Assembly (NCBI GenBank): GCA_016648135.1
Contig: JADDOH010011245.1
Coordinates: forward strand, 1-64,000
Source: Agrypnia vestita
Lineage: Eukaryota > Arthropoda > Insecta > Trichoptera > Phryganeidae
DNA: 64,000 nt
Direction of reading: 5' to 3'
The position numbers were made by a program, and so were the translations under genes. Below the pieces are notes generated by a model. It saw only the letters and a program-made list of their open reading frames with translations. It did not search any database and was not told where the DNA came from. Below, piece after piece: positions 1 to 64,000 of the stretch (position 1 is its first letter; each line of letters begins with the position of its first letter).

Positions 1-117
1 CAGACGGCGCTCTCTCTGCTCGTTGTTCCCGCTCTCTCTGGCCTCTCGGAAGGTCGCCAGCTGCTTCTGTAGCTCGCGTACTTGGCTCTCTAGCCGGGGG
101 ATTTCCGAGCATTTTGC
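1..117 (-). CDS. sti: citron kinase exon 11 (partial, coiled coil)
   Basis: Acceptor TAG at 118-120; reads [20 protein letters not shown] and onward in phase 0 with exon 10. The exon runs off the left edge of the window. Confidence 0.8.
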
Positions 118-3100
118 CTACGTAAAGAAGTAGCACGTGTAAACCGATATGGACAATTAAAAAATTTACAGAACTTATTGTTTATGATTGCAACTTCAAA
201 AATCAAGAATAACATAAATGTGTTTAAAATGTAATGTGTCACTTTGTCTTAAAAGCTGTATCACGATTTGAAAGATTTCAAAATATTAGGTCCTTACATA
301 TGAAATTGACGTTTTGCCGTACTGGCAAATTTGATCTCAAATATCTCTCTTTGGTTAGGAATTCCAAATCCAAATTTATACAGCTATTTACTCATGTATT
401 TGTGTTTTGAAAATTATAATTCATTTGTTTTTTCCTCAATTGTTTTTTTCTTTGCGTCACTCAGTTTACAAAATGAAAAACTTGAAATATCGCGTTATTT
501 ACGAGTACGAGTTCCACCGTGGCACCAGTGCTGCAGAAACGGCTCGAAGGATTAATGATGTGTATGGCGACGGTGCCGCAAAAGAAAACACAGTGCGTTT
601 TTGGTTCCAACGTTTTCGTTCTGGAAATTTCGACCTGCAGAACAAGCCCCGTGGACTGCCGGAGACCAAAGTTGATAATGAAGAATTGAAGGCTATTGTG
701 GAAGCGGATCCATCGCAAACCACATCCGAGTTAGCTGCAGGCTCCGGTGTTAGTGATAAAACTGTTTTAATCCACTTGAAGCAAATTGGTAAGGTGAAAA
801 AGCTTGAAAGGTGGGTACCTCACGAATTGAGTGAAGCAAATCAACAAACGCGCGTTGACTGCTGCGTTGCATTACTCAACCGGCACAATAATGAAGGGAT
901 TTTAAATCGAATCATTACCTGTGATGAAAAGTGGATCCTGTACGATAATCGGAAGCGCTCATCGCAATGGCTGAACCCTGCCGAACCAGCCAAACCATGC
1001 CCCAAGCGAAAATTGACTCCAAAAAAGTTACTTGTGAGCGTTTGGTGGACTAGTGCTGGTGTCGTTCACTACAGCTTTCTTAAATCTGGCCAGACGATTA
1101 CGGCAGATGTCTATTGTCAGCAACTGCAAACCATGATGGAAAAGCTAGCTGCTAAACAACCGAGGCTGGTTAATCGCTCTAGGCCACTGCTGCTTCATGA
1201 TAACGCTAGACCACACACTGCACAACAGACGGCTACCAAATTAGAGGAGCTTCAATTGGAATGTCTAAGACATCCACCGTACTCTCCGGACCTTGCCCCA
1301 ACAGATTACCATTTTTTCGAAATTTGGATAACTTCTTGCAAAGGAAAAAATTCAACTCCGATGGGGCAGTCCAAACCGCCTTCAAAGATTTTATTGATTC
1401 CCGTCCGAATGGTTTTTTTAGTAAAGGGATCGATGAACTACCTATGAGATGGCAAAAGTGCATAGATAGCAATGGTACATACTTTGATTAAATAAATATA
1501 TTATAATAAAAAAAATCGGCTTTATGTTCCTCCCATACTAAACGTCAATTTCATATGTAAGGACCTAATATTATTTATAGGCTTGATGAGTAGAGTTAAA
1601 AATCAATGTCTGCGCAGAACATCACTTTACTCTGGTACATGTCAGTACCACCACTTATGGCGCAGGCATAACACGGTGTTATGTCGTGATATTAAGGTGA
1701 TATTTAAATTTGTTTAAATGAATTTCTCATAATCAATATAGGTTACTATAATGATAGTTCGGTTTGCAAAATGAAACGGTTTGCAAAAAATAAGTCAGAA
1801 ATATTGAAAAGAAATTGCAAACTTTGATATTGCGTATCTCCATAACTATTGATATTAGGCCACGGTTGCTTGATCATTTTAGACTCATAACATAGTCAGG
1901 AATCTATCAGCCATGTTTCTGCTGCTAGCTCTGATACATCCTGCATAAATATACACTTCACCAATATGTTTGTAAAAGCCCTGTACAGCGTTAATAAATA
2001 ATAATGATAATAATAAAAATGATCACAGGTTTTGTAATAGCGTGTTATTTTGGATAAAAGTTAAAATGATGATGTTCTAGAGTACCTCGAGATCGGCAAA
2101 GTCCTTGCGGGCCTCGCCTAGCTCCACGCGCAGATTCTGCTCCGTGTCCCGGTGGAGGGTCAGTGCTCGCTGCAGTTCCTCACGTTCCCGTCTGTCTCTC
2201 TGTCTCTCCGCCTCCCGCTCCCCTTCCCGGTCTGTCTCAGAATTGATCAAGGACTGGCGTGTGAGACGGCGAGCCTTAGCCATGCTGTCCTGCACAATGC
2301 AAACAATCATCCGCTCAGTAATAGCAGAAAGGATTGCTGTCTCGAGAGTCAATTGAGTGTAAAGTTACAGCTAAACATGCTTTCAATCAATTTTATCATG
2401 TAAGGTCCGTCCATTCAGTCTTAAAGCATTTCTTAAAAAAATATAAAAAAATTAGATTATCACCAAAAAAAATCAATCCAGAGGGACTATGTATACTGTT
2501 AAAGCTTTCTTACAGTAGAGTTATCTTTGGTTCACTTAATTTCGAAATGTTTCCACATGAAGACCATAATTTTTTTTTACAAATTGATTACAGAAAGTTA
2601 AAAAAAAATTACATGTTCCAGTTATTTTTGGAAAAGTAGTTAAATAAAACATTTTCAACAATACAGAAAAAGTACTGAGTGAAAGAAAGAAAAGAGCGTT
2701 TGAGGAAGGACGAGGGACTAAAATTGATTCAGAACTTCCAAGAGAATATCAAGGTCTTTTGGAAGGACGTTAAAAAGTCCTGTAGTGGCACGAAAAGAGG
2801 TGGTGTGAATGCTACAATGTCAAAGAATGGAAAGATGCTTAGGAATGAAATAAATGGAGGAATTATTTAAAGAAATGTACGAGAGCAACAGGAATGCGTG
2901 AGGATTTCTTTGAGGCATTTAGGGATTTATGAGTGGTGACAACAGTGTAAATGAGATACCTGTGGAAGAAATCAAAAGCGCATTGAAACACATGAAGAAC
3001 GGCAAGGCTTATGACAATTTTGCTGCCGAGTACATCAAGGGTGGTGGTCCAGTAAAGCCACGTTCACATGGACCGCGCGGTACCGCGCGGAGAGAGCGTT

Positions 3101-6100
3101 CACATGACAGCATTGTGCGCGAGCCAGTCCGGCATCAACATTGTTAGAGAATGGATGTGGAGGAGGCAATTTGCTTACGGATTTTATATCGAAAACTGAA
3201 ACATCGCAGAAGACAAAGAAGATACTGGGTGCATCCTATTTTAAGTCAAAGACTTTCTTCAAGCCTATTTTTTACTTTATATCCCGACCTGAGACTACAC
3301 GAAGAGAATTTTTTTAACTATTTCATAATGTCGGTTACATCCTTCGATTTTTTATATGATTGCGTTGAAAACGATTTAAAACATAGTGATCATGCTATAA
3401 GGTATTGCATCAAGGTATCACCAAGATCTTCTTTTTATTATTTTATTCGAATAGTCCTTCGAACTAAGATTCCAAATGGCATCTCTTTTTTTAATTTCAT
3501 CGATAAGCAAATCGATAGATACGTCTTCGCTACTCATTTTCTTCGATCTATGCGTCTGTCCGTCTCAAACCGCGCGGATCAACTGAACGGGTCGATACAG
3601 GCGTGTAGGATCTTGATCCGCGCGGCACCGCGCGGTACCGCGCGGGTCAAGATCTTGCGCGCGGGTAGGAGCGGTGCCGCGCGGTGCCGCGCGTTAATGT
3701 AGACGATAAACTCTATTTATTAAGATCTTGTACCGCGCGGTGAGTAGTTCCGCGCGGTACCGCGCGGTCATGTGAACGTAGCCTAATACTCTTGTGGCTT
3801 CATAGACTCTTCAACCAATGCTGTTTAGAGGACAGCCACACTCCAATGAATTGGAAAAGAACTGTTATCATGCCTCTATACAAAGGATGATGAATGTCAG
3901 CAAATCAGAAGTGATGGTGTTCGAGAGAAAATAATAAGTGACTAAATAATGTGATCGTAATGATGTATGTAATTGTAAACAACAAATGCTTAGAACAAGC
4001 GAATGAGTTTGTGTATTTGGAAAGTATATTTAGTAGAGATGGCAAGACTGAGAACGATATCGAAAGAAGAGTGATTCCGTATAACAAAGTAAATGGTACC
4101 ATAAATGCAATTATAGCCAATAAGAACCTGTAAAAGGAAGCAAGTACATAATGACATTCTAGTGCCAACTCTGATGTATGGAAGTGAAGCCTGGATTTAG
4201 AAAAAAAGAAATGAAAATAGGCTAAATGCAGAGAAAATTCGGTCACTAAGGCGCTTGCGTGGAAAATCTTTGATTGATAGAGTGAGGAATGAACAAATTA
4301 AAAGTAAATGTAATGCTGGCTAATGTGAATTTAATAGGGTGGTAGATAAAATAAAGAAAGTAGTGCTGAGATGGTTAGGTCATGTAGAATGTATGAGTGA
4401 GGAAAGGATGCTTAAGAAAATATATGGGGCGAGTGTTGAAGGCAATAGGAATAGAGGTCGTCCGCGAAAGACCTGGCATGATCAGATACTGCATGTATTG
4501 GAGAACGGCCCTGTTAAAAGCCGCAACAACCGTATAGCATGCACGAGAAGATATGTGTGTAGACGAAGTAAAATGTGTGTGCAAAGATAGAAGAATATAG
4601 CGTTCTATCCTCTCTGCCTACCCCTACGGTGGTTACGGCATGATGGTTAATTAGTTAGTTAGTTTATATGTGTTAATGTAAAAATATGGATTCATAAATA
4701 AAGGAATAAATATGTAATTCATGACTACTCATTTTAAGAAAATGTGTCAGAATCTTAGGGACATTATTAGTTTTAAATAATTACCGAATGCCTCATCATG
4801 TAGCAATGGGGTATTATTCAAAAGCAATTTCATTTTCTTTTAAGTCGCTCTACATTTTTTCGCTGTGGTACAGAATATACACAGATATTAGAAAAAATTC
4901 AATATATTATTTTTCAATAGCAAGGTTTTACATAAAAAGTATAGCATGTTACCTTGTGCTCCTTCTGCAGGCGCTGCAATCCCTGGAGCTCCCGCTGGGC
5001 TCGGTCCAGCTCGGCTGTGGAAGCTGCCAGACGTGCGGTGAGCTCCCGGCCAGCCTCCTGCAAGCGGGCGCAGTGTTCCGTCAGGCCGCGCTGCCGCTCC
5101 CGCTGCTCCGCCTGCTGGCGCTCCTGCTGCTCTGCCCACTGAGCGCGCGCCGCCCGCACAGCAGCCAGGGATCGCTCCTCCAGCGCAGCCCTCTCGCGAT
5201 GCTCCGCCTCCATTTGCCGCTGCAGTTTCTGTTAGCACACCACGATTAAGATACCATAAATAACACAAGTAAGCGCAGACAGAACCGGTGCATACCTGAT
5301 TGTGACACACCGTATCCGCCAGGTCCCTTTCCAGCCGGGCGCGAGTATCCTCCAGTTCTCGCAAGAGGCGCGCACGCTCCTCGCCCAGCACGGCCGCACA
5401 TTCGGCCGCAGCCAGCCTCCTGTGCAGGCCCTCGATCTCTTTCTTGCGGGATTCCAGCAGCGTCTCCATCTCCCTACCCCAATATTGACAAAACTGGATT
5501 ATTTAAAGAGTTGGGATAAAAGTGAGATAAATAATAATTACATAAAATGAATCATAAAATAACTGCGAGTATTTCAAGAATGACGAGATAGCCAATTAAT
5601 GACAAACCAAAATTTTAAAGAGGAAGATTTTCAGACACTACTTTCAAAAATCTAATTAATAAATTGTTGCCAATTAATCACTCCATGAGACAAGGACAAA
5701 AAAGGGTGATAATGCCTTCATAATGAAACTCATTTCAAGTAAATTAAACAAGTAGAACCGAAAACAAGTGTTTTATTCCCGCACATGGCATCACTTTTGC
5801 TGTTTCATCGACTCTTCCTCCTCTAAGTCTTGATAGTAATTCTATTACTCTGAGATAAGGTTTCTATGAACACCCATATTGGAATAATATTTTGCAAATG
5901 AAGCTTCCACGAACGACTCGGTAACATATCTGGTCACAGACAAAGAAATTGAGTAATAGTGGTATTAAAAAAATATTAAGTTACCTCGGAATACCCATTC
6001 AAGATAGTTTGTATTTTTAAAATTATAGTTGTGGTTAGGACACTGGCCTCGTGATCCAAAGGTTGCGGGTTCGATCCTCACTCCAGACTAGCAAGTTAGT

Positions 6101-9100
6101 CCTATTTTCATAGTACAAGCGCTTAGCTTAGTTTGAAAATAGTAAGAATATTGATGTGACACGTATTCCGTGTTCACATCTCTATTTTTTCTTTTATCTA
6201 TCTTTTTATTTATCTTTTATTTTTTATATTATCGACCATCAAGTTGATAGTCTGCATGTGCGGTCTTTATTGATATTAATTGACGCAGAATAAACTTAAT
6301 TAGATACAAATGTTAATATTTCAAACATTAACACAATCACAAAAGCTCAACTTTATACACAGTGTAATAAGCAAAATATTTTCAATTAATATTGAGTTAC
6401 ATTCAAAATAACAGTACTGGTCTTTCTAGTGGTAACAAGTTTGTGATGAAGGTTAAATGTTTTTGGAGCTGGTAAGTCAAGAGCATAATGTATTTATGTA
6501 GTTCTACGCTGATTAAAGTAGCAATGCCTCTTTACTATCGCCAAATAGCCAATTCGCTTCTTTACCTGTGCAAAGATATATGAAAATTTTACCCGGGTAA
6601 TCCTTCCTTACACACCTACCATGTGGGTAGCCCATACTCAGATCATATTAGAGTATAAATACATAATACCAGGAATCTTATTGGTCTAATAACAATGTTA
6701 GGTACCACGTGGATATCTGTACTCATACACTGAGCATGAGACGTACCTAAAACTGGCAAGGCAGATGGCCGTCGAGTTGAGACTGGCATTAAGGAAGCCG
6801 TCCCCTTCTGCCTCCCCTTCCGCGTCACCGCCGCCATCCACCCCAGCCCCGGGAGTTGCTGCAGGCACCATTTCCGGAGCATAGGTGAAACCTGAAATTG
6901 ACAAATCAAAAGTGCCAAGTTACTACAGATCTGACCGGGTTACTGAACACTTAAATTGATCATACCCAGAATTTAAATATAATGTCTGCACACTACATAT
7001 GTAATAAAAAATATGTACATATATGCGTGTTAAATTAAACTATCTTTAATGTGTTTGTAAAATATTTAGCTACTGTAAACAGGATTGGATTTGGTATATC
7101 TAAGGTATTGGATTGGAACGTTCTATCAAAAACTGAAAAAAGTTTTTATCACACCATATTGTTTTATTTAATAATTCATTTATACATGCCAGCTTTGATG
7201 TAATTCCATCATCGAATTCAAGTTCTTTGTTAAATATACAATTGAGTAGACACTGAATGATGATTTTGGGTAAGAGTATTTTTTTATGATTACATTTAAA
7301 TTAACAAAAAGGAATACCAGTCCTCTCTTGTCAGAGTGGGAATAACCGGTCATATGCCCGAGTGTAGATCTACGCTACTATTTTTGCACCCTCTGTATGT
7401 AGTCTTCGAACCACGCAATAATTGTGTTATTTATCTGTTAAAAAAGGTGTTTTTTTTTTTCTTAAAAAAGTGTTAAAATTAAGTATTTTTATATTCTTTG
7501 ATATATTTAGAACGAAAATATTGAAATACAATATCTTTAGTGTTATTGCTTCCATGGTTTTATTCGATAAACATGTGCATACATTTGTGACAGTAAATTT
7601 CATTACTTATTTTCATAATTAATGAATAAGTAATTATTGTACAAGTAATTATTGAAGTACAAGTTTGTATATTGAGAAACCAGAAACTGCAACTTCTTAG
7701 TGATTATTATTGATTTTTACATGAATATACCCATCACAAAAAAGTGTCTAAAAAACAGCAATCGTGTGCAAAATTGCACGGCAGACAGGGTACATTACGC
7801 GTTACGTACGGGCGGCATACAACCGGTTAAGTCTCCTAACTTTGAAGTAACAATAAATGAACAGAATCATAAGATGCAACCTTCTCTGAAATGACGATCG
7901 ATAACCACCACCACTTCAACATGGTTAGCACCTAATACCAGACTCACCTATGAAGGGCAGATTCCTTCCGCTAAAGTGCGTGCGAGTGCGCAGGCTGCCC
8001 ACGCTCGGCACGCGTTGCAAACGTTCTGGACGGCTGAAATTGGAAACGTCATCGTGCGCGTGCACCACGGGCACAACGGGAGGGGGTTGCTCGCGCAGGG
8101 TGCCCCACTGCACGTGCTTAAACAAGTCATGCCGCAGCAAGTGGTCATGCCCAGGACGTGCAGCGGGCGCGGGGCTCATGAGCTGGGCAGTCAGGTCCCT
8201 GTAAGATGCCCCGGGCCCCGCGCCTGGCCAGGTTGGACGCGTATGACGCAGGATGGCCGCGAACACCTGCCCCGCCGCGCTACCAGGCCAGGGAGTGTGC
8301 CCTGTCACCAGCTCAAAGGCCACCACACCCAGGGACCAGTAATCGCAAGGAGTCTGTGGACAAAATTATGAGACTTACTTTTTAAATAAGAGTAGAACTG
8401 ATCAAAGACACAGTTAGGGCCGGTTGTTTCAAGTTGGATTAAGGTAAGCTTTCGTTTAAAGCATAGATATTTACGAAAACGGATCATCTGATTGGTGGAG
8501 AATGCATAAATCTATGCTTTAAATGAATGCTTACTTTAATCCAACTTGAAACAATTGGCCTTTAATCAACTGAGCTTTGCGTATTCAATCTAGGTAGGAA
8601 ATTACTCCCCAATGTATCTACCAATGCTGATATAACTATATTACCTAGATAGGTCTTGGTACACTTATAGTACATGGGTAGATAAATTAGGAAGTAGGTA
8701 CCTACCTGGATTTAATACGCAAAGTTAAGTTAATTGTTCATTAACCAATGCGTTTATCTTTTTTTATTCACCATTATTGAAGGGTTTTTTACCTAGTGTC
8801 AACACTAAGAATTAATATAAAATCTGTACATGTACAAAAGAGAATCCAATTCAAAACTGGATTGGATTCTCTTTTGAAGAGAAGAAAGGATTGATTTATG
8901 AGTAAGAAACTGCCGACTCATTAATGAGCCTGGGGCCGCGTCGCATATATGCGACAGGCACAAAATAAATTATTTATCGACGGCCGCATATCAAATTTGA
9001 AAAACGTAATTTTTTCCCAATAGAGAAATCCTGTTGTGACCTGTCGTTCCATTTTCAACTCAAAAACATCACGGATTATATTTTAAATCAACAATCAAAA

Positions 9101-12100
9101 CAGAAGTTTTTCTGCCGTCAAAATCGTATAGAATTGTTATAGATGGCGCCCCGATCGCGTGTTGTGCAATCGAAATTCAAATATTCCATCGTCAAGGTCA
9201 CGCGCAATGTGCGCGGGAAATACGATTTATTTTTTTCGATTTTCGATTTATTTGTACACGTATATACAAATATATACGATATGTTTTGCGATATTTGTCA
9301 GTTTTTGTTGGTTTATGATTCAATTGAATACTAATAGTGATTTATTAACAAAAATACACGCAATTTTGTTGTGTTTATTTGAAATATGTGTGTGTGTGAA
9401 AGTGTATCATATTTATGTGTTATGAGTGCGATGTCCCGTCGTGTGCCGTGCCGTGTAACAAAATATACCACACAGAAGAAGATTATTATTATTAATAGTA
9501 GTGTTGTCTCTAATAAACAAATAAAAAATTATTATTATTTTTCAGAAAATGTTGCGCTGGCAACATTATGGAAATTCAAAAAAAGATTTTTTTTTTTACT
9601 TAAATGATAAAAAAATCATTGCATTTCGACACTTACGATAAAATAATATGAATGTGTTTTTTTTTTAATATACGCATGTTTTCATGGTTTTTTCGTAAAA
9701 AGAAAAATCACAAAAAATTCAGAAAATTTCCGGCCCTCAACAAGTTAACTGATAATAATAATCCCAACTGTCCAGAATGTAAATTATCTGGAACCAATTT
9801 GAGTCATTAAAAACAATACTTTATTAAATGACATGAATGTATTGTTTATAATGGCAAAACCTCTGTTCAGAATTAAAAACATCAACTCTCGAAACGAACG
9901 AAGCGTTACTGAGAAAAGATGTTACCTATAATTTGCGACTGTAAGACTCACTCAACTTTTTTTTATAAAAATGGTCAAAGGTGTTAAAAATTGAAATAAC
10001 TTTCAGACAAATTCTAACGTAACGTTAATAATTCGGTAGCATGTAAGAAGGCTAGCTCTATTTTGTATTTGGTGAGAAGATCATTCTAACATCTGACGGT
10101 ACCACTATTCACAACTATTTATAAGACATATGTGAGGCCTCTCCTCGAATATGCCTCTCAGATCTGGAATCCATATTTTGCTAAAGATATAGTTTTACTG
10201 GAAAATGTCCAGAGACGAGCCACAAAATTGCCCTTGGGTCTTAAAAACCTGGAGTATGCAGAAAGGCTGAGAGTCTTGAAACCGCCCAATCTTCAGGAGC
10301 GACGAGCAAGAGGTGACCTCAGCGAGACATTCAAGATTCTATCGGGCTACTACAATGTTCCTAATACAGTAAAAGCTCATTAATACAAACAACTATAATT
10401 AGAAATTCGGTATAATTCGAAAAATTTAATCATATTTTATCCCCCTCAAATGATTTTCATACAAAATGCTTCCTATAATTCGAAAAAATGGCTAATTCCA
10501 AATACGAAAAAAATTTCAGACAAAATTATGAAATTTGACACGAAATCATTTGTGTAAATGTTAACATTTGCTACTGTTTTCTCTACCTGCGCTGGCGGGA
10601 ATGACCCTCAGGGCGCTCACAGGGCTTTGATCATTGTATGACAACCGGCGCGGGCCGGCGCCGCGCATGCCGGTTAGGAATGTTTTATGACTTCCGTTTT
10701 ATGATATCCCACCAGAAGATGAGATTAGTTGTCGTCTTGCAAGCCGGTTAGAAGTTTTAAATTGTTACATCTTTGTGTTTTACTAAAATTGAAAATATAT
10801 TTTTCTAGTTGTATCGCGTGAAAACATTTTGTCATTGACTCTTTTTTATGCTTTTATCTGTGATTTCCATGAAAACTTTCGATATTTTAGTCTCTTCATT
10901 TACGATTTAATATTTTGTGTTATTTGATATGTGTGAAGAATATTAGATATTTTATTGCGTTCATGTGTTAGATTTTAGTTATTTTCACATTTTATTTTGA
11001 CTAGTGTGTCGTTTCAAATGAAAATGGCATCAGTTCGCGGCGCATACAAAACGTTAACAGGAAAATTGAGAAGAAGGGCAAGATTGCGAAAAAATATGGT
11101 ATCGCCAATTTGACTGTTTCAACAATTTTAAAAAGTCGCGCCAAAATTGAAAAGGACAGTGAAGTGATGTACAATGTTTGCTGTTTTCATTTTTTCTGTT
11201 TTAAAATTGAATTGATGGCTCAAGATTATTGTCGATTTTTACACGAATATAACCATCACAAAAGTGTCTAAAAAAAAAACAGCAATCGTGTGCGAAATTA
11301 ATGACATATTGTTGTTAAACTTTTCAATGTTTTTGAATTACCTGGAAACGATTATCTGAGATTTTTTTTTCACCTTCCATTTCAGATAATTAGAAGTCTA
11401 CTGTGTAGTTATATCAATGACTTATGAGTACTCACAATGCCAATCTTCTTTTTTGTGATTTGTCAAAATGAGCCCTTACCCCATGAGGATGCTTCTTGGG
11501 CTCCTCCAGTGCACGCAGCAACTCGGGCGCGATGTAATGCGGGGTGCCCACAGGCACAGGACTGCTCACCAGTCCGCTAGCCGGCAGCCTTGCGGCGCTA
11601 CCAAGGTCACCCAATTTTAGATGGCCACACCTGCAACACATCGTCAAATCTACCGTGATTGTATTATTATCGCATCAAATTACGCAACTATAAGAATTTA
11701 AAATCTGCAAACCTATCTATGAGGATATTATCAGGTTTGAGGTCTCTATGGATGTAGCCCAGACAATGAAGCGCTCGCAGGGCCAACACCAGCTCCGCCA
11801 AGTAGTGCGCAGCCTCCTCCTCGGGCAGCCCCGACCCGCCGCGCCGCTCCAGCAGGCCTCCCAGGTCCCCGCCGGCGCAGAATTCCATCACCAGGTAAAG
11901 TTGGCTGGTGTCCTACAATGAGACATTTAGTTTTTGCAAAGATTCCCGTAATTCTCTAACAGAGGCACAATTAGCCACTATTACCCCTGAAGTAAGAGCC
12001 ATTAAAGATTACCCTAAAGAACCCCACCGGGCTTTATGCACTGATTCTTTTATAAAGGTGAAAATACTATAATGTGTGACCTGAAAAGCGTACTGCAGAG

Positions 12101-13931
12101 CCACAATCCAGGGGGAGCCGGCCGCAGCCATGATATCTCGTTCTTCCTCCACAAAGGATGTCTCTCTCTGCTTTAGGGTGGTCTCCTTGCGCACACTCTT
12201 CATCGCGTACACATCCCCCGTGTGCTTCTCTCGCACCACCTGTACACATCACACACAAGCACTTTCTAGAACATTCCATAACTGATACATCTTTCAGTAA
12301 AATAAGATGATAGATTTGTAGAAAATTCTCAATGCGTATTGTAAAATTAAGATTTGAAACAATTATTATAGAGCACTTGACCGAGCACCTAAATAATGTC
12401 TAATAGTTGATCTCTGTAAATCTTTCAATAAATAATAAAAATTAAACAAACAATATGTAAGCTCTAAGCATAATTGATTGCACAAATACAATTTCAAACA
12501 ATGTAAAACTGTATTTACAATAGACATGAAGGTGCTTGGCATTGTTAGGTATCCTGATAATATAAAAATAATTATCACAAAACCGATACATTTATTTAAG
12601 TCATAAAACTTAAATGTCTAAATGAAAAATGAACACATCCGATACGTTGCCCCCATTTCTCTACGAAATAATGTCAGTGATGGATTATGCTAGTACAAGT
12701 TAAGAAAGCTTAACCTTAACAAATATAACAATGCAAATATGAAACATTCAAATGTTCCGACAACCTTTATCTGGATAATAGGTCATATTTTCAAAAACAG
12801 TGTCCTGTTTTTATTTAAACATTTTCTGTTCAAGGACTTGTCAATCCTCTAAATAGTAACGGTAGTAATAGTTAACCAAAAAGCGTAGATTTTTGCATTT
12901 TCCACCAATCACAAAACTCATTTTTGCAAAAATCCTTGTTTTTCCTATTACTACTGGTCAAACAACAGAGCCTAAGGGTTTGGTTTTTTCCTCAAATAAT
13001 GTTATTTGTACCTACCCACTACTAATGCATACATTTACTATTAGTAATTAAAAATATTTATAATTATTTGGAAAGTATTTTCGTAAAGAACGATTATAGT
13101 GAAGAATATCTAAGATTGCTAAATAATTATCAAACGAATTATGCTTTATTTTCTTAAGCAATAAAATGTGTCCAAGTCATCCTAGTACAATTTTTCTGAT
13201 CGCCTACAATAGGTGAACAACCCAAAACACTAAGAGGGCAGTAAATCTCAATTCGAAAACAAAAATTACGAGTCTGATCATCAGCGTGAGCGTTTCGTGT
13301 TTTATAAAATGATGTATCCGTTAGAAAAATGTGAAAGTGAGAGTTTTTACAAAATGTGTAATAATTTTCTGTTTTTCTGTTCATTTTCTTTATTGCTCCT
13401 GGTTTTACTACTACTTTGTAAGAAATTCGGAGGCTGCATTTGCGACTCATCACCGGTTACGCAACACAAACAGAATATGATATAAATATGAACAGACGTA
13501 AGTGAAAAGTGAAAGAATATTGTAGCACCAAACTGACAGAGCTAACTCACATGTACTTCTCCAAAGTGTCCACGTCCGATAATGTCCTTCACCTCAAAGT
13601 CCGAAATATTCACCCTCATTTGCCGGAGTTCGGTCAGGACGGAACGATCTGTGAATGATGAGATGAAAAACATGAGGAAATAATGTGGCGAAGAATTATC
13701 ACATTACCATCTAAAGAAAATCAACCTACATTTGTCCACGAATTTGGCAATTTGTTGGTCACCCTTTTTCAGTGTTTCATTATTACACTCGTCATACAGC
13801 ACGGAAAGCGCATCCAGCAGTCCGTCCCTGTGGAGTGATCGCTTTGTAACATTTCCAGCCACCGATTTCCCGAGGAATTGATTGTTCAATCTGGCGAGCC
13901 GGACGCCAATCGCGTCCTTCGAAGGCTCCAT
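1..13931 (-). CDS. sti: Citron Rho-interacting kinase homologue (Sticky), 5' 712 codons
   Basis: Spliced minus-strand gene; exons 13931-13730, 13648-13551, 12239-12081, 11912-11713, 11630-11480, 8353-7948, 6891-6747, 5473-5296, 5228-4953, 2289-2086 and 117-1, continuing past the window. All junctions are GT-AG and every phase matches, giving 712 open residues. Visible in order: N-terminal cap (1-85), Gly loop GRGHFGEV (92-99), catalytic Lys114 in YAMK, EEERDIM helix C, HRD at 208-210, DLG (not DFG) at 228-230, GTPHYIAPE activation/P+1 segment, [15 protein letters not shown], hydrophobic motif FIGFTY (404-409), low-complexity linker, then heptad-rich coiled coil from about 455. Citron kinases are AGC-family Rho effectors acting at the cleavage furrow and midbody in cytokinesis; the segment ILIDRCGHLKL followed by GSAARL points to citron rather than ROCK or MRCK. 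The missing 3' part should hold more coiled coil, C1, PH and CNH domains. Exons are GC-rich against AT-rich introns. Confidence 0.87.
286..1568 (+). mobile_element. mariner element, cecropia/Hsmar1-like, full length, one frameshift
   Basis: 1283-bp element flanked by TA (284-285, 1569-1570), with perfect 29-bp terminal inverted repeats (286-314 and 1540-1568, starting TTAGGTCCTTAC). It lies in the intron between kinase exons 11 and 10. It carries a single transposase reading frame and looks recently inserted, since the two inverted repeats have not diverged. Confidence 0.95.
473..1491 (+). pseudogene. mariner transposase with a -1 frameshift near 1317-1320
   Basis: Opens with [17 protein letters not shown] and holds the paired HTH region, WVPHEL linker, catalytic Asp in ITCDEKW, second Asp in HDNARPH and third in PTDYHFF, 34 residues apart: the DD34D signature. 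The frame then slips by one base in a T-run at about 1317; the C-terminal part continues in the neighbouring frame as [19 protein letters not shown] and ends at 1491. Combined length (about 340 codons) is normal for mariner. A cut-and-paste transposase, inactivated here by one lost base. Confidence 0.92.
1738..1925. repeat. One arm of a foldback repeat also seen at 43.6-44.0 kb
   Basis: Shares the stretch around CTCCATAACTATTGATATTAG with 43905-44030 and, inverted, with 43610-43735; a weaker copy lies at 48705-48800. Only one arm is present here. The rest of the intron (1569-2085) shows no gene. Confidence 0.6.
2086..2289 (-). CDS. sti: citron kinase exon 10 (coiled coil)
   Basis: 204-base phase-0 exon from [13 protein letters not shown] to ARKDFADLE; charged heptads continue. 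Acceptor TTTGCATTGTGCAG, donor GAG|GTACTC. Confidence 0.87.
2370..2580. repeat. Dispersed repeat, second copy at 54.83-55.02 kb
   Basis: Blocks such as CTTAAAGCATTTC and AGAGTTATCTTTGG recur in the same order and spacing at 54860-55010, inside intron 2 of the peptide gene at 53863. No coding capacity seen. Confidence 0.55.
2660..4690 (+). mobile_element. Degenerate non-LTR retrotransposon, split by a Harbinger MITE
   Basis: Scattered in-order reverse-transcriptase pieces: [15 protein letters not shown] (2730s), [16 protein letters not shown] (2955-3005), [13 protein letters not shown] (3850s), [19 protein letters not shown] (4000s), [16 protein letters not shown] (4360s) and NRGRPRKTW near the 3' end, finishing in a short TTAG-type tail at about 4655. 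Several stops and deletions; not functional. The order matches the RT and C-terminal domain of common insect LINEs. Confidence 0.85.
3056..3783 (+). mobile_element. PIF/Harbinger non-autonomous element nested in the LINE
   Basis: 728 bp, flanked by TAA on both sides (3053-3055, 3784-3786), with inverted ends GCCACGTTCACATG followed by the palindromic tract CCGCGCGGTACCGCGCGG. The LINE reading resumes directly after it. The 3151-3420 part encodes the N-terminal piece of a Harbinger-type nuclease ([15 protein letters not shown], then [17 protein letters not shown]), cut off before the catalytic residues, so the copy is an internally deleted derivative. Confidence 0.88.
4953..5228 (-). CDS. sti: citron kinase exon 9 (coiled coil)
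   Basis: 276-base, 92-codon phase-0 exon, [20 protein letters not shown] then uninterrupted Glu/Arg/Ala/Gln/Leu heptads. Unusually GC-rich; long open frames on the opposite strand here are shadows of this composition. Confidence 0.88.
5296..5473 (-). CDS. sti: citron kinase exon 8 (coiled coil start)
   Basis: 178-base exon encoding [20 protein letters not shown] and further heptads rich in Glu, Arg and Leu. Donor CAG|GTATGC, phase 0. Confidence 0.88.
6027..6190 (+). mobile_element. tRNA-derived SINE
   Basis: Pol III box A-like GTGGTTAGGACACTGG (6031-6046) and box B GGTTCGATCC (6068-6077), followed by a non-tRNA body. The head does not fold into a closed acceptor stem, so it is a SINE, not a tRNA gene. 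It lies in the intron between kinase exons 7 and 8; nothing else is recognisable from 5474 to 6746. Confidence 0.75.
6747..6891 (-). CDS. sti: citron kinase exon 7 (end of C-tail, low-complexity linker)
   Basis: 145-base exon; the first residues GFTYAPE finish the hydrophobic motif, followed by a Gly/Ala/Asp/Glu-rich linker ([16 protein letters not shown]) leading to the coiled coil. Acceptor CAATTTCAG, donor AG|GTACGT. Confidence 0.82.
6892..7947. other. Kinase intron, no gene seen
   Basis: AT-rich intron between exons 7 and 6. A stretch at 7700-7790 resembles 11230-11300 inside the Tigger element (shared CAGCAATCGTGTGC), so part of this intron is probably Tigger-derived. Confidence 0.5.
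7948..8353 (-). CDS. sti: citron kinase exon 6 (kinase C-lobe and C-tail)
   Basis: 406-base exon starting [18 protein letters not shown], with the C-lobe arginine in [10 protein letters not shown], the AGC C-tail (DDVSNF, then a Ser/Arg stretch), and NLPFI, completed across the next junction to the hydrophobic motif FIGFTY. Donor ATAG|GTGAGT. Confidence 0.9.
8417..8561. mobile_element. GGGCC-type palindromic MITE (Harbinger-like), copy 1
   Basis: 145-bp foldback with inverted ends GGGCCGGTTGTTTCAAG / CTTGAAACAATTGGCC and TTA on both sides (8414-8416, 8562-8564). Related copies at 12850-12975, 23143-23280, 26631-26758 and 28055-28587. Confidence 0.85.
8568..8731. repeat. Foldback element with GCTTTGCGTATT ends
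   Basis: Inverted repeat: CTTTGCGTATT at 8575-8585 is answered by AATACGCAAAG at 8714-8724, continuing inward with AGGTAGG/CCTACCT. Directly adjoins the preceding MITE. Confidence 0.65.
8835..8876. repeat. Perfect 16-bp hairpin, 10-base loop
   Basis: CAAAAGAGAATCCAAT (8835-8850) is exactly complementary to 8861-8876; the loop is TCAAAACTGG. The short stem does not resemble a microRNA precursor, which would need about 22 paired bases plus a lower stem. Confidence 0.7.
10030..10364 (+). mobile_element. LINE fragment, reverse transcriptase C-terminal part
   Basis: From about 10030 ([12 protein letters not shown]) to [34 protein letters not shown] and [16 protein letters not shown]: the thumb and connection region of a CR1/Jockey-like reverse transcriptase. 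Cut off by the Tigger element that starts at 10367. Confidence 0.85.
10367..11403 (+). mobile_element. Tigger/pogo-like element, degenerate
   Basis: Starts CAGTAAAAGCTCATTAATA after TA (10365-10366) and ends in the inverted equivalent TAATTAGAAGTCTACTG. At 11060-11155 a relic of the CENP-B/pogo DNA-binding domain reads [20 protein letters not shown], typical of the psq-type helix-turn-helix. The DDE domain is missing. Confidence 0.78.
11480..11630 (-). CDS. sti: citron kinase exon 5 (activation segment)
   Basis: 151-base exon: [15 protein letters not shown], then [11 protein letters not shown] and the APE glutamate. The magnesium-binding DFG triplet reads DLG here. Donor GGG|GTAAGG, phase 0. 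Confidence 0.9.
11713..11912 (-). CDS. sti: citron kinase exon 4 (hinge to catalytic loop)
   Basis: 200-base exon beginning [17 protein letters not shown] (hinge) and ending [14 protein letters not shown] (catalytic loop; Asp210, Asn215). A short GGSG-containing insertion lies between helices D and E. Donor AG|GTTTGC leaves two bases of an Arg codon. Confidence 0.92.
12081..12239 (-). CDS. sti: citron kinase exon 3 (catalytic lysine, helix C)
   Basis: 159-base phase-0 exon encoding [14 protein letters not shown], helix C EEERDIM, and LQYAFQ of the beta-4/5 region. Lys114 is the ATP-anchoring lysine. Donor CAG|GTCACA. Confidence 0.9.
12240..13550. other. Kinase intron with a truncated GGGCC MITE
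   Basis: AT-rich intron between exons 3 and 2. At 12850-12975 lies a MITE copy ending TCAAACAACAGAGCCTAA, with a recognisable right end and hairpin centre but no clear left end. No coding sequence seen. Confidence 0.5.
13551..13648 (-). CDS. sti: citron kinase exon 2 (glycine-rich loop)
   Basis: 98-base exon, acceptor TTCACAG, donor CAT|GTGAGT. Encodes [20 protein letters not shown], the ATP-binding loop at the start of the kinase domain. The joining codon with exon 1 is TAT (Tyr). Confidence 0.88.
13730..13931 (-). CDS. sti: citron kinase exon 1 (start codon, N-terminal cap)
   Basis: ATG at 13931 in the context CACAATGG opens [18 protein letters not shown]; 67 codons plus one base, donor GTAGGT. 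An AG preceded by TTTT lies 8 bases upstream of the ATG, so an upstream 5' UTR exon is possible. The start is preferred because it is the first ATG in the open frame and AGC kinases of this group begin with a similar short cap. Confidence 0.82.
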
Positions 13932-14122
13932 TGTGCCCCTAAAACGCAAAGCGCGCGATTGCCGTTTACAATCCTTTCGATAGAATCAACTACGTAACAC
14001 AAGAAAACATTACGCTGATAAGTCAACGAAAAAACGTAAACAAAACTTGCGGGCCTCAATGTCAACGGCCACCGATTTCAAATTTGAACTGACATTATTG
14101 AACCCATAGATTGACAAGTATT
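13932..14122 (-). promoter_or_regulatory. Upstream region of the citron kinase gene
   Basis: Unique-looking AT/GC-mixed sequence between the first coding exon and the hAT element starting at 14131. No TATA box is evident, as is usual for a housekeeping cell-division gene. The hAT insertion lies only about 200 bp upstream of the start codon. Confidence 0.35.
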
Positions 14123-14130
14123 GTATTTAA

Positions 14131-15731
14131 TAGGGATGGGCGTTGAATGGACGGACTAGTTGAAATCAACCGTTGACGTTGCATCGACGCGTCGACCGTT
14201 TACGTTTATCGCATGGACTAGTTGAATTCGTAGACGGTGGACGATTCGGGATTATAACATTATAACACAATGCAAAGCAACGAGCGAGAGCAAGACAAAA
14301 CGTCTCCGTTCATTTCTCTCTCATCTTTCGCTGTCGACTTGTAGATGCCATAGACGTCATAGACGGCTGGATGGGTAATTTCATTTCAACTCTAAAGTAC
14401 ACTGCCATAGAGTGCAGATCTGTGTACACGAACTATGACTACAGATTTGAAATTTGAATACATGCGTAGGGCGAGATAGGCTTAATAAGCTATTATCTAT
14501 TATTTTTTTACTTGATTTTTTGTGATGTCACGTGCGACGATTCGGTGAATTCCCAATTTTACGCTGTATAAAATAAAAAAATTCTGTTTAATTATTTTAT
14601 TTTTTATTGAACTATTATTAATTAACAGGCCGGCTAGATATTTTTCTAAAATCAATATTTTATTCGATCGATCTCGACTTCTTATATCTACCTGAAAAGG
14701 AATGCTAAAATTTAATTATTGTGTTATTTCCTTACTTTTCAACTTAAGCATGTAAATGATATAACTTGTAGGGAATAAATTTTTTTATACCTAACTATGG
14801 TCCTTATTCAGGAGTCCAACATTAATTATTATATATGTAATATAATCTTGAATTTAGGTTTAATTCATTTTTATTAAATATTCCCTTTTTTCAAATTTAT
14901 AGATAAAAAAATAAATATATTATAATTTTGATTTTACACCACTTTTTATTGATTTTTTACATGTTTCTGGAACAATGTTCCTTTTCTCAGATTGAGCCTT
15001 AAACTAAAGTTGACAAATAATACAGATATATTTATTTATTAATAATGTCACCACAAAGTGAAAGCCTGACTTTGAAAGATGTATTCTTTAATAAATTTCT
15101 ATATAACATCTCAAATGTAAAGTATTTTTAAATTATGTATTTATTTATAAATTTATAGATAATAAATAAATGTTAAGTATTTTTTACCGCACCTCATAAC
15201 TGGTGCCTTTATTACGCAAAATCATTGTTTCCTTCCATTTTATTTACTCACATTTTAATGCTTATACTTGATACTTTCACTGCTTATATATGTAGTTTAT
15301 ATTTATATTTTACTGCTAACACCTGATATTGCTGTGTAACCTACTTCTTTCTTTGTTATATATAGAAAGAAGTATATAAAACAATATGTAAAAGCCTATA
15401 ATGTGCGTAAACAAATAAATAATAAAATATTTCTTTTTACAAATAAGCATAAGTAGCGGTTTTACTTTCCCCGAAACTATATTCCTTCGAACTTCTTTAA
15501 ATTTTAAAAATTAACGTCATAAAAATAGCGGTTGAGCCGTCGAGAAGCGTCGCGTTGAACCGTAGACAGTTGATCATCGTCCCGATGTTTAGATAGAACG
15601 TCCGCGACGTCCGCGTAACGAAGTTGACGCGTCAACTAGTTGACGAATTCAACTAGTTGATCGTCTCGTCGATGGATGGACGTGGACGGTCTCGTTTCGT
15701 CGACGGTAAATACGTCGACGACCCATCCCTA
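14131..15731. mobile_element. Non-autonomous hAT element, 1601 bp
   Basis: Perfect 8-bp target duplication GTATTTAA (14123-14130 and 15732-15739) around inverted ends TAGGGATGGG / CCCATCCCTA. The subterminal 150 bp on each side are GC-rich and carry repeated palindromic motifs (ACTAGTTGA, TTGACGCGTCAA); the interior is AT-rich with no transposase. Confidence 0.92.
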
Positions 15732-15739
15732 GTATTTAA

Positions 15740-15905
15740 AGATAGACAAAAAAGTATTAAGACCCCGGTACATAATGAACCATCGTCAATAGGCGAACAG
15801 GCGATCACACAGTGGTGCATGGCTCACTGCTGCCTGACTGCCCAGGCACTCAAGATGGACGTCGAAGTAATCACGACCGCGGAAAATTTGTTCAAAAGTA
15901 TATAA
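15740..15905 (+). other. Orphan exon-like stretch, not recognised
   Basis: Immediately right of the hAT element, 15790-15898 reads as one open, balanced-codon frame (EQAITQWCMAHCCLTAQALK, then MDVEVITTAENLFK). It is preceded by CAATAG, a weak acceptor, and lacks a convincing donor. It may be a relic exon or a fragment captured by a repeat. Function unknown. Confidence 0.25.
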
Positions 15906-16251
15906 CTAGAGAAATATTTAGAATTTCTCTCTATAATTTTACAAGCATATTCCCTGATAGTAGTATATCTATCGATTATGGCAAAAGAAAAAAATTAACT
16001 TGGAAAGCAGACTCCCCCTTAAGTTGTGGCAAATGCGTCTTTGCAACTCCAAAACATTTAATTTTAGATCTTGAATTCGAATTTTTGAATCAAATTCTTA
16101 ATAATAAACTAAAATATTGCATTTACAAAAAATGAAAAAAATATAAAATATGAGTAATATACATATAGCTTTTAAGCCCCTTAAATAGATAAACAATAGA
16201 CAAATTTAAACATTAATTATTTAAAAACATAAACAAAAATATATAAAAACT

Positions 16252-16525
16252 AGCTGTTCGTACCCGGCGTTGCACGGTTAAGGATTAAGTTGAAAATAAA
16301 TTTGTGGGGGGAAACAAAGGTTTGATTCGAACTTTATAGATTTGAATCGAAAATATATCAGGGGGAGGAGAAAAGGTAAAAGGGGAGGAAGAAAATGTAA
16401 CGTTTGTTACTTGCCGGGCCCCAAAGCATAACTATGCAAAATTTGAATCGAATCGGACGAACGGTATAGATTTGTAGATTCTCTAGAGAACAGACAGACA
16501 GACAGACATTGAGTTTTATAGGTAT
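16252..16525 (+). repeat. GTTCGTACCCGGC repeat family, copy with one internal unit
   Basis: Begins CTAGCTGTTCGTACCCGG, contains one GGGGAGG-rich internal unit, and ends with CAGACAGACAGACA and GAGTTTTATAGGTAT. Further copies at 58452-59215 (plus) and 59235-59637 (minus) have more internal units. Confidence 0.7.
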
Positions 16526-16774
16526 AACGTTGTTTATTTTGAATTAAAAAAGAAAATAAAAAATTCAACGAAATTAAAATTAGAAATAGTAATTTTATAC
16601 AATAGGCGAAACAATATACAAAATAATAAATCATAGAAGAAGAAATAAAACAATAAATATAAAAATCAAAACAATATACATGTAAAGAGTAAAAATATTT
16701 TTTCGAAATAATTTTTTTTCAACAGGCGAGTTGACAAAAAATATATAAATATATATATACAGCGTTATTATTAC

Positions 16775-17419
16775 TAGTGATGCAACGAATGCGAATACGA
16801 ATATTAGTATTCACGGAATAATATATATTTACAGAATATTCGTATCCGCCGAATACCATCATGAATATTAAAAACAAACTATGTTATTTTATTTTATTTA
16901 TTACTGAACGCAACGCACATTACGATTTGGCTGTGCATCGTGTATCCGAACACACCTACGCACTCAATTATCGGGGATTCCCCTAACATTGAATGAATGA
17001 ATTTGTTGGGTTCTCAAGTTGTCAATCGTTACTTGTTTCACAGCATAACATGAGTTCTTTCATAAAGTTTCTTTGGGTTATTAATAAGGTTGGATGCTTA
17101 TTTCATGTAGTTTTTGTTTTTTAATAGGTATTGTTCGTTCCATTTTATTTCCGTTGTGTATAAAAGTGTTAACTCTTATAAAATAATTTCAAATTAAATC
17201 TAATAACATGACCTCTCGTAAGCGTGAAAAAATTATATTTATTTTCGACCGCTGGGAATGTACACACAGATAAAATAAATGCTGTACTTTATAACAAAAA
17301 TTTGCCGGTGGTTAATTTTAATTATTAAATCTCTTAATGAAAAAAGAGAACAGTGGTGCATTATTTATAACCTTGTTAAATTATTCGCATTCTTGAAAGT
17401 AGTATTCGTTGCATCACTA
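16775..17419. mobile_element. Non-autonomous hAT element, 645 bp
   Basis: Inverted ends TAGTGATGCAACGAATGC / ATTCGTTGCATCACTA and a near-perfect 8-bp target duplication (ATTATTAC 16767-16774; ATTATTAA 17420-17427). No transposase. Confidence 0.88.
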
Positions 17420-17644
17420 ATTATTAAAACGGATTTATAAAGAAAAGGATTTATATTTTTAAAAAATCATGTCTGCAAATGCAATATTTTAGATTGTTTT
17501 TAAGAATTTTAGGCGCAGTTGAAGATCTAAAATGAAATGTTTTGAAGTTGCAAAGACTTATTTGCCGCAACTTAATAACGCAACATAACACTACTTCACA
17601 AGTTGAAAATTTTGATTTTTTCTTTTTTTAAATATATTTATTGA

Positions 17645-18125
17645 ATTAAACGAACAGTGAATGGTACCTACCGCTTACCCAGGACCGTTCTAAGAGCAAA
17701 AGCTTCCATATCGGTCCTACTCAGTCGTCTCCAGGTTGAAATTTTTTTTCAACTAACAAGCAGGACCGTGCTGCTCCGCACCGATCGTATAATCGATGCG
17801 AAGTGGCACGGCCGCTCGAACAAAACCATTCACTGTCCACGCCTCAAGATAAGTCTTTATTAAAAATAAAACAAAATACATAATTATATGCAAGGAAAAT
17901 AATATAAAAAGTAAAAGCTACACCAAAATAACAAAATAAGATAAAATAAAAGACGAGATCCCACGGCGGCGGCAGTGGAAAGCTTCAAGTCGAAGACAGG
18001 ACAAAAAAAAATAAAGAAGAACAATCCGCTCCCATCAAGGGGAAAAAGAAAGACAAAACAAAAACGTGACACCCGGCAAGGGAAGTCAGGACCGGCAGAT
18101 ATACAGTCTGTCAAGAAAGTCTTGA
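17645..18125. repeat. Unclassified repeats
   Basis: ACAGTGAATGGT (about 17655) and its complement ACCATTCACTGT (about 17825) bracket a GC-rich 180-bp segment, possibly a MITE. A purine-rich segment follows (17890-18110) that could derive from a LINE 5' region, but no motif supports this. Confidence 0.3.
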
Positions 18126-18349
18126 CAAATAATTGAGGGCGCTGCTATCGTTCACATGGTAACACTATTTAAAGATTAACTGTGTTAAAGTAAAACACTG
18201 TAAGCGAAAATTTTTTCGTAATTATTTTTTTGTTCCTTTAAAATGATTTTTTATCAACCTATAAGACACAAAAGTGTTACATACTTTACTTATTTTTACT
18301 TCCAGACATAAAAAACTTCCAGCAAATTATAAATATTAGAACATACACT

Positions 18350-18830
18350 AGTATGGCTGTCTGTATCCGACTGCGGTCATGTCATCTAGTGTGATTTTAT
18401 ATAATATAATTAAATGAAATAAATTGATTAAGGGGAAAATAAAAGAGATATAATTATTGTAATATAAAAGTATTTAATAAAAACATTAAGTTAAAAAAAC
18501 ACAGTATAGAAAAAATATTACTACTGCTCTATTCCATTAATATTCGAAAAGCATTTTTTGTATGAAAATCCTATGCTGATTAAAATTTTTCGCAAAAGTT
18601 CATGTCTTCCTTCAAAATTTAAATCCCCCCTACAAACTTGCAACAAACCTCTCAAAGTAGGCACCTCTTTTTTTACTGTATAAAAAATGCACTTTTTGCC
18701 TTATGGCACAGATGTCAAAATCATCCAATTCTTTTTTGGTCGCTCTTTCCTGTGTTTACCCGGTGTTGTAAATTTGCCTCGGGTTGTATTTCCCTCCTTG
18801 ACAATTCTTCTTACAGAACTCAGGATGTGC
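18350..18830 (-). pseudogene. IS630-type DDE transposase, exon 2 relic
   Basis: Reading leftwards from an acceptor at 18831 (TTTTTTTTCAG): SSVRRIVKEGNTT, FTTPGKHRKERPKKELDDF, AIRQKVHFLY and GDLNFEGRHELLRKIL. This is the second DNA-binding part and linker of an IS630/Tc1-like DDE transposase family common in Lepidoptera and other insects. The catalytic DDE core is absent. See the matching first exon at 19235-19367. Confidence 0.75.
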
Positions 18831-19234
18831 CTGAAAAAAAAACATTGAAATTCATGAGCAACACATTAATTTATTTTTCTAGAATCAGTTTCCGAGTTAC
18901 TCAGTTTAGCTACTTATCACACTCCCAATGAGCTGATGCTAATGTTCGGCAATATATTTTTGTATTTTAAGTATATTAAATAGATTAGATATGAAAAAAG
19001 GAGAAAATTGAAAAGTAATATTATGTCGTAGTAGTAATACGCTTCGTCTAACCTAAATGGCGCTTACCGTGTTTTGTTCCTTGACCGTCACTACAATCTG
19101 TCATCTGTCATTTATTAGATACATTCGAAACAAATTAAATACCCTAGAATGTAGTATAATAGACTTGTTATACATTTAAATGTTAAAATTAATCAAGAAA
19201 AAATAATTTAAAGTATAATGAACACAGTACTTAC

Positions 19235-19367
19235 CAGTCATTTGAGATCTTCGCTCGAAAACATTATTGATGTCACATGATAGCTTTCCGGCTTCAGACT
19301 CCGCCAAACAATGCGTATACACACTAAAAATTATCCGCCTAGATCCACTACGAATTGTTTTACTCAT
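19235..19367 (-). pseudogene. IS630-type DDE transposase, exon 1 relic
   Basis: MSKTIRSGSRRIIFSVY and onward to ERRSQMT, followed by donor G|GTAAGT: the first helix-turn-helix of the same transposase family. Exon 1 ends with one spare base but exon 2 needs two, so the spliced frame is broken by one base. Confidence 0.7.
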
Positions 19368-19559
19368 ATTATTGTTTTTAAAGTCTTTCAACGTTAAAAA
19401 ATATTAAAAACAAAGAATCCACCACTTCTTAAATTAACCTCAACCCAAAACAACACAAGAAAATGACAAGAATGATGGAACTGCTAGTATTGCCAGTAAA
19501 ATAATTTTTTGTTTCTCAGTTTACCCACGATCAAGACTTTATTGACAGACTGTACATCC

Positions 19560-19930
19560 GATTCAAGAGCAATACACCAGAGATTAAAAATAACTCAACC
19601 CAGAAACATCAGACTTGGTATCGATCAGCTCTACAAGAGCAAGCTCTTTACTCAGGTCCCCGCAGGATCTCCCATCGGGACACCCACACCTTAACAAACT
19701 CACGGAAGCATCCGAAGTTCCTTGCATTCCTTACCAGGTCCTCGTTAGAGGGACGGAGGCCCGGTACATTAATACTATGCCCAGTTATACCCTCAATCAA
19801 GTCCTCTCTCGCGTCGTTCATTATCTTGCATACCCAGAGGATATGTTCCGACGTCTGGGCCACACGGCCGCAGGTACACCACGGATCTGCGGAGAGTCCA
19901 AGGTCAAAAAGCTTCAACCTGAACTCTCCG
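19560..19930 (-). mobile_element. LINE 3' fragment with zinc-finger-like motif
   Basis: Minus-strand frame with CTCGRVAQTSEHILWVC, the CxC..H..C motif near the C-terminus of many R1/Jockey-group LINE polyproteins, followed by RPSNEDLVRN. About 90 codons remain. Confidence 0.75.
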
Positions 19931-20049
19931 TGTCCAGAGATTATCTGCTTTTTTTTAACGAACGACGAACTTTAACGAACAAAGTCCTTTTGCTTTAATC
20001 GATAGATATACTATCAGAGAATATGCTTGCAAAATTATTGAGCGAGATT

Positions 20050-20560
20050 GGAACAAATTAATTGCCGCGGCCGTAAATACGTCTAGATGCGACCACTATA
20101 AATTGGCGAGCAAGGGAGGGCGTCCCTGTCGCGTAACAGAAGTTGCCAGGATGTAAATTTATTACACAATACATAATGTACAGAATGTCCGGTGACCGGT
20201 CGTAGCCTTTAACAGAAATTTGGTCGGGTAGCACTAAAGAAACCAAGCCGTAATGGCGGCCGTTCTATCTGTCAAACTGTCAGACGGTAATATCGGTCCA
20301 TTATTTGCTTTTTCAGCTTTGCAAAACTTTAATACTTCATTGGCAATTGTTCTTGCACCATCCCGGACTGTTTAGGATGTTTTGGACATAATAATTCAGT
20401 GTATATTGGTAATCAAGATGTCACAGCTCCCGAGCAAATACAAAATTGTACTGAATGACAGGGCGAGAGGTTACCGCCGGGTGCGGGCGGGGCGGGTTTT
20501 AGTTCCAGAGTCGCCGCACGTCAAGTTATTGTGGTCAAGCAATACCTCAAGGGCTTCGCA
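20050..20560 (-). mobile_element. DNA transposon relic, same family as 49.27-49.74 kb
   Basis: Minus strand reads GARTIANEVLKFC and AEKANNGPILPSDSLT, a helix-turn-helix start like that at 19367, and CTCCCGAGCAAATAC flanks both copies. The copy at 49270-49735 lies in the opposite orientation. No catalytic domain. Confidence 0.7.
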
Positions 20561-21059
20561 GGCAGCAATGAGCCATGCGCCAATTTGTGAACGCCAGTTG
20601 GATGTTAGGTGACGTTGACCCACCTTGGCGCTTGGCCGTGCTTGATGCAATGTGTACTGGGGCCTTTAGGATTTTGGACTTGAGGACCATTCATATGTAT
20701 ATTCAATATAGATAATATTCAAAGATCATAACCATAGATAAGGAAATGACATCATAAAGAATCGTAGTTATTATTCGCGGCAGCAGTTCACTTTTGAAAA
20801 AAGGAAAATGCATACAGAAATTTAATTTAACTTTTAAAACAATTCAAAATAGACTCCAAATGAAAACATATTTAAAAATAATTACCAGACTTTCTTTCAG
20901 AATAGATTATCTTAATAATTAGTAAAATGGAAAAGAAATATTTCACTAATAGTTCCAGCATGTTATTAGTTATTTCGTAAATAGAGATGCAGGCGTTTCA
21001 GAATTCTTAATACATTTCTAATTGTGATTTAAAGGTGAAAGTGTTAAAGTACAAAGTGT

Positions 21060-21240
21060 TGAAGTGAAGGGAGACTCAGTCTTCTTTTTCTTTAATATGT
21101 CTTCACTCCTCAGTCTCCCTTAACGTTCCTTTCTGGAACGGGGCAACATAAATCCAAAAATCTTATTTTTAATTTTTTTAAATACCAGCGCAATATCATG
21201 TAGAATTATTATTATATAGGGTATTGCGCTGGTATTTTTT
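21060..21240. repeat. Two small hairpins
   Basis: AAGGGAGACT (21068-21077) pairs with AGTCTCCCTT (21112-21121). A perfect 16-bp stem AAATACCAGCGCAATA (21180-21195) pairs with 21222-21237 across a 26-base loop. Probably MITE relics. Confidence 0.6.
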
Positions 21241-21624
21241 TAATCCTCGTAGATATCTCAAAGAATACAAGACCAAAAAAAAATTAAATGATAATGTGTA
21301 GCCAAAAGTAGATGAAATATTTTTTTTTCCAAAGACAATATTCTATACGATGCGGTTACAGCAGTTACAGTCAGTCCAACCATGATCAAACCACGGCCAA
21401 CCCATGTCCAACCATCCAACATCTTATCTATCTTATCTATGATCTAATCCAATCTTATCTATGGAGCGCCCCAATGGATATAGTGTTGCCCACAGCCTAA
21501 AAATCTCATTTTTTGGGAATTTTTCAAATTCGCCATTTCCTAATCAAGTTATTAAGCAATATAAGATGTGAGACTAAAACTAAAATGCAACCAACATACA
21601 TATAAATTTATCAAAATATACATG

Positions 21625-22130
21625 CTGAGCAATGTTCCCTGTAAGGTGTGCGCGTGTGCGCCCGCACACCTAGCAAAATGTCTCCGCACACGTTTTAACC
21701 TCCGCACAGTCAATATTATAAAAGAAAGTTTCCTTTGCCAGATTTTAGTTTTGCTCGAATGCATGACACAATACATGCACAATTCTTTCGCACGTTTTCG
21801 GAGAAATGAGTCGAATAATACAATTTTACCTATTAATTATATAAAATTTATCCCCTTAAAATGTCGAAAAAGAGTGGATGTGGCGACCATTAAGAAGAAA
21901 TCCTGCGATGAATTTAAACTGGAATGGCTCTCTGAAATCGTCGAAACAAAAATGCCATCTTCAATGCATTTACAAAAAGTAACAATTGGTGAAATATTTG
22001 TTTATTCAGAGACATACGATCATGTCAAATGCGTCATATGTTCCAAATCAAATATGAAAAGTAGGTACAATAGAAATGCGACAAAATTCGGAGAAAGAGT
22101 TTTTATGTTGTTGAAAATTTAAAAAGAATA
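21625..22130 (+). pseudogene. hAT/ZBED-like coding relic
   Basis: Around 21640 a GC-rich inverted stretch (GGTGTGCGCGTGTGCGC then GCACACC) resembles the ends of some hAT elements. Downstream, 21880-22110 reads DEFKLEWLSEIVETKMPSS, KVTIGEIFVYSETYDHVKCVIC, a C..C BED-like start. Weak assignment; no dimerisation domain. Confidence 0.4.
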
Positions 22131-22226
22131 ATTTTGAATAAATGTGAAAAAACTACATTTTTATAAATGTTTATTTTGAAGAAAAAAACAACAACATACA
22201 AATAATATAGATTCAATATAAAAAAA

Positions 22227-22545
22227 GTAACCCATAAAAACCAAGTTTTTACAATACTCCCTTTCTCATTTTCGGGTTTCGCGTCTACCATATGCGTTGA
22301 AATATTCATTCAACTTGTATGAAAAAACATTAAAAATTTGAAAAATCCAAAATTATACTATAATTATTCATTTTTTTAACGAAAATTTGAAAGATCTTCT
22401 TGATCGTCGCCACGAGTCTGCTTGCAAAGTTTCAGCTCGATTGGATCAAGGGAAAAGGGTTAAAAATCGATCCAAAGTTTTTTCAACGGCAAGCCGGCAA
22501 AGCAAGCAAGCAGACGCCACGAGTTAATTAATATAAAGGGAGTAA
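22227..22545 (+). repeat. ACTCCCTTT repeat family, copy 1
   Basis: Shares AACCCATAAAAACCAAG, TACTCCCTTT, GTCGCCACGAGTCTGC and terminal AAAGGGAGTA with copies at 31514-31777 and 44449-44770. TACTCCC and GGGAGTA form short inverted ends. The GTCTGC..TTTCAGCTCG block is reminiscent of LINE 3' UTRs. Confidence 0.75.
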
Positions 22546-22649
22546 TAAAAATAAAATTATACAAGTTTAGTATTTTATATATTATATCAACGAGTATTTA
22601 TTTCTTTTTTATCTTTTTTTATTTCAAAAATTATCTTTGTTATAGCTAA

Positions 22650-22805
22650 AAAATATGTGTGTTGTTACGATGCAAAAAATGAACACAAAAGAAGTTTTTC
22701 TAGTAAGTAAGTAACCTTTTTTAAACTAAAAAATGTTTTTTTATTTGGAATATTGCTTGCCAGGCAACTTTCCCCCGCTTTCTTCTTACCGGACAAAGCT
22801 AGGGA
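22650..22805 (+). repeat. Dispersed repeat, second copy at 60.5-60.69 kb
   Basis: ATGTGTGTTGTTACGATGC, then CTTGCCAGGCAACTT and CTTACCGGACAAAGCTAGGG, recur at 60513-60683 in the same order with an extra 20 bp in the second copy. That copy lies in intron 1 of the gene at 60224. Confidence 0.7.
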
Positions 22806-23142
22806 AATTATATAAAATCACTGTGATTAATAAATACCCTAAAAATATACATTTTAATGAAAAATTGTATGTGTGTTTATGGGGGGTGGGGTGGTGTAAA
22901 TTTATCGCACCGCCACTGCACAGATGCGTCGAAGATCCGCACACACAATAGAAAAATTAGAGAGAACGTTGATGTTGAGAGTCGCAAAATGGTGTTAATT
23001 GAAAAATCCAAGAAAAATATCTTAATTTTTAACAGCAGAAAAAAAAACAAACAGTAATAATCCTCTTATTCTGTCTCTCATACCTAGGGATTGTGACCTC
23101 CATGCTTACTCAGTAGCACGTAATGATAACAATCGAGTTAGG

Positions 23143-23280
23143 GCCAGTTGTTTCAACTTAGTTTACAGTAATCTTTCAATCAAAGCATAGATTTTTAGGT
23201 TTTCCACCAATCAAACAATCCGTTTTCGTAAAAATCTATGCTTTAAACAAACCATTACAATAAACCAAGTTGATGCAACC
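23143..23280. mobile_element. GGGCC-type palindromic MITE, copy 3
   Basis: Starts GGGCCAGTTGTTTCAACTT after TTA and ends AAGTTGATGCAACCC; hairpin interior with the family motif AAAGCATAGATTTTT. Member of the set first noted at 8417. Confidence 0.78.
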
Positions 23281-23449
23281 CAATATTTATTGTTCTGTGA
23301 TTCAACCTTAACTGTGCGTAACAGTGTGTTCCAAAAACAAAAGATATATTTAAAAATATATTAAATGTTAGTACCATAGTGTCGGATAATTCGTAGAAGA
23401 TAGAACATATAGTACATAAATAGCCGTATATATGACTGACACCGTGTAC

Positions 23450-23632
23450 ATCGAATAAGTAAATGCATAAAAATTATGCACTTTTCGTCTGATGACTCCC
23501 AATTTAAAATCATCAAAAACATTTTTTCCACTAATCCTTGTTTTTTTCCGGGTGTAGATATTTATGTCACGGTCGCTTTACCCTCTTTAACAATTTTGTA
23601 AACTGTCAATTCAGAAATATCTGAAAAAAAAT
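23450..23632 (-). pseudogene. IS630-type DDE transposase, second exon-2 relic
   Basis: From an acceptor TTTTTTTTCAG near 23622, the minus strand gives SELTVYKIVKEGKATVT, then ISTPGKK and a shifted frame with FDDFKLGVIRRKVHNFY. It parallels 18350-18830 including the splice site, showing the intron is a shared property of the family. Confidence 0.6.
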
Positions 23633-23683
23633 GAATTAGTAAATTAATAATAAAAAATAATTTTCCATTATCCAGATAAGTTA

Positions 23684-23703
23684 GACGGACTATATAGTCC
23701 GTC
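23684..23703. repeat. 20-bp perfect palindrome
   Basis: GACGGACTATATAGTCCGTC; a partial second copy of the half-site (GGCGGACTATATGG) follows at about 23829, suggesting a short foldback element with these ends. Confidence 0.6.
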
Positions 23704-23839
23704 CAAAATACCTGGAGAATAGAGGAGGAAAATATTCGTGAACTTGCATGTAAACAAAATCTTGACAGCCAACATGGTTCAACATGGCGTTGTTAGTTCC
23801 TAATTCATTCATTCTCCAGATAAGTCAGGCGGACTATAT

Positions 23840-25300
23840 GGATCGGCGGCAGTTATAAGAATAGTACACCAGAATAGTTTACTGCTATTCGAAGACTGTT
23901 GTCCAGTATAAGGTTCGAAACGTCCGTACACAGAGACAATGCAAACTCATGTCCAGATTTTCCGATTTGCCAGAAAACTCGGTATGGGATGGACTGTATG
24001 TGGATGATGCGGATGACGTCACTACCATTCACTCTCACAAATGATATATAGCAGCACGTAAAGATTGAAACAAATTGCGGTTTGATGACAGTAGATGGCG
24101 TAGATCGTTCAATGTTTTTATGCGGAGCAGGAAGCGGTCGATTTTGAACTGAAGTTCGGCACTGGTCGGTCGACGCATCGGAGGTACATTGGTACCAGGC
24201 AGAGAATTTGCCTATCCCTCCCATGAACAGGCGTTCGAATACATATTATAGAAATATATAGATACCTACTGGAGCGACCACTATACTTCATTCTTCTTGC
24301 AAAGCTTCTGTCAGTCGGATGCTTGTGAGTTATGAGAGGTTTCTTTTAAAACGACGACAAATTAAGTCAAATCTTGTTTGCATTGTATAAGAAATGTAAA
24401 ATTTAAAATATTATTAAATATTTTCAAACCCTTATACTTTATTAAAATGTAAATTTGAAAAATGTTGTTTCTATTTAAAGTTACATTCTTTTTCATTTAT
24501 TTTAATATAGGTATTATATATAAAATATTTCAACATTAAATATGTAGGTATTTTGTTTTAATATTATTGACAGGCACTAACAAAGCAGTCTGATACATGA
24601 AATAATGATATATTGTTATAATCTGGGCACCTACCCATTATTAGTGCACAATAGCCAGGGACGTCAAAACATCTCTATATGTATATTAGTTTACTGTTAT
24701 TCATCGTCATTATTTATACTTGTGTGAAGAATTAATAAATAGGGTGCGTCCTTTTGTTTTGATGTTAATGGATCCTAAGCGATTTCACTAATTTAAATTT
24801 GGTTACTCTCTTTTAAAGTAGCATTTTTATTTTATGTGATACATTTACATAAAAATTAACAAATATTTTATTGTAGGTATTTATATATATATATATATGT
24901 TACCATCTTTAATTTAGACAGGATTGTCAATTTTATGTAATGTAGACGCATTGAGAAAACGATTTTCTTTTAATATATACATATGCCAATGCCAAATTTA
25001 CAAAGATTATTTTATAAATAAATCTCACCCCTTGGACTGTATAAATAATAGACATCGAAATCGAATAAAAAAATGACAAAAGAAACTGTAAAAGTTTATT
25101 TTGTCACTTTTTGATTTACTGTCCTTAAGTTTTACTTTTAAAAAAGTGCATTATGACTGTTACAGGAATTTTTTTTTTATAGAAAAACACCCACTAACAT
25201 ATTTCATTTGATTCCTATCTACTCTCTGCAATGTATCCGTGTTGAAGGCTAAACTAAAACACAAAAGAATAAAACGCGATATGGGGAAAACAAAGTTATA
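23840..25300. other. Intergenic sequence, nothing recognised
   Basis: AT-rich sequence with short TA microsatellite at about 24885-24898. No coding frame with family resemblance and no clear transposon ends. Confidence 0.4.
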
Positions 25301-25322
25301 TGTGATAATTATTCTGATACAA

Positions 25323-25356
25323 TATAAAAGTGGCCCGGACCACGACTTTTCATTAG
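25323..25356 (+). promoter_or_regulatory. TATA box and initiator of the 25403 peptide gene
   Basis: TATAAAAG at 25323-25330 and an arthropod-type initiator TCATTAG at 25350-25356, 27 bases apart. This implies a 5' UTR of about 50 nt. A strong TATA suggests regulated, high-level transcription. Confidence 0.7.
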
Positions 25357-25402
25357 CTAGTGTTGGACGCGCGAACTACATTATATCTAATTGTAATACA
25401 CG

Positions 25403-27036
25403 ATGAATATTTCTGGGCTTTGGATGTTCTTTTTATTATTGATGACAATAATTGCTACTGTAAGTATGATTCTAAAATACTTAAAAACTATAAAACATTA
25501 ATCTACCAGCTTTCACGATGACGCGCCTAGTCTGAAGATTATTTAAATTGAACGCTTTTTAATCGCTATTTAATAAGATGTCCCCAACTAGCAAGTTTAT
25601 GCACTTTTCAGAGAGCGATTCAGGGACAAGAAGGGTCAGGTGAGCCTCCGTCTGAAGGAATGCCTTGCGGACCTCCTCCCGAGGGGGGACCCAGAGGTCC
25701 TCCACCCGAAGGGGGGCCCAGAGGTCCTCCTCCCGATGGGGGACCCAGAGGTCCTCCGCCTGAAGGGGGACCCAGAGGTCCTCCCCGGAAATGCGGACCC
25801 CCTCCAGAGATTAATAGTAAGTCAAGTAGTCACCCGCACCCAACTGCTGAACACACCGACCGCGTTCAGATAAAAATGTGGCTGTTGATTTGATAAGCGC
25901 GTTATTATATCGCCTGCGCCGCATCGTTGTTTTATAAACCTTACACATTCTTTGTACAAACTGCATTGTTTTCCATTATTTTCACATTATTTTCCACACT
26001 AAGGACAAACACATAAACACTGACCCATAAATTAAGTAAGTATTTATTTACGTAAATAATTAAAATATGGGGGGGAGGCATTTATGGCGGCTTTGTGAAT
26101 TTAAAATAATTAAACAAATAGCCATAAATTCACGTTTCGTACCCGATTTTACAGATGTAATATTACCAAAAATCATTATTTCCTCTTCATCGGTTGGCTG
26201 GTTGTGAAGAAAATACGGCGGTTAGGGAAACAGTTTTCTTTTTAAATATGTACATTGATTTGTAGAAAAATTTTCTATCTAAAAACTTTGACCAGCGTAC
26301 ATATTCGTGTATTCTAAGAGCCGATAGTATGATATATGGCAAGTGTAACAGTTAAGTAAAAAGCATACATTTTTGCGTTTTCTCATATTGCTTAACTTTT
26401 ACCATTACCAACGATCAAACAATGGCACTTGTATTAGGTTGTGGTTTCTTTCTTTCAGACTCATAATGTATTGTGGACTAGCTCTGTAATAAACAAATAA
26501 TAATTTATTTTTTAATAATCTCTACTAAGCGGATTTAAATTCTTCTATAGACATCAAAGAAAATTGATTACATATTAATATATAGTTAAATTAACCTACA
26601 GATTATAGTAACTTCTTACAAAAATACTTAGGGCCTGTTGTTTGATCACAAGTAAGAGTAATGGTTAAGAAAAAAGCATAGATATTTGCATTCTCCACCA
26701 ATCAAATCTATGCTTTTTGCTTAACTCTTACTCTAACTTCTGATCAAACAACGGGCTCTTAATGTGTGTTTAGAAATTTATATAACTATTTATAATAATG
26801 GATAAAAAATTTAGCTAACGTAAACTTAATTGCGTACGAGTATGTGGCACTATATAAAAAAAAAATAATCATATTGCACCACAAATTTATTGCCATCATT
26901 GATTGTGTGAGTATGCATATTGTTCCTACAGACAAACTTAATACAGTTTCGTAGGATGTTTTTAATGTAATAATGATACTGATTTAAATAAAATAAAATA
27001 TTAATTGCAGGTACTCCACCCAGCAGCGACCAGTGA
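25403..27036 (+). CDS. Secreted Gly/Pro-rich peptide with PPPEGGPRG repeats (gene A)
   Basis: Three exons: 25403-25459, 25612-25816 and 27011-27036; intron phases 0 and 1, all GT-AG. 95 residues. Exon 1 is exactly a signal peptide core (MNISGLWMFFLLLMTIIAT). Exon 2 begins RAIQGQEGSGEPPSEGMPCG, then about four 9-residue repeats of the type PPPEGGPRG, then RKCGPPPEIN. Exon 3 adds STPPSSDQ and stop. The two mature cysteines bracket the repeat array, so a disulphide-closed loop is possible. Cationic Arg and anionic Glu alternate in each repeat. Exon 1 is clearly homologous to the exons 1 at 43392 and 53863. I do not recognise the family; a silk-gland, immune or reproductive-tract secretion would fit the composition, but nothing in the sequence decides between them. 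Confidence 0.82.
25817..27010 (+). other. Intron 2 of gene A with MITEs
   Basis: Holds a degraded GGGCC-type relative at about 26340-26440 and the clean copy at 26631-26758. Otherwise AT-rich with no coding sign. Confidence 0.6.
26631..26758. mobile_element. GGGCC-type palindromic MITE, best copy (128 bp)
   Basis: TTA duplication at 26628-26630 and 26759-26761; inverted ends GGGCCTGTTGTTTGATCA / TGATCAAACAACGGGCTC. This copy defines the family's boundaries. The 3-bp TWA target and GGGCC end are Harbinger-like. Confidence 0.88.
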
Positions 27037-27136
27037 CCTCACTCTCAGCCCTGACTAGCAACCTAGTAGAGACCTTCCCAGCCAAGAAGTGACCTCCTCA
27101 ATGGACACCCAGTCGCCTTTACACCAAATTTTTCCT

Positions 27137-27150
27137 AATAAACCAATAAA
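27137..27150 (+). terminator. Polyadenylation signals of gene A
   Basis: AATAAA at 27137-27142 and again at 27145-27150, about 100 bases after the stop codon; a third lies near 27164. Confidence 0.65.
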
Positions 27151-27275
27151 AAAACCTTTGCACAATAAAATACATTGATCAGAATTTTATTTTTTATTAA
27201 AACTTGGGCCAGTCCGCGCATGGCCGAAGAGCACATTACTGCAGTCCCGCGCCTTGTAGAGGATCGCCTGCTGAG

Positions 27276-27988
27276 TAGTGATGGGTCCGCTCTGTACTCA
27301 CTACTACAATTTAGTACTACATTACATTGAAGTACACACTTCGCACGTTTTGAAGTGTAGTGCACACTACAAACTACAAACACCAAAGTTATTGAAAGTA
27401 TATACTTCAAATAGTACACTTCATTTCAAAGCGAACACTACAAAGTACATACACTTCAAAGTTATTGAAAGTATGAGAAACATACTTTAAATAGTGCATT
27501 TTTTACGTGAAATTTTTGGGAAGTTGATGTAGATATATGAAGAAATCTCTGGAAACTGTAACAATCCCCCCCCCCCCATGGTTTGAAAAATTTTGGGACC
27601 CATGAAGAAATTTTTGGGAAGTTGATGTAGCTAAACGAAGAAACCTCTGGAAACTGTAACAACCCCCCCCCCCATAGTTTGAAAAATTTTTGGAATCGAA
27701 GAAATCTGGCTGGCCTTTTTTTTTTTCTTTTAGGACGCCAAATTTTTATTTGGGAAAAAAATTTTTACTTCACTAGTACTACAATTTTGTAGTACAATTA
27801 CATCATTTCATTACTTCACTTCATTAATATTACAATTACTTCATTAATTCACTTCATTTCGTAGTACTACAATTACTTCACTTCAAGTAGTTTTTACTAC
27901 AATTGTAGTGTACACTTTGTAGTCTTCAAATTGGTGAATGTGTGTGTGTTGTAGTCTTCATTTTGAAATGTAGTTTTTCCCTTCGCTA
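27276..27988. mobile_element. Non-autonomous hAT element, 713 bp, with internal tandem duplication
   Basis: Perfect 8-bp target duplication CTGCTGAG (27268-27275, 27989-27996) around TAGTGATGGG / CCCTTCGCTA. About 100 bp is duplicated in tandem inside (27505-27590 and 27606-27690), each unit ending in a C12-13 homopolymer. Subterminal regions are built of ACTACA/AGTACT/CTTCA motifs. It sits about 130 bp past the poly(A) signals of gene A. Confidence 0.9.
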
Positions 27989-28054
27989 CTGCTGAGTCGT
28001 GCAATGAGCGTGTTATCAACAATTCACGAACCTTCATTCACAATTCACACCTAA

Positions 28055-28587
28055 GAGCCGGTTGTATCAACGTGGTTTAAAGTAAAAGTTCGTTTAAAGC
28101 ATAGATTTTACTGAAACGGGTTGTTTGATAGGTGACAGGGCCGCATTGCCCCTATGTGCGAAATGTGCGACGCGCACAGGTGCCAAGGCGGCAAGGGTGC
28201 CGGATGAAATGCCGGCGGTGCCAATTATTGAAATTATTTTAGTTACACAACATATTCTTTACAGTTGAGAATCGAAAAGTAAGTAAGTATCGTTTTATTT
28301 TTCGCAGTAGGTAATTGCCAAGCGGAAGCAAACGGTTTTTACGTATTTAGGTAAATACTATATAAAACTGGAGGACATATTTCAGTCAAAATTTGAAAAT
28401 TTAAAAAAAAATATTCATGTCGAAACACGAAGACAAAAAAAAGAGGCGCTTCATAGGTTTCGCACACAGGCGCGGCCGCGATTCGGCATGGTCCTGATTG
28501 GTGAAGAACGCAAAAATCTATGCTTTAAACTAATATGTATTACCATATAACGAAATATTACTATATACTGAGTTGATGCAACCATAT
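28055..28587. mobile_element. GGGCC-type MITE interrupted by a hAT element
   Basis: Left part from GAGCCGGTTGTATCAACG, right part ending GAGTTGATGCAACC; the two halves are separated by the hAT element at 28136-28496. Joined, the halves correspond to the family hairpin. Confidence 0.78.
28136..28496. mobile_element. Small hAT-like element nested in a MITE
   Basis: 361 bp; ends CAGGGCC / GGTCCTG with target duplication ATAGGTGA (28128-28135) versus ATTGGTGA (28497-28504). The other family members carry ATTGGTGG or similar at this point, confirming the insertion site. Confidence 0.8.
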
Positions 28588-28589
28588 TT

Positions 28590-29660
28590 AATTACATAAA
28601 TTAAACATCAATAATAAAAAACAAATTTTAAAATGCAGTGAGATGAAGTCAGTGCAGAAGAGTATTAAATCTTTATAGGGTACCTATATTCAAATCATCA
28701 AACTGCCGATTTCCATTTTTATGAATTGTTTCGGTGTATGTTAGTACTTTATTAAAGAAAAACGTTTTAAATATTTCTCTTAAAAATTACCCTATTTTTA
28801 GTACTTTATTTAACACATATTAGGGATGTGTATATCCATCGGTACATATACATAGGTAAATAAGTATTTATTGAATAGTGTAGGTTTCATTCCTCATTTC
28901 TGCAAAAGCGCTTTTGCTCCCGAACAGGCTGCGACTTGCTGAAGAAGACTGACAAATTAAACAATTCATTATATTTTTAAATAGTTATTTAATTTGCGAT
29001 TAATAGTAAAAGTAAAAAAGTACAAGCATGTATGGGTCAAAGATCTACAGATACCGCTAAAATTGTCACCATTCGGAACGAACAGGACCTGGACAAACTA
29101 TGACTATATTACTACTACGTTTCCACTACTGCAACGTTTGACATTCTCATATTACCTTTCTACACAATCTCGATAGCAATTTGCTATTGTCTCGTTTATT
29201 TTTACTATTTTATTATTATCTCCATGTCTCTCATTTTTCTTATTACTTTCTCTAGATTGTCCATATTTAATATACTTTTTATTGTCTATCTCCTTATTAA
29301 CTGGCATATTTACGATTTCACATATCTTATACTGGCGATGCACTTGTCATTGAAGCTCGGTAAATGCACCCTGAAAAGATCACTGATTATATCAAACAGT
29401 CTTTTCTATTTTTCTAACTCTATTATATTCATCTCACTAGCTCCACATTATTTATGGCTGTTTCATTAATTAAAAACGAACGAGCTATATTTGAATATAC
29501 CTGCACTTGTCAAATTTACGAAATTTGTTTCTACAGTTCAATACTCATATCTCATTAACAAAGTTGAATGCCTCGCATGCCCAATATCAATTGTGTACTT
29601 TATTTATTCTCATTGATAGTTATTCGAATTTTTATGTCGTTATCTTTCATTTTTAATTAA
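28590..29660. other. Intergenic sequence, nothing recognised
   Basis: AT-rich; short open frames only, none resembling a known protein. Confidence 0.4.
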
Positions 29661-29663
29661 TAG

Positions 29664-30170
29664 ATGTCGACATCTAATAGGTTCACCGCTTATTATCAGA
29701 ACGTGAAAGGTCTACGAACCAAATCAAGTGACTTTTATCGCAATATTTCTATGGCTAATTATGATCTAGTGTGCTTAACTGAAACGTGGTTAACAGATAG
29801 CATAAGCGACGCTGAATTGTTTGATAGTCGTTATTTGGTTTGGCGACGCGACCGTAATTACGAAGAAACTAATCAAAAATACGGTGGAGGTGTCTTAATT
29901 GCGTCACGGATTAATCTAAATGTTTATCCGCAACCATCTGGTCCTCTTCAGCTGAAGATATATGGATTACTATCCACCTGAATAACTCGAATACCCGTAC
30001 TTCTAATAAATTGCATGTATGTGTTCTTTATTTATGTGCACAAAATCAAGGATATTGTTTTTCTAAACAATTGAATAATTTTGTAGAAAAAGTAAGCAAT
30101 ATCTTAACATCCAATCACAAAATTAAAAATGGTCTTGTAAACATCTGTACGCCACAATTGTAGTACACCT
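29664..30170 (+). mobile_element. LINE 5' fragment, apurinic-endonuclease domain
   Basis: MSTSNRFTAYYQNVKGLRTK, YDLVCLTETWL and KYGGGVLIASRIN are the first motifs (N, E of the TETW) of the LINE endonuclease. A frameshift near 29960 is followed by more of the same domain (NKLHVCVLYLCAQN) up to about 30170. No reverse transcriptase follows. Confidence 0.85.
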
Positions 30171-30420
30171 TTGAATGTTCTTTAAGTTTTAAAAATTTAA
30201 AAAAATGTGTTTTCTTTCTAAGACGAGTCATTTAAGTAATCGGAATAATTTGAAAGTATTTATTTTTGGATTTCACATTTAAACAAAAAAATAATATTTG
30301 GTGCTTACACTGCATTTGTGCGATTAATAACAGTTCACTCGGCAAAATCCATTCATCTGTACCTTTTTATGACAAAATCTAATGAAAATATAATACAATC
30401 TCATCATTGCGCACTGGGTT

Positions 30421-31053
30421 TCAACCGGTGGCGGTGTTGTGAAAGCCTTTTCTCTGTTGCGTTGCCGAAGTGGAATTCTTGGTAATTATTATTTTGGTCC
30501 CACTATTCTGCCACTGATCCTCGTTCCTGGCCGTAGAGGTGCCGACGTGTCTGGGGCTCGTCTCCTCGGAGGAGTCCAGAGAGAAGGCCGCATTTCTCTT
30601 CCAGGTCCGCGCGGCCCCGTGGCTGTTGGCGGACCTCAAACTCCTCCCGTTCTCGGTCGGCAGGAGGCCCGAGCTGGCGCGCCGGGCGGTCCGGACGAGG
30701 TCTTCCTCGGAACTAGAACTAGAACCAGAACTGCTAGAGCGGGGCGACGCCGACGCGGAGACATTGGTCGCCCTCTTAGTCCTCAAATCGTCGAATGTGT
30801 TCGGGTGCCGTTGGATATAGTCAATCCCCTCGGCATGATCGACTCTTTTTATGAAGCGTATAGTCGATCTATCTAGCCGAGAATTCTGTAAGAAAACAAT
30901 TATAATCTTAAATCAGAACGCAATAACAAATATAACACATTGAATTAAAATGTGAATGTAGCAAATCCTGAATGAAAAGACTAGAAGACACAGTAGTTGT
31001 ATGGCGGTGGCATGCAGTGGGTATAAACTTAGGGTATTCTGTGACCGACTATA

Positions 31054-31098
<45 letters not shown>

Positions 31099-34000
31099 TA
31101 CCTATATGGGTATTTACATATTTTGTATATACACATAGAGGTACAATGAACTATTCTGAGTAGCTTTAATCCACAAAAATAACTAAAAGAAGTGTTGAAA
31201 ACAAGGATTTTCTAAATAAATAAATATTTTATATGTGCAAAAATTTTCAATATATTTCGAATACGATTTATGTATAATTAAAATGGGAATAATACTAATT
31301 TCAGGTATACGTTTCTTTTCACAAAAATAAATCAAACATTTTATGAAATCATCGATGGCAATGTCGTCGTAAATAAACATTTTAATATTGCGTATAAAAT
31401 GTTCAAAAACCTACATTTTACGAAGTTTCTTAATTACCTTAAACTAATTCATGTAAATAGAAACTGATTGAAATTGTGTGATTGTTGAACTCAGTAATTC
31501 AAAAAAAAAAAAAGTAATCCATAAAAACCAAGTTTTTATTATACTCCCTTTCTCATTTACTAGTAAGTTGTATGAAAAAACCATTCAAAATTTTAAAAAT
31601 CCAAATATTTATTAATTTTTTTAACGAAAATTTGATAGATCTTCTTGATTGTCGCCCCGAGTCTGCTTGCAAAGTTTCAGCTCGATTGGATCACGGGAAA
31701 GGGGTTTAAAATGGATCCAAAATTTTTTCGTCAGACAAGAAGACAAGCAGACGCCACGAGTTAATATAAAGGGAGTAAGAAACAAACTTTTTCAACATAA
31801 TCATTACGACTTAACAGATGGAATTCGCCATAGAAAAGAGAAATAGAATTCACACAAAAGTTTTGGGTGGAATTTGTAAACGATGTCATTTCTGCAAGTG
31901 ACGTGCGCCCAGTTCTCACGTCACATTGGACCTTTCGAAGAAACACGCTATTATATGAAAAATTTACTTGTTCATTACAAAAAACTCGCAGACATAGGGA
32001 TGAGTCAAAATACAGAGTTCAGGACGACTTTTTTCTCGATCTAAGAAACAAATTTGTTGGGCGCAAACGAGTGAGATAAATTATGAATTGACATGAAGTT
32101 GGATACAAAAACGTCGGAAGTAAAACATCTAGCCGTAGGAAGGATTACAGCTAGAATATTAAATCGAATTTTTCTTAATACAATGATTATTTAATTAATA
32201 TTTGTTTCCCAGAATCTTTACTAATGCACAGCTTTTTTGCTTGTATGCGCTGCACGCCACTGCCGTATGGTATGTTAGGGTTGTAAATATTTATTTTACT
32301 GTAAATTTTAGGATTTCATCATCTCCAATAAAAAACTATCGCAATCACCGCCGCAATGATCCCCGATAATTTTTTTTATTTTTTTATTATTATTTTTTTT
32401 TTTTACATCTCAGACCCACAAAACATCACATTGATATTTGTCTGTAGGTGCATCAATACATATATATATATATATATAATATATATATAGATCTATTATA
32501 TATATATATAATATATATATATAAATAAATTGTATTTACCAGAAATACATTCATATTATGAATTACAATAGATCTTATAAACTCAAATACAAATCAACAA
32601 TACAATACAATACAATGCGTAGATGTGTTCAATATTTCAAATTTTTACTAAAAAACTCATTTAGTAAGATTTTTTGTCAGCCAACACGTGAGAGGCCACT
32701 TCATTTGAAACCATTAGGAAGTTATGTAAGAGTGGATTATAGGATACAGGTGTATATAAATCCATTACAAAAATTACAGGAAAACCTTTTCATTATTATT
32801 TAAATATACAATTACTATACACACGCACACGTTGACAACAGCATTACAACGGCGCAGATATTCGCCTATTTTGTCGGTCCATGCCGACGCAATTTAAACA
32901 TTTAAATTATTTGGAATATGTCTATTATGTTTGTATGTTTGCAAGTTTGGATGCAGGAGGTACTTTCCGAACCTACTTATTCGATTTCAAAAATTCTTTC
33001 ACCAATATTTAGAATGGACTTTCAGGGTGGACACAAGTTATATATTATCCCGTTAAAATAAAAGGGCTTTTCGTCGTGACCACAACTAAAGTTGACAAAA
33101 AAATGGTTGAGCAATGCTTTTTTTACGAATTCTGCCTTAACTGTAAGAGATATTTAAATACTTTCATAAAGAAGTTGTAAAACACAAAAAATTCTATAAA
33201 AAAATCCATCTATAATACATCCATCTAAAGACATCTATGATATATCTTGATTGATGATGTCCCCTTGGGGATAAAATACAGTATAGTGTTCTTGAAAATT
33301 TTGGACATACTCAAAATATTCAGAATTAGAGACATTTAAAAATTTTTTTAGCCGTGTCGGAATATTGAATAAGCTATAATTAACCAAGACAAAAGTGACA
33401 TCTAGATCACCGGCTTCAGAAAAACTTAGTGGCATTCTGTCGGACAGTGGCTCATTTTCCAAGTCTTCAATTTGAATGTTTTGTACAATCAACAGTTATT
33501 AAAACAATAAAAATCCGAAAACTTAAATATCTAGGATGTATGATGAGACATCCAGAGAAGTACGAGATCTTGCATCTCATAATGCAGGGAAAGATTGCCG
33601 GAAGTCGGGGCCCTGGAAGAAGGAGGACTTGATGACTGAAGAACTTGAGACAGTGGTTTGGCCAGTCTACTGTGGAGCTGTTCCGGGCCGCAGTAAACAA
33701 AGTCCGCATAGCCAACATGATAGTCAACGGACAGGGCACGAGAAGAAGAAAAAGTACAATCAACCGCGGAAAATCGCTGGTCCAAAATACTCTGCGTAGC
33801 GTTCGGGCGTTTCTAAATTAATTCAATTTTATTCCTGACGGACGAGACTTTTCTAATATAAAAGCTTCTAATGAAGCCCGCCTCACCGCTCATGGCGCTA
33901 ACAGTCAGCGCGAGCATCTGCTTCTAGTTTGGTGTGTTTTTTAATGTAACAATCTACAAATGTAGACTGAAGACACCAACACAACGAAACAATGTGCCCC

Positions 34001-34133
34001 GTACGCACGACTTACACGTACGAATTCGATTGTCTTTCTTACGTGGAAAGAGGTATACAAAGCGCACCTGAATGCCTCCGACGCACAGCAGGAGCAGCAA
34101 GCTGACCGCACGCCCCCGGCTGCCTCGGTCCAT
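30421..34133 (-). CDS. Predicted secreted protein with dibasic sites (possible peptide precursor)
   Basis: Two minus-strand exons, 34133-34068 and 30885-30421, both phase 0, donor CAG|GTGCGC, acceptor TTTTCTTACAG; 176 residues. Exon 1 encodes only MDRGSRGRAVSLLLLLCVGGIQ, a good signal peptide. Exon 2 starts NSRLDRSTIRFIKR, then a 24-residue segment (VDHAEGIDYIQRHPNTFDDL, RTKR) bounded by KR on both sides, then a Ser/Arg/Glu-rich region (SSSSGSSSSSEEDL), RR, WKR, and a basic, polar C-terminus. The exon is much more GC-rich than its surroundings. KR-bounded layout resembles neuropeptide or prohormone precursors, but no known peptide is recognised and there is no Gly-Lys-Arg amidation site. Extra small exons inside the 3.2-kb intron cannot be excluded. 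Confidence 0.5.
31056..31093. repeat. (TA)n microsatellite
   Basis: About 38 bp of uninterrupted TA dinucleotides. Confidence 0.9.
31514..31777 (+). repeat. ACTCCCTTT repeat family, copy 2
   Basis: Same order of blocks as 22227-22545 (CCATAAAAACCAAG, ACTCCCTTTC, GAGTCTGCTTGC, AAAGGGAGTA) with an internal deletion after the left end. Confidence 0.75.
32459..32530. repeat. TA-rich palindromic microsatellite
   Basis: Alternating TA blocks around AGATCT, self-complementary through much of its length. Confidence 0.75.
33235..33492 (-). pseudogene. Unrecognised coding relic, 5' end replaced by a LINE
   Basis: An open minus-strand frame of 85 codons ending at 33235 (ENEPLSDRMPLSFSEAGDL, FNIPTRLKKFLNV, YFEYVQNFQEHY). 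Codons look coding-like. Its upstream side abuts the plus-strand LINE 3' fragment at 33490, so the 5' part is missing. I do not recognise it. Confidence 0.25.
33490..33800 (+). mobile_element. LINE 3' end fragment
   Basis: IRKLKYLGCMMRHPEKYEIL, MQGKIAGSRGPGRRR, then in another frame LKNLRQWFGQSTVELFRAAV: the conserved C-terminal tail of a common insect LINE. One frameshift. A related 3' end lies at 41575-41830. Confidence 0.82.
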
Positions 34134-34420
34134 GTTAGCTAAATGCTTTACTCCTTCAGGAAAATCATAATATATACCTGGTTTTCCATTTCCAGTAGGT
34201 ACAATAGAATACATCACACCCAATCATCGACTCAATTTATGACATAAAAATATTAATGTCATCATACTGCACTCGTACAGGCTGGGTGGAAAACTAGGCA
34301 ATTCAAAGTAAATATTGTACGTGACAGAAAAAATGTCGAGGACAATTCTGTTCAAGGAATCCCAACAAGGGTCACTGTTATTATTGCACGAATAACGGGT
34401 TAATCCGACTTAATTAAATT

Positions 34421-34496
34421 ATTATGTTTGTATTTTTTAATAAACATAATATATTTATTATGTTTGTATTTTTTAATAAACATAATATATTTATTA
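34421..34496. repeat. 36-bp tandem repeat, two copies
   Basis: Units starting ATTATGTTTGTATTTTTT at 34421 and 34457; each unit is itself a hairpin (ATTATGTTT / AAACATAAT). Confidence 0.85.
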
Positions 34497-34499
34497 TGA

Positions 34500-36140
34500 A
34501 ATGTTATTGGAATTAACTATTGGAAAGTTATATTATATGCAAAGGCCTGGCAACGTTTTAGTCCCGACCTGACTTTTTTATTTTTCAACTCCCTAAAGGT
34601 ATTAAAATTTCAAAATGCCTCAAGAATTTTTTTTGCAAAAAATTCACTAATTTAAAAATTGAAGGGTTAAGCCCCACTACCAGGTCTGCGTTTTTTGTAT
34701 TCAGACATTACAAAAGAAGTATTGTACAAGTTTTCACGGCGACTCAAATACCTACCCAAAAATATCCACCAGCTCTTGGACTATCACCTGGACATTTCAA
34801 AATAATAGATTTTTAAATTTTTGCATTTTCTTAAAGCTCGAGGTCTTAAGAATGTCTGGTGAAATTTTCAAGCAAAAAATTTAAAAAATAACAAAGTTAT
34901 AGCTGCTAATTTAGTGGCATATCTTTGTTGATTACGCGCCGCGCAACACGCAGCTAGCTGTCAGTCGGGCTCTTTTATAGTAGAAACGTAAGACCTGTTT
35001 CTATTATGTTTGTGAAGAGTGCTCAATGAAATGGAATTCTAAGCAAGGTGGAGGCTTTATATTATAGACCTGGAATCGATGATTTTATGTAAGTTAAAAG
35101 ATTTCGCGATTTATTCATTGCTCAATTTTCAAACGCGTTTCAATCGAAACCATGTTTTGAAGATCGGTGACCAAAATATCTCGGCATTGAACCGAGCAAC
35201 TTGAAATTTCTAGTAATTATTCTATACGATTTTTAAGTGGCTTAGTTTTTTTTATCGACATAATAAAGCTGAATTTTTCCCTAAAAACGCTATTTTAAAT
35301 TCAAACGTTCGCCATTTAGTTAAAAATCAATATTTCCAAAAAATCCTATGTTAAAAACTAAATTATAGTGTTAATTTTGATAATCTTTCTTTTTCTGATG
35401 ATTACAGATGAAATGGGAGTGGTCACCGCGGAGGACCTTTTTTTTTCAGCAGTTGACAGAAGCCAAGAATTTTCCGCCAATGTCGAATATTTTTTAATAA
35501 AAAAAATTAGAAATATTCTTAAAAGTGTGTGGGTACTTTTACGTAAAGATAATACCAATACCATTATTTAAGTAGGTTTTCTTAAAAAAAATCACAAAAA
35601 ATGCCTTTTTCGCTCTTCGTAGGTAGATAGAAGAGTGGGGCCCCGCCCTACGCCTTGCCGAATAGGGTGAATCATATCGGCTAGGAAATTAGTGAGCAGC
35701 GGAAATGAAGTACGTAAAATGATGCGATAATTTATGTTGTGAGAAGGTCCGTCGTACCGAACCTCGCTTGTAACAAGTGATAATTGTGGCAAATAAAATA
35801 GAACTGTTAAAATCGCCAGGCTTCATAATTCGTTTCCGACCTGCCGGTACACAAGCGGGCAAGGGCGATTAGTGATAACGAGTCAACTGGTCGCTCATTG
35901 TCGCGCTTCGGTCGACCCGCACTAATGGAGATTACGGAAAATTTATCTGAATTTACAGTTAATTAACACCGTATGTGTTGACAAAATGGCATTTTACCAA
36001 TTTAATACTTATCTATTTTATTTAACGCAAACATTATGTACACTGGCTACCCTTCCAAATGACGGAAAAGGCGAAACCGACTCGCAGAAAGGTCCTTTAA
36101 CAGGGCGGGATCTTTCTTACTCAACATTGCGAACAAACAA
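34500..36140. other. Unassigned, probably repeat-derived
   Basis: Long AT-rich stretch of low-information text with a GC-richer part at 35620-35940. Short frames exist (35401-35571 plus, 35592-35792 minus) but no motif supports a gene. Phrasing similar to 47820-48200 suggests a shared old transposon. Confidence 0.3.
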
Positions 36141-36149
36141 GTAAAAACA

Positions 36150-36280
36150 TATAGGTCCGAATTCAGAATAAATACTTAGATAATTCAAAGGTTAAGGTAC
36201 GCCTTGAATGCGTAATTTTCAGTACAAAATAACACTTTTACGGCATACCTTAAACTTTAAATCATCTAAGTATTGACCAG
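36150..36280. mobile_element. Foldback MITE with AATACTTAGAT ends
   Basis: AATACTTAGATAATT near 36170 pairs with ATCATCTAAGTATT near 36260, and AAGGTACGCC with GGCATACCTT further in. About 110 bp between outer ends. Confidence 0.7.
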
Positions 36281-36288
36281 AGTCAATA

Positions 36289-36393
36289 ATGCTATAATGC
36301 TCTCCTCGAATTTTATGGCCCGAATTCAGAAATTTCGAGTAATAAAGCCATAAAGTTCGAGGAGAGCATAATAGAAAAATATAAAATACTAAA
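36289..36393. mobile_element. Foldback MITE with ATAATGCTCTCCTCGAA ends
   Basis: TATAATGCTCTCCTCGAA (36292-36309) pairs with TTCGAGGAGAGCATAATA (about 36357-36374); TTTATGGC pairs with GCCATAAA inside. Adjoins the preceding MITE. Confidence 0.75.
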
Positions 36394-36766
36394 GATCAGC
36401 TTAATGATGTGGGTATGGTCACTGCGATGATCGTTCCAATCCAGAAAATCTGTGGATCATTTATGATATGGGCAATCGGGCATGTCACGGGGTCTCGAAC
36501 GAGGCGACTTCAAGATGTCGGTTGAATCAATATTCTCTCGAATGTATCTACTCGTACCTACCGTTATCTTTCGTGGACCGTGCCCCGATAGTGCATGCAC
36601 CCGCATGAAGGTTTGGTATTTTGTCTTCGAGATTTAAAGATAAAGTGTAACGCCGGTCATTCCACTCTACGTACAAAATTCAATAGATAACAAATAATAG
36701 CGCGATCCGCGCTCAACTCCGCAATGTCTTTTACATACTTTACTAGAGCAGTAAGGTAGAAGTGTA

Positions 36767-37475
36767 ATGCCGGCCGCACACTGGATGCGTTTTCGTACGA
36801 AATTGAGTAGTACGTATACGTACGAAATTGAGTAGTACGTATACGTACGAATACGCAAGTACATTCCTGACCTTCGAAGTACTCGTAGTATTGAACATCG
36901 CACACCGTACACGATTTACTAGTGCATGTACGCACGTATAGATGCGACGTCCGACACGATCCGGATTTGTTCGGAAATTTTTTCGATTTCCTACGATGGG
37001 TATTGAAAATTTTGTTAATTTGACACATGACCACAAATGTTTATTGGACCAAAGTGATTCATCTACGTGACCGTCAGCGCAGATCATGGCGGAGAATCTC
37101 TAAAGAACTAAAAAATACCTGTAAGTTAAATAATTTGGTTTAATGAAGGTGAGGTATAATTATGTACTTCGAACAAAAAACTTTTAAATATTTCTCCGAT
37201 GTTATGAGCTTTCGTTGCACTTCGATTCTCCCCAGCATTTGTGAATCTATTAGATAGATAGTCATGAAATTTGTCATTATTTATGTTTGGCATAATAGAG
37301 TTTTCCAGAAGATACAGATTATTCATTTGGCACAAACGTTACTGGAGAAATGTGCAAAGTAACTGATCGTGACCAACGCAAGACGCAATCAATGTGCGCG
37401 CTCCTTACGTACGAAAATAATCGTACGAATACGTACGTAATAATTCGTATCCAAAGTGCGGCCGGCCTTACACGG
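36767..37475. mobile_element. Inverted-repeat DNA element with GCCGGCCGCAC ends
   Basis: GTGTAATGCCGGCCGCACAC at about 36762 is answered by GTGCGGCCGGCCTTACAC at about 37460. Inside, 25 bp (CGTACGAAATTGAGTAGTA..) is tandemly repeated twice at 36794-36843, and CGTACG motifs recur near both ends. No transposase identified and the target duplication is unclear. Confidence 0.65.
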
Positions 37476-37592
37476 GCGTGCTGGCTGGCTGGCACAATGG
37501 ACGACCCCAGAATGGTCGGGGTCTTCAGGGTAGCAAAATTCAGGACATTATTGCGAAAAAAGACGAGGGAATTGAATAGATACGTGATAATA

Positions 37593-38161
37593 GGGGAGAA
37601 AGGGGTAATGGGAGTCAGAGGGCAATGGTGATCAGCGTACTAACGTCCAGAAGAAAGTACCTAAACAAACTGACTGCCCTCTCAGTAGGTACAGTTGCCG
37701 GCAAACTTCTTGAATTTTTTTGGCGTAGTGGAGGAATGCGCAGAGGACACATTTTGGGTCTGCTTGGTGGAATGGTACATGCGCAAACTTCCCCCCACTA
37801 CGCCAAAAAATTTCAAGATGTTTGCCGGCTACTGTACGCGTCCCTCGTTTGCACAGGAAGGCTACCGCGTGTTTACGCGCGCATTCGACGTAATTTTACG
37901 AATGCACGAAATAAGTGGTAACTTATATAGGCTAGGCTGACTCTCATTGTCTCCTTAGTGACTATAATTACCCGCATATGGTGGTCAAACCTGATTTAAA
38001 AAAAAAGTTTAATAGCTAGTAATTTGTTATTCCAAAGGTAATTATTATATTTAAGACTGATAGTTATATACCATAAGAGTTGATTTTCATAAAGTTTAAA
38101 CAAAAATTTCGTGTTTCATTTTATTTCTTGCTTAAGTGACTCCCATTACCCCAATCTCCCC
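37593..38161. mobile_element. DNA element with AGGGGAGAAAGGGG ends, TA target
   Basis: Left AGGGGAGAAAGGGGTAATGG and right CCATTACCCCAATCTCCCCT, each flanked by TA (37591-37592, 38162-38163); 569 bp. A 143-bp palindromic MITE is nested in it at 37692-37834. Confidence 0.8.
37692..37834. mobile_element. 143-bp palindromic MITE (CAGTTGCCGGCAAAC), copy 1
   Basis: CAGTTGCCGGCAAACTTCTT at the left and AAGATGTTTGCCGGCTACTG at the right; almost the whole element folds back on itself (GGCGTAGTGG/CCACTACGCC). Second copy at 58984-59128. Confidence 0.85.
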
Positions 38162-38319
38162 TATGTGTCTGTATATAAGTGCTAGAGTAAATGTGCCCAT
38201 AAATGCTTGAAAGCCCGTAACCGTCATATTTTATTGTAAGCTTACATCCGCTTGTAATTTACAAAACGCAGTCACCATTCTAATTGAGCACTACGAGTAC
38301 AATAATAATATATAATATA

Positions 38320-38700
38320 ACACAATAATAGTCCCTCGTATCAACTACTGGGGCAGTGTACTATTTTTAGATAATGAAGAAGAACATAAAAAACTAACAA
38401 TACTCAAAAATAAAGCAGCGAGAATAATATCAAAAAAATAGATTCACAAGAATCAAAATGATGCTAGAAAAATTGCAAATAATGATATTCAGATAAATAA
38501 TGAAATATAATGCACTTCTGTTTATATATTAAAATATTATTATATAAAAATAAATAAAACTAAAAACAACATGGACATGACATGACCACAGCACGAGAAG
38601 AAAACGTGAAATAAGACTACCTTTTAGAAATTCAATTAAGTACTAAGGAATGAAGGTGCACAGTAGACTACCGGGGGACATTAGGAATGAAACAACATAC
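38320..38700 (+). mobile_element. LINE relic, RT C-terminal part
   Basis: PRINYWGSVLFLDN, KKLTILKNKAARIIS and scattered later pieces; many stops. Typical of the region after the RT palm. Confidence 0.6.
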
Positions 38701-38929
38701 TAATTAAAAATGTTTTTACTTTTTTCAGAGAATAAAAAACTGACATAAAAGTACACTCAGTTTAAATGTTAAGTCAAACTTCAAACAGCTCTCCTATAAA
38801 ATTGTATTTTGTAAATATCTTAATTTACGTAGGGTAATTTCACTCAAATGCTATACTCACATTTGAGTGAAATTTATATTAATTATATGAAAGTGTGTGC
38901 TTGGAAAAGGTAGATAAAAATGCATATTT

Positions 38930-39455
38930 GGACTAACAATAAACAAAAACTTCAACTGGACAAATCACATAGAAAAACATACAAGAAATTAAGAACACTA
39001 CTAGGTAAATTCTTTCAATTCCAAGATATACACGATATTATTAATTTATACTATAAGTAGTACGGTAGACTCAATTATAAACTGTGGTTTAAACAGTTAC
39101 GGACTGACGTTTCAAACATATTTAGATAAAATAAAACAACAAGGTACAAATAAGAATGATAATTAAAAGTTTCGCAAATAAAAAACCATAAAAGCATAAG
39201 TAAGTAACTGACACTGGAAGAATACGCGAAGGATAGATTTAGAACATTAATACAACACAAATATATGTCACAGCAAAGAACGAATAAAAAACTGGAAATA
39301 AAAAAAAAACAAATAATTTTTACCGAGACTGGATCGGATAGTGCGTAATTCCAAAACTATTTAACAAACCGCCGTACAGACTAAAAAATGAAACGGACAA
39401 AAAAATATAGAAAAATTACCAAAGAAATATTTAAATGAACTTTGAAATGTGACGA
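38930..39455 (+). mobile_element. Second LINE relic, RT C-terminal part
   Basis: KKLRTLLGKFFQFQDIHDI, RLNYKLWFKQLRTDVSNIF and, near the end, PKLFNKPPYRLKNETDK in the same strand, interrupted by stops and frameshifts. A different LINE lineage from the preceding one. Confidence 0.7.
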
Positions 39456-39486
39456 TAACTTAATTTGTATTTTAATACTGTATTTA

Positions 39487-40403
39487 CAGCGGTTCCCAAC
39501 CTGTGTTACGCGTACCAGTAATGGCGGACATAGTACGGAATTAGTAAAAAGAGCTTATTCTTTATTTGTTTTTTTTTTAATAAGTATCGAAATACATTGG
39601 ACGCAGGTGAAGATTTAATTTAATTCACATCTTTTGAACCAAATTTCAAAAAATTATGTTCTTCGAAACTAGCACAAGGATCTCATTAAATTTATTTTGC
39701 TTATATTTTCGTAAAATTTGTTTAAAAATTTAACTTTTAACTTGATAACAATGTGTTTTAATCTTAAGCAACACTTTCATAACTATTATTTTCGATAATA
39801 AATAGAAAATTTTGGTAATAAAAATATTTTTAAATATAATTTCATTACTATTAAAAAAAAAATCTTAAAACAAAAATGTCGCATGCGGCGCTGCTGTAAA
39901 TTTATAAGAATGAATGTGTAAATTGTCTCGTTTCAATCAGAAAGATTTTTACATTTACCGTGTTTAATTAATTTTATATACATATATTTTCTATTAATAT
40001 CGGTAATTTTTGGAAAAAAATTGCCTGGCGCGCATTTAATTTTTTTTAAACAAATAATTTAATTTATTTCTATGTAATTTTTTTTAATAAAAATTAGTTG
40101 TTAAAAAATACTTCTTTAAATGTCCTGGTTTTGAATTTCGACAAGAAACGATCTTCGGCACCTTTAAAAAAACATTGTGATATGTAAAGTTCAAATGTAT
40201 CATTTTTATCAGAAAAAATAAAATCTTTGATATTTTTTTTAAACTTAAATAAATTGTGTTTTGGGAAATATAGTCACCCTATAAAATTTATAATGCAAAT
40301 AGAATAACAAATTTCTCGAAATACAATTATTTTTACGAAGTGGTAAAATTTAGCGTGAGGTACTACCAAGTGGTACGCGAGCCAAAAAGGTTGAGAAACG
40401 CTT
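39487..40403. mobile_element. Non-autonomous hAT element, about 917 bp
   Basis: CAGCGGTTCCCAACCTGTG at the left and AAGGTTGAGAAACGCTT at the right, the classic Charlie-type hAT ends; flanking octamers TGTATTTA and TATTTTTA agree at six of eight positions. AT-rich interior, no transposase. Confidence 0.78.
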
Positions 40404-41261
40404 TATTTTTATCTACTATGAGAATAAATAAAAAATAGTAATAAAAAAACGAATACCAATAAGAACCCTTATCCAAATAGGAATCGAAAAGCTGAGGATA
40501 TCGTATGTACTTACACGATGTATTGGAAGTGGCGGGGGATTGTGAAATTGTTTTCGTACCTAGATCAATGATTAATTTTAAAATTACAAATATTTTCAAA
40601 GAAAATACATTTTTTCTTTATGGAAATTCATATTTACGTTGGTTTATATACGGTAACGTAGCTCATGTTCACGAGTGTCAAAGTAAGGCTGCTTATCGGA
40701 TGGAATGTAATGAAAATAAATAAATAAATGTGTCTACACGCATACCTACTGTATTTAGTACAGTGTAGTGTGCAAGCACATGCATATTGTTAATCTCGCG
40801 TAGTTCTTTTACAAAATCCTTCTTGCCAGCAATGTTATAAATACGAGTAGCTCGCAGCTCGCTCGGTGTCTGTAATCTTTCGAAGATGAGCTTACTATAT
40901 TATTGGCTGCAACCCGTCAAATATTCGAGACGGTTCGCGTCTTTGCTAAGCCCTAGTATATATATTTATTTATTTTGGCGGTCCACGGAGAGGCGGCCGT
41001 GGCAACATGCGTGAGGCGGCCGGTTCGGGTTTAATGGCCCGGGGTTCAAGCTCTACATCCGGCCGTTTAATTTGTGTTTATAGCCGTGAATTAGAACGAA
41101 ATTACGGACGTTACATGAAGTTGCGAGGACAGACAGACAGACGGACGGACAGACAACGAAATTATTATGTTTGTTTTAGACAGAAAATTAACAATAGAGA
41201 TACAATTCAGATAAAAACTTCGGCCAATTTAAAAAATAATAATAAAAAATAGGACTAGTGC

Positions 41262-41365
41262 CATGAAAATATGACTAACGTGCAGGCGTCCTGGAATGGG
41301 GCTCGAACCATCAACCACCAGATCACTAGGCGAGGGACATGACCATTACACCAACAAGCTATATC
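41262..41365 (-). mobile_element. tRNA-derived SINE, minus strand
   Basis: Complement of box B at GCTCGAACC (41301-41309) and box A-like TTGGTGTAATGGTCATG read leftwards from about 41362. Same head as 56085-56200. Confidence 0.7.
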
Positions 41366-41564
41366 TACTCTAAAAAAATATTATTTGGTGAATGTGAGGT
41401 TAATACAAACACTCGATGACAACTTAAGTCCTTCGATCAAGTTAGCGTATATTGTAAAATATCCAGATTCCTCCACATTATTTAATCTCTTTAGAGGAAA
41501 ATTCCTGGACCGACTTGATAACTAACACTGAAGTCTTACCCAGAGATGTAAAAAGATAATTGTC

Positions 41565-41840
41565 TACAACAATCAAGCTCCCTAAGACGTCGTATTTTGG
41601 CCACATAATGAGAGAGGAAAAATATAGCCTACTTCAGTTGATTGTCGAAGGGAAGACTGAAGGCTGCAGAGGAGTCCGAAGAACAGCTGTGCTGGCTTAG
41701 AAATATCCGAGAGTGGCCCGGGATAAGAAGAGTCGAGGAGCTAGCTGTTGCGAGCTGGGGACGATGGTGGCCAAGATGGGGACGAATCTCGGATGATCGT
41801 CAACATTTTGAGATAAAAAGTTCAAACACTTAGCATGTGA
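41565..41840 (+). mobile_element. LINE 3' end fragment
   Basis: FGHIMREEKYSLLQLIVEGK then GCRGVRRTAVLA, the C-terminal tail seen at 33490, followed by a short AT-rich tail. Absent from duplication unit 2 at this point. Confidence 0.75.
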
Positions 41841-42223
41841 TATTAAAATTATTGAAAATGTTTAATTTATGAGTTATACCTCTAAATGACCATAAATAGA
41901 CACGGAATATTCACTTACTTATTTTTAACTTGTGTTGCTTGCAAAATATTACATTCCTAAGTGAATTTATAAAAGTTTTACAAAGAATTTGGCAATGCTG
42001 CATTATACCTAGGTAAATAACGAAAATGTCTTTCAAATTGATACTGTTTTTATGTTATGTACTTGTTTATTTATTGAATAAAATTGTTTTTTTTTATATA
42101 TTATGCGAGTAAGAATATGCTATTATTATCTTTCTTTATGAAAAAAATTTAATGTTGAAATGTTTGGAACAAAAATGATATTTGTGTTATATAATTTTTT
42201 GAAAAAATAAATGTCGAATGGCT

Positions 42224-42345
42224 ATAAAAAGGGAAATTTTCGAAAAACAGAGTATCATTTTAGAAACAGTTGTCGAGATAGCTACGGAGCATCGTGCTCG
42301 TTTTAGATCTTCTCTGTTTGCTTTTTCGAAAAAATTTCCCTTTGC
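42224..42345. repeat. Inverted repeat around CTATAAAAAGGGAAATT
   Basis: AAGGGAAATTTTCGAAAAACAG pairs in reverse with CTGTTTGCTTTTTCG and AAATTTCCCTT; about 60-base loop. Present only in unit 1. Confidence 0.6.
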
Positions 42346-42444
42346 CTGCGCATAACCAAATTCAATTTCGTGTTTTATTTAATATAAATATAATCTAACG
42401 ACGACATCGCCAGTGAAGGTGAAATTCTAAAAGCTTTCTTTGCT

Positions 42445-42753
42445 TTAGCGAATTCTGCGGGAATATTGATAAACTTCTTCATTTCGAACGATCAACGAAT
42501 CAGTTATTTTAGCCGGTAAAAGTGAATAGAAATCGTTGTGGTTTTTCACTTTGTTGGCGCTAGTTATTTCAATTTGGTTCCCGGAAGCGATTTGATAGTC
42601 GGATAGACATTGATAAGTCCTTTTTGGAGATGGAACGTAGACCTGGAAAAGAGTCGGAAAAATATGAATGTCGGTATTCTTAACTAATTTTTCCAATATT
42701 TCGGTTAGTTTTTGAGTTTTACCTCTAAAGGGACGATATGATTGTATTTCCAA
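42445..42753 (-). pseudogene. Unrecognised duplicated coding-like sequence
   Basis: Minus-strand frame of 102 codons, MEIQSYRPFRGKTQKLTEIL and AKITDSLIVRNEEVY. The counterpart at 50379-50675 has the same start and end but a frameshifted middle. Shared position about 600-3000 bp upstream of each peptide gene shows it was part of the duplicated block. No family recognised. Confidence 0.3.
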
Positions 42754-42799
42754 TGCTCAATAGAACAGAATATACAATAAATAATAAGAGCAGGGCCGG

Positions 42800-43207
42800 G
42801 CTATAATTAGTAATACAAACGAATCACAAATTTAATGAAAAAAAAATTTCCCTGGCGTAATAAAGGGTCCTGATTACATAAATAAAGTCAAATTTTTGCG
42901 CTCGCTAGTTTAAAGCAGTTATTTTAAGTTTGAAAATGAAACATTTTTGACACTTCACTCCATAGACGCCAATATAAAATATACGTTTTTGCTGTTTTAT
43001 TCAAAGAAATTGACAAATCACGTTTATCATAAGTGGGCCCATTCATTATCTTTCATGTCAATTATACGATTCTGCAATATAATGGATGCCCCGCATTAGC
43101 TATGAAAAAATCATTGTGAATTTGAATTTTTGAAATTTGACTTCATTTATCCGGACCCTTTATTTTTTCATCAAATTTGTGACTCATTTGTATCACTAAG
43201 TTATTCC
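42800..43207. mobile_element. Long-TIR MITE, 408 bp, with empty site in unit 2
   Basis: Flanked by CAGGGCCGG (42791-42799 and 43208-43216). The arms pair over roughly 100 bp (ATACAAACGAATCACAAATT / AATTTGTGACTCATTTGTAT; AAAGGGTCCTGATTA / ATCCGGACCCTTT). Unit 2 has a single CAGGGCCGG at 50714-50722, the pre-insertion state. Confidence 0.85.
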
Positions 43208-43335
43208 CAGGGCCGGACCGGCGCTGCTGCTGCCGCGGGCGAGCGGGGCCGGCGCTAATTTCAGCTGAAGGCTACACTGACAAAGGACTAATAAGCTGGA
43301 AAAACCAATCTGCTGAATAATTGCAGCGAGCGAGC

Positions 43336-43370
43336 TATAAAAGGTGGCGGAGAGCGCCACTCCTCACTTG
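43336..43370 (+). promoter_or_regulatory. TATA box and initiator of the 43392 peptide gene
   Basis: TATAAAAG at 43336-43343 and initiator-like TCACTTG at 43364-43370; predicted 5' UTR about 26 nt. The 75 bp upstream of the TATA (from CACTGACAAAGGAC) is nearly identical to that of the 53863 gene. Confidence 0.72.
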
Positions 43371-43391
43371 TTCCATTTACAGTCGTGCAAG

Positions 43392-46070
43392 ATGAATCTT
43401 TCTGGGCTGTGGATGTTCCTCGTGTTGGTGTTGACTGTGGCTATGGTGAGCCTTTTTTATCAGTTTCTAATTTTAATTTTTTAAGATCCGAATAAAGATA
43501 CGAATAATGGTGCCACATCACTTCGTTATATTTATTTTTAACATGCAAAAATCACCTAATTTGTTAAAATTAGATTATAATGTATACAAGGACTATATTC
43601 CTGTCTTGATTAAGAGTCGAAAATGTTCAAGCAACCATGACCTAATATCAATAGTTGTGGAGATATGCGACATCAAAATTTGCGTTTTTTTTTCAATATT
43701 TCTGACTTATTTTTTGTAAAATGTTGGACTTTCATTACAGTAACTTATATCGATTATGCAAAATTCGTTCCCTTTAATACGAGTCAAATAAAATAATAAA
43801 AAACTTCGAATTCCAATTTGAATTTATGCAGCGTTTTTATCATTTTATTTAACTTGTATCGAAACTAATGAATTTTTCGTAACCCCTGTAAGATACTGTA
43901 ATGATAGTCCAACGTTTTACAAAAAATATGTTAGAAATATTGAAAAATAATGCAAACTTTGATGCCGCATATCTCCATAACTATTGATATTAGGTCATGG
44001 TTGCTTGAACATTTTCGACTCATAATCAAGGCAGTATAGTCCTGCGGGGTTATTAATGTTTTTCAAATAACCCCGTATAATACTAATGTTTATGTATTGC
44101 AGATTTTTAAAGCTACAATTATTGTCTTTGCACAATTTAAATGTTGGTATAGACTAATATAAGTGTACCGCTGACGTTCGTGAGATCGGATATAGAGTAT
44201 TGTGTGTATTGCAGGGAGCCCTGAGCATGCACACTGGAGAACTGAAGGCCGCCCAAGGACCGGGAGGACCGGGAGGACCTGGAGGACCTGGAGGACCTGG
44301 AGGACCTGATCGCGGACCTCCCCCGACCAACAGTGAGTGTTCTCCGCATTTTCACAATATGGTCATTAATATCATTCCCATTATTAATATGACAAAATGA
44401 CGTGCCTCCCAGACCATTTTAATCGAGAAATTAATATTTTAATAAACTAACCCATAAAAACCAAGTTTTTACGATACTCCATTTCGCTTTGAATCAGGTT
44501 TCGTGTGTATACACGCGTCGGGCTAATTACTCATATACAATGATTCCAATTTGAAAAAAACCATTAAAATTTCTAAAAATCCAAAATTATACTATAATTA
44601 TTAATTTTTTTAAAACAAAAATTTGTAAGATCATTTTTATCGTCGCCACGAGTCTGTCAGCAAAATTTCAGCTCAATTTGATCACGGTAAAAGGGTTAAA
44701 AATCGATCCAAAGTTTTATCGGCAGACAATCAAGCAAGCAGATGCTACGAGTTAAAAGAAAGGGAGTAAAAATGTCGTATACTCGATGAAATCCCATACT
44801 TTTCACCATTATTTACTTATAACAGAGTGCATTAAACTACTCCACGACGTTTAAAACATAAAATTGTTTTCTAATAAAGAAGAATCTACAATAAATTTAA
44901 CTACGTAATGCACATAGGTACGTTGAGTTAAATTTATCACAACTATAGCTTCGAGAGAAGCAGTCCCCCTCCTCATCATGTGTAATTTATAACTGCTCCT
45001 GTCAAATCATAGCTATGATAAATTTAACTCAACGTGCGTGCATTGCAAAGTTCAATTTAGTGTAAATCAAAATAATCATGTTGTACCACACAGTAACTGC
45101 CTTGGCAATCAATAAGAATGCGCAACACTATAATGTGAAGACTTTTTACAAAAGTTAAATTTAAATATAATGAAATTAGTTCACCTACAAAATGATAAAA
45201 ATAACGAATTTTTGATGCATCGCTGTCCACATGGTTGTGTAGTGATACCCTCAAAGCTTTGCCTGATTAGTAAATGGATGTTTGAACCTCAAAGCTTCGT
45301 CCATTTCAGTATATTAGATACGTAGTGCGCAGTACACACTTTCTGCGTTTGCGTCTGCATATTCTGAATACAGCAGTATTGGGATGTCAGATCTTTATCC
45401 CAACACTTATATAAAATAGTAGACGAAAATTAAAATAAAAAATAAACAATAAAAAAATAATACATATCGGTATTCGACGTTCATCGTACTTAAATAAGAA
45501 GATTTGTATATTTTCACGTATCACTCTCAAATAAAAACCTTATTTGCGATGTCCGATTTCTCCGGTCTGGTCTGACAGCTGCCCTACGCCGCAAACGTAA
45601 CTTCACAATTATCATGTTTCGACTAAGATTACATGAAATAAGTACTAATGCTTTATATAAAGCTTATATAAAAAAACTATTTCATATGCACTTATTAATT
45701 TCTTCTCCCACAGCGTACTGATGTAAAATTATAGCAAAATTGTCACTGTTGCGCTGGACCACAGAAAAGATAGATATTGTTGGACTGTATTTATATTTGA
45801 CGTTTGACGAATAACCGTCACGTACTTCTTTCTCCCTCTGACCACACCACCGACGTATACCTACGTCTTGCTTATTTTTCATTTTTATTTTCGTCTATCA
45901 AGTGTTGGGATAAACATCTGACATCCCAATATTGCTATTTTTAGAATAGCACACATTGTCCTCTCTATCTCTCTCCCTCGTAGGGCACGATGCAGTTATC
46001 CAAATCTCCACATTAGTTTCATTACTTATTATCCATTATAATTAACATTATTGTTTCAGGTACTCGCTAA
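43392..46070 (+). CDS. Secreted Gly/Pro-rich peptide with GGP repeats (gene B)
   Basis: Exons 43392-43445, 44215-44332 and 46060-46070; intron phases 0 and 1. 60 residues. Exon 1 is a signal peptide (MNLSGLWMFLVLVLTVAM). Exon 2: GALSMHTGELKAAQ, then an uninterrupted run of GPGGPGGPGGP (about five GGP units), then DRGPPPTN; exon 3 supplies Ser-Thr-Arg and stop. The mature peptide is about 40 residues without cysteine, and the collagen- or silk-like tract should be unstructured. Splice acceptors GTGTATTGCAG and ATTGTTTCAG are strong. Paralogue of the 53863 gene, from which it differs mainly in GGP copy number. Function not recognised. Confidence 0.83.
43600..44035. mobile_element. Foldback element in intron 1 of gene B
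   Basis: Arms 43610-43735 and 43905-44030 are inverted copies (GTTCAAGCAACCATGACC / GGTCATGGTTGCTTGAAC, and the ATATTTCT/AGAAATAT part). Absent from intron 1 of the paralogue at 53863. Confidence 0.8.
44449..44770 (+). repeat. ACTCCCTTT repeat family, copy 3, in intron 2 of gene B
   Basis: Begins AACCCATAAAAACCAAG 116 bases after exon 2 and ends AAAGGGAGTA. Not present in the paralogue at 53863, so it arrived after the duplication or was lost there. Confidence 0.75.
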
Positions 46071-46164
46071 ACCGATGTGATCGCGGACCGTGCAGCTCTA
46101 CAATGGTTTTATCCTATTGACTTTGGCAAATTTGTTATTTACTGTTTATAAAGTTTTTCCTGAA

Positions 46165-46170
46165 AATAAA
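46165..46170 (+). terminator. Polyadenylation signal of gene B
   Basis: AATAAA about 95 bases after the stop codon, in a context (CTGAAAATAAAGTTATTG) shared with the paralogue. Confidence 0.7.
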
Positions 46171-46429
46171 GTTATTGTTTATTTTGAAACACTTCGTTTT
46201 GTTTATTTTTATTATTAAATTTATTTGGTAAATGTACAAACTTAAGAGAGGCTGTTTTCAATATAATATAATTAATACACATTCATATTACACGCTTACC
46301 CACTTTTAAATGAGAATTTATTGATATGTATATATCTATTGTTTATGTAATCGTTAGATATAGACAAAGAAATATTAGATTAAATTACAAAAATTAAGAC
46401 ATTAAATTAGGTAAGTAAGATATAATCAG

Positions 46430-47640
46430 TACAAGAATACAAAAATGTAATACATTAGATTAAGTAGATAAGGTATACACGAGGAAACGTTAAATTAAGT
46501 TATAAAAATTAAAAATCATTAAGGTATTGTAATAACATTTAAAATTGTTATTACTGATTTGATGAGAAGATTTTTCAATTTAGATTTGAATATTCCATAA
46601 TTTTTTTCCGTCTTCATTTCATTGGGAAGAGCATTATAGAATGATACTCCTTGATAGGAGAAACGGTGTTGGGCTGTGCTAGTATTACATTTAGGTATTA
46701 AAATATTTCCAGCTGATCCAAATGTACTATTATTAATGTACATTTTGTGAATTTGAAATATTGCAATTTTTTTTAAAGATTTGATTAATATTTAGGACGT
46801 TAAAAATGTTTAAAAGTTCCCTTGTTGGGAATATTGAGGGTTTCCTCAAAATCACTTTGATAATTACTCTCTGAACTATTTCCACTGGTAGTATATTAGA
46901 CTTAAAGGTCCTACCAGAGCCAACTATACCATACTGAAGTGTGGACTGGGCAAACGCAAAGTATACCACCTTCAGCATGTTTATTGATAAGATATTTCGT
47001 AGCCTTATGAATAGGTATATGAGTTTTCTCATCATAGTGACTGTGGAATATATTTGCTCTTTCCATTTTAGATTGCTGTCAATTATGACACCCAAGTATT
47101 TGATACTGTTCTTACCAGACAAAAACAGAATTTTCATTGTTACAATTTTTGTTATCATCACATTGATTGGAGTGGATCTTTATATGAATATGTTCAGGTG
47201 AATCCCTTTTTGGTAATAGAAAACGGGACATATACAGTTTTTTCTGCATTTAAAGACAAAAAGTTTTTGTCAAACCATGATTTCAAAATGTTAACAGCTC
47301 TGTTTGCTTTTGTATTTACATCACCCCATGTCTTTCCTTTTATAATTAATGCAGTATCATCAGCATAAGATACAATTTATCCTTTTAGAGGTTATTTGAA
47401 CATGTTGTTAACATAAATAATAAATAGTATTGGACATATGACTGTTCCCTGCGGAATACCAAAAGATGTAGTTAGTGATCCACTTAGTTTACGTCCAATT
47501 CTCACTATCTGGCTTCGTTCTTTAAGGTATTTTTTGTTTTTTTTTGCATTTATATTTATTTTTTTAACTGAATGCATAATAATCTCAAGAATATTTTGTC
47601 CAAATTTCAAGTCAATTGGAACAAAATTGACGAAGTTATG
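46430..47640 (-). mobile_element. LINE, 5'-truncated, minus strand
   Basis: Reading leftwards: NILEIIMHSVKK, SLTTSFGIPQGTVICPILFI (RT motif before the YADD), KYLGVIIDSNLKWKEQI, LKVVYFAFAQSTLQYGI, and FSYQGVSFYNALPNEMK near the 3' end. Frames are broken in at least two places. Inserted in duplication unit 1 just after gene B; missing in unit 2. Confidence 0.85.
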
Positions 47641-47790
47641 AGTATTTTTATACCTGTCGAATTTATATACCTACCCGACCCTAATGCATTGGATTCCTCC
47701 AAACACAGGTACAGTGCTCTTCCAGAGGATGTTTTGGATGCCATCAAGCCTATCCTTTATGGACCTGGCATTTATGATTCAGTGTGAGGT
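47640..47790 (+). pseudogene. Coding relic of an uncertain DNA transposon
   Basis: YLPDPNALDSSKHRYSALPE and DVLDAIKPIL resemble a segment found in MULE-like insect proteins (from general knowledge). The following 47800-48410 is a UTR-like text with no coding sign. Confidence 0.35.
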
Positions 47791-48956
47791 AAGCCGATAA
47801 AATTCGCTTATGAACGTTTTATACCAGATTTTTTAGTGTTCAAAACTTTAAAGTGTTTTCCCCACAACTCACGTTTTCAAAGGCGGTGCCCCTCATAACT
47901 TCAAAACTACTACACCGATCCTTTTGAAATTTTGAACACTATTTCTGTACATAATTTACAAGGTAACGCTGGAAATTTTTTTTTTAAATATGTTGATAAT
48001 TTAATTTTTTTAATAACAAATTAGCCGATTTTATTCGCAAAAAATCGCGTTTTTCCCTTCAAAGTGTTCCAAAAAAGTGAAAAATTGAAATTTCGAAAAG
48101 CCCTCCCAGCGTTACCTGGATAAAACTATTATCTAACGAATGAACTTTGATTTTTTGATTTCAGATTATCCAGCACCTATTTATGAGGGGCACCGCAATT
48201 CTACTTTTTTCTGAGATATGTCCGAATAATTGCTGCCATTGCCGTATTTTTTAATATTTCTTCGTGAAAATTTCACACAATATTCTTCGAATATCATACT
48301 TCAATGTTCCATTAGTTTTAATAAAGAGATTTTAACTGTGTCGTCACGAAAAATTTACAAAAACATGCCTTTTTTGTACGAATTAACCTTACCCCCCCCC
48401 CCCTTACGATAACTCTGGTACCAGGATTTATTTTAAACATTTTTCCACCAAGCGAGACAAACCTTTCAAGTGACTGTAACTGAAAATATTTGGTCTATAA
48501 ATGGATTCTAAATGAGTCAAATTCCATTTTAAAATTTATTTAATAGTACATTCATTATTATACATAATATGAATATTCAAAAATTTTAAAAATATATTTA
48601 ACTTAAGGTTTTTGTCGTTTTATTTGTCTTGTATTAAAGCGAATGAATTTAAAATAATTTTTATTTGTTAATATAAATAATATTCATTAAACAAAGTTGG
48701 TGTAGCGATATTTCAACGTTATACCAAAAAAATCAAAGTATTGAAAAAAATGCAAACGTCGATGTCGCTCATCTCCGTATCGACATTTCACCAAAAGTGT
48801 AAAGAATATGTTTTTTTCAATAAGACTCCACCAAAGTTTTTACTACAAGTTACCAGACACCATGTATACCTACACATGTTATACATATATATGTATATAA
48901 ATAAATATATGTATACATATGCATATTTAAATAAAAAACAGAGCATACGTGTCACA

Positions 48957-49085
48957 ATTATTTTCAAAGCTTTACGCCTGTGATATGAAAAGTAGGTCTA
49001 ACTTGCTATTATGGAATGAGGATCGAACCCGCGGTTACTGGATCACCAGTCAATCGCTAGACAAACATCCACATATTTTATTTAT
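48957..49085 (-). mobile_element. tRNA-derived SINE in duplication unit 1
   Basis: Complement of box B at GATCGAACC (49021-49029) with tRNA-like head to its right (TGGATCACCAGTCAATCGC). Paired with 55440-55565 in unit 2, so it predates the duplication. Confidence 0.7.
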
Positions 49086-49269
49086 GTATAAAAAACTGTT
49101 TCTAATTCTAGCCTCACCGAGCCATGGGTTATAAGGAGGACTTTGGACCTTTGTACTTTATACTTTGGACCCATTCTCGATCATTGTTCATCCATGTTTT
49201 TATTGCAAACTTGAATTCATTAATTTCTAACCTGTCAATCTTAAAACGTCAAAATTAGCGGCATCACAA

Positions 49270-49735
49270 TGTTATTGCCTGCCCAACATAACTTGGCGTG
49301 CGGCAGGATTGGAACTAAAACCCGCCCCGCCCGCACCCGGCGGCAACCCCGAGCCCTGTCATTCAGTACAATTTTGTATTTGCTCGGGAGCTGTGACATC
49401 TTGATTACCAATATACACTGAATTATTATGTCCAAAACAGTCCGGGGTGGTGCAAGAACAATTGCCAATGAAGTATTAAAGTTTTGCGAAGCTGAAAAAG
49501 CAAATAATGGACCGATATTACCGTCTGACAGTTTGACATATAGAGCTATTATGTTATCTATGAGAGCAGCCGCCGCGGAGCGCGCTGTTATCCGACCAAA
49601 TTTATATTGAAGACTCTGACACTGGTCACCGGACTTTCAGTACATTATGTATTGTGTAATAAATTTACAACCTGGCAACTTCTGTTTCGCGACAGGGGCG
49701 ACCTCCCTCGCACGCCTAGTTATTGTGGTGGCACT
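49270..49735 (+). mobile_element. DNA transposon relic with helix-turn-helix, empty site in unit 2
   Basis: Plus strand encodes SKTVRGGARTIANEVLKFC and AEKANNGPILPSDSLT, the IS630-like DNA-binding start; homologous to 20050-20560 inverted. In unit 2 the flanks are fused (ACAATGTCATACAATAAC at about 55727-55745), the uninserted state. Confidence 0.75.
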
Positions 49736-49860
49736 CTATACAATAACTTTCAAGATATAGGAATACCGATATTGCTTATTTAAGAATATGGCCATAGGTA
49801 TGCGTCACGTTAAAAGTCGATAATATTTTCTCTGAGGTTCTGGAATTTTGTCATTTTAAG

Positions 49861-49905
49861 TAGGGATGCATCCGATACCGATACCGATATATCGGCGATA
49901 TCGTG
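49861..49905. mobile_element. First 45 bp of a hAT element, truncated at the duplication edge
   Basis: TAGGGATGCATCCGATACCG after ATTTTAAG, identical to the left end of 55855-56426. The element is cut after CCGATATATCGG and replaced by LINE sequence. Confidence 0.8.
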
Positions 49906-49914
49906 GATATATTG

Positions 49915-50105
49915 GAATCGGAAGAGATCCCAATTAGCCTAAAAAGAATAGCCTTTGAATCGTGCATGCTGCCAATGATGACTTATGGAGTGGAGGCAAT
50001 GGCACTTACAAAGAAATGTGTAGAAAAGCTCAAAAGCTCATGCAAAAGCAAAAACAAACGATCCATGGAGAGATCCATGCTTGAAATAAGCCTAAGAGAC
50101 AGAAT
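49915..50105 (+). mobile_element. LINE RT fragment at the duplication junction
   Basis: LESEEIPISLKRIAFESCML, TYGVEAMALTKK and RSMERSMLEISLRDRIRD: RT thumb region. It joins directly to GACAACTTAAGTCC, the first bases of unit 2. Confidence 0.8.
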
Positions 50106-50378
50106 AAGAGACGACAACTTAAGTCCTTCGATCAAGTTAGCGTACATTGTAAAATATTCTAATTCCCCCACATCATATCGTCCCTTTAGAGGTAAAGCTT
50201 CTGGACCGACATGATAACCAACACTGAAGTCTTACCCAGAGATGTAAAAAGATAATTGTAAGATATATTGATAATTGTTGTTAATTATGGAATGTCATCT
50301 CAATAATCTAACAACGACATTGCCAGTGAATGTGAAATTCTAAAAGTTTTCTTTGCTTTAGCGAATTCTGCGGGAATA

Positions 50379-50675
50379 TTAAAACAGATAAACTTGTTCA
50401 TTTCGAACTATCAACGAATCAGTTATTTTAGCCGGCAAAGGTGAATAGAAACCGTTGTGGTTTTTCATTTTGTCGGCGCTAGTTATTTCAGTTTGGTTCC
50501 TAGAAGGGCTTTGATAGTCGGCTAGACATTGATCAATCCTTTTTCGGAGCTGGAACGTACACCTGGAATAGAGATGGAGAAAATATGAATTTTGGTATTC
50601 ATAACTAATTTTGGCCAATATTGCGGTTAGTTTTTGAGTTTTACCTCTAAAGGGACGATATGATTGTATTTCCAA
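50379..50675 (-). pseudogene. Duplicate of the 42445 coding-like sequence, frameshifted
   Basis: MEIQSYRPFRGKTQKLTAIL, later ADKMKNHNGFYSPLPAK and DSLIVRNEQVY; the middle is in another frame relative to 42445-42753. No known family. Confidence 0.3.
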
Positions 50676-50970
50676 TGCTCAGTAGAACAGAATATACAAT
50701 AAATAATAAGAGCAGGGCCGGACCAGCAGGCAGCCGATGCTGCTGCCACGGGGCGAGCGAGGCCGGCGGCGCTAATTTCAGCTAAGGCTAAGGGTAGGCG
50801 TGCACTGCGAATTTTTCGCCGCACGGCGAAAAAACGCTGCGGCATAATGTCGCACCGCAATGTTATAACAAAGGGTTTTGAATCGTATTGCGCGCACTTA
50901 GCGGCAAAATAACGCAGCGGCGAAAAATCTGTAACATGTTTATCATATATAGATAATATATATATCTATA

Positions 50971-51236
50971 TTATATATATATGCATTATGAAAAGGTTAT
51001 TTTTTTCGGGAACTTCGCGGATTTGTAAAAATATCTTATTTTTTGCGCTATATTTCGGTTACACTTGGATAACCATTTTCAAGCTGGTCTCTCTTACAGT
51101 TCAGAGATGTCAAAGAGACCAGCTTGAAAATGGTTATCCAAGTGTAACCGAAATATAGCGCAAAAATAAGATATTTTTACAAATCCGCGAAGTTCCCGAA
51201 AAATAACCTTTCCATAATGCATATATATATATATAT
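50971..51236. repeat. Near-perfect palindrome with 122-bp arms
   Basis: Arms 50971-51092 and 51114-51236 with a 21-bp spacer; differences are only a few single bases in T or A runs. Such arms should extrude or form a long RNA hairpin if transcribed. Confidence 0.88.
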
Positions 51237-51344
51237 ATAAATAAATAAACAAAATAAGGCAAAATAACGCATCTTTTAAAGTCTTGACCGCGCGCACTAC
51301 GCGCTGTTTCGCTGTTTCCATATAATATTTTATGTGAAAGAACA

Positions 51345-51497
51345 ATGGCTACAAGCAATAATTCTGCTGATCTGGATGAAGATTTTAATATTGAAATGCT
51401 AATTACGGAAGTTGAGAGAAGACCACCATTGCAACATATTACTTCAAAAGAATATAGTGCTAGAAACATTAATACGCATTTTATTCAAGTATTGTAA
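51345..51497 (+). pseudogene. MADF-domain fragment (Harbinger accessory protein type)
   Basis: MATSNNSADLDEDFNIEMLI then TEVERRPPLQHITSKEYSAR: the start of a MADF/Myb-like domain, as in the DNA-binding partner protein of PIF/Harbinger elements. It stops after 50 codons. Supports a Harbinger origin for the surrounding element. Confidence 0.6.
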
Positions 51498-51929
51498 TTG
51501 TACAAATTGTAAATACTTACCTCAAGGTTACAGAAAGTTTCTCTTCCGGTGACATCGCGTCTCTGAATGGAGTATTTTTATATGTGATAGAAGGTCCAAC
51601 TAGTTTTAAAAGTTCATAAATACATTATTTATTCATTTGATAATTTGATAACTGATATAAATAACATAATATTTCCAAGTAACATAAAAGAAAAAAGCAC
51701 ACCTGATAACTTCAAATAAATTTTTCATTGAAAGTATAGTAGAAATCAACAAGTCAATACCGAATGTAACAGAGATACCTATAACTAAGAAGAATTAAAT
51801 TTTCAAAAAATTACTGAAACAGTTCTAATAAATACTATAAATAAAATAAGATCAAAAAGTAGTAGTGATGGTATAACCATAAATACAATAAAGGACTCTC
51901 TACCAGTAACAGGAGAAACGTGGTTAAGT

Positions 51930-53335
51930 ATAATAAATTAATCATTAGTTAGCGGTAGATGGAATAGATTGTAAAATAGATGCAACATGGAAAACATCAA
52001 CGGTAATACCAATTCCAAAAATAAAAAATACAAAGCAGTGTGAAGAATTCCGGCCAATAAATACTCTGCCCAAATACGAACAAATACTTGAAGTAATAAT
52101 AAAGGAACAGATTGTAAAATACATTGAATAACATAATATACTATGCGAGAAACAATCGAGATTCCGAGAAGCAAACTCATGCGAAACTGCAATAAACGTA
52201 GTAATCGAAGAACGGAAAACAGAAATAGAAAATAATAATTTTACAATAGCCATTTTCTTAGACTTTAAAAGAGCTTTTGAGACAATAGATAGACATAAAT
52301 TAGATAAATTACAAAAAATAGGATTTTCGCATAGCAGAATATTTAAAAGACCGAAAAGAACAAACTAAAGTAAACGATAAATACTCAGAATGTACAGAAA
52401 ACAATCTAGGAGTGCCACAAGGATCTGTATTAGGCCCTGTACTGTTTATTATATATATATATATATATATAGATATAATATATATATATATCTATATAAT
52501 ATATATAATATATCTTATATATCTCTCTCTCTATAAGTGATATGTGCAAGATATTAAAAAAATGTAAAGTCAGGCTGTTTGCCGACGATACTTTAATATA
52601 CATATCTGGAGAAAACTTGGAAGATTTAGTAAGAATGTTAAATGAAGAATTAATTAATATATCGAATTGGCTTGAAATGAATAAATTAAAATTAAATGCA
52701 AAAAAAACAAAAGGTATGTTAATAGGAAATAAAAGGAATAATGATGAGATAAAGATAGAGATTGATGAAGAAGAAATAGAAATAGTGGATACAATAAAAT
52801 ATTTGGGGATAATTATAGACTCTAAATTATCATTTAAAAAACATGCTGAATACATAACAAAGAAAATTGCAAAGAAAGTATCATTCTTAGGAAGAATAAG
52901 ACCAAAATTAACTAAAGAAACAGCGATAACGATATATAAATCAATATTTGCTCCTCATTTTCAATATTGTCCCACTATTTTGTACCCATGTAATGAAGGA
53001 GATATAAAAAATTACAAATTCAACAGAATAGAGAAATGAGGATAATTCTACAGAGAAATAGATATTCCAAAATTAAAAAGCTGTTATCAGATTTAAATTG
53101 GATTAATATAAAACAAGGATTAAAATTAAATACAATGATATCCATTCACAAAATATTAAACGACAAAATGCCAAAATATTTTAAAAATAAGATCAAATAT
53201 AACACAGAGATACATAGACATAATACAAGAAATGCAAACAAAATAAGTATTCCAAATAGAAAAAAAATAAACACACAAAACTGTATTTACTACAAGGGAA
53301 TAAAGGAGTACAATAGCCTGCCTTATTAAATAATT
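51930..53335 (+). mobile_element. AT-rich LINE with FADD reverse transcriptase
   Basis: WKTSTVIPIPKIKNTKQCEE, then EEFRPINTLPKYEQILE, FLDFKRAFETIDRHKL, then, after a TA microsatellite at 52446-52530, RLFADDTLIYISGENL (catalytic FADD), KYLGIIIDSKLSF, YKSIFAPHFQYC and RHNTRNANKISIPNRK. Frame breaks near 52330, at the microsatellite and in an A-run near 53010. Extremely A-rich coding strand. It has lost its 5' half. Confidence 0.88.
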
Positions 53336-53806
53336 AAATATTATTTATTTAATTATTTAATAATATTATATATATATATATATATTATTTATATAATATG
53401 TGTATAATATTTTTTAATATTAGCTAATGATAAACAATGTATCATTAACTAAATAAAGAATTTTACGGGTTAATCATTAAGTTCACCAAATATTTTAAAG
53501 AACTGCCCGTTCTTCAAATGATTAATTGATTAACAAATTAGAGGCTGTACCCATAACCGCTTCTTTTTTTGCGAGCTCTGTATGAGAGTGGAAATATGTA
53601 CAAGCTATTTCTACTAAATCCATTTTCAAACTGATCAGCGGCATTATGGCGTAGTGCGCGCGCCTGCTGTTTATAAATTTTTTCGCCGCACGTCAAAATG
53701 TCGCAGGTTTTTCGCCGTGCGGCGAAAAATAATGCGCGCCTAGCACACTGACAAAGGACTAATAAGCTGGAAAAACCAATCTGCTAAATAATTGCAGCGA
53801 GCGAGC

Positions 53807-53841
53807 TATAAAAGGTGGCGGAGAGCGCCACTCCTCACTTG
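53807..53841 (+). promoter_or_regulatory. TATA box and initiator of the 53863 peptide gene
   Basis: TATAAAAG at 53807-53814, initiator-like TCACTTG at 53835-53841; the segment 53745-53863 is nearly identical to 43270-43392. Confidence 0.72.
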
Positions 53842-53862
53842 TTCCATTTACAATCGTGCAAG

Positions 53863-55086
53863 ATGAATCTTTCTGGACTGTGGACGTTCCTCGTGTTGGT
53901 GTTGACTGTGGCTATGGTGAGCCATTTTCATTTCATTTTATAATTTTAATTTAAGTTCCAATTAATGGTGCCACTATCAGTTTGTTATATTTATTTTAAT
54001 ATGCAAAAATCGCCTAATCTGTTAAAATCAGATTATATACCACTCAGAATCTTCAAGTTTGTGTTTACTGGGGTATTATGCCGTGTTGTTACGACCTTTC
54101 CATTGCAGGGTCCATCATCAGGGCTGATGTGTTGTTGTGAGTGTTGGTGTTGTGGTTAAGTATCGACTTGCAATACCGTGCCGAAGTCATGACGTGTGGT
54201 ATTGTGCTGTGTGTATGATTCTGGTAACCATAATGGTTACCAGAAGCGACAGATACAACGCGTCATAAGAACGAAGTCTGTTCGCCCTGAAAAACATACA
54301 GAACCTGAGTGAAAAGGCATCGCCTTTCTACCTTTTGTCGAAAGGTCGGAACAACACGGCATAGTACCCCAGTAATCACAAACTTGAAGTATATTCACAC
54401 AGTTTGTGTGGGTGCGGCTTTTAATATTATTAAATACCCGATACGTTCACTTATACAAGATATGTATATAATACTAATGTTTATGTATTACACATGATTT
54501 TTAAAGCTATTATTTCTGTTTTTGTACAATTTAAATGTTGGCATAAACTAATACAAGTGTACCGCTGACTTCCGTGAGATAAATAGTATTGTGTGTATTG
54601 CAGGGAGCCCTGAGCATGCACACTGGAGAACTGAAGGCTGGCCATGGACCAGGAGGACCAGGAGGACCTGGAGGGCCAGGACGCGGACCTCCCCCGACCA
54701 ACAGTAAGTGTTCTCCTCATTTTCACAATATGGTCATTAAGAGGCCCTGGTACACGATTTGCGTATTTGCTCTCGGGCGACCGAATTTAACGTAAACTTA
54801 TTAAATCATTTCAAAACCCATAGCTTAACAAGCTTTTAATCAATTTTATTATAATAGATCCACTCATTCTTAAAGCATTTCCTAAAAAAAATATGAATAA
54901 ATATATTGTTATAACTTCAAATAATTATAACCCCGAAACACTATTTTAGTTTTCGTGCAATAGAGTTATCTTTGGTACACTAAATCTCGTAATATTTTCA
55001 AATAAAGACACCATGCAGTCATCATAATCTCCACATTACACATGGTTTCATTACTCATTAACATTATTATTTCAGGTACCGGCTAA
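53863..55086 (+). CDS. Secreted Gly/Pro-rich peptide with GGP repeats (gene C)
   Basis: Exons 53863-53916, 54604-54703 and 55076-55086; phases 0 and 1. 54 residues. Signal peptide MNLSGLWTFLVLVLTVAM (one residue different from gene B). Exon 2: GALSMHTGELKAGHG, three GGP units, then GRGPPPTN; exon 3 gives Ser-Thr-Gly and stop. Compared with gene B it lacks 18 bp of exon 2, all in the repeat and its edge, and AAQ has become AGH. The introns have diverged far more than the exons and carry different transposons, which suggests the coding sequence is under constraint. Function unknown. Confidence 0.83.
54045..54395. mobile_element. Foldback MITE in intron 1 of gene C
   Basis: CTTCAAGTTTGTGTTTACTG (from 54051) pairs with CAGTAATCACAAACTTGAAG (to about 54390); GCCGTGTTGTTACGACCTTT with AAAGGTCGGAACAACACGGC. 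A perfect 13-bp hairpin TTCTGGTAACCAT / ATGGTTACCAGAA lies in the middle (54219-54245). Confidence 0.8.
54830..55020. repeat. Dispersed repeat shared with 2370-2580
   Basis: Second copy of the repeat with CTTAAAGCATTTC and AGAGTTATCTTTGG, in intron 2 of gene C. Confidence 0.55.
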
Positions 55087-55181
55087 ACCGACGTGGTCGC
55101 GGACTGTGCAGCTCTACAATGACTTTATCCTGATGGATTTTGGCAAATTTGTTATTTACTGTTTATTAAGATTTTTCTGAA

Positions 55182-55187
55182 AATAAA
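55182..55187 (+). terminator. Polyadenylation signal of gene C
   Basis: AATAAA about 96 bases after the stop, same context as gene B. Confidence 0.7.
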
Positions 55188-55439
55188 GTTATTGTTTAAT
55201 TTATTTATTTTATTTGTATTTATTTTAAATGTTCTTCCACCGAGCGAGGCAAACCCTTCAAGAGGGTTAAACCGAAAATATTTGGTCTATAGTTGGGTTC
55301 TAAACGCGGCAAATTCCATTTTAAAATTTATTTAATCGTAAAAACATTATTTATGTATACACATAATCTGAGTACCCAAAAATTTTGAAAATATATTTAA
55401 CGTAGGTTTTTGTCATTTTATTTGTCATGTATCAAAGCG

Positions 55440-55565
55440 AATGAACTTAAACGTCTGCGACTGTGGTATGAAAAATGGGACTAACTTGCTATTGTGGAAT
55501 GTGGCTCGAACCCGCGGTTACTGGATCACCAGTCAATCGCTAGACCAACATATTTTATTTACGCA
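55440..55565 (-). mobile_element. tRNA-derived SINE in duplication unit 2
   Basis: Box B complement GCTCGAACC at 55504-55512; allelic in position to 48957-49085. Confidence 0.7.
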
Positions 55566-55854
55566 CAAAAAATATTTATAATTCTAGCCTCACCGAGCCA
55601 TGGGTTATAAGGAGACGACCATACTTTGGTCCCATTCTCGATCATTGTTCATCCATGTTTTTATTGCAAAATTGAATTCATTAATTTCTAACCTGTCAAA
55701 CTTACAACGTCAAAATTAGCGGCATTACAATGTCATACAATAACTTTCAAGATACAGGAATACCAATATTGCTTATTTCAGAATATGGCCGAGTGGGTCA
55801 CGTTAAAAGTCGATAATATTTTCTCTGAGGTTTTGGTATTTTTGTCATTTTAAG

Positions 55855-56426
55855 TAGGGATGCATCCGATACCGATACCGATATATCGGAACCAGCGATA
55901 TTAATTTGCCGATACACCGATACATTTTGAATTTCGCACTACAGATAATCCATGTGTAAATGCGCCTCCATCATTATAAAAATTGTGCACAATTTATCTA
56001 CGCTCGAGGAATCCAGCGTTTCATAATTTCATTCATTTCACACAGAATACATGTCGCATCGATATTCTTACTATTCTCAAAAGTCAAAAGCCTATGCTAT
56101 ATGAAAATAGGACTAAATTGCTGTTGTACTGGAATAGAGCTCGAACCACCAATCACCAGATCACTAGGCGAGCGTCATGACCACTACACCAACTAGCTAC
56201 TCATATAATAATCTGAACGTAATTATAATTTTAAAAATTTCATTATAAAGTAAATATTCTAAATAAATATTATACAAGTAATTTCGTCTTTTTCTGATCT
56301 AAACCCACAACTTTTCACACCTTTGGAAATCTTTACTGTCCGCATCGGTATCGATATCGTCGATACTTTTTTATAAATATTGGTATCAGTATCGTATCGG
56401 CAAAAGTGCTTATCGATGCATCCCTA
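55855..56426. mobile_element. Non-autonomous hAT element, 572 bp, containing a SINE
   Basis: Perfect 8-bp duplication ATTTTAAG (55847-55854, 56427-56434); ends TAGGGATGCATCCGATACCG / CGATGCATCCCTA with repeated CGATAC/GTATCG subterminal motifs. A minus-strand tRNA-derived SINE (56085-56200, box B complement 56139-56147) sits inside. Confidence 0.92.
56085..56200 (-). mobile_element. tRNA-derived SINE inside the hAT element
   Basis: Head TTGGTGTAGTGGTCATGACG read leftwards from about 56193 and box B complement GCTCGAACC; closely related to the SINE at 41262-41365. Confidence 0.7.
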
Positions 56427-56439
56427 ATTTTAAGGGGAG

Positions 56440-58440
56440 CTGTTATGGAGTAGATGTGTTATCAAATCATGACGCTTTCCTAATATACCCATTCACAGAT
56501 GTGACACGAATAGTACCTGTGATAGCAAATACATGAATAACGAAGTCCCGCATGAAACATTGTTACAATTATTGCTGGAGATCTAAATATTAATACAATT
56601 ACTAGTTGTCACCACCAAGCACACCAATATTCATGTATGATGGCCGAACATGGACTATCACTAGTGATAAATAAAGCCACACGTCTAGGAAAACTTAGTG
56701 AAAACTGTTTGGACCACATGGATGACAGTATTCCCAAATATCAACTGAATTCATATAATTTTTTAAAGTGCCATAAAAGACAACTATGCTTACACTCCTT
56801 GACGTAAAAAAAAAACTTCTCAATCTAAAACACCTTAGGCCAGAATAAAAATAAAAACGACTGAACTAGAAGACACGAAGACAGAGAAGTGGGAACCAGT
56901 TTGGAGTTCAAATGACCCAAATAAAGCTTCAGAAGAATGTGTCAATACCTTAAAACAATATATGCAAAAAAATACACTCTATGAAAAGTCCATAGATTAC
57001 ATATAACTATTAAAAGTAATGCATAGAGAGATAAGTTGATGTTTAAAAAGGTAAGGAAAGACAAAGGTAACATCCTACTAATAAAATAATACGTGACATC
57101 AAACAGCAATACAATTCAACAAAACTAAATAATGCAGGAAATAATAACAAAGAAATTCGGAAAATCGAAAAAAAATCATTAAAAAAAGTCACAAATTCTA
57201 AGCCGGGATGTAAGTCCGCAATTCTGAACTTAATATAAATAATAAAATCATCACCTTAGAAAGTAAATAGTTATTTTTCAAAAGTGGGGAATGTACTGGC
57301 AGACAATATTTTAAAACGGCTTAATAAAACAACTAGCTATAGAAAACGAAAAACACTCCTTCTACATACGCCTCACAAATTTTAACGAAGTGAGTAAGTC
57401 CATAGATGAACTAAAATAACTTCACTTCAAACTAAAAGCAAGTCCATATATAAACTAAAATAACTGAGCTAATCCCACAGGAATTATATTATTAATCATT
57501 AAAACCATTAAAATAAAATAATAGACCATTCAAAATATACGTATATAAGAAGTTCTACCGATAACACACATTGTAAACACAAACAAAAGGTGGAATATTC
57601 CCCAATAATATGAAACAAGCTATAATAAGACCCATACCTATAAGCGGATGTCCCCTAGACATTAATAATTACAGACCTAGGTAAATCGCTTACAACCGTA
57701 TTTCAGAGCACCGAAATAATCATCAAGATGAGACTCATTTAATCATTAAAATGGAATTCTACCAAGAACTACATGCTTCAAAATTAGAGATTATTACTAA
57801 CATTAAATATAAAAAAAGTAAATACTAAAGTTCTCTATAACAAAAGCGAGACAACCGGTATTTCTCTCAAAACTGGCATCCATACACGTAACTGCCTCAA
57901 CCAATACAAGTGCGAAGAAATCAAGTGCATTGATAAGATTAAATTCTTCGGCATTTGGATTGATCACAATCTAAGATGGGATTCACATATAAAATAACTT
58001 GCTGCTCGATTTAGAAAATTAGTCTATATATGCAAAAACTTACGCAACATCCTAAATAAGGGGTCGTTGAAAATGGTGTACTTCGCCTTATGCCAATCAT
58101 TACTAGGCTATGGAATAATAGGATGCGGCAGTGCCACAATAAATAATCTTTATCAAAGTTCAGAAATCTATCATACGAATCATACCAAAAAAAAAACATT
58201 TTGTCACCTGATAAAGGTACTCTACTCAAAATTCACCGATTTTACTGTAGAATAGCAATTATTTTCTATCACAAAGACTCTTCTTTGCACCACACACCAA
58301 CACACCATTACACCGCTAGAACCACCTCACAAAATAAAATACACGCATTAAGACAAACAGTTTAAAAACGGTATAAATACATATGACAAATTAACTAAAT
58401 TAGAAACCAGATGTACATAAAATAGTAAAATGGAAACAAA
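56440..58440 (+). mobile_element. Degenerate LINE, nearly full-length relic
   Basis: Endonuclease piece GDLNINTITSCHHQAH and NKATRLGKLSENCLDHM (56580-56720), then many-stop RT pieces such as MKQAIIRPIPISGCPLDIN (57610s), and KMVYFALCQSLLGYGIIGCG (58067-58130). Similar lineage to the LINE at 46430-47640. Non-functional. Confidence 0.75.
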
Positions 58441-58451
58441 ATTATATTGAC

Positions 58452-59215
58452 AAATTAGCTGTTCGTACCTGGCGTAGCACTGGTTAAGGATTAAGTTGAA
58501 AATAAATGTGTGGAGGTAAAAAAAGTTTCGATTCGAACGGTATTGATTTGCATCGAAAATATATCAGGGGAGGGGAAAGGGTAAAAAGGGAGGAAGGAAA
58601 TGTCACCTACGTTACACGCCGGGTCCAAAAGAATAAGTTTGCAAATTTTGAGTCCGATACAGATTCAGTCGAACGGTACAGATTTGCATCTAAAATATAT
58701 CAAGGGGAGGGAAAGGGGTTAAATAATAGGGGGAAAATATCGCCTATTGTTACCCAACGAGTTCCAAAAAATAAGTTTCCAAATTTTGAGTCTGATCGGT
58801 CGAACGGTACGAAAATATTTCAGGGGAGGGGAAGGATTAAAATAATAGGGGAGAAATATCGCATATGTTACCCGCCAAGTCCATAAGAATAAATTTCCAA
58901 ATTTTGAGTCCGATCGGGTGTTGTTAAAAGTGTGTAACGGAAGTGTTTCCTAAAAGAATAGGGGGGAAATGTCGCCTATGTTGCAGTTGCCGGCAAACTT
59001 CATGAAATTTTTTGGCGTAGTGGGGGAATGGGTAGAAGACAAAATTTGTGTCTCTTTGGTGGAATGGTACATGCGCAAAACTTCCCCCCCACTACGCCGA
59101 AAAAAATCAAGATGTTTGCCGGCTACTGTGTTCGCCGGGTCCTAAAGCATAAGTATGCAATGTTTGAATCGAATCGGATAAACGGTATAGAATTATATAG
59201 AAAACAGACAGACAG
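58452..59215 (+). repeat. GTTCGTACC repeat family, copy with three internal units and a nested MITE
   Basis: After TTAGCTGTTCGTACCTGG come three units of roughly 130 bp, each with GAACGGTA, ATATCAGGGGAGGGGAA and CCAAATTTTGAGTC. The 145-bp MITE at 58984-59128 interrupts the last part; ends in CAGACAGACAGACAGG. Confidence 0.75.
58984..59128. mobile_element. 145-bp palindromic MITE (CAGTTGCCGGCAAAC), copy 2
   Basis: Nearly identical to 37692-37834, including ATGGTACATGCGCAAA in the centre. Flanks suggest a TGTT or shorter target duplication, not certain. Confidence 0.85.
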
Positions 59216-59234
59216 ACAGGGTTGGTTTGGTAAG

Positions 59235-59637
59235 TTACCTATTTATACCTATAAAACTCAATGTCTGTCTGTTCTCTATATAAATCTACACCGTTTATCC
59301 TATTCGATTGAAATTTTGCACACTTATGCATTAGGACCCGGCGGGTAACATAGGTGACATTTCCTCCCTATTATTTTACCCCTTCCCTTCCCCCTGATAT
59401 ATTATCGATGCAAATCTGTACCGTTTAACCGATCGGACTCAAAATTTGGAAACTAATTGTTTAGGACCCGGCGGGTAACATAGGTGACATTTTCTCCCTC
59501 CCTTTCTATCTTTTCCCCTCCCCTGATATATTTTCGATGCAAATCTATACCTTTCGAATCAAACCTTCGTTTCCCCCCACAACTTTATTTTCAACTTAAT
59601 CCTTAACCCGTGCAACGTCGGGTACGAACAGCTAGTT
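59235..59637 (-). repeat. GTTCGTACC repeat family, inverted copy
   Basis: Reads from ATACCTATAAAACTCAATG to CGGGTACGAACAGCTAG on the opposite strand to the neighbouring copy, with two internal units. Together the two copies form a large imperfect inverted repeat. Confidence 0.75.
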
Positions 59638-59639
59638 GA

Positions 59640-60140
59640 TTAAATAATTTAGTTTGCCATTTTGAAAAAAAAAATATGGAACCTAATGAATAAATTTTAA
59701 CCTAATACCTTTCCATACAAAAATATAATACAAAATGCAAGAGAAGCTATGAGAAAAATTGATGCATTTCGCTCGCATTTCTGGATAATCGCCCTTAAAT
59801 TATAAAAATTCATTTTTAAATCAAGTTTAACGGTACGATCCGATGAAATTTTAAAAATGTGTGAAAATATACTCCGACCTGGATGCTCGGATAACCTGAC
59901 CTCGCTACGTCAAATTTAAAATTTAAAAAAAACATTCCACATCGACGTATAATATATTTCGTTCAGAGCGTTTAAATTCGACTGCGATAATTTTTTAAGT
60001 AATAATTCTATAATTATATTGAACAACTAACACTGATTTAGGTACTTAAATCCTTCCGTTTCCAGCGGAAGTTACTTTTCAGTGTTGCGATAATAAGGCG
60101 TGACGTCAGTGGTCCAAGTTCGCGAATTGTGAGAATCGCG
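59640..60140. other. Region upstream of gene D
   Basis: AT-rich, no transposon ends or coding frame recognised. The last 100 bases become GC-richer towards the promoter. Confidence 0.4.
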
Positions 60141-60146
60141 GAATGG

Positions 60147-60185
60147 ATAAATAGCCGCTCGGCAACCGTAAAAGGCACCCTTGGC
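60147..60185 (+). promoter_or_regulatory. Possible TATA box of gene D
   Basis: ATAAATAG at 60147-60154, about 77 bases before the ATG; a start site near 60180 would fit. Upstream sequence is unlike that of genes A-C. Confidence 0.45.
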
Positions 60186-60223
60186 TTTCGGTGCTAGAAG
60201 AGTAAAGTGGAAGCGAGAACAAA

Positions 60224-62398
60224 ATGAAGTTTCTGGGATCATTTCTGCTGGTGTGGGCCGCCCTCCTGGTCGCCGCTGTGGTGAGAGATTTAGCTATTTA
60301 ACGCGCAAGTCCTGGTACATCACCAAATAATAAAATATATATTTTCGTCTCATACAACTGACGTAATCGCTACAGGAGAAAATAAAATATTATTATAGTA
60401 TAATTGCGCACCCCATGATTGTCAGAAAACAGCAACAGGTAGCGAAATATAATTGACTTTACATCAAACATACATAGCTAGACCGCATTCAAAAGAATGT
60501 CCGCAAAAAATATGTGTGTTGTTACGATGCAAAAAATGAACATAAAAAAGTTTTTCTAGTAAGTAAGTAATTTTTTTTAAACTAAAAAATATATATTTAT
60601 TTGGAATACCATACTGAGGCTTGTAATACGGGCTTGCCAGGCAACTTGCCCCCGCTTTCCTTCTTACCGGACAAAGCTAGGGAACGGTCTTTTGATTGTG
60701 GTCGACCTATAGTAATATATAAGAATAATCACTTAAAGTTTTTCATAACAATCTTTTTGCAAATAATCGCTTTAACTTCTAGTTTCAGTTTTTCAGTTTC
60801 AGTGCCTATAAATCGGCGTTTATTAGCTAAATAACTTTTATAACAGTTTGCATCAAAACATAATTAATGGTAAGAATATTTGCAGAGTTTAAGAATAAGA
60901 TAGCAACAAATACAATATGCATTTTTCGTATGCAGGCCTTAATCGTTACCTACCTCGCTAGGTACGTAAAAATAACTGTTCTGAGGTAAGTAGCCATTCC
61001 ATTCATTTAGACTTCATTTAAATATTTAATTTCATGGTTGCGTTATTAGAAGAATAAAAAGAAAAATAAAATAGAGTAAAGTAAAGTAAACTAGAGTAAA
61101 AAGAATATTCATATATGAACAAACAAAAAGTGTAAATAAATCAATTAATACCAAGGTAGATAGTATTATAACAAAAGTATAGACAGAGTAAGTGTCATTA
61201 ATGAGTGACTATGATCATCGGAGGACCTCTTTCAGGTGTCTTTTACCAATTTTAAAAATAATTATATTAATTCATTATTCAGTCCTCATTTCTCCACAAT
61301 ATGTTCTGCTACTATTACAAGTTTGATACTATTACACCGACTTGTGTCAAGTTTTGTAAAAAAAGTTTATACATACCTACCGAACAAAAAGCTAACCACA
61401 CGGCGAACTATCTTCGTAAACAGTGACGACAATCGGAATATCCAAGAAACTTTGATCTTTAACAAATGAAATGTAGGTACCTACCTACTCAATGTGAGTA
61501 GCCGACATTGTAAATAGAGAATTAATTAATCTAATAATAATCGTAACAATAAACTATGAAGTGATTTTATTCACGAATACGAATAAAACAAAAAAAAAAC
61601 AAGAATGCACAAGGAACCTGTGGCGAGTAAAATATGGTGCAACTTTCCAAACCACAGGACACAAAAACCAAGCTTCAAAAAAATTGTACGAACCCCAGAG
61701 ACACAAAGGTGATAGGTATAAGTTGTCCTACATAATCAACACGTTCAAATAATTTATTTTACCCAAACTTTGGTAGGACTAAATACTTAAAAAACTGCTT
61801 TGTAACTCGTTGCACATCAAAATATAATCTGTTAAACTCTACAAATAATCTACACATTTTGATTGACAATTTGCTTTTATTTGAAATAAAACTCTGTAAT
61901 CTCATTTATGATTATTGAAATAAATTTGATACTTCTTTAATTGAATCCCATTCCCTCCCTCTTCCCAACCCTCCCATTTTATGCATTATCATAATTTAAA
62001 TCTTTGAAATATTTATTATTTGTCACATATTCTATATCATTGTTTTTTACTTAGTTTTTCTTACCAGCTTCGAGGAAACTTCACTGGTCATACTAAACGA
62101 ATATTTTTTTGATATTATATAATTTTTTTATTACAGTGTACTGTATGTTTCCCAAAAATAAAATAAAATAAATTATTAAATGTTTAATTTTGTAATTAAG
62201 CAAGGCTATTTTTATTCTTAAAATAACCTTTCGAAAATATTTCTTGAAACGTACTGATTTATGTTTTCTAGATGAGCGTCCCCCTGGGAACGCACGGTGA
62301 GGGCGGTGGCAGCGGACACGTCCACACTGCCAAGTGCGGGCCTGGTGACAACTTCCCTAACGGCTTCCCCAACGGCTTCCCCAACGGCCCTCCGACAA
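60224..62398 (+). CDS. Secreted Gly-rich peptide with FPNG repeats (gene D), 3' exon not found
   Basis: Exon 1 60224-60280 encodes a signal peptide (MKFLGSFLLVWAALLVAAV), donor GTGAGA, phase 0. Exon 2 62272-62398 (acceptor TTTTCTAG, donor A|GTGAGT, phase 1) encodes MSVPLGTHGEGGGSGHVHTA, then KCGPGD and three FPNG-type repeats ending NGPPT. Exon lengths and both intron phases match genes A-C, and GPPT before the last junction parallels GPPPTN, so I treat it as a divergent member. It has one cysteine and several histidines. By analogy a tiny third exon is expected; none is convincing before 64000. The FPNG and Pro-rich style recalls silk-associated seroins, but the match is too weak to name it. 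Confidence 0.68.
60281..62271 (+). other. Intron 1 of gene D
   Basis: Holds a copy (60505-60690) of the repeat at 22650-22805 and otherwise AT-rich sequence with short uninformative frames. Confidence 0.55.
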
Positions 62399-62525
62399 GT
62401 GAGTTCCATCAACCTGCATGTAGTACTGCACATTGATCTGAAACCGACGTGCCCACCGGTTCTGACGTAAGAAATTCATGGCAGAATTATATCCCAAGCA
62501 ATAAATAGGACCTGAACTCGTTTTT

Positions 62526-63148
62526 AAACAATTAATGTATATTATGGATGTCTCACAGAGACGAAACTGTATTTTATTATTATTATGGTAAAGTAGGTAT
62601 AGAAGTCATTTATGGTGTATATCGGACTTACGACCGATCGTATGGTAGGCTTAAGTGATCACTTTACACATATGTAACGTTCGCCATTTCCACCATGATA
62701 GAATATACCATGTCTTACTAATTTTTGGAAGTTGTATATATTTGGATTATTTGACACACATCACGTATGTGTTGTAACACCCTATTATACCGGCCTGTGA
62801 CAGCCATTTTCCTTCCCCCTAAATCCCCACAGATGTCGCTAATTATTTTTGATATCGTTAATGTCGCTCAATGAGACTCCCACATTTGATTTTACGGAAT
62901 TTTTAAAGCAATATACTTTTTTCTGTGTAATGAAATTCTTTCCGAATTACTAACATTACACTAGGATACGCCAGAAATATTTATTTTTTCAATTTTTATT
63001 AAAATTCCTTTTTTACTAGTACTTTACCAGTATACGATCGGTCGTAAGTCCGATATACACCATAAATGACTTCCATACCTACTTTCCCATAATAATAATA
63101 AAATACAGTTTCGTCTCTGTGAGACATCCATAATATACATTAATTGAT
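62526..63148. mobile_element. Foldback element with 120-bp arms after gene D exon 2
   Basis: Arms 62526-62645 and 63028-63148 are nearly perfect inverted copies (TGTATATTATGGATGTCTCA / TGAGACATCCATAATATACA; CGGACTTACGACCGATCGTA / TACGATCGGTCGTAAGTCCG). Probably in intron 2. No coding capacity. Confidence 0.88.
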
Positions 63149-63149
63149 T

Positions 63150-64000
63150 AATGATGTCTCTGTGACAAGAAATCCAGTACTACCGTTCTGAAAGATTTGA
63201 ACAAACTTAAAAATATTCGTTTGTAAACGTTCGCCATAGGCAAAACTGCTTCCTTTCCTACTACTATACTTCAAATGTGTTCATGTACTTCATGTAAGTT
63301 AAAAGCCCGAGAATGGTCTCGGGTCGCAATTCTATTTTTGATATTGATGAAAATCCAAAATCAAAAACTCCTCCCGGTCGGGATGGCCAATATTTTTTTA
63401 TGGATGACCAGATATAGAAACTTTTCTGTAGCAGTTTACTTGACTTTCATTATTATATGCTACAGTTTATAAATGATACGTTATCCGATTATTTGATGGA
63501 AATTTGCAGCAGATAATATTATAATAAATAATTTGTATTATTTATCTACTTCCTACATAGTAATTTGTCAATGATTTGTGTCCCCATTTGAATGGATAAT
63601 TTTTCAGTATGACATCACACATTATTAAACTCTGCAAACCGTAAACCATCCATTTAATTGTGACTGTGATTCACGTACCGACATTTCAACTTGTTGACAG
63701 TACATTTATAGTTTATTATTTATAAGCTAAACTTAATAGGCAGAAAGGTATTTTGATCCGAGCATTGAGAAAAACCGAAAAGCCAATTTATAGTCAACTT
63801 TAAACATGCAAATCTGTATCACGAAAGATAAATTTAATGTCCAACATTGTTAAATTATTTCATTTAAAATAAAGATCCGGAGATTTCAGAGTAGACATTT
63901 GAGATTGAACCCGATCTTGCTACAGATTTAACTTTCCATACATGACATTTTTGTTAACAAATTGATAGCTAAAATCTTAACTATGAACGTTAAGGCTGAA
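63150..64000. other. Right edge, nothing recognised
   Basis: AT-rich sequence, presumably intron 2 of gene D. Several AGs could be acceptors but none gives a convincing short final exon. Confidence 0.35.

What the first reader, a model, noticed from the sequence alone, without database searches (positions are those of the whole stretch)
25403..62398. Four-member family of tiny three-exon secreted Gly/Pro-repeat peptides
Genes A-D share one plan: signal peptide alone in exon 1 (18-19 codons, phase 0), low-complexity Gly/Pro repeat in exon 2 (phase 1), a few codons in exon 3. Mature products are only about 35-75 residues and each gene has its own repeat unit (PPPEGGPRG, GGP, GGP, FPNG). The modular layout lets the repeat exon change freely while the secretion signal stays constant. 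I cannot place the family. Seen: exons, phases, repeats. Inferred: secretion, common origin of D with A-C.
Basis: partly seen in the sequence, partly recalled or inferred. Interest (0 to 1): 0.78.

Follow-up and report, generated by a model that had tools for sequence, protein, structure and literature searches.

The report
Tiny secreted Gly/Pro-repeat peptide genes
An insect-like genome stretch carries three clearly related tiny genes, plus a doubtful fourth, that encode short secreted peptides made mostly of glycine and proline repeats; they look like real working genes of an undescribed small family, but nothing here shows what they do.

Summary
The exons, intron phases and repeats are there. 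Genes A, B and C have complete three-exon models with GT..AG introns, TATA boxes and AATAAA signals. B and C are tandem duplicates under selection: 7 synonymous and 4 non-synonymous changes (dN 0.035, dS 0.18), one 18-base in-frame indel, and 2 of 117 promoter bases changed against 45 of 356 in the alignable intron parts. A shares exon 1 with B (0 of 3000 shuffles reach the score) and, more weakly, a GPPP..NST tail across the second junction (p 0.006). D has the same phases, but its leader is no closer to the others than shuffled sequence (p 0.68-0.88), and its third exon, outside the reported interval, is only a candidate. So: three genes of one family; D unproven. No homologue, Pfam family or paper was found in the searches made. 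The peptides are near neutral and probably disordered. Best guess: inducible haemolymph or defence-type peptides; main rival: minor silk or matrix components. The kind is known; the family is a new member.

The parts
25284..25292 (+). kB-like GGGAAAACA upstream of gene A, 39 bases before its TATA box
   Evidence: loose consensus match; weak, found in 8.9% of 3000 random 150-base stretches of the window
25323..25330 (+). TATA box of gene A
25403..25459 (+). gene A exon 1, MNISGLWMFFLLLMTIIAT
25612..25816 (+). gene A exon 2, PPPEGGPRG repeats between two CGPPPE boxes
27011..27036 (+). gene A exon 3, (S)TPPSSDQ-stop
27137..27142 (+). AATAAA of gene A
   Evidence: read from sequence
43275..43391 (+). 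gene B promoter and 5' UTR block shared with C (2 of 117 bases differ); kB-like GGAAAAACC at 43298-43306, TATA at 43336
43392..43445 (+). gene B exon 1, MNLSGLWMFLVLVLTVAM
44215..44332 (+). gene B exon 2, GGP repeats then RGPPPTN
46060..46070 (+). gene B exon 3, (S)TR-stop
46165..46170 (+). AATAAA of gene B
   Evidence: read from sequence
53746..53862 (+). gene C promoter and 5' UTR block; kB-like site 53769-53777, TATA 53807
53863..53916 (+). gene C exon 1, MNLSGLWTFLVLVLTVAM
54604..54703 (+). gene C exon 2, shorter GGP repeat
55076..55086 (+). gene C exon 3, (S)TG-stop
55182..55187 (+). AATAAA of gene C
   Evidence: read from sequence
60224..60280 (+). gene D exon 1, MKFLGSFLLVWAALLVAAV (membership doubtful); ATAAATA at 60147
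62272..62398 (+). gene D exon 2, FPNG repeats
62833..62852 (+). candidate gene D exon 3, (N)VANYF-stop; tentative, the true one may lie beyond the window

Best explanation
Genes A, B and C are a real, small, tandemly duplicated family of TATA-driven genes that each make one tiny secreted peptide. Shown from sequence: three exons with matching phases, a conserved leader, a Gly/Pro repeat that changes length in whole codons between B and C, a GPPP..NST tail, and purifying selection between B and C. Inferred: the leader is removed in the secretory pathway, leaving a near-neutral, disordered or polyproline-like peptide of at most about 36-76 residues that may be N-glycosylated at the NST sequon. 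Most likely role, a guess: an inducible peptide released into haemolymph or onto an epithelial surface as a host-defence-type effector, with compact promoters of about 120 bases that may respond to an NF-kB-like factor. D is a neighbouring gene of the same architecture whose kinship is unproven.
For: Complete models with GT..AG introns. B against C: 7 synonymous and 4 non-synonymous changes; dN 0.035 and dS 0.18 (NG86), 0.040 and 0.13 (YN00); Fisher p 0.009; one 18-base in-frame indel; alignable intron parts differ at 45 of 356 sites while the promoter block differs at 2 of 117. Introns of B and C carry inverted-repeat elements that are not found at the same place in the other copy, while the exons are intact. 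A-B leader 0 of 3000 shuffles; A-B mature alignment ending in GPPP..NST p 0.006. TATA box in A, B and C. kB-like GGRWWWNCM 39 and 38 bases before TATA in A and in B/C, background 8.9% per 150 bases.
Against: The kB-like motif is loose and stood out after looking at 15 motifs; four stricter kB/Dorsal forms gave no match in the 300 bases before any of the four genes; the A-B and A-C promoter alignments are not better than chance (p 0.06-0.21); D lacks the motif. Net charge is -2, +1, +1, -1, unlike classical cationic antimicrobial peptides. No expression data, and no homologue in the searches made.
Confidence: 0.4

Rival explanations
1. The peptides are minor structural or lubricating components of silk, egg glue, cuticle or another extracellular matrix; GPGGP and FPNG repeats act as flexible, elastomer-like spacers.
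For: Low-complexity Gly/Pro repeats. A moth silk study lists a silk-gland-specific 58-residue small peptide, so tiny silk peptides exist (PMC9684489, passages).
Against: At most 36-76 residues, with no Tyr in A-C and no Cys in B and C, so no obvious cross-linking. The forkhead and POU motifs tried were absent within 150 bases of A, B and C, though a forkhead-like match occurs in C further up (-195) and one in D (-77). The listed moth peptide is Gln-rich, not Gly/Pro-rich.
Confidence: 0.3
2. Reproductive (seminal, accessory-gland) or salivary secreted peptides evolving fast by repeat slippage.
For: Small, secreted, tandemly duplicated and repeat-variable, as such genes often are (recalled, not tested).
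Against: No direct evidence either way; B/C show purifying rather than positive selection.
Confidence: 0.2
3. D is an unrelated secreted Gly-rich gene that lies next to the A-C family by chance, so the family has three members here.
For: Leader similarity to A, B, C at or below the shuffle mean (p 0.88, 0.68, 0.70); no DNA similarity of D's exons to A, B or C; different promoter, with a TGACGTCA site; promoter alignment to B at chance (0.26 of other TATA sites, shuffle p 0.40).
Against: Same phases 0 and 1, exon 1 of the same length as in A, GPPT at the exon 2 end, adjacency; mature-region p 0.011 against A and 0.022 against C (0.15 against B), with the candidate exon 3 included; promoter alignment D-A reached by 0.043 of other TATA sites, shuffle p 0.064.
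Confidence: 0.6
4. The reading frames are chance or dead sequence, not genes.
For: None found beyond the absence of homologues.
Against: dN/dS, in-frame indel, conserved promoter and splice sites, A-B leader similarity.
Confidence: 0.04

Closest known systems
Bomanins of Drosophila (PMC4411088, passages read)
   Same: clustered genes for short secreted peptides known from one genus, not similar to known antimicrobial peptides; some have low-complexity tails
   Different: Bomanins are defined by a 16-residue motif with CXXC, absent here; Toll induction not testable here
Insect proline-rich antimicrobial peptides (lebocin, drosocin, apidaecin; recalled)
   Same: short, secreted, Pro-rich; A has PRG units; possible glycosylation
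   Different: those are cationic (recalled); here net charge is -2 to +1, with Gly/Pro repeats
Gloverin and attacin, glycine-rich lepidopteran immune proteins (gloverin: a passage of PMC3224240; attacin recalled)
   Same: secreted, Gly-enriched; gloverin lacks Cys as B and C do
   Different: gloverin is basic and much longer (recalled); no Pfam match here at the curated cut-off
Seroins and a small silk-gland peptide (PMC9684489, passages)
   Same: short secreted proteins; Pro is the top residue of seroin 1 there (12.4%)
   Different: seroins are 103-218 residues there; the small silk-gland peptide is Gln-rich
Unnamed Tenebrio molitor protein P0002, 87 aa
   Same: hydrophobic start plus GPPPEGGPPP-type low complexity
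   Different: E 0.061 only, and no BLASTP alignment to A at E<=100 (low-complexity filtering may play a part): composition, not shown kinship

Membership tests
Family A-B-C itself | shared leader exon MN(I/L)SGLW | tested here: met
   A, B, C yes; D no (p 0.68-0.88)
Family A-B-C itself | intron phases 0 then 1 | tested here: met
   A, B, C complete; D for its two clear exons
Family A-B-C itself | GPPP..NST across the exon 2/3 junction | tested here: met
   A, B, C; D has GPPT only and an uncertain exon 3
Bomanins | 16-residue motif with CXXC | tested here: not met
   Cys counts A 2 (far apart, not CXXC), B 0, C 0, D 1
Bomanins | Toll-induced expression | not testable with these tools
   no expression data
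Proline-rich antimicrobial peptides | strong net positive charge (recalled) | tested here: not met
   -2, +1, +1, -1
Gloverin, attacin or any other Pfam family | Pfam profile match | tested here: not met
   no match at E<=1 for B, C, D (without exon 3); A only PF15240 at E 0.16, 12.7 bits against a cut-off of 30
Silk components (seroins, small silk-gland peptides) | silk-gland-specific expression | not testable with these tools
   no expression data

The most novel reading that the evidence does not exclude
A lineage-restricted effector family in which a fixed promoter, leader and glycosylatable tail form a cassette around a repeat exon that is free to change by whole-codon slippage, so that new low-complexity secreted peptides (PPPEGGPRG, GGP and, if D belongs, FPNG) can arise from one template.
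Probability: 0.25. Interest if true: 0.5.

Novelty: new member of a known kind. Interest (0 to 1): 0.3.

Why it matters
Genes this small and repetitive are easily missed by annotation. If the cassette reading holds, the A-B-C cluster is a compact case for testing how new secreted low-complexity peptides arise while promoter and leader stay fixed. Otherwise it is an ordinary lineage-restricted peptide family.

Tried and rejected
Homologue searches: B residues 1-40 (3 candidates, none with E<=1); D without exon 3 (no candidate); A (2 of 1952 candidates with E<=1: P0001, E 0.012, 48% identity over 63%, with precomputed EF-hand domains, and P0002, E 0.061; both judged compositional); C was not searched. 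Viral contigs with B (208 pattern matches, none confirmed); PDB with D without exon 3 (none); Pfam; Rfam on the window at gathering scores (0 matches). Papers: ten searches were answered, in open-licence PubMed Central only. The four that held peptide strings (14, 18, 37, 51) gave 0 papers; the other six gave general immunity, antimicrobial-peptide, silk or unrelated papers in the listings seen. Five papers were opened by 'find' only, so passages, not whole texts: PMC1559613, PMC3224240, PMC9684489, PMC4386667, PMC4411088. Not borne out: a shared A-B promoter (p 0.06-0.21); strict kB sites (none); D as proven family member; further copies in the window (blastn with nine probes found none beyond A, B, C, D at E<=0.05 apart from short scattered matches). 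A sigma-70/terminator scan of the B promoter is a bacterial test and carries no weight. Structure prediction was not run, because the peptides are low-complexity and have no alignment. One search used coordinates off by one base for exon 3 of B and C and both D exons; one search corrected them. The promoter Fisher test was run with 3 differing sites although the same call counted 2, so its p of 0.001 is conservative.
Full report
What was checked. The finding claims four genes of one plan between 25403 and 62398. I read the regions, rebuilt the gene models and compared the genes with each other.

Gene models. A, B and C each have three exons with GT..AG introns, first intron phase 0, second intron phase 1, a TATA box 80 (A) or 56 (B, C) bases before the ATG and an AATAAA after the stop. 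The predicted proteins are 95, 60 and 54 residues. D has two clear exons with the same phases; its third exon is not in the stated interval. A candidate at 62833-62852 gives GPPTNVANYF-stop, but one search listed ten other acceptors with pyrimidine-rich tracts and two AG|GT candidates, and the real exon may lie past the window end.

More than chance. The Gly/Pro repeats are tandem arrays; stretches of at least 50% Gly+Pro over 30 codons were found for A, B and C (not D) and in none of 10 block-shuffled windows. B and C are duplicates: exon 1 matches at 52 of 54 bases and exon 2 at 93 of 100 aligned bases, with one 18-base gap, while the alignable intron parts differ at 45 of 356 sites (the rest of the introns gave no long alignment). 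Of 11 coding changes 7 are synonymous and 4 not; dN 0.035 and dS 0.18 (NG86), 0.040 and 0.13 (YN00), Fisher p 0.009. The 117 bases before the ATG differ at only 2 sites. This pattern says that both the protein and the promoter are probably under selection. Upstream of that block the similarity stops, so what is needed for expression may be that compact; this is inference. Introns of B (43601-44034, 45360-45948) and C (54051-54389) hold inverted-repeat elements, and the exons are untouched.

Kinship of A. A's exon-1 protein aligns with B's at score 65, against a shuffle mean of 21 (0 of 3000 shuffles reach it); 31 bases from just before the ATG are 90% identical to B (E 1.7e-6) and 84% to C (E 5e-4). 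The mature parts of A and B align with p 0.006 under composition-preserving shuffles, ending in GPPP(E/T)..NST, where the sequon spans the second splice junction. The NST sequon in A is followed by Pro, which disfavours glycosylation (recalled).

Kinship of D. The exon-1 protein of D scores no better than shuffles against A, B or C (p 0.88, 0.68, 0.70). The mature part, with the candidate exon 3, gives p 0.011 (A), 0.15 (B) and 0.022 (C), mostly Gly/Pro matching; in the alignments with B and C the candidate exon supplies one matching residue. No DNA similarity of D's exons to the others was found. D's promoter block resembles A's slightly (0.043 of other TATA sites do as well, shuffle p 0.064) and B's not beyond chance (0.26, 0.40). 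Same phases and position are the only other links. The count 'four-member family' should read 'three, possibly four'.

Promoters. A loose kB-like motif lies 39 bases before the TATA box in A and 38 in B and C; 8.9% of random 150-base stretches of the window have one. Stricter kB forms are absent, the A-B promoter alignment is not significant, and I looked at 15 motifs. This is a lead only. D has a perfect TGACGTCA, found in 0.3% of random 150-base stretches, also one of the 15 motifs.

Function. After exon 1 the peptides are near neutral (net -2, +1, +1, -1), 15-34% Pro and 23-36% Gly, so probably disordered. I favour a secreted inducible defence-type peptide at about 0.4, with a structural secretion product at 0.3 and a reproductive or salivary product at 0.2; sequence alone cannot decide. 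No homologue or curated family match was found. The protein database does hold at least some insect proteins (P0002 is named Tenebrio molitor), but its insect coverage is unknown, so absence there is weak evidence of novelty.

Setting. The minus strand of about 1-14 kb holds exons of a kinase whose best solved relatives are DMPK, MRCK and ROCK (two exons near 11.5-11.9 kb); with the coiled-coil exons that follow I take it for citron kinase (recalled; an exon at 13707-13985 is assigned from recall alone and has no Pfam match). A mariner transposase frame lies at 407-1447 and LINE-type pieces at 29664-29981 (endonuclease) and 52542-53039 (reverse transcriptase). Species and order were not established.

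Noticed in passing
window 34133-34068 and 30885-30421, minus strand: Putative two-exon secreted precursor between A and B: leader MDRGSRGRAVSLLLLLCVGGIQ, then a 154-residue Ser-rich part with several KR/RR dibasic sites; no Pfam match for the second exon. The splice pairing is my reading.
   Followed up: partly
window about 1-14000, minus strand: Exons of a DMPK/MRCK/ROCK-type kinase with coiled-coil exons, probably citron kinase (name recalled).
   Followed up: partly
window 407-1447, plus strand: Mariner (Mos1-type) transposase frame of 346 codons with HTH_48 and Transposase_1 matches.
   Followed up: partly
window 43601-44034, 45360-45948, 54051-54389: Inverted-repeat (fold-back or MITE-like) elements inside the introns of B and C; sequence like the first also appears near 1790-1860 (read by eye).
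   Followed up: partly
window 60101-60108: Perfect palindromic TGACGTCA 123 bases before the ATG of D.
   Followed up: no
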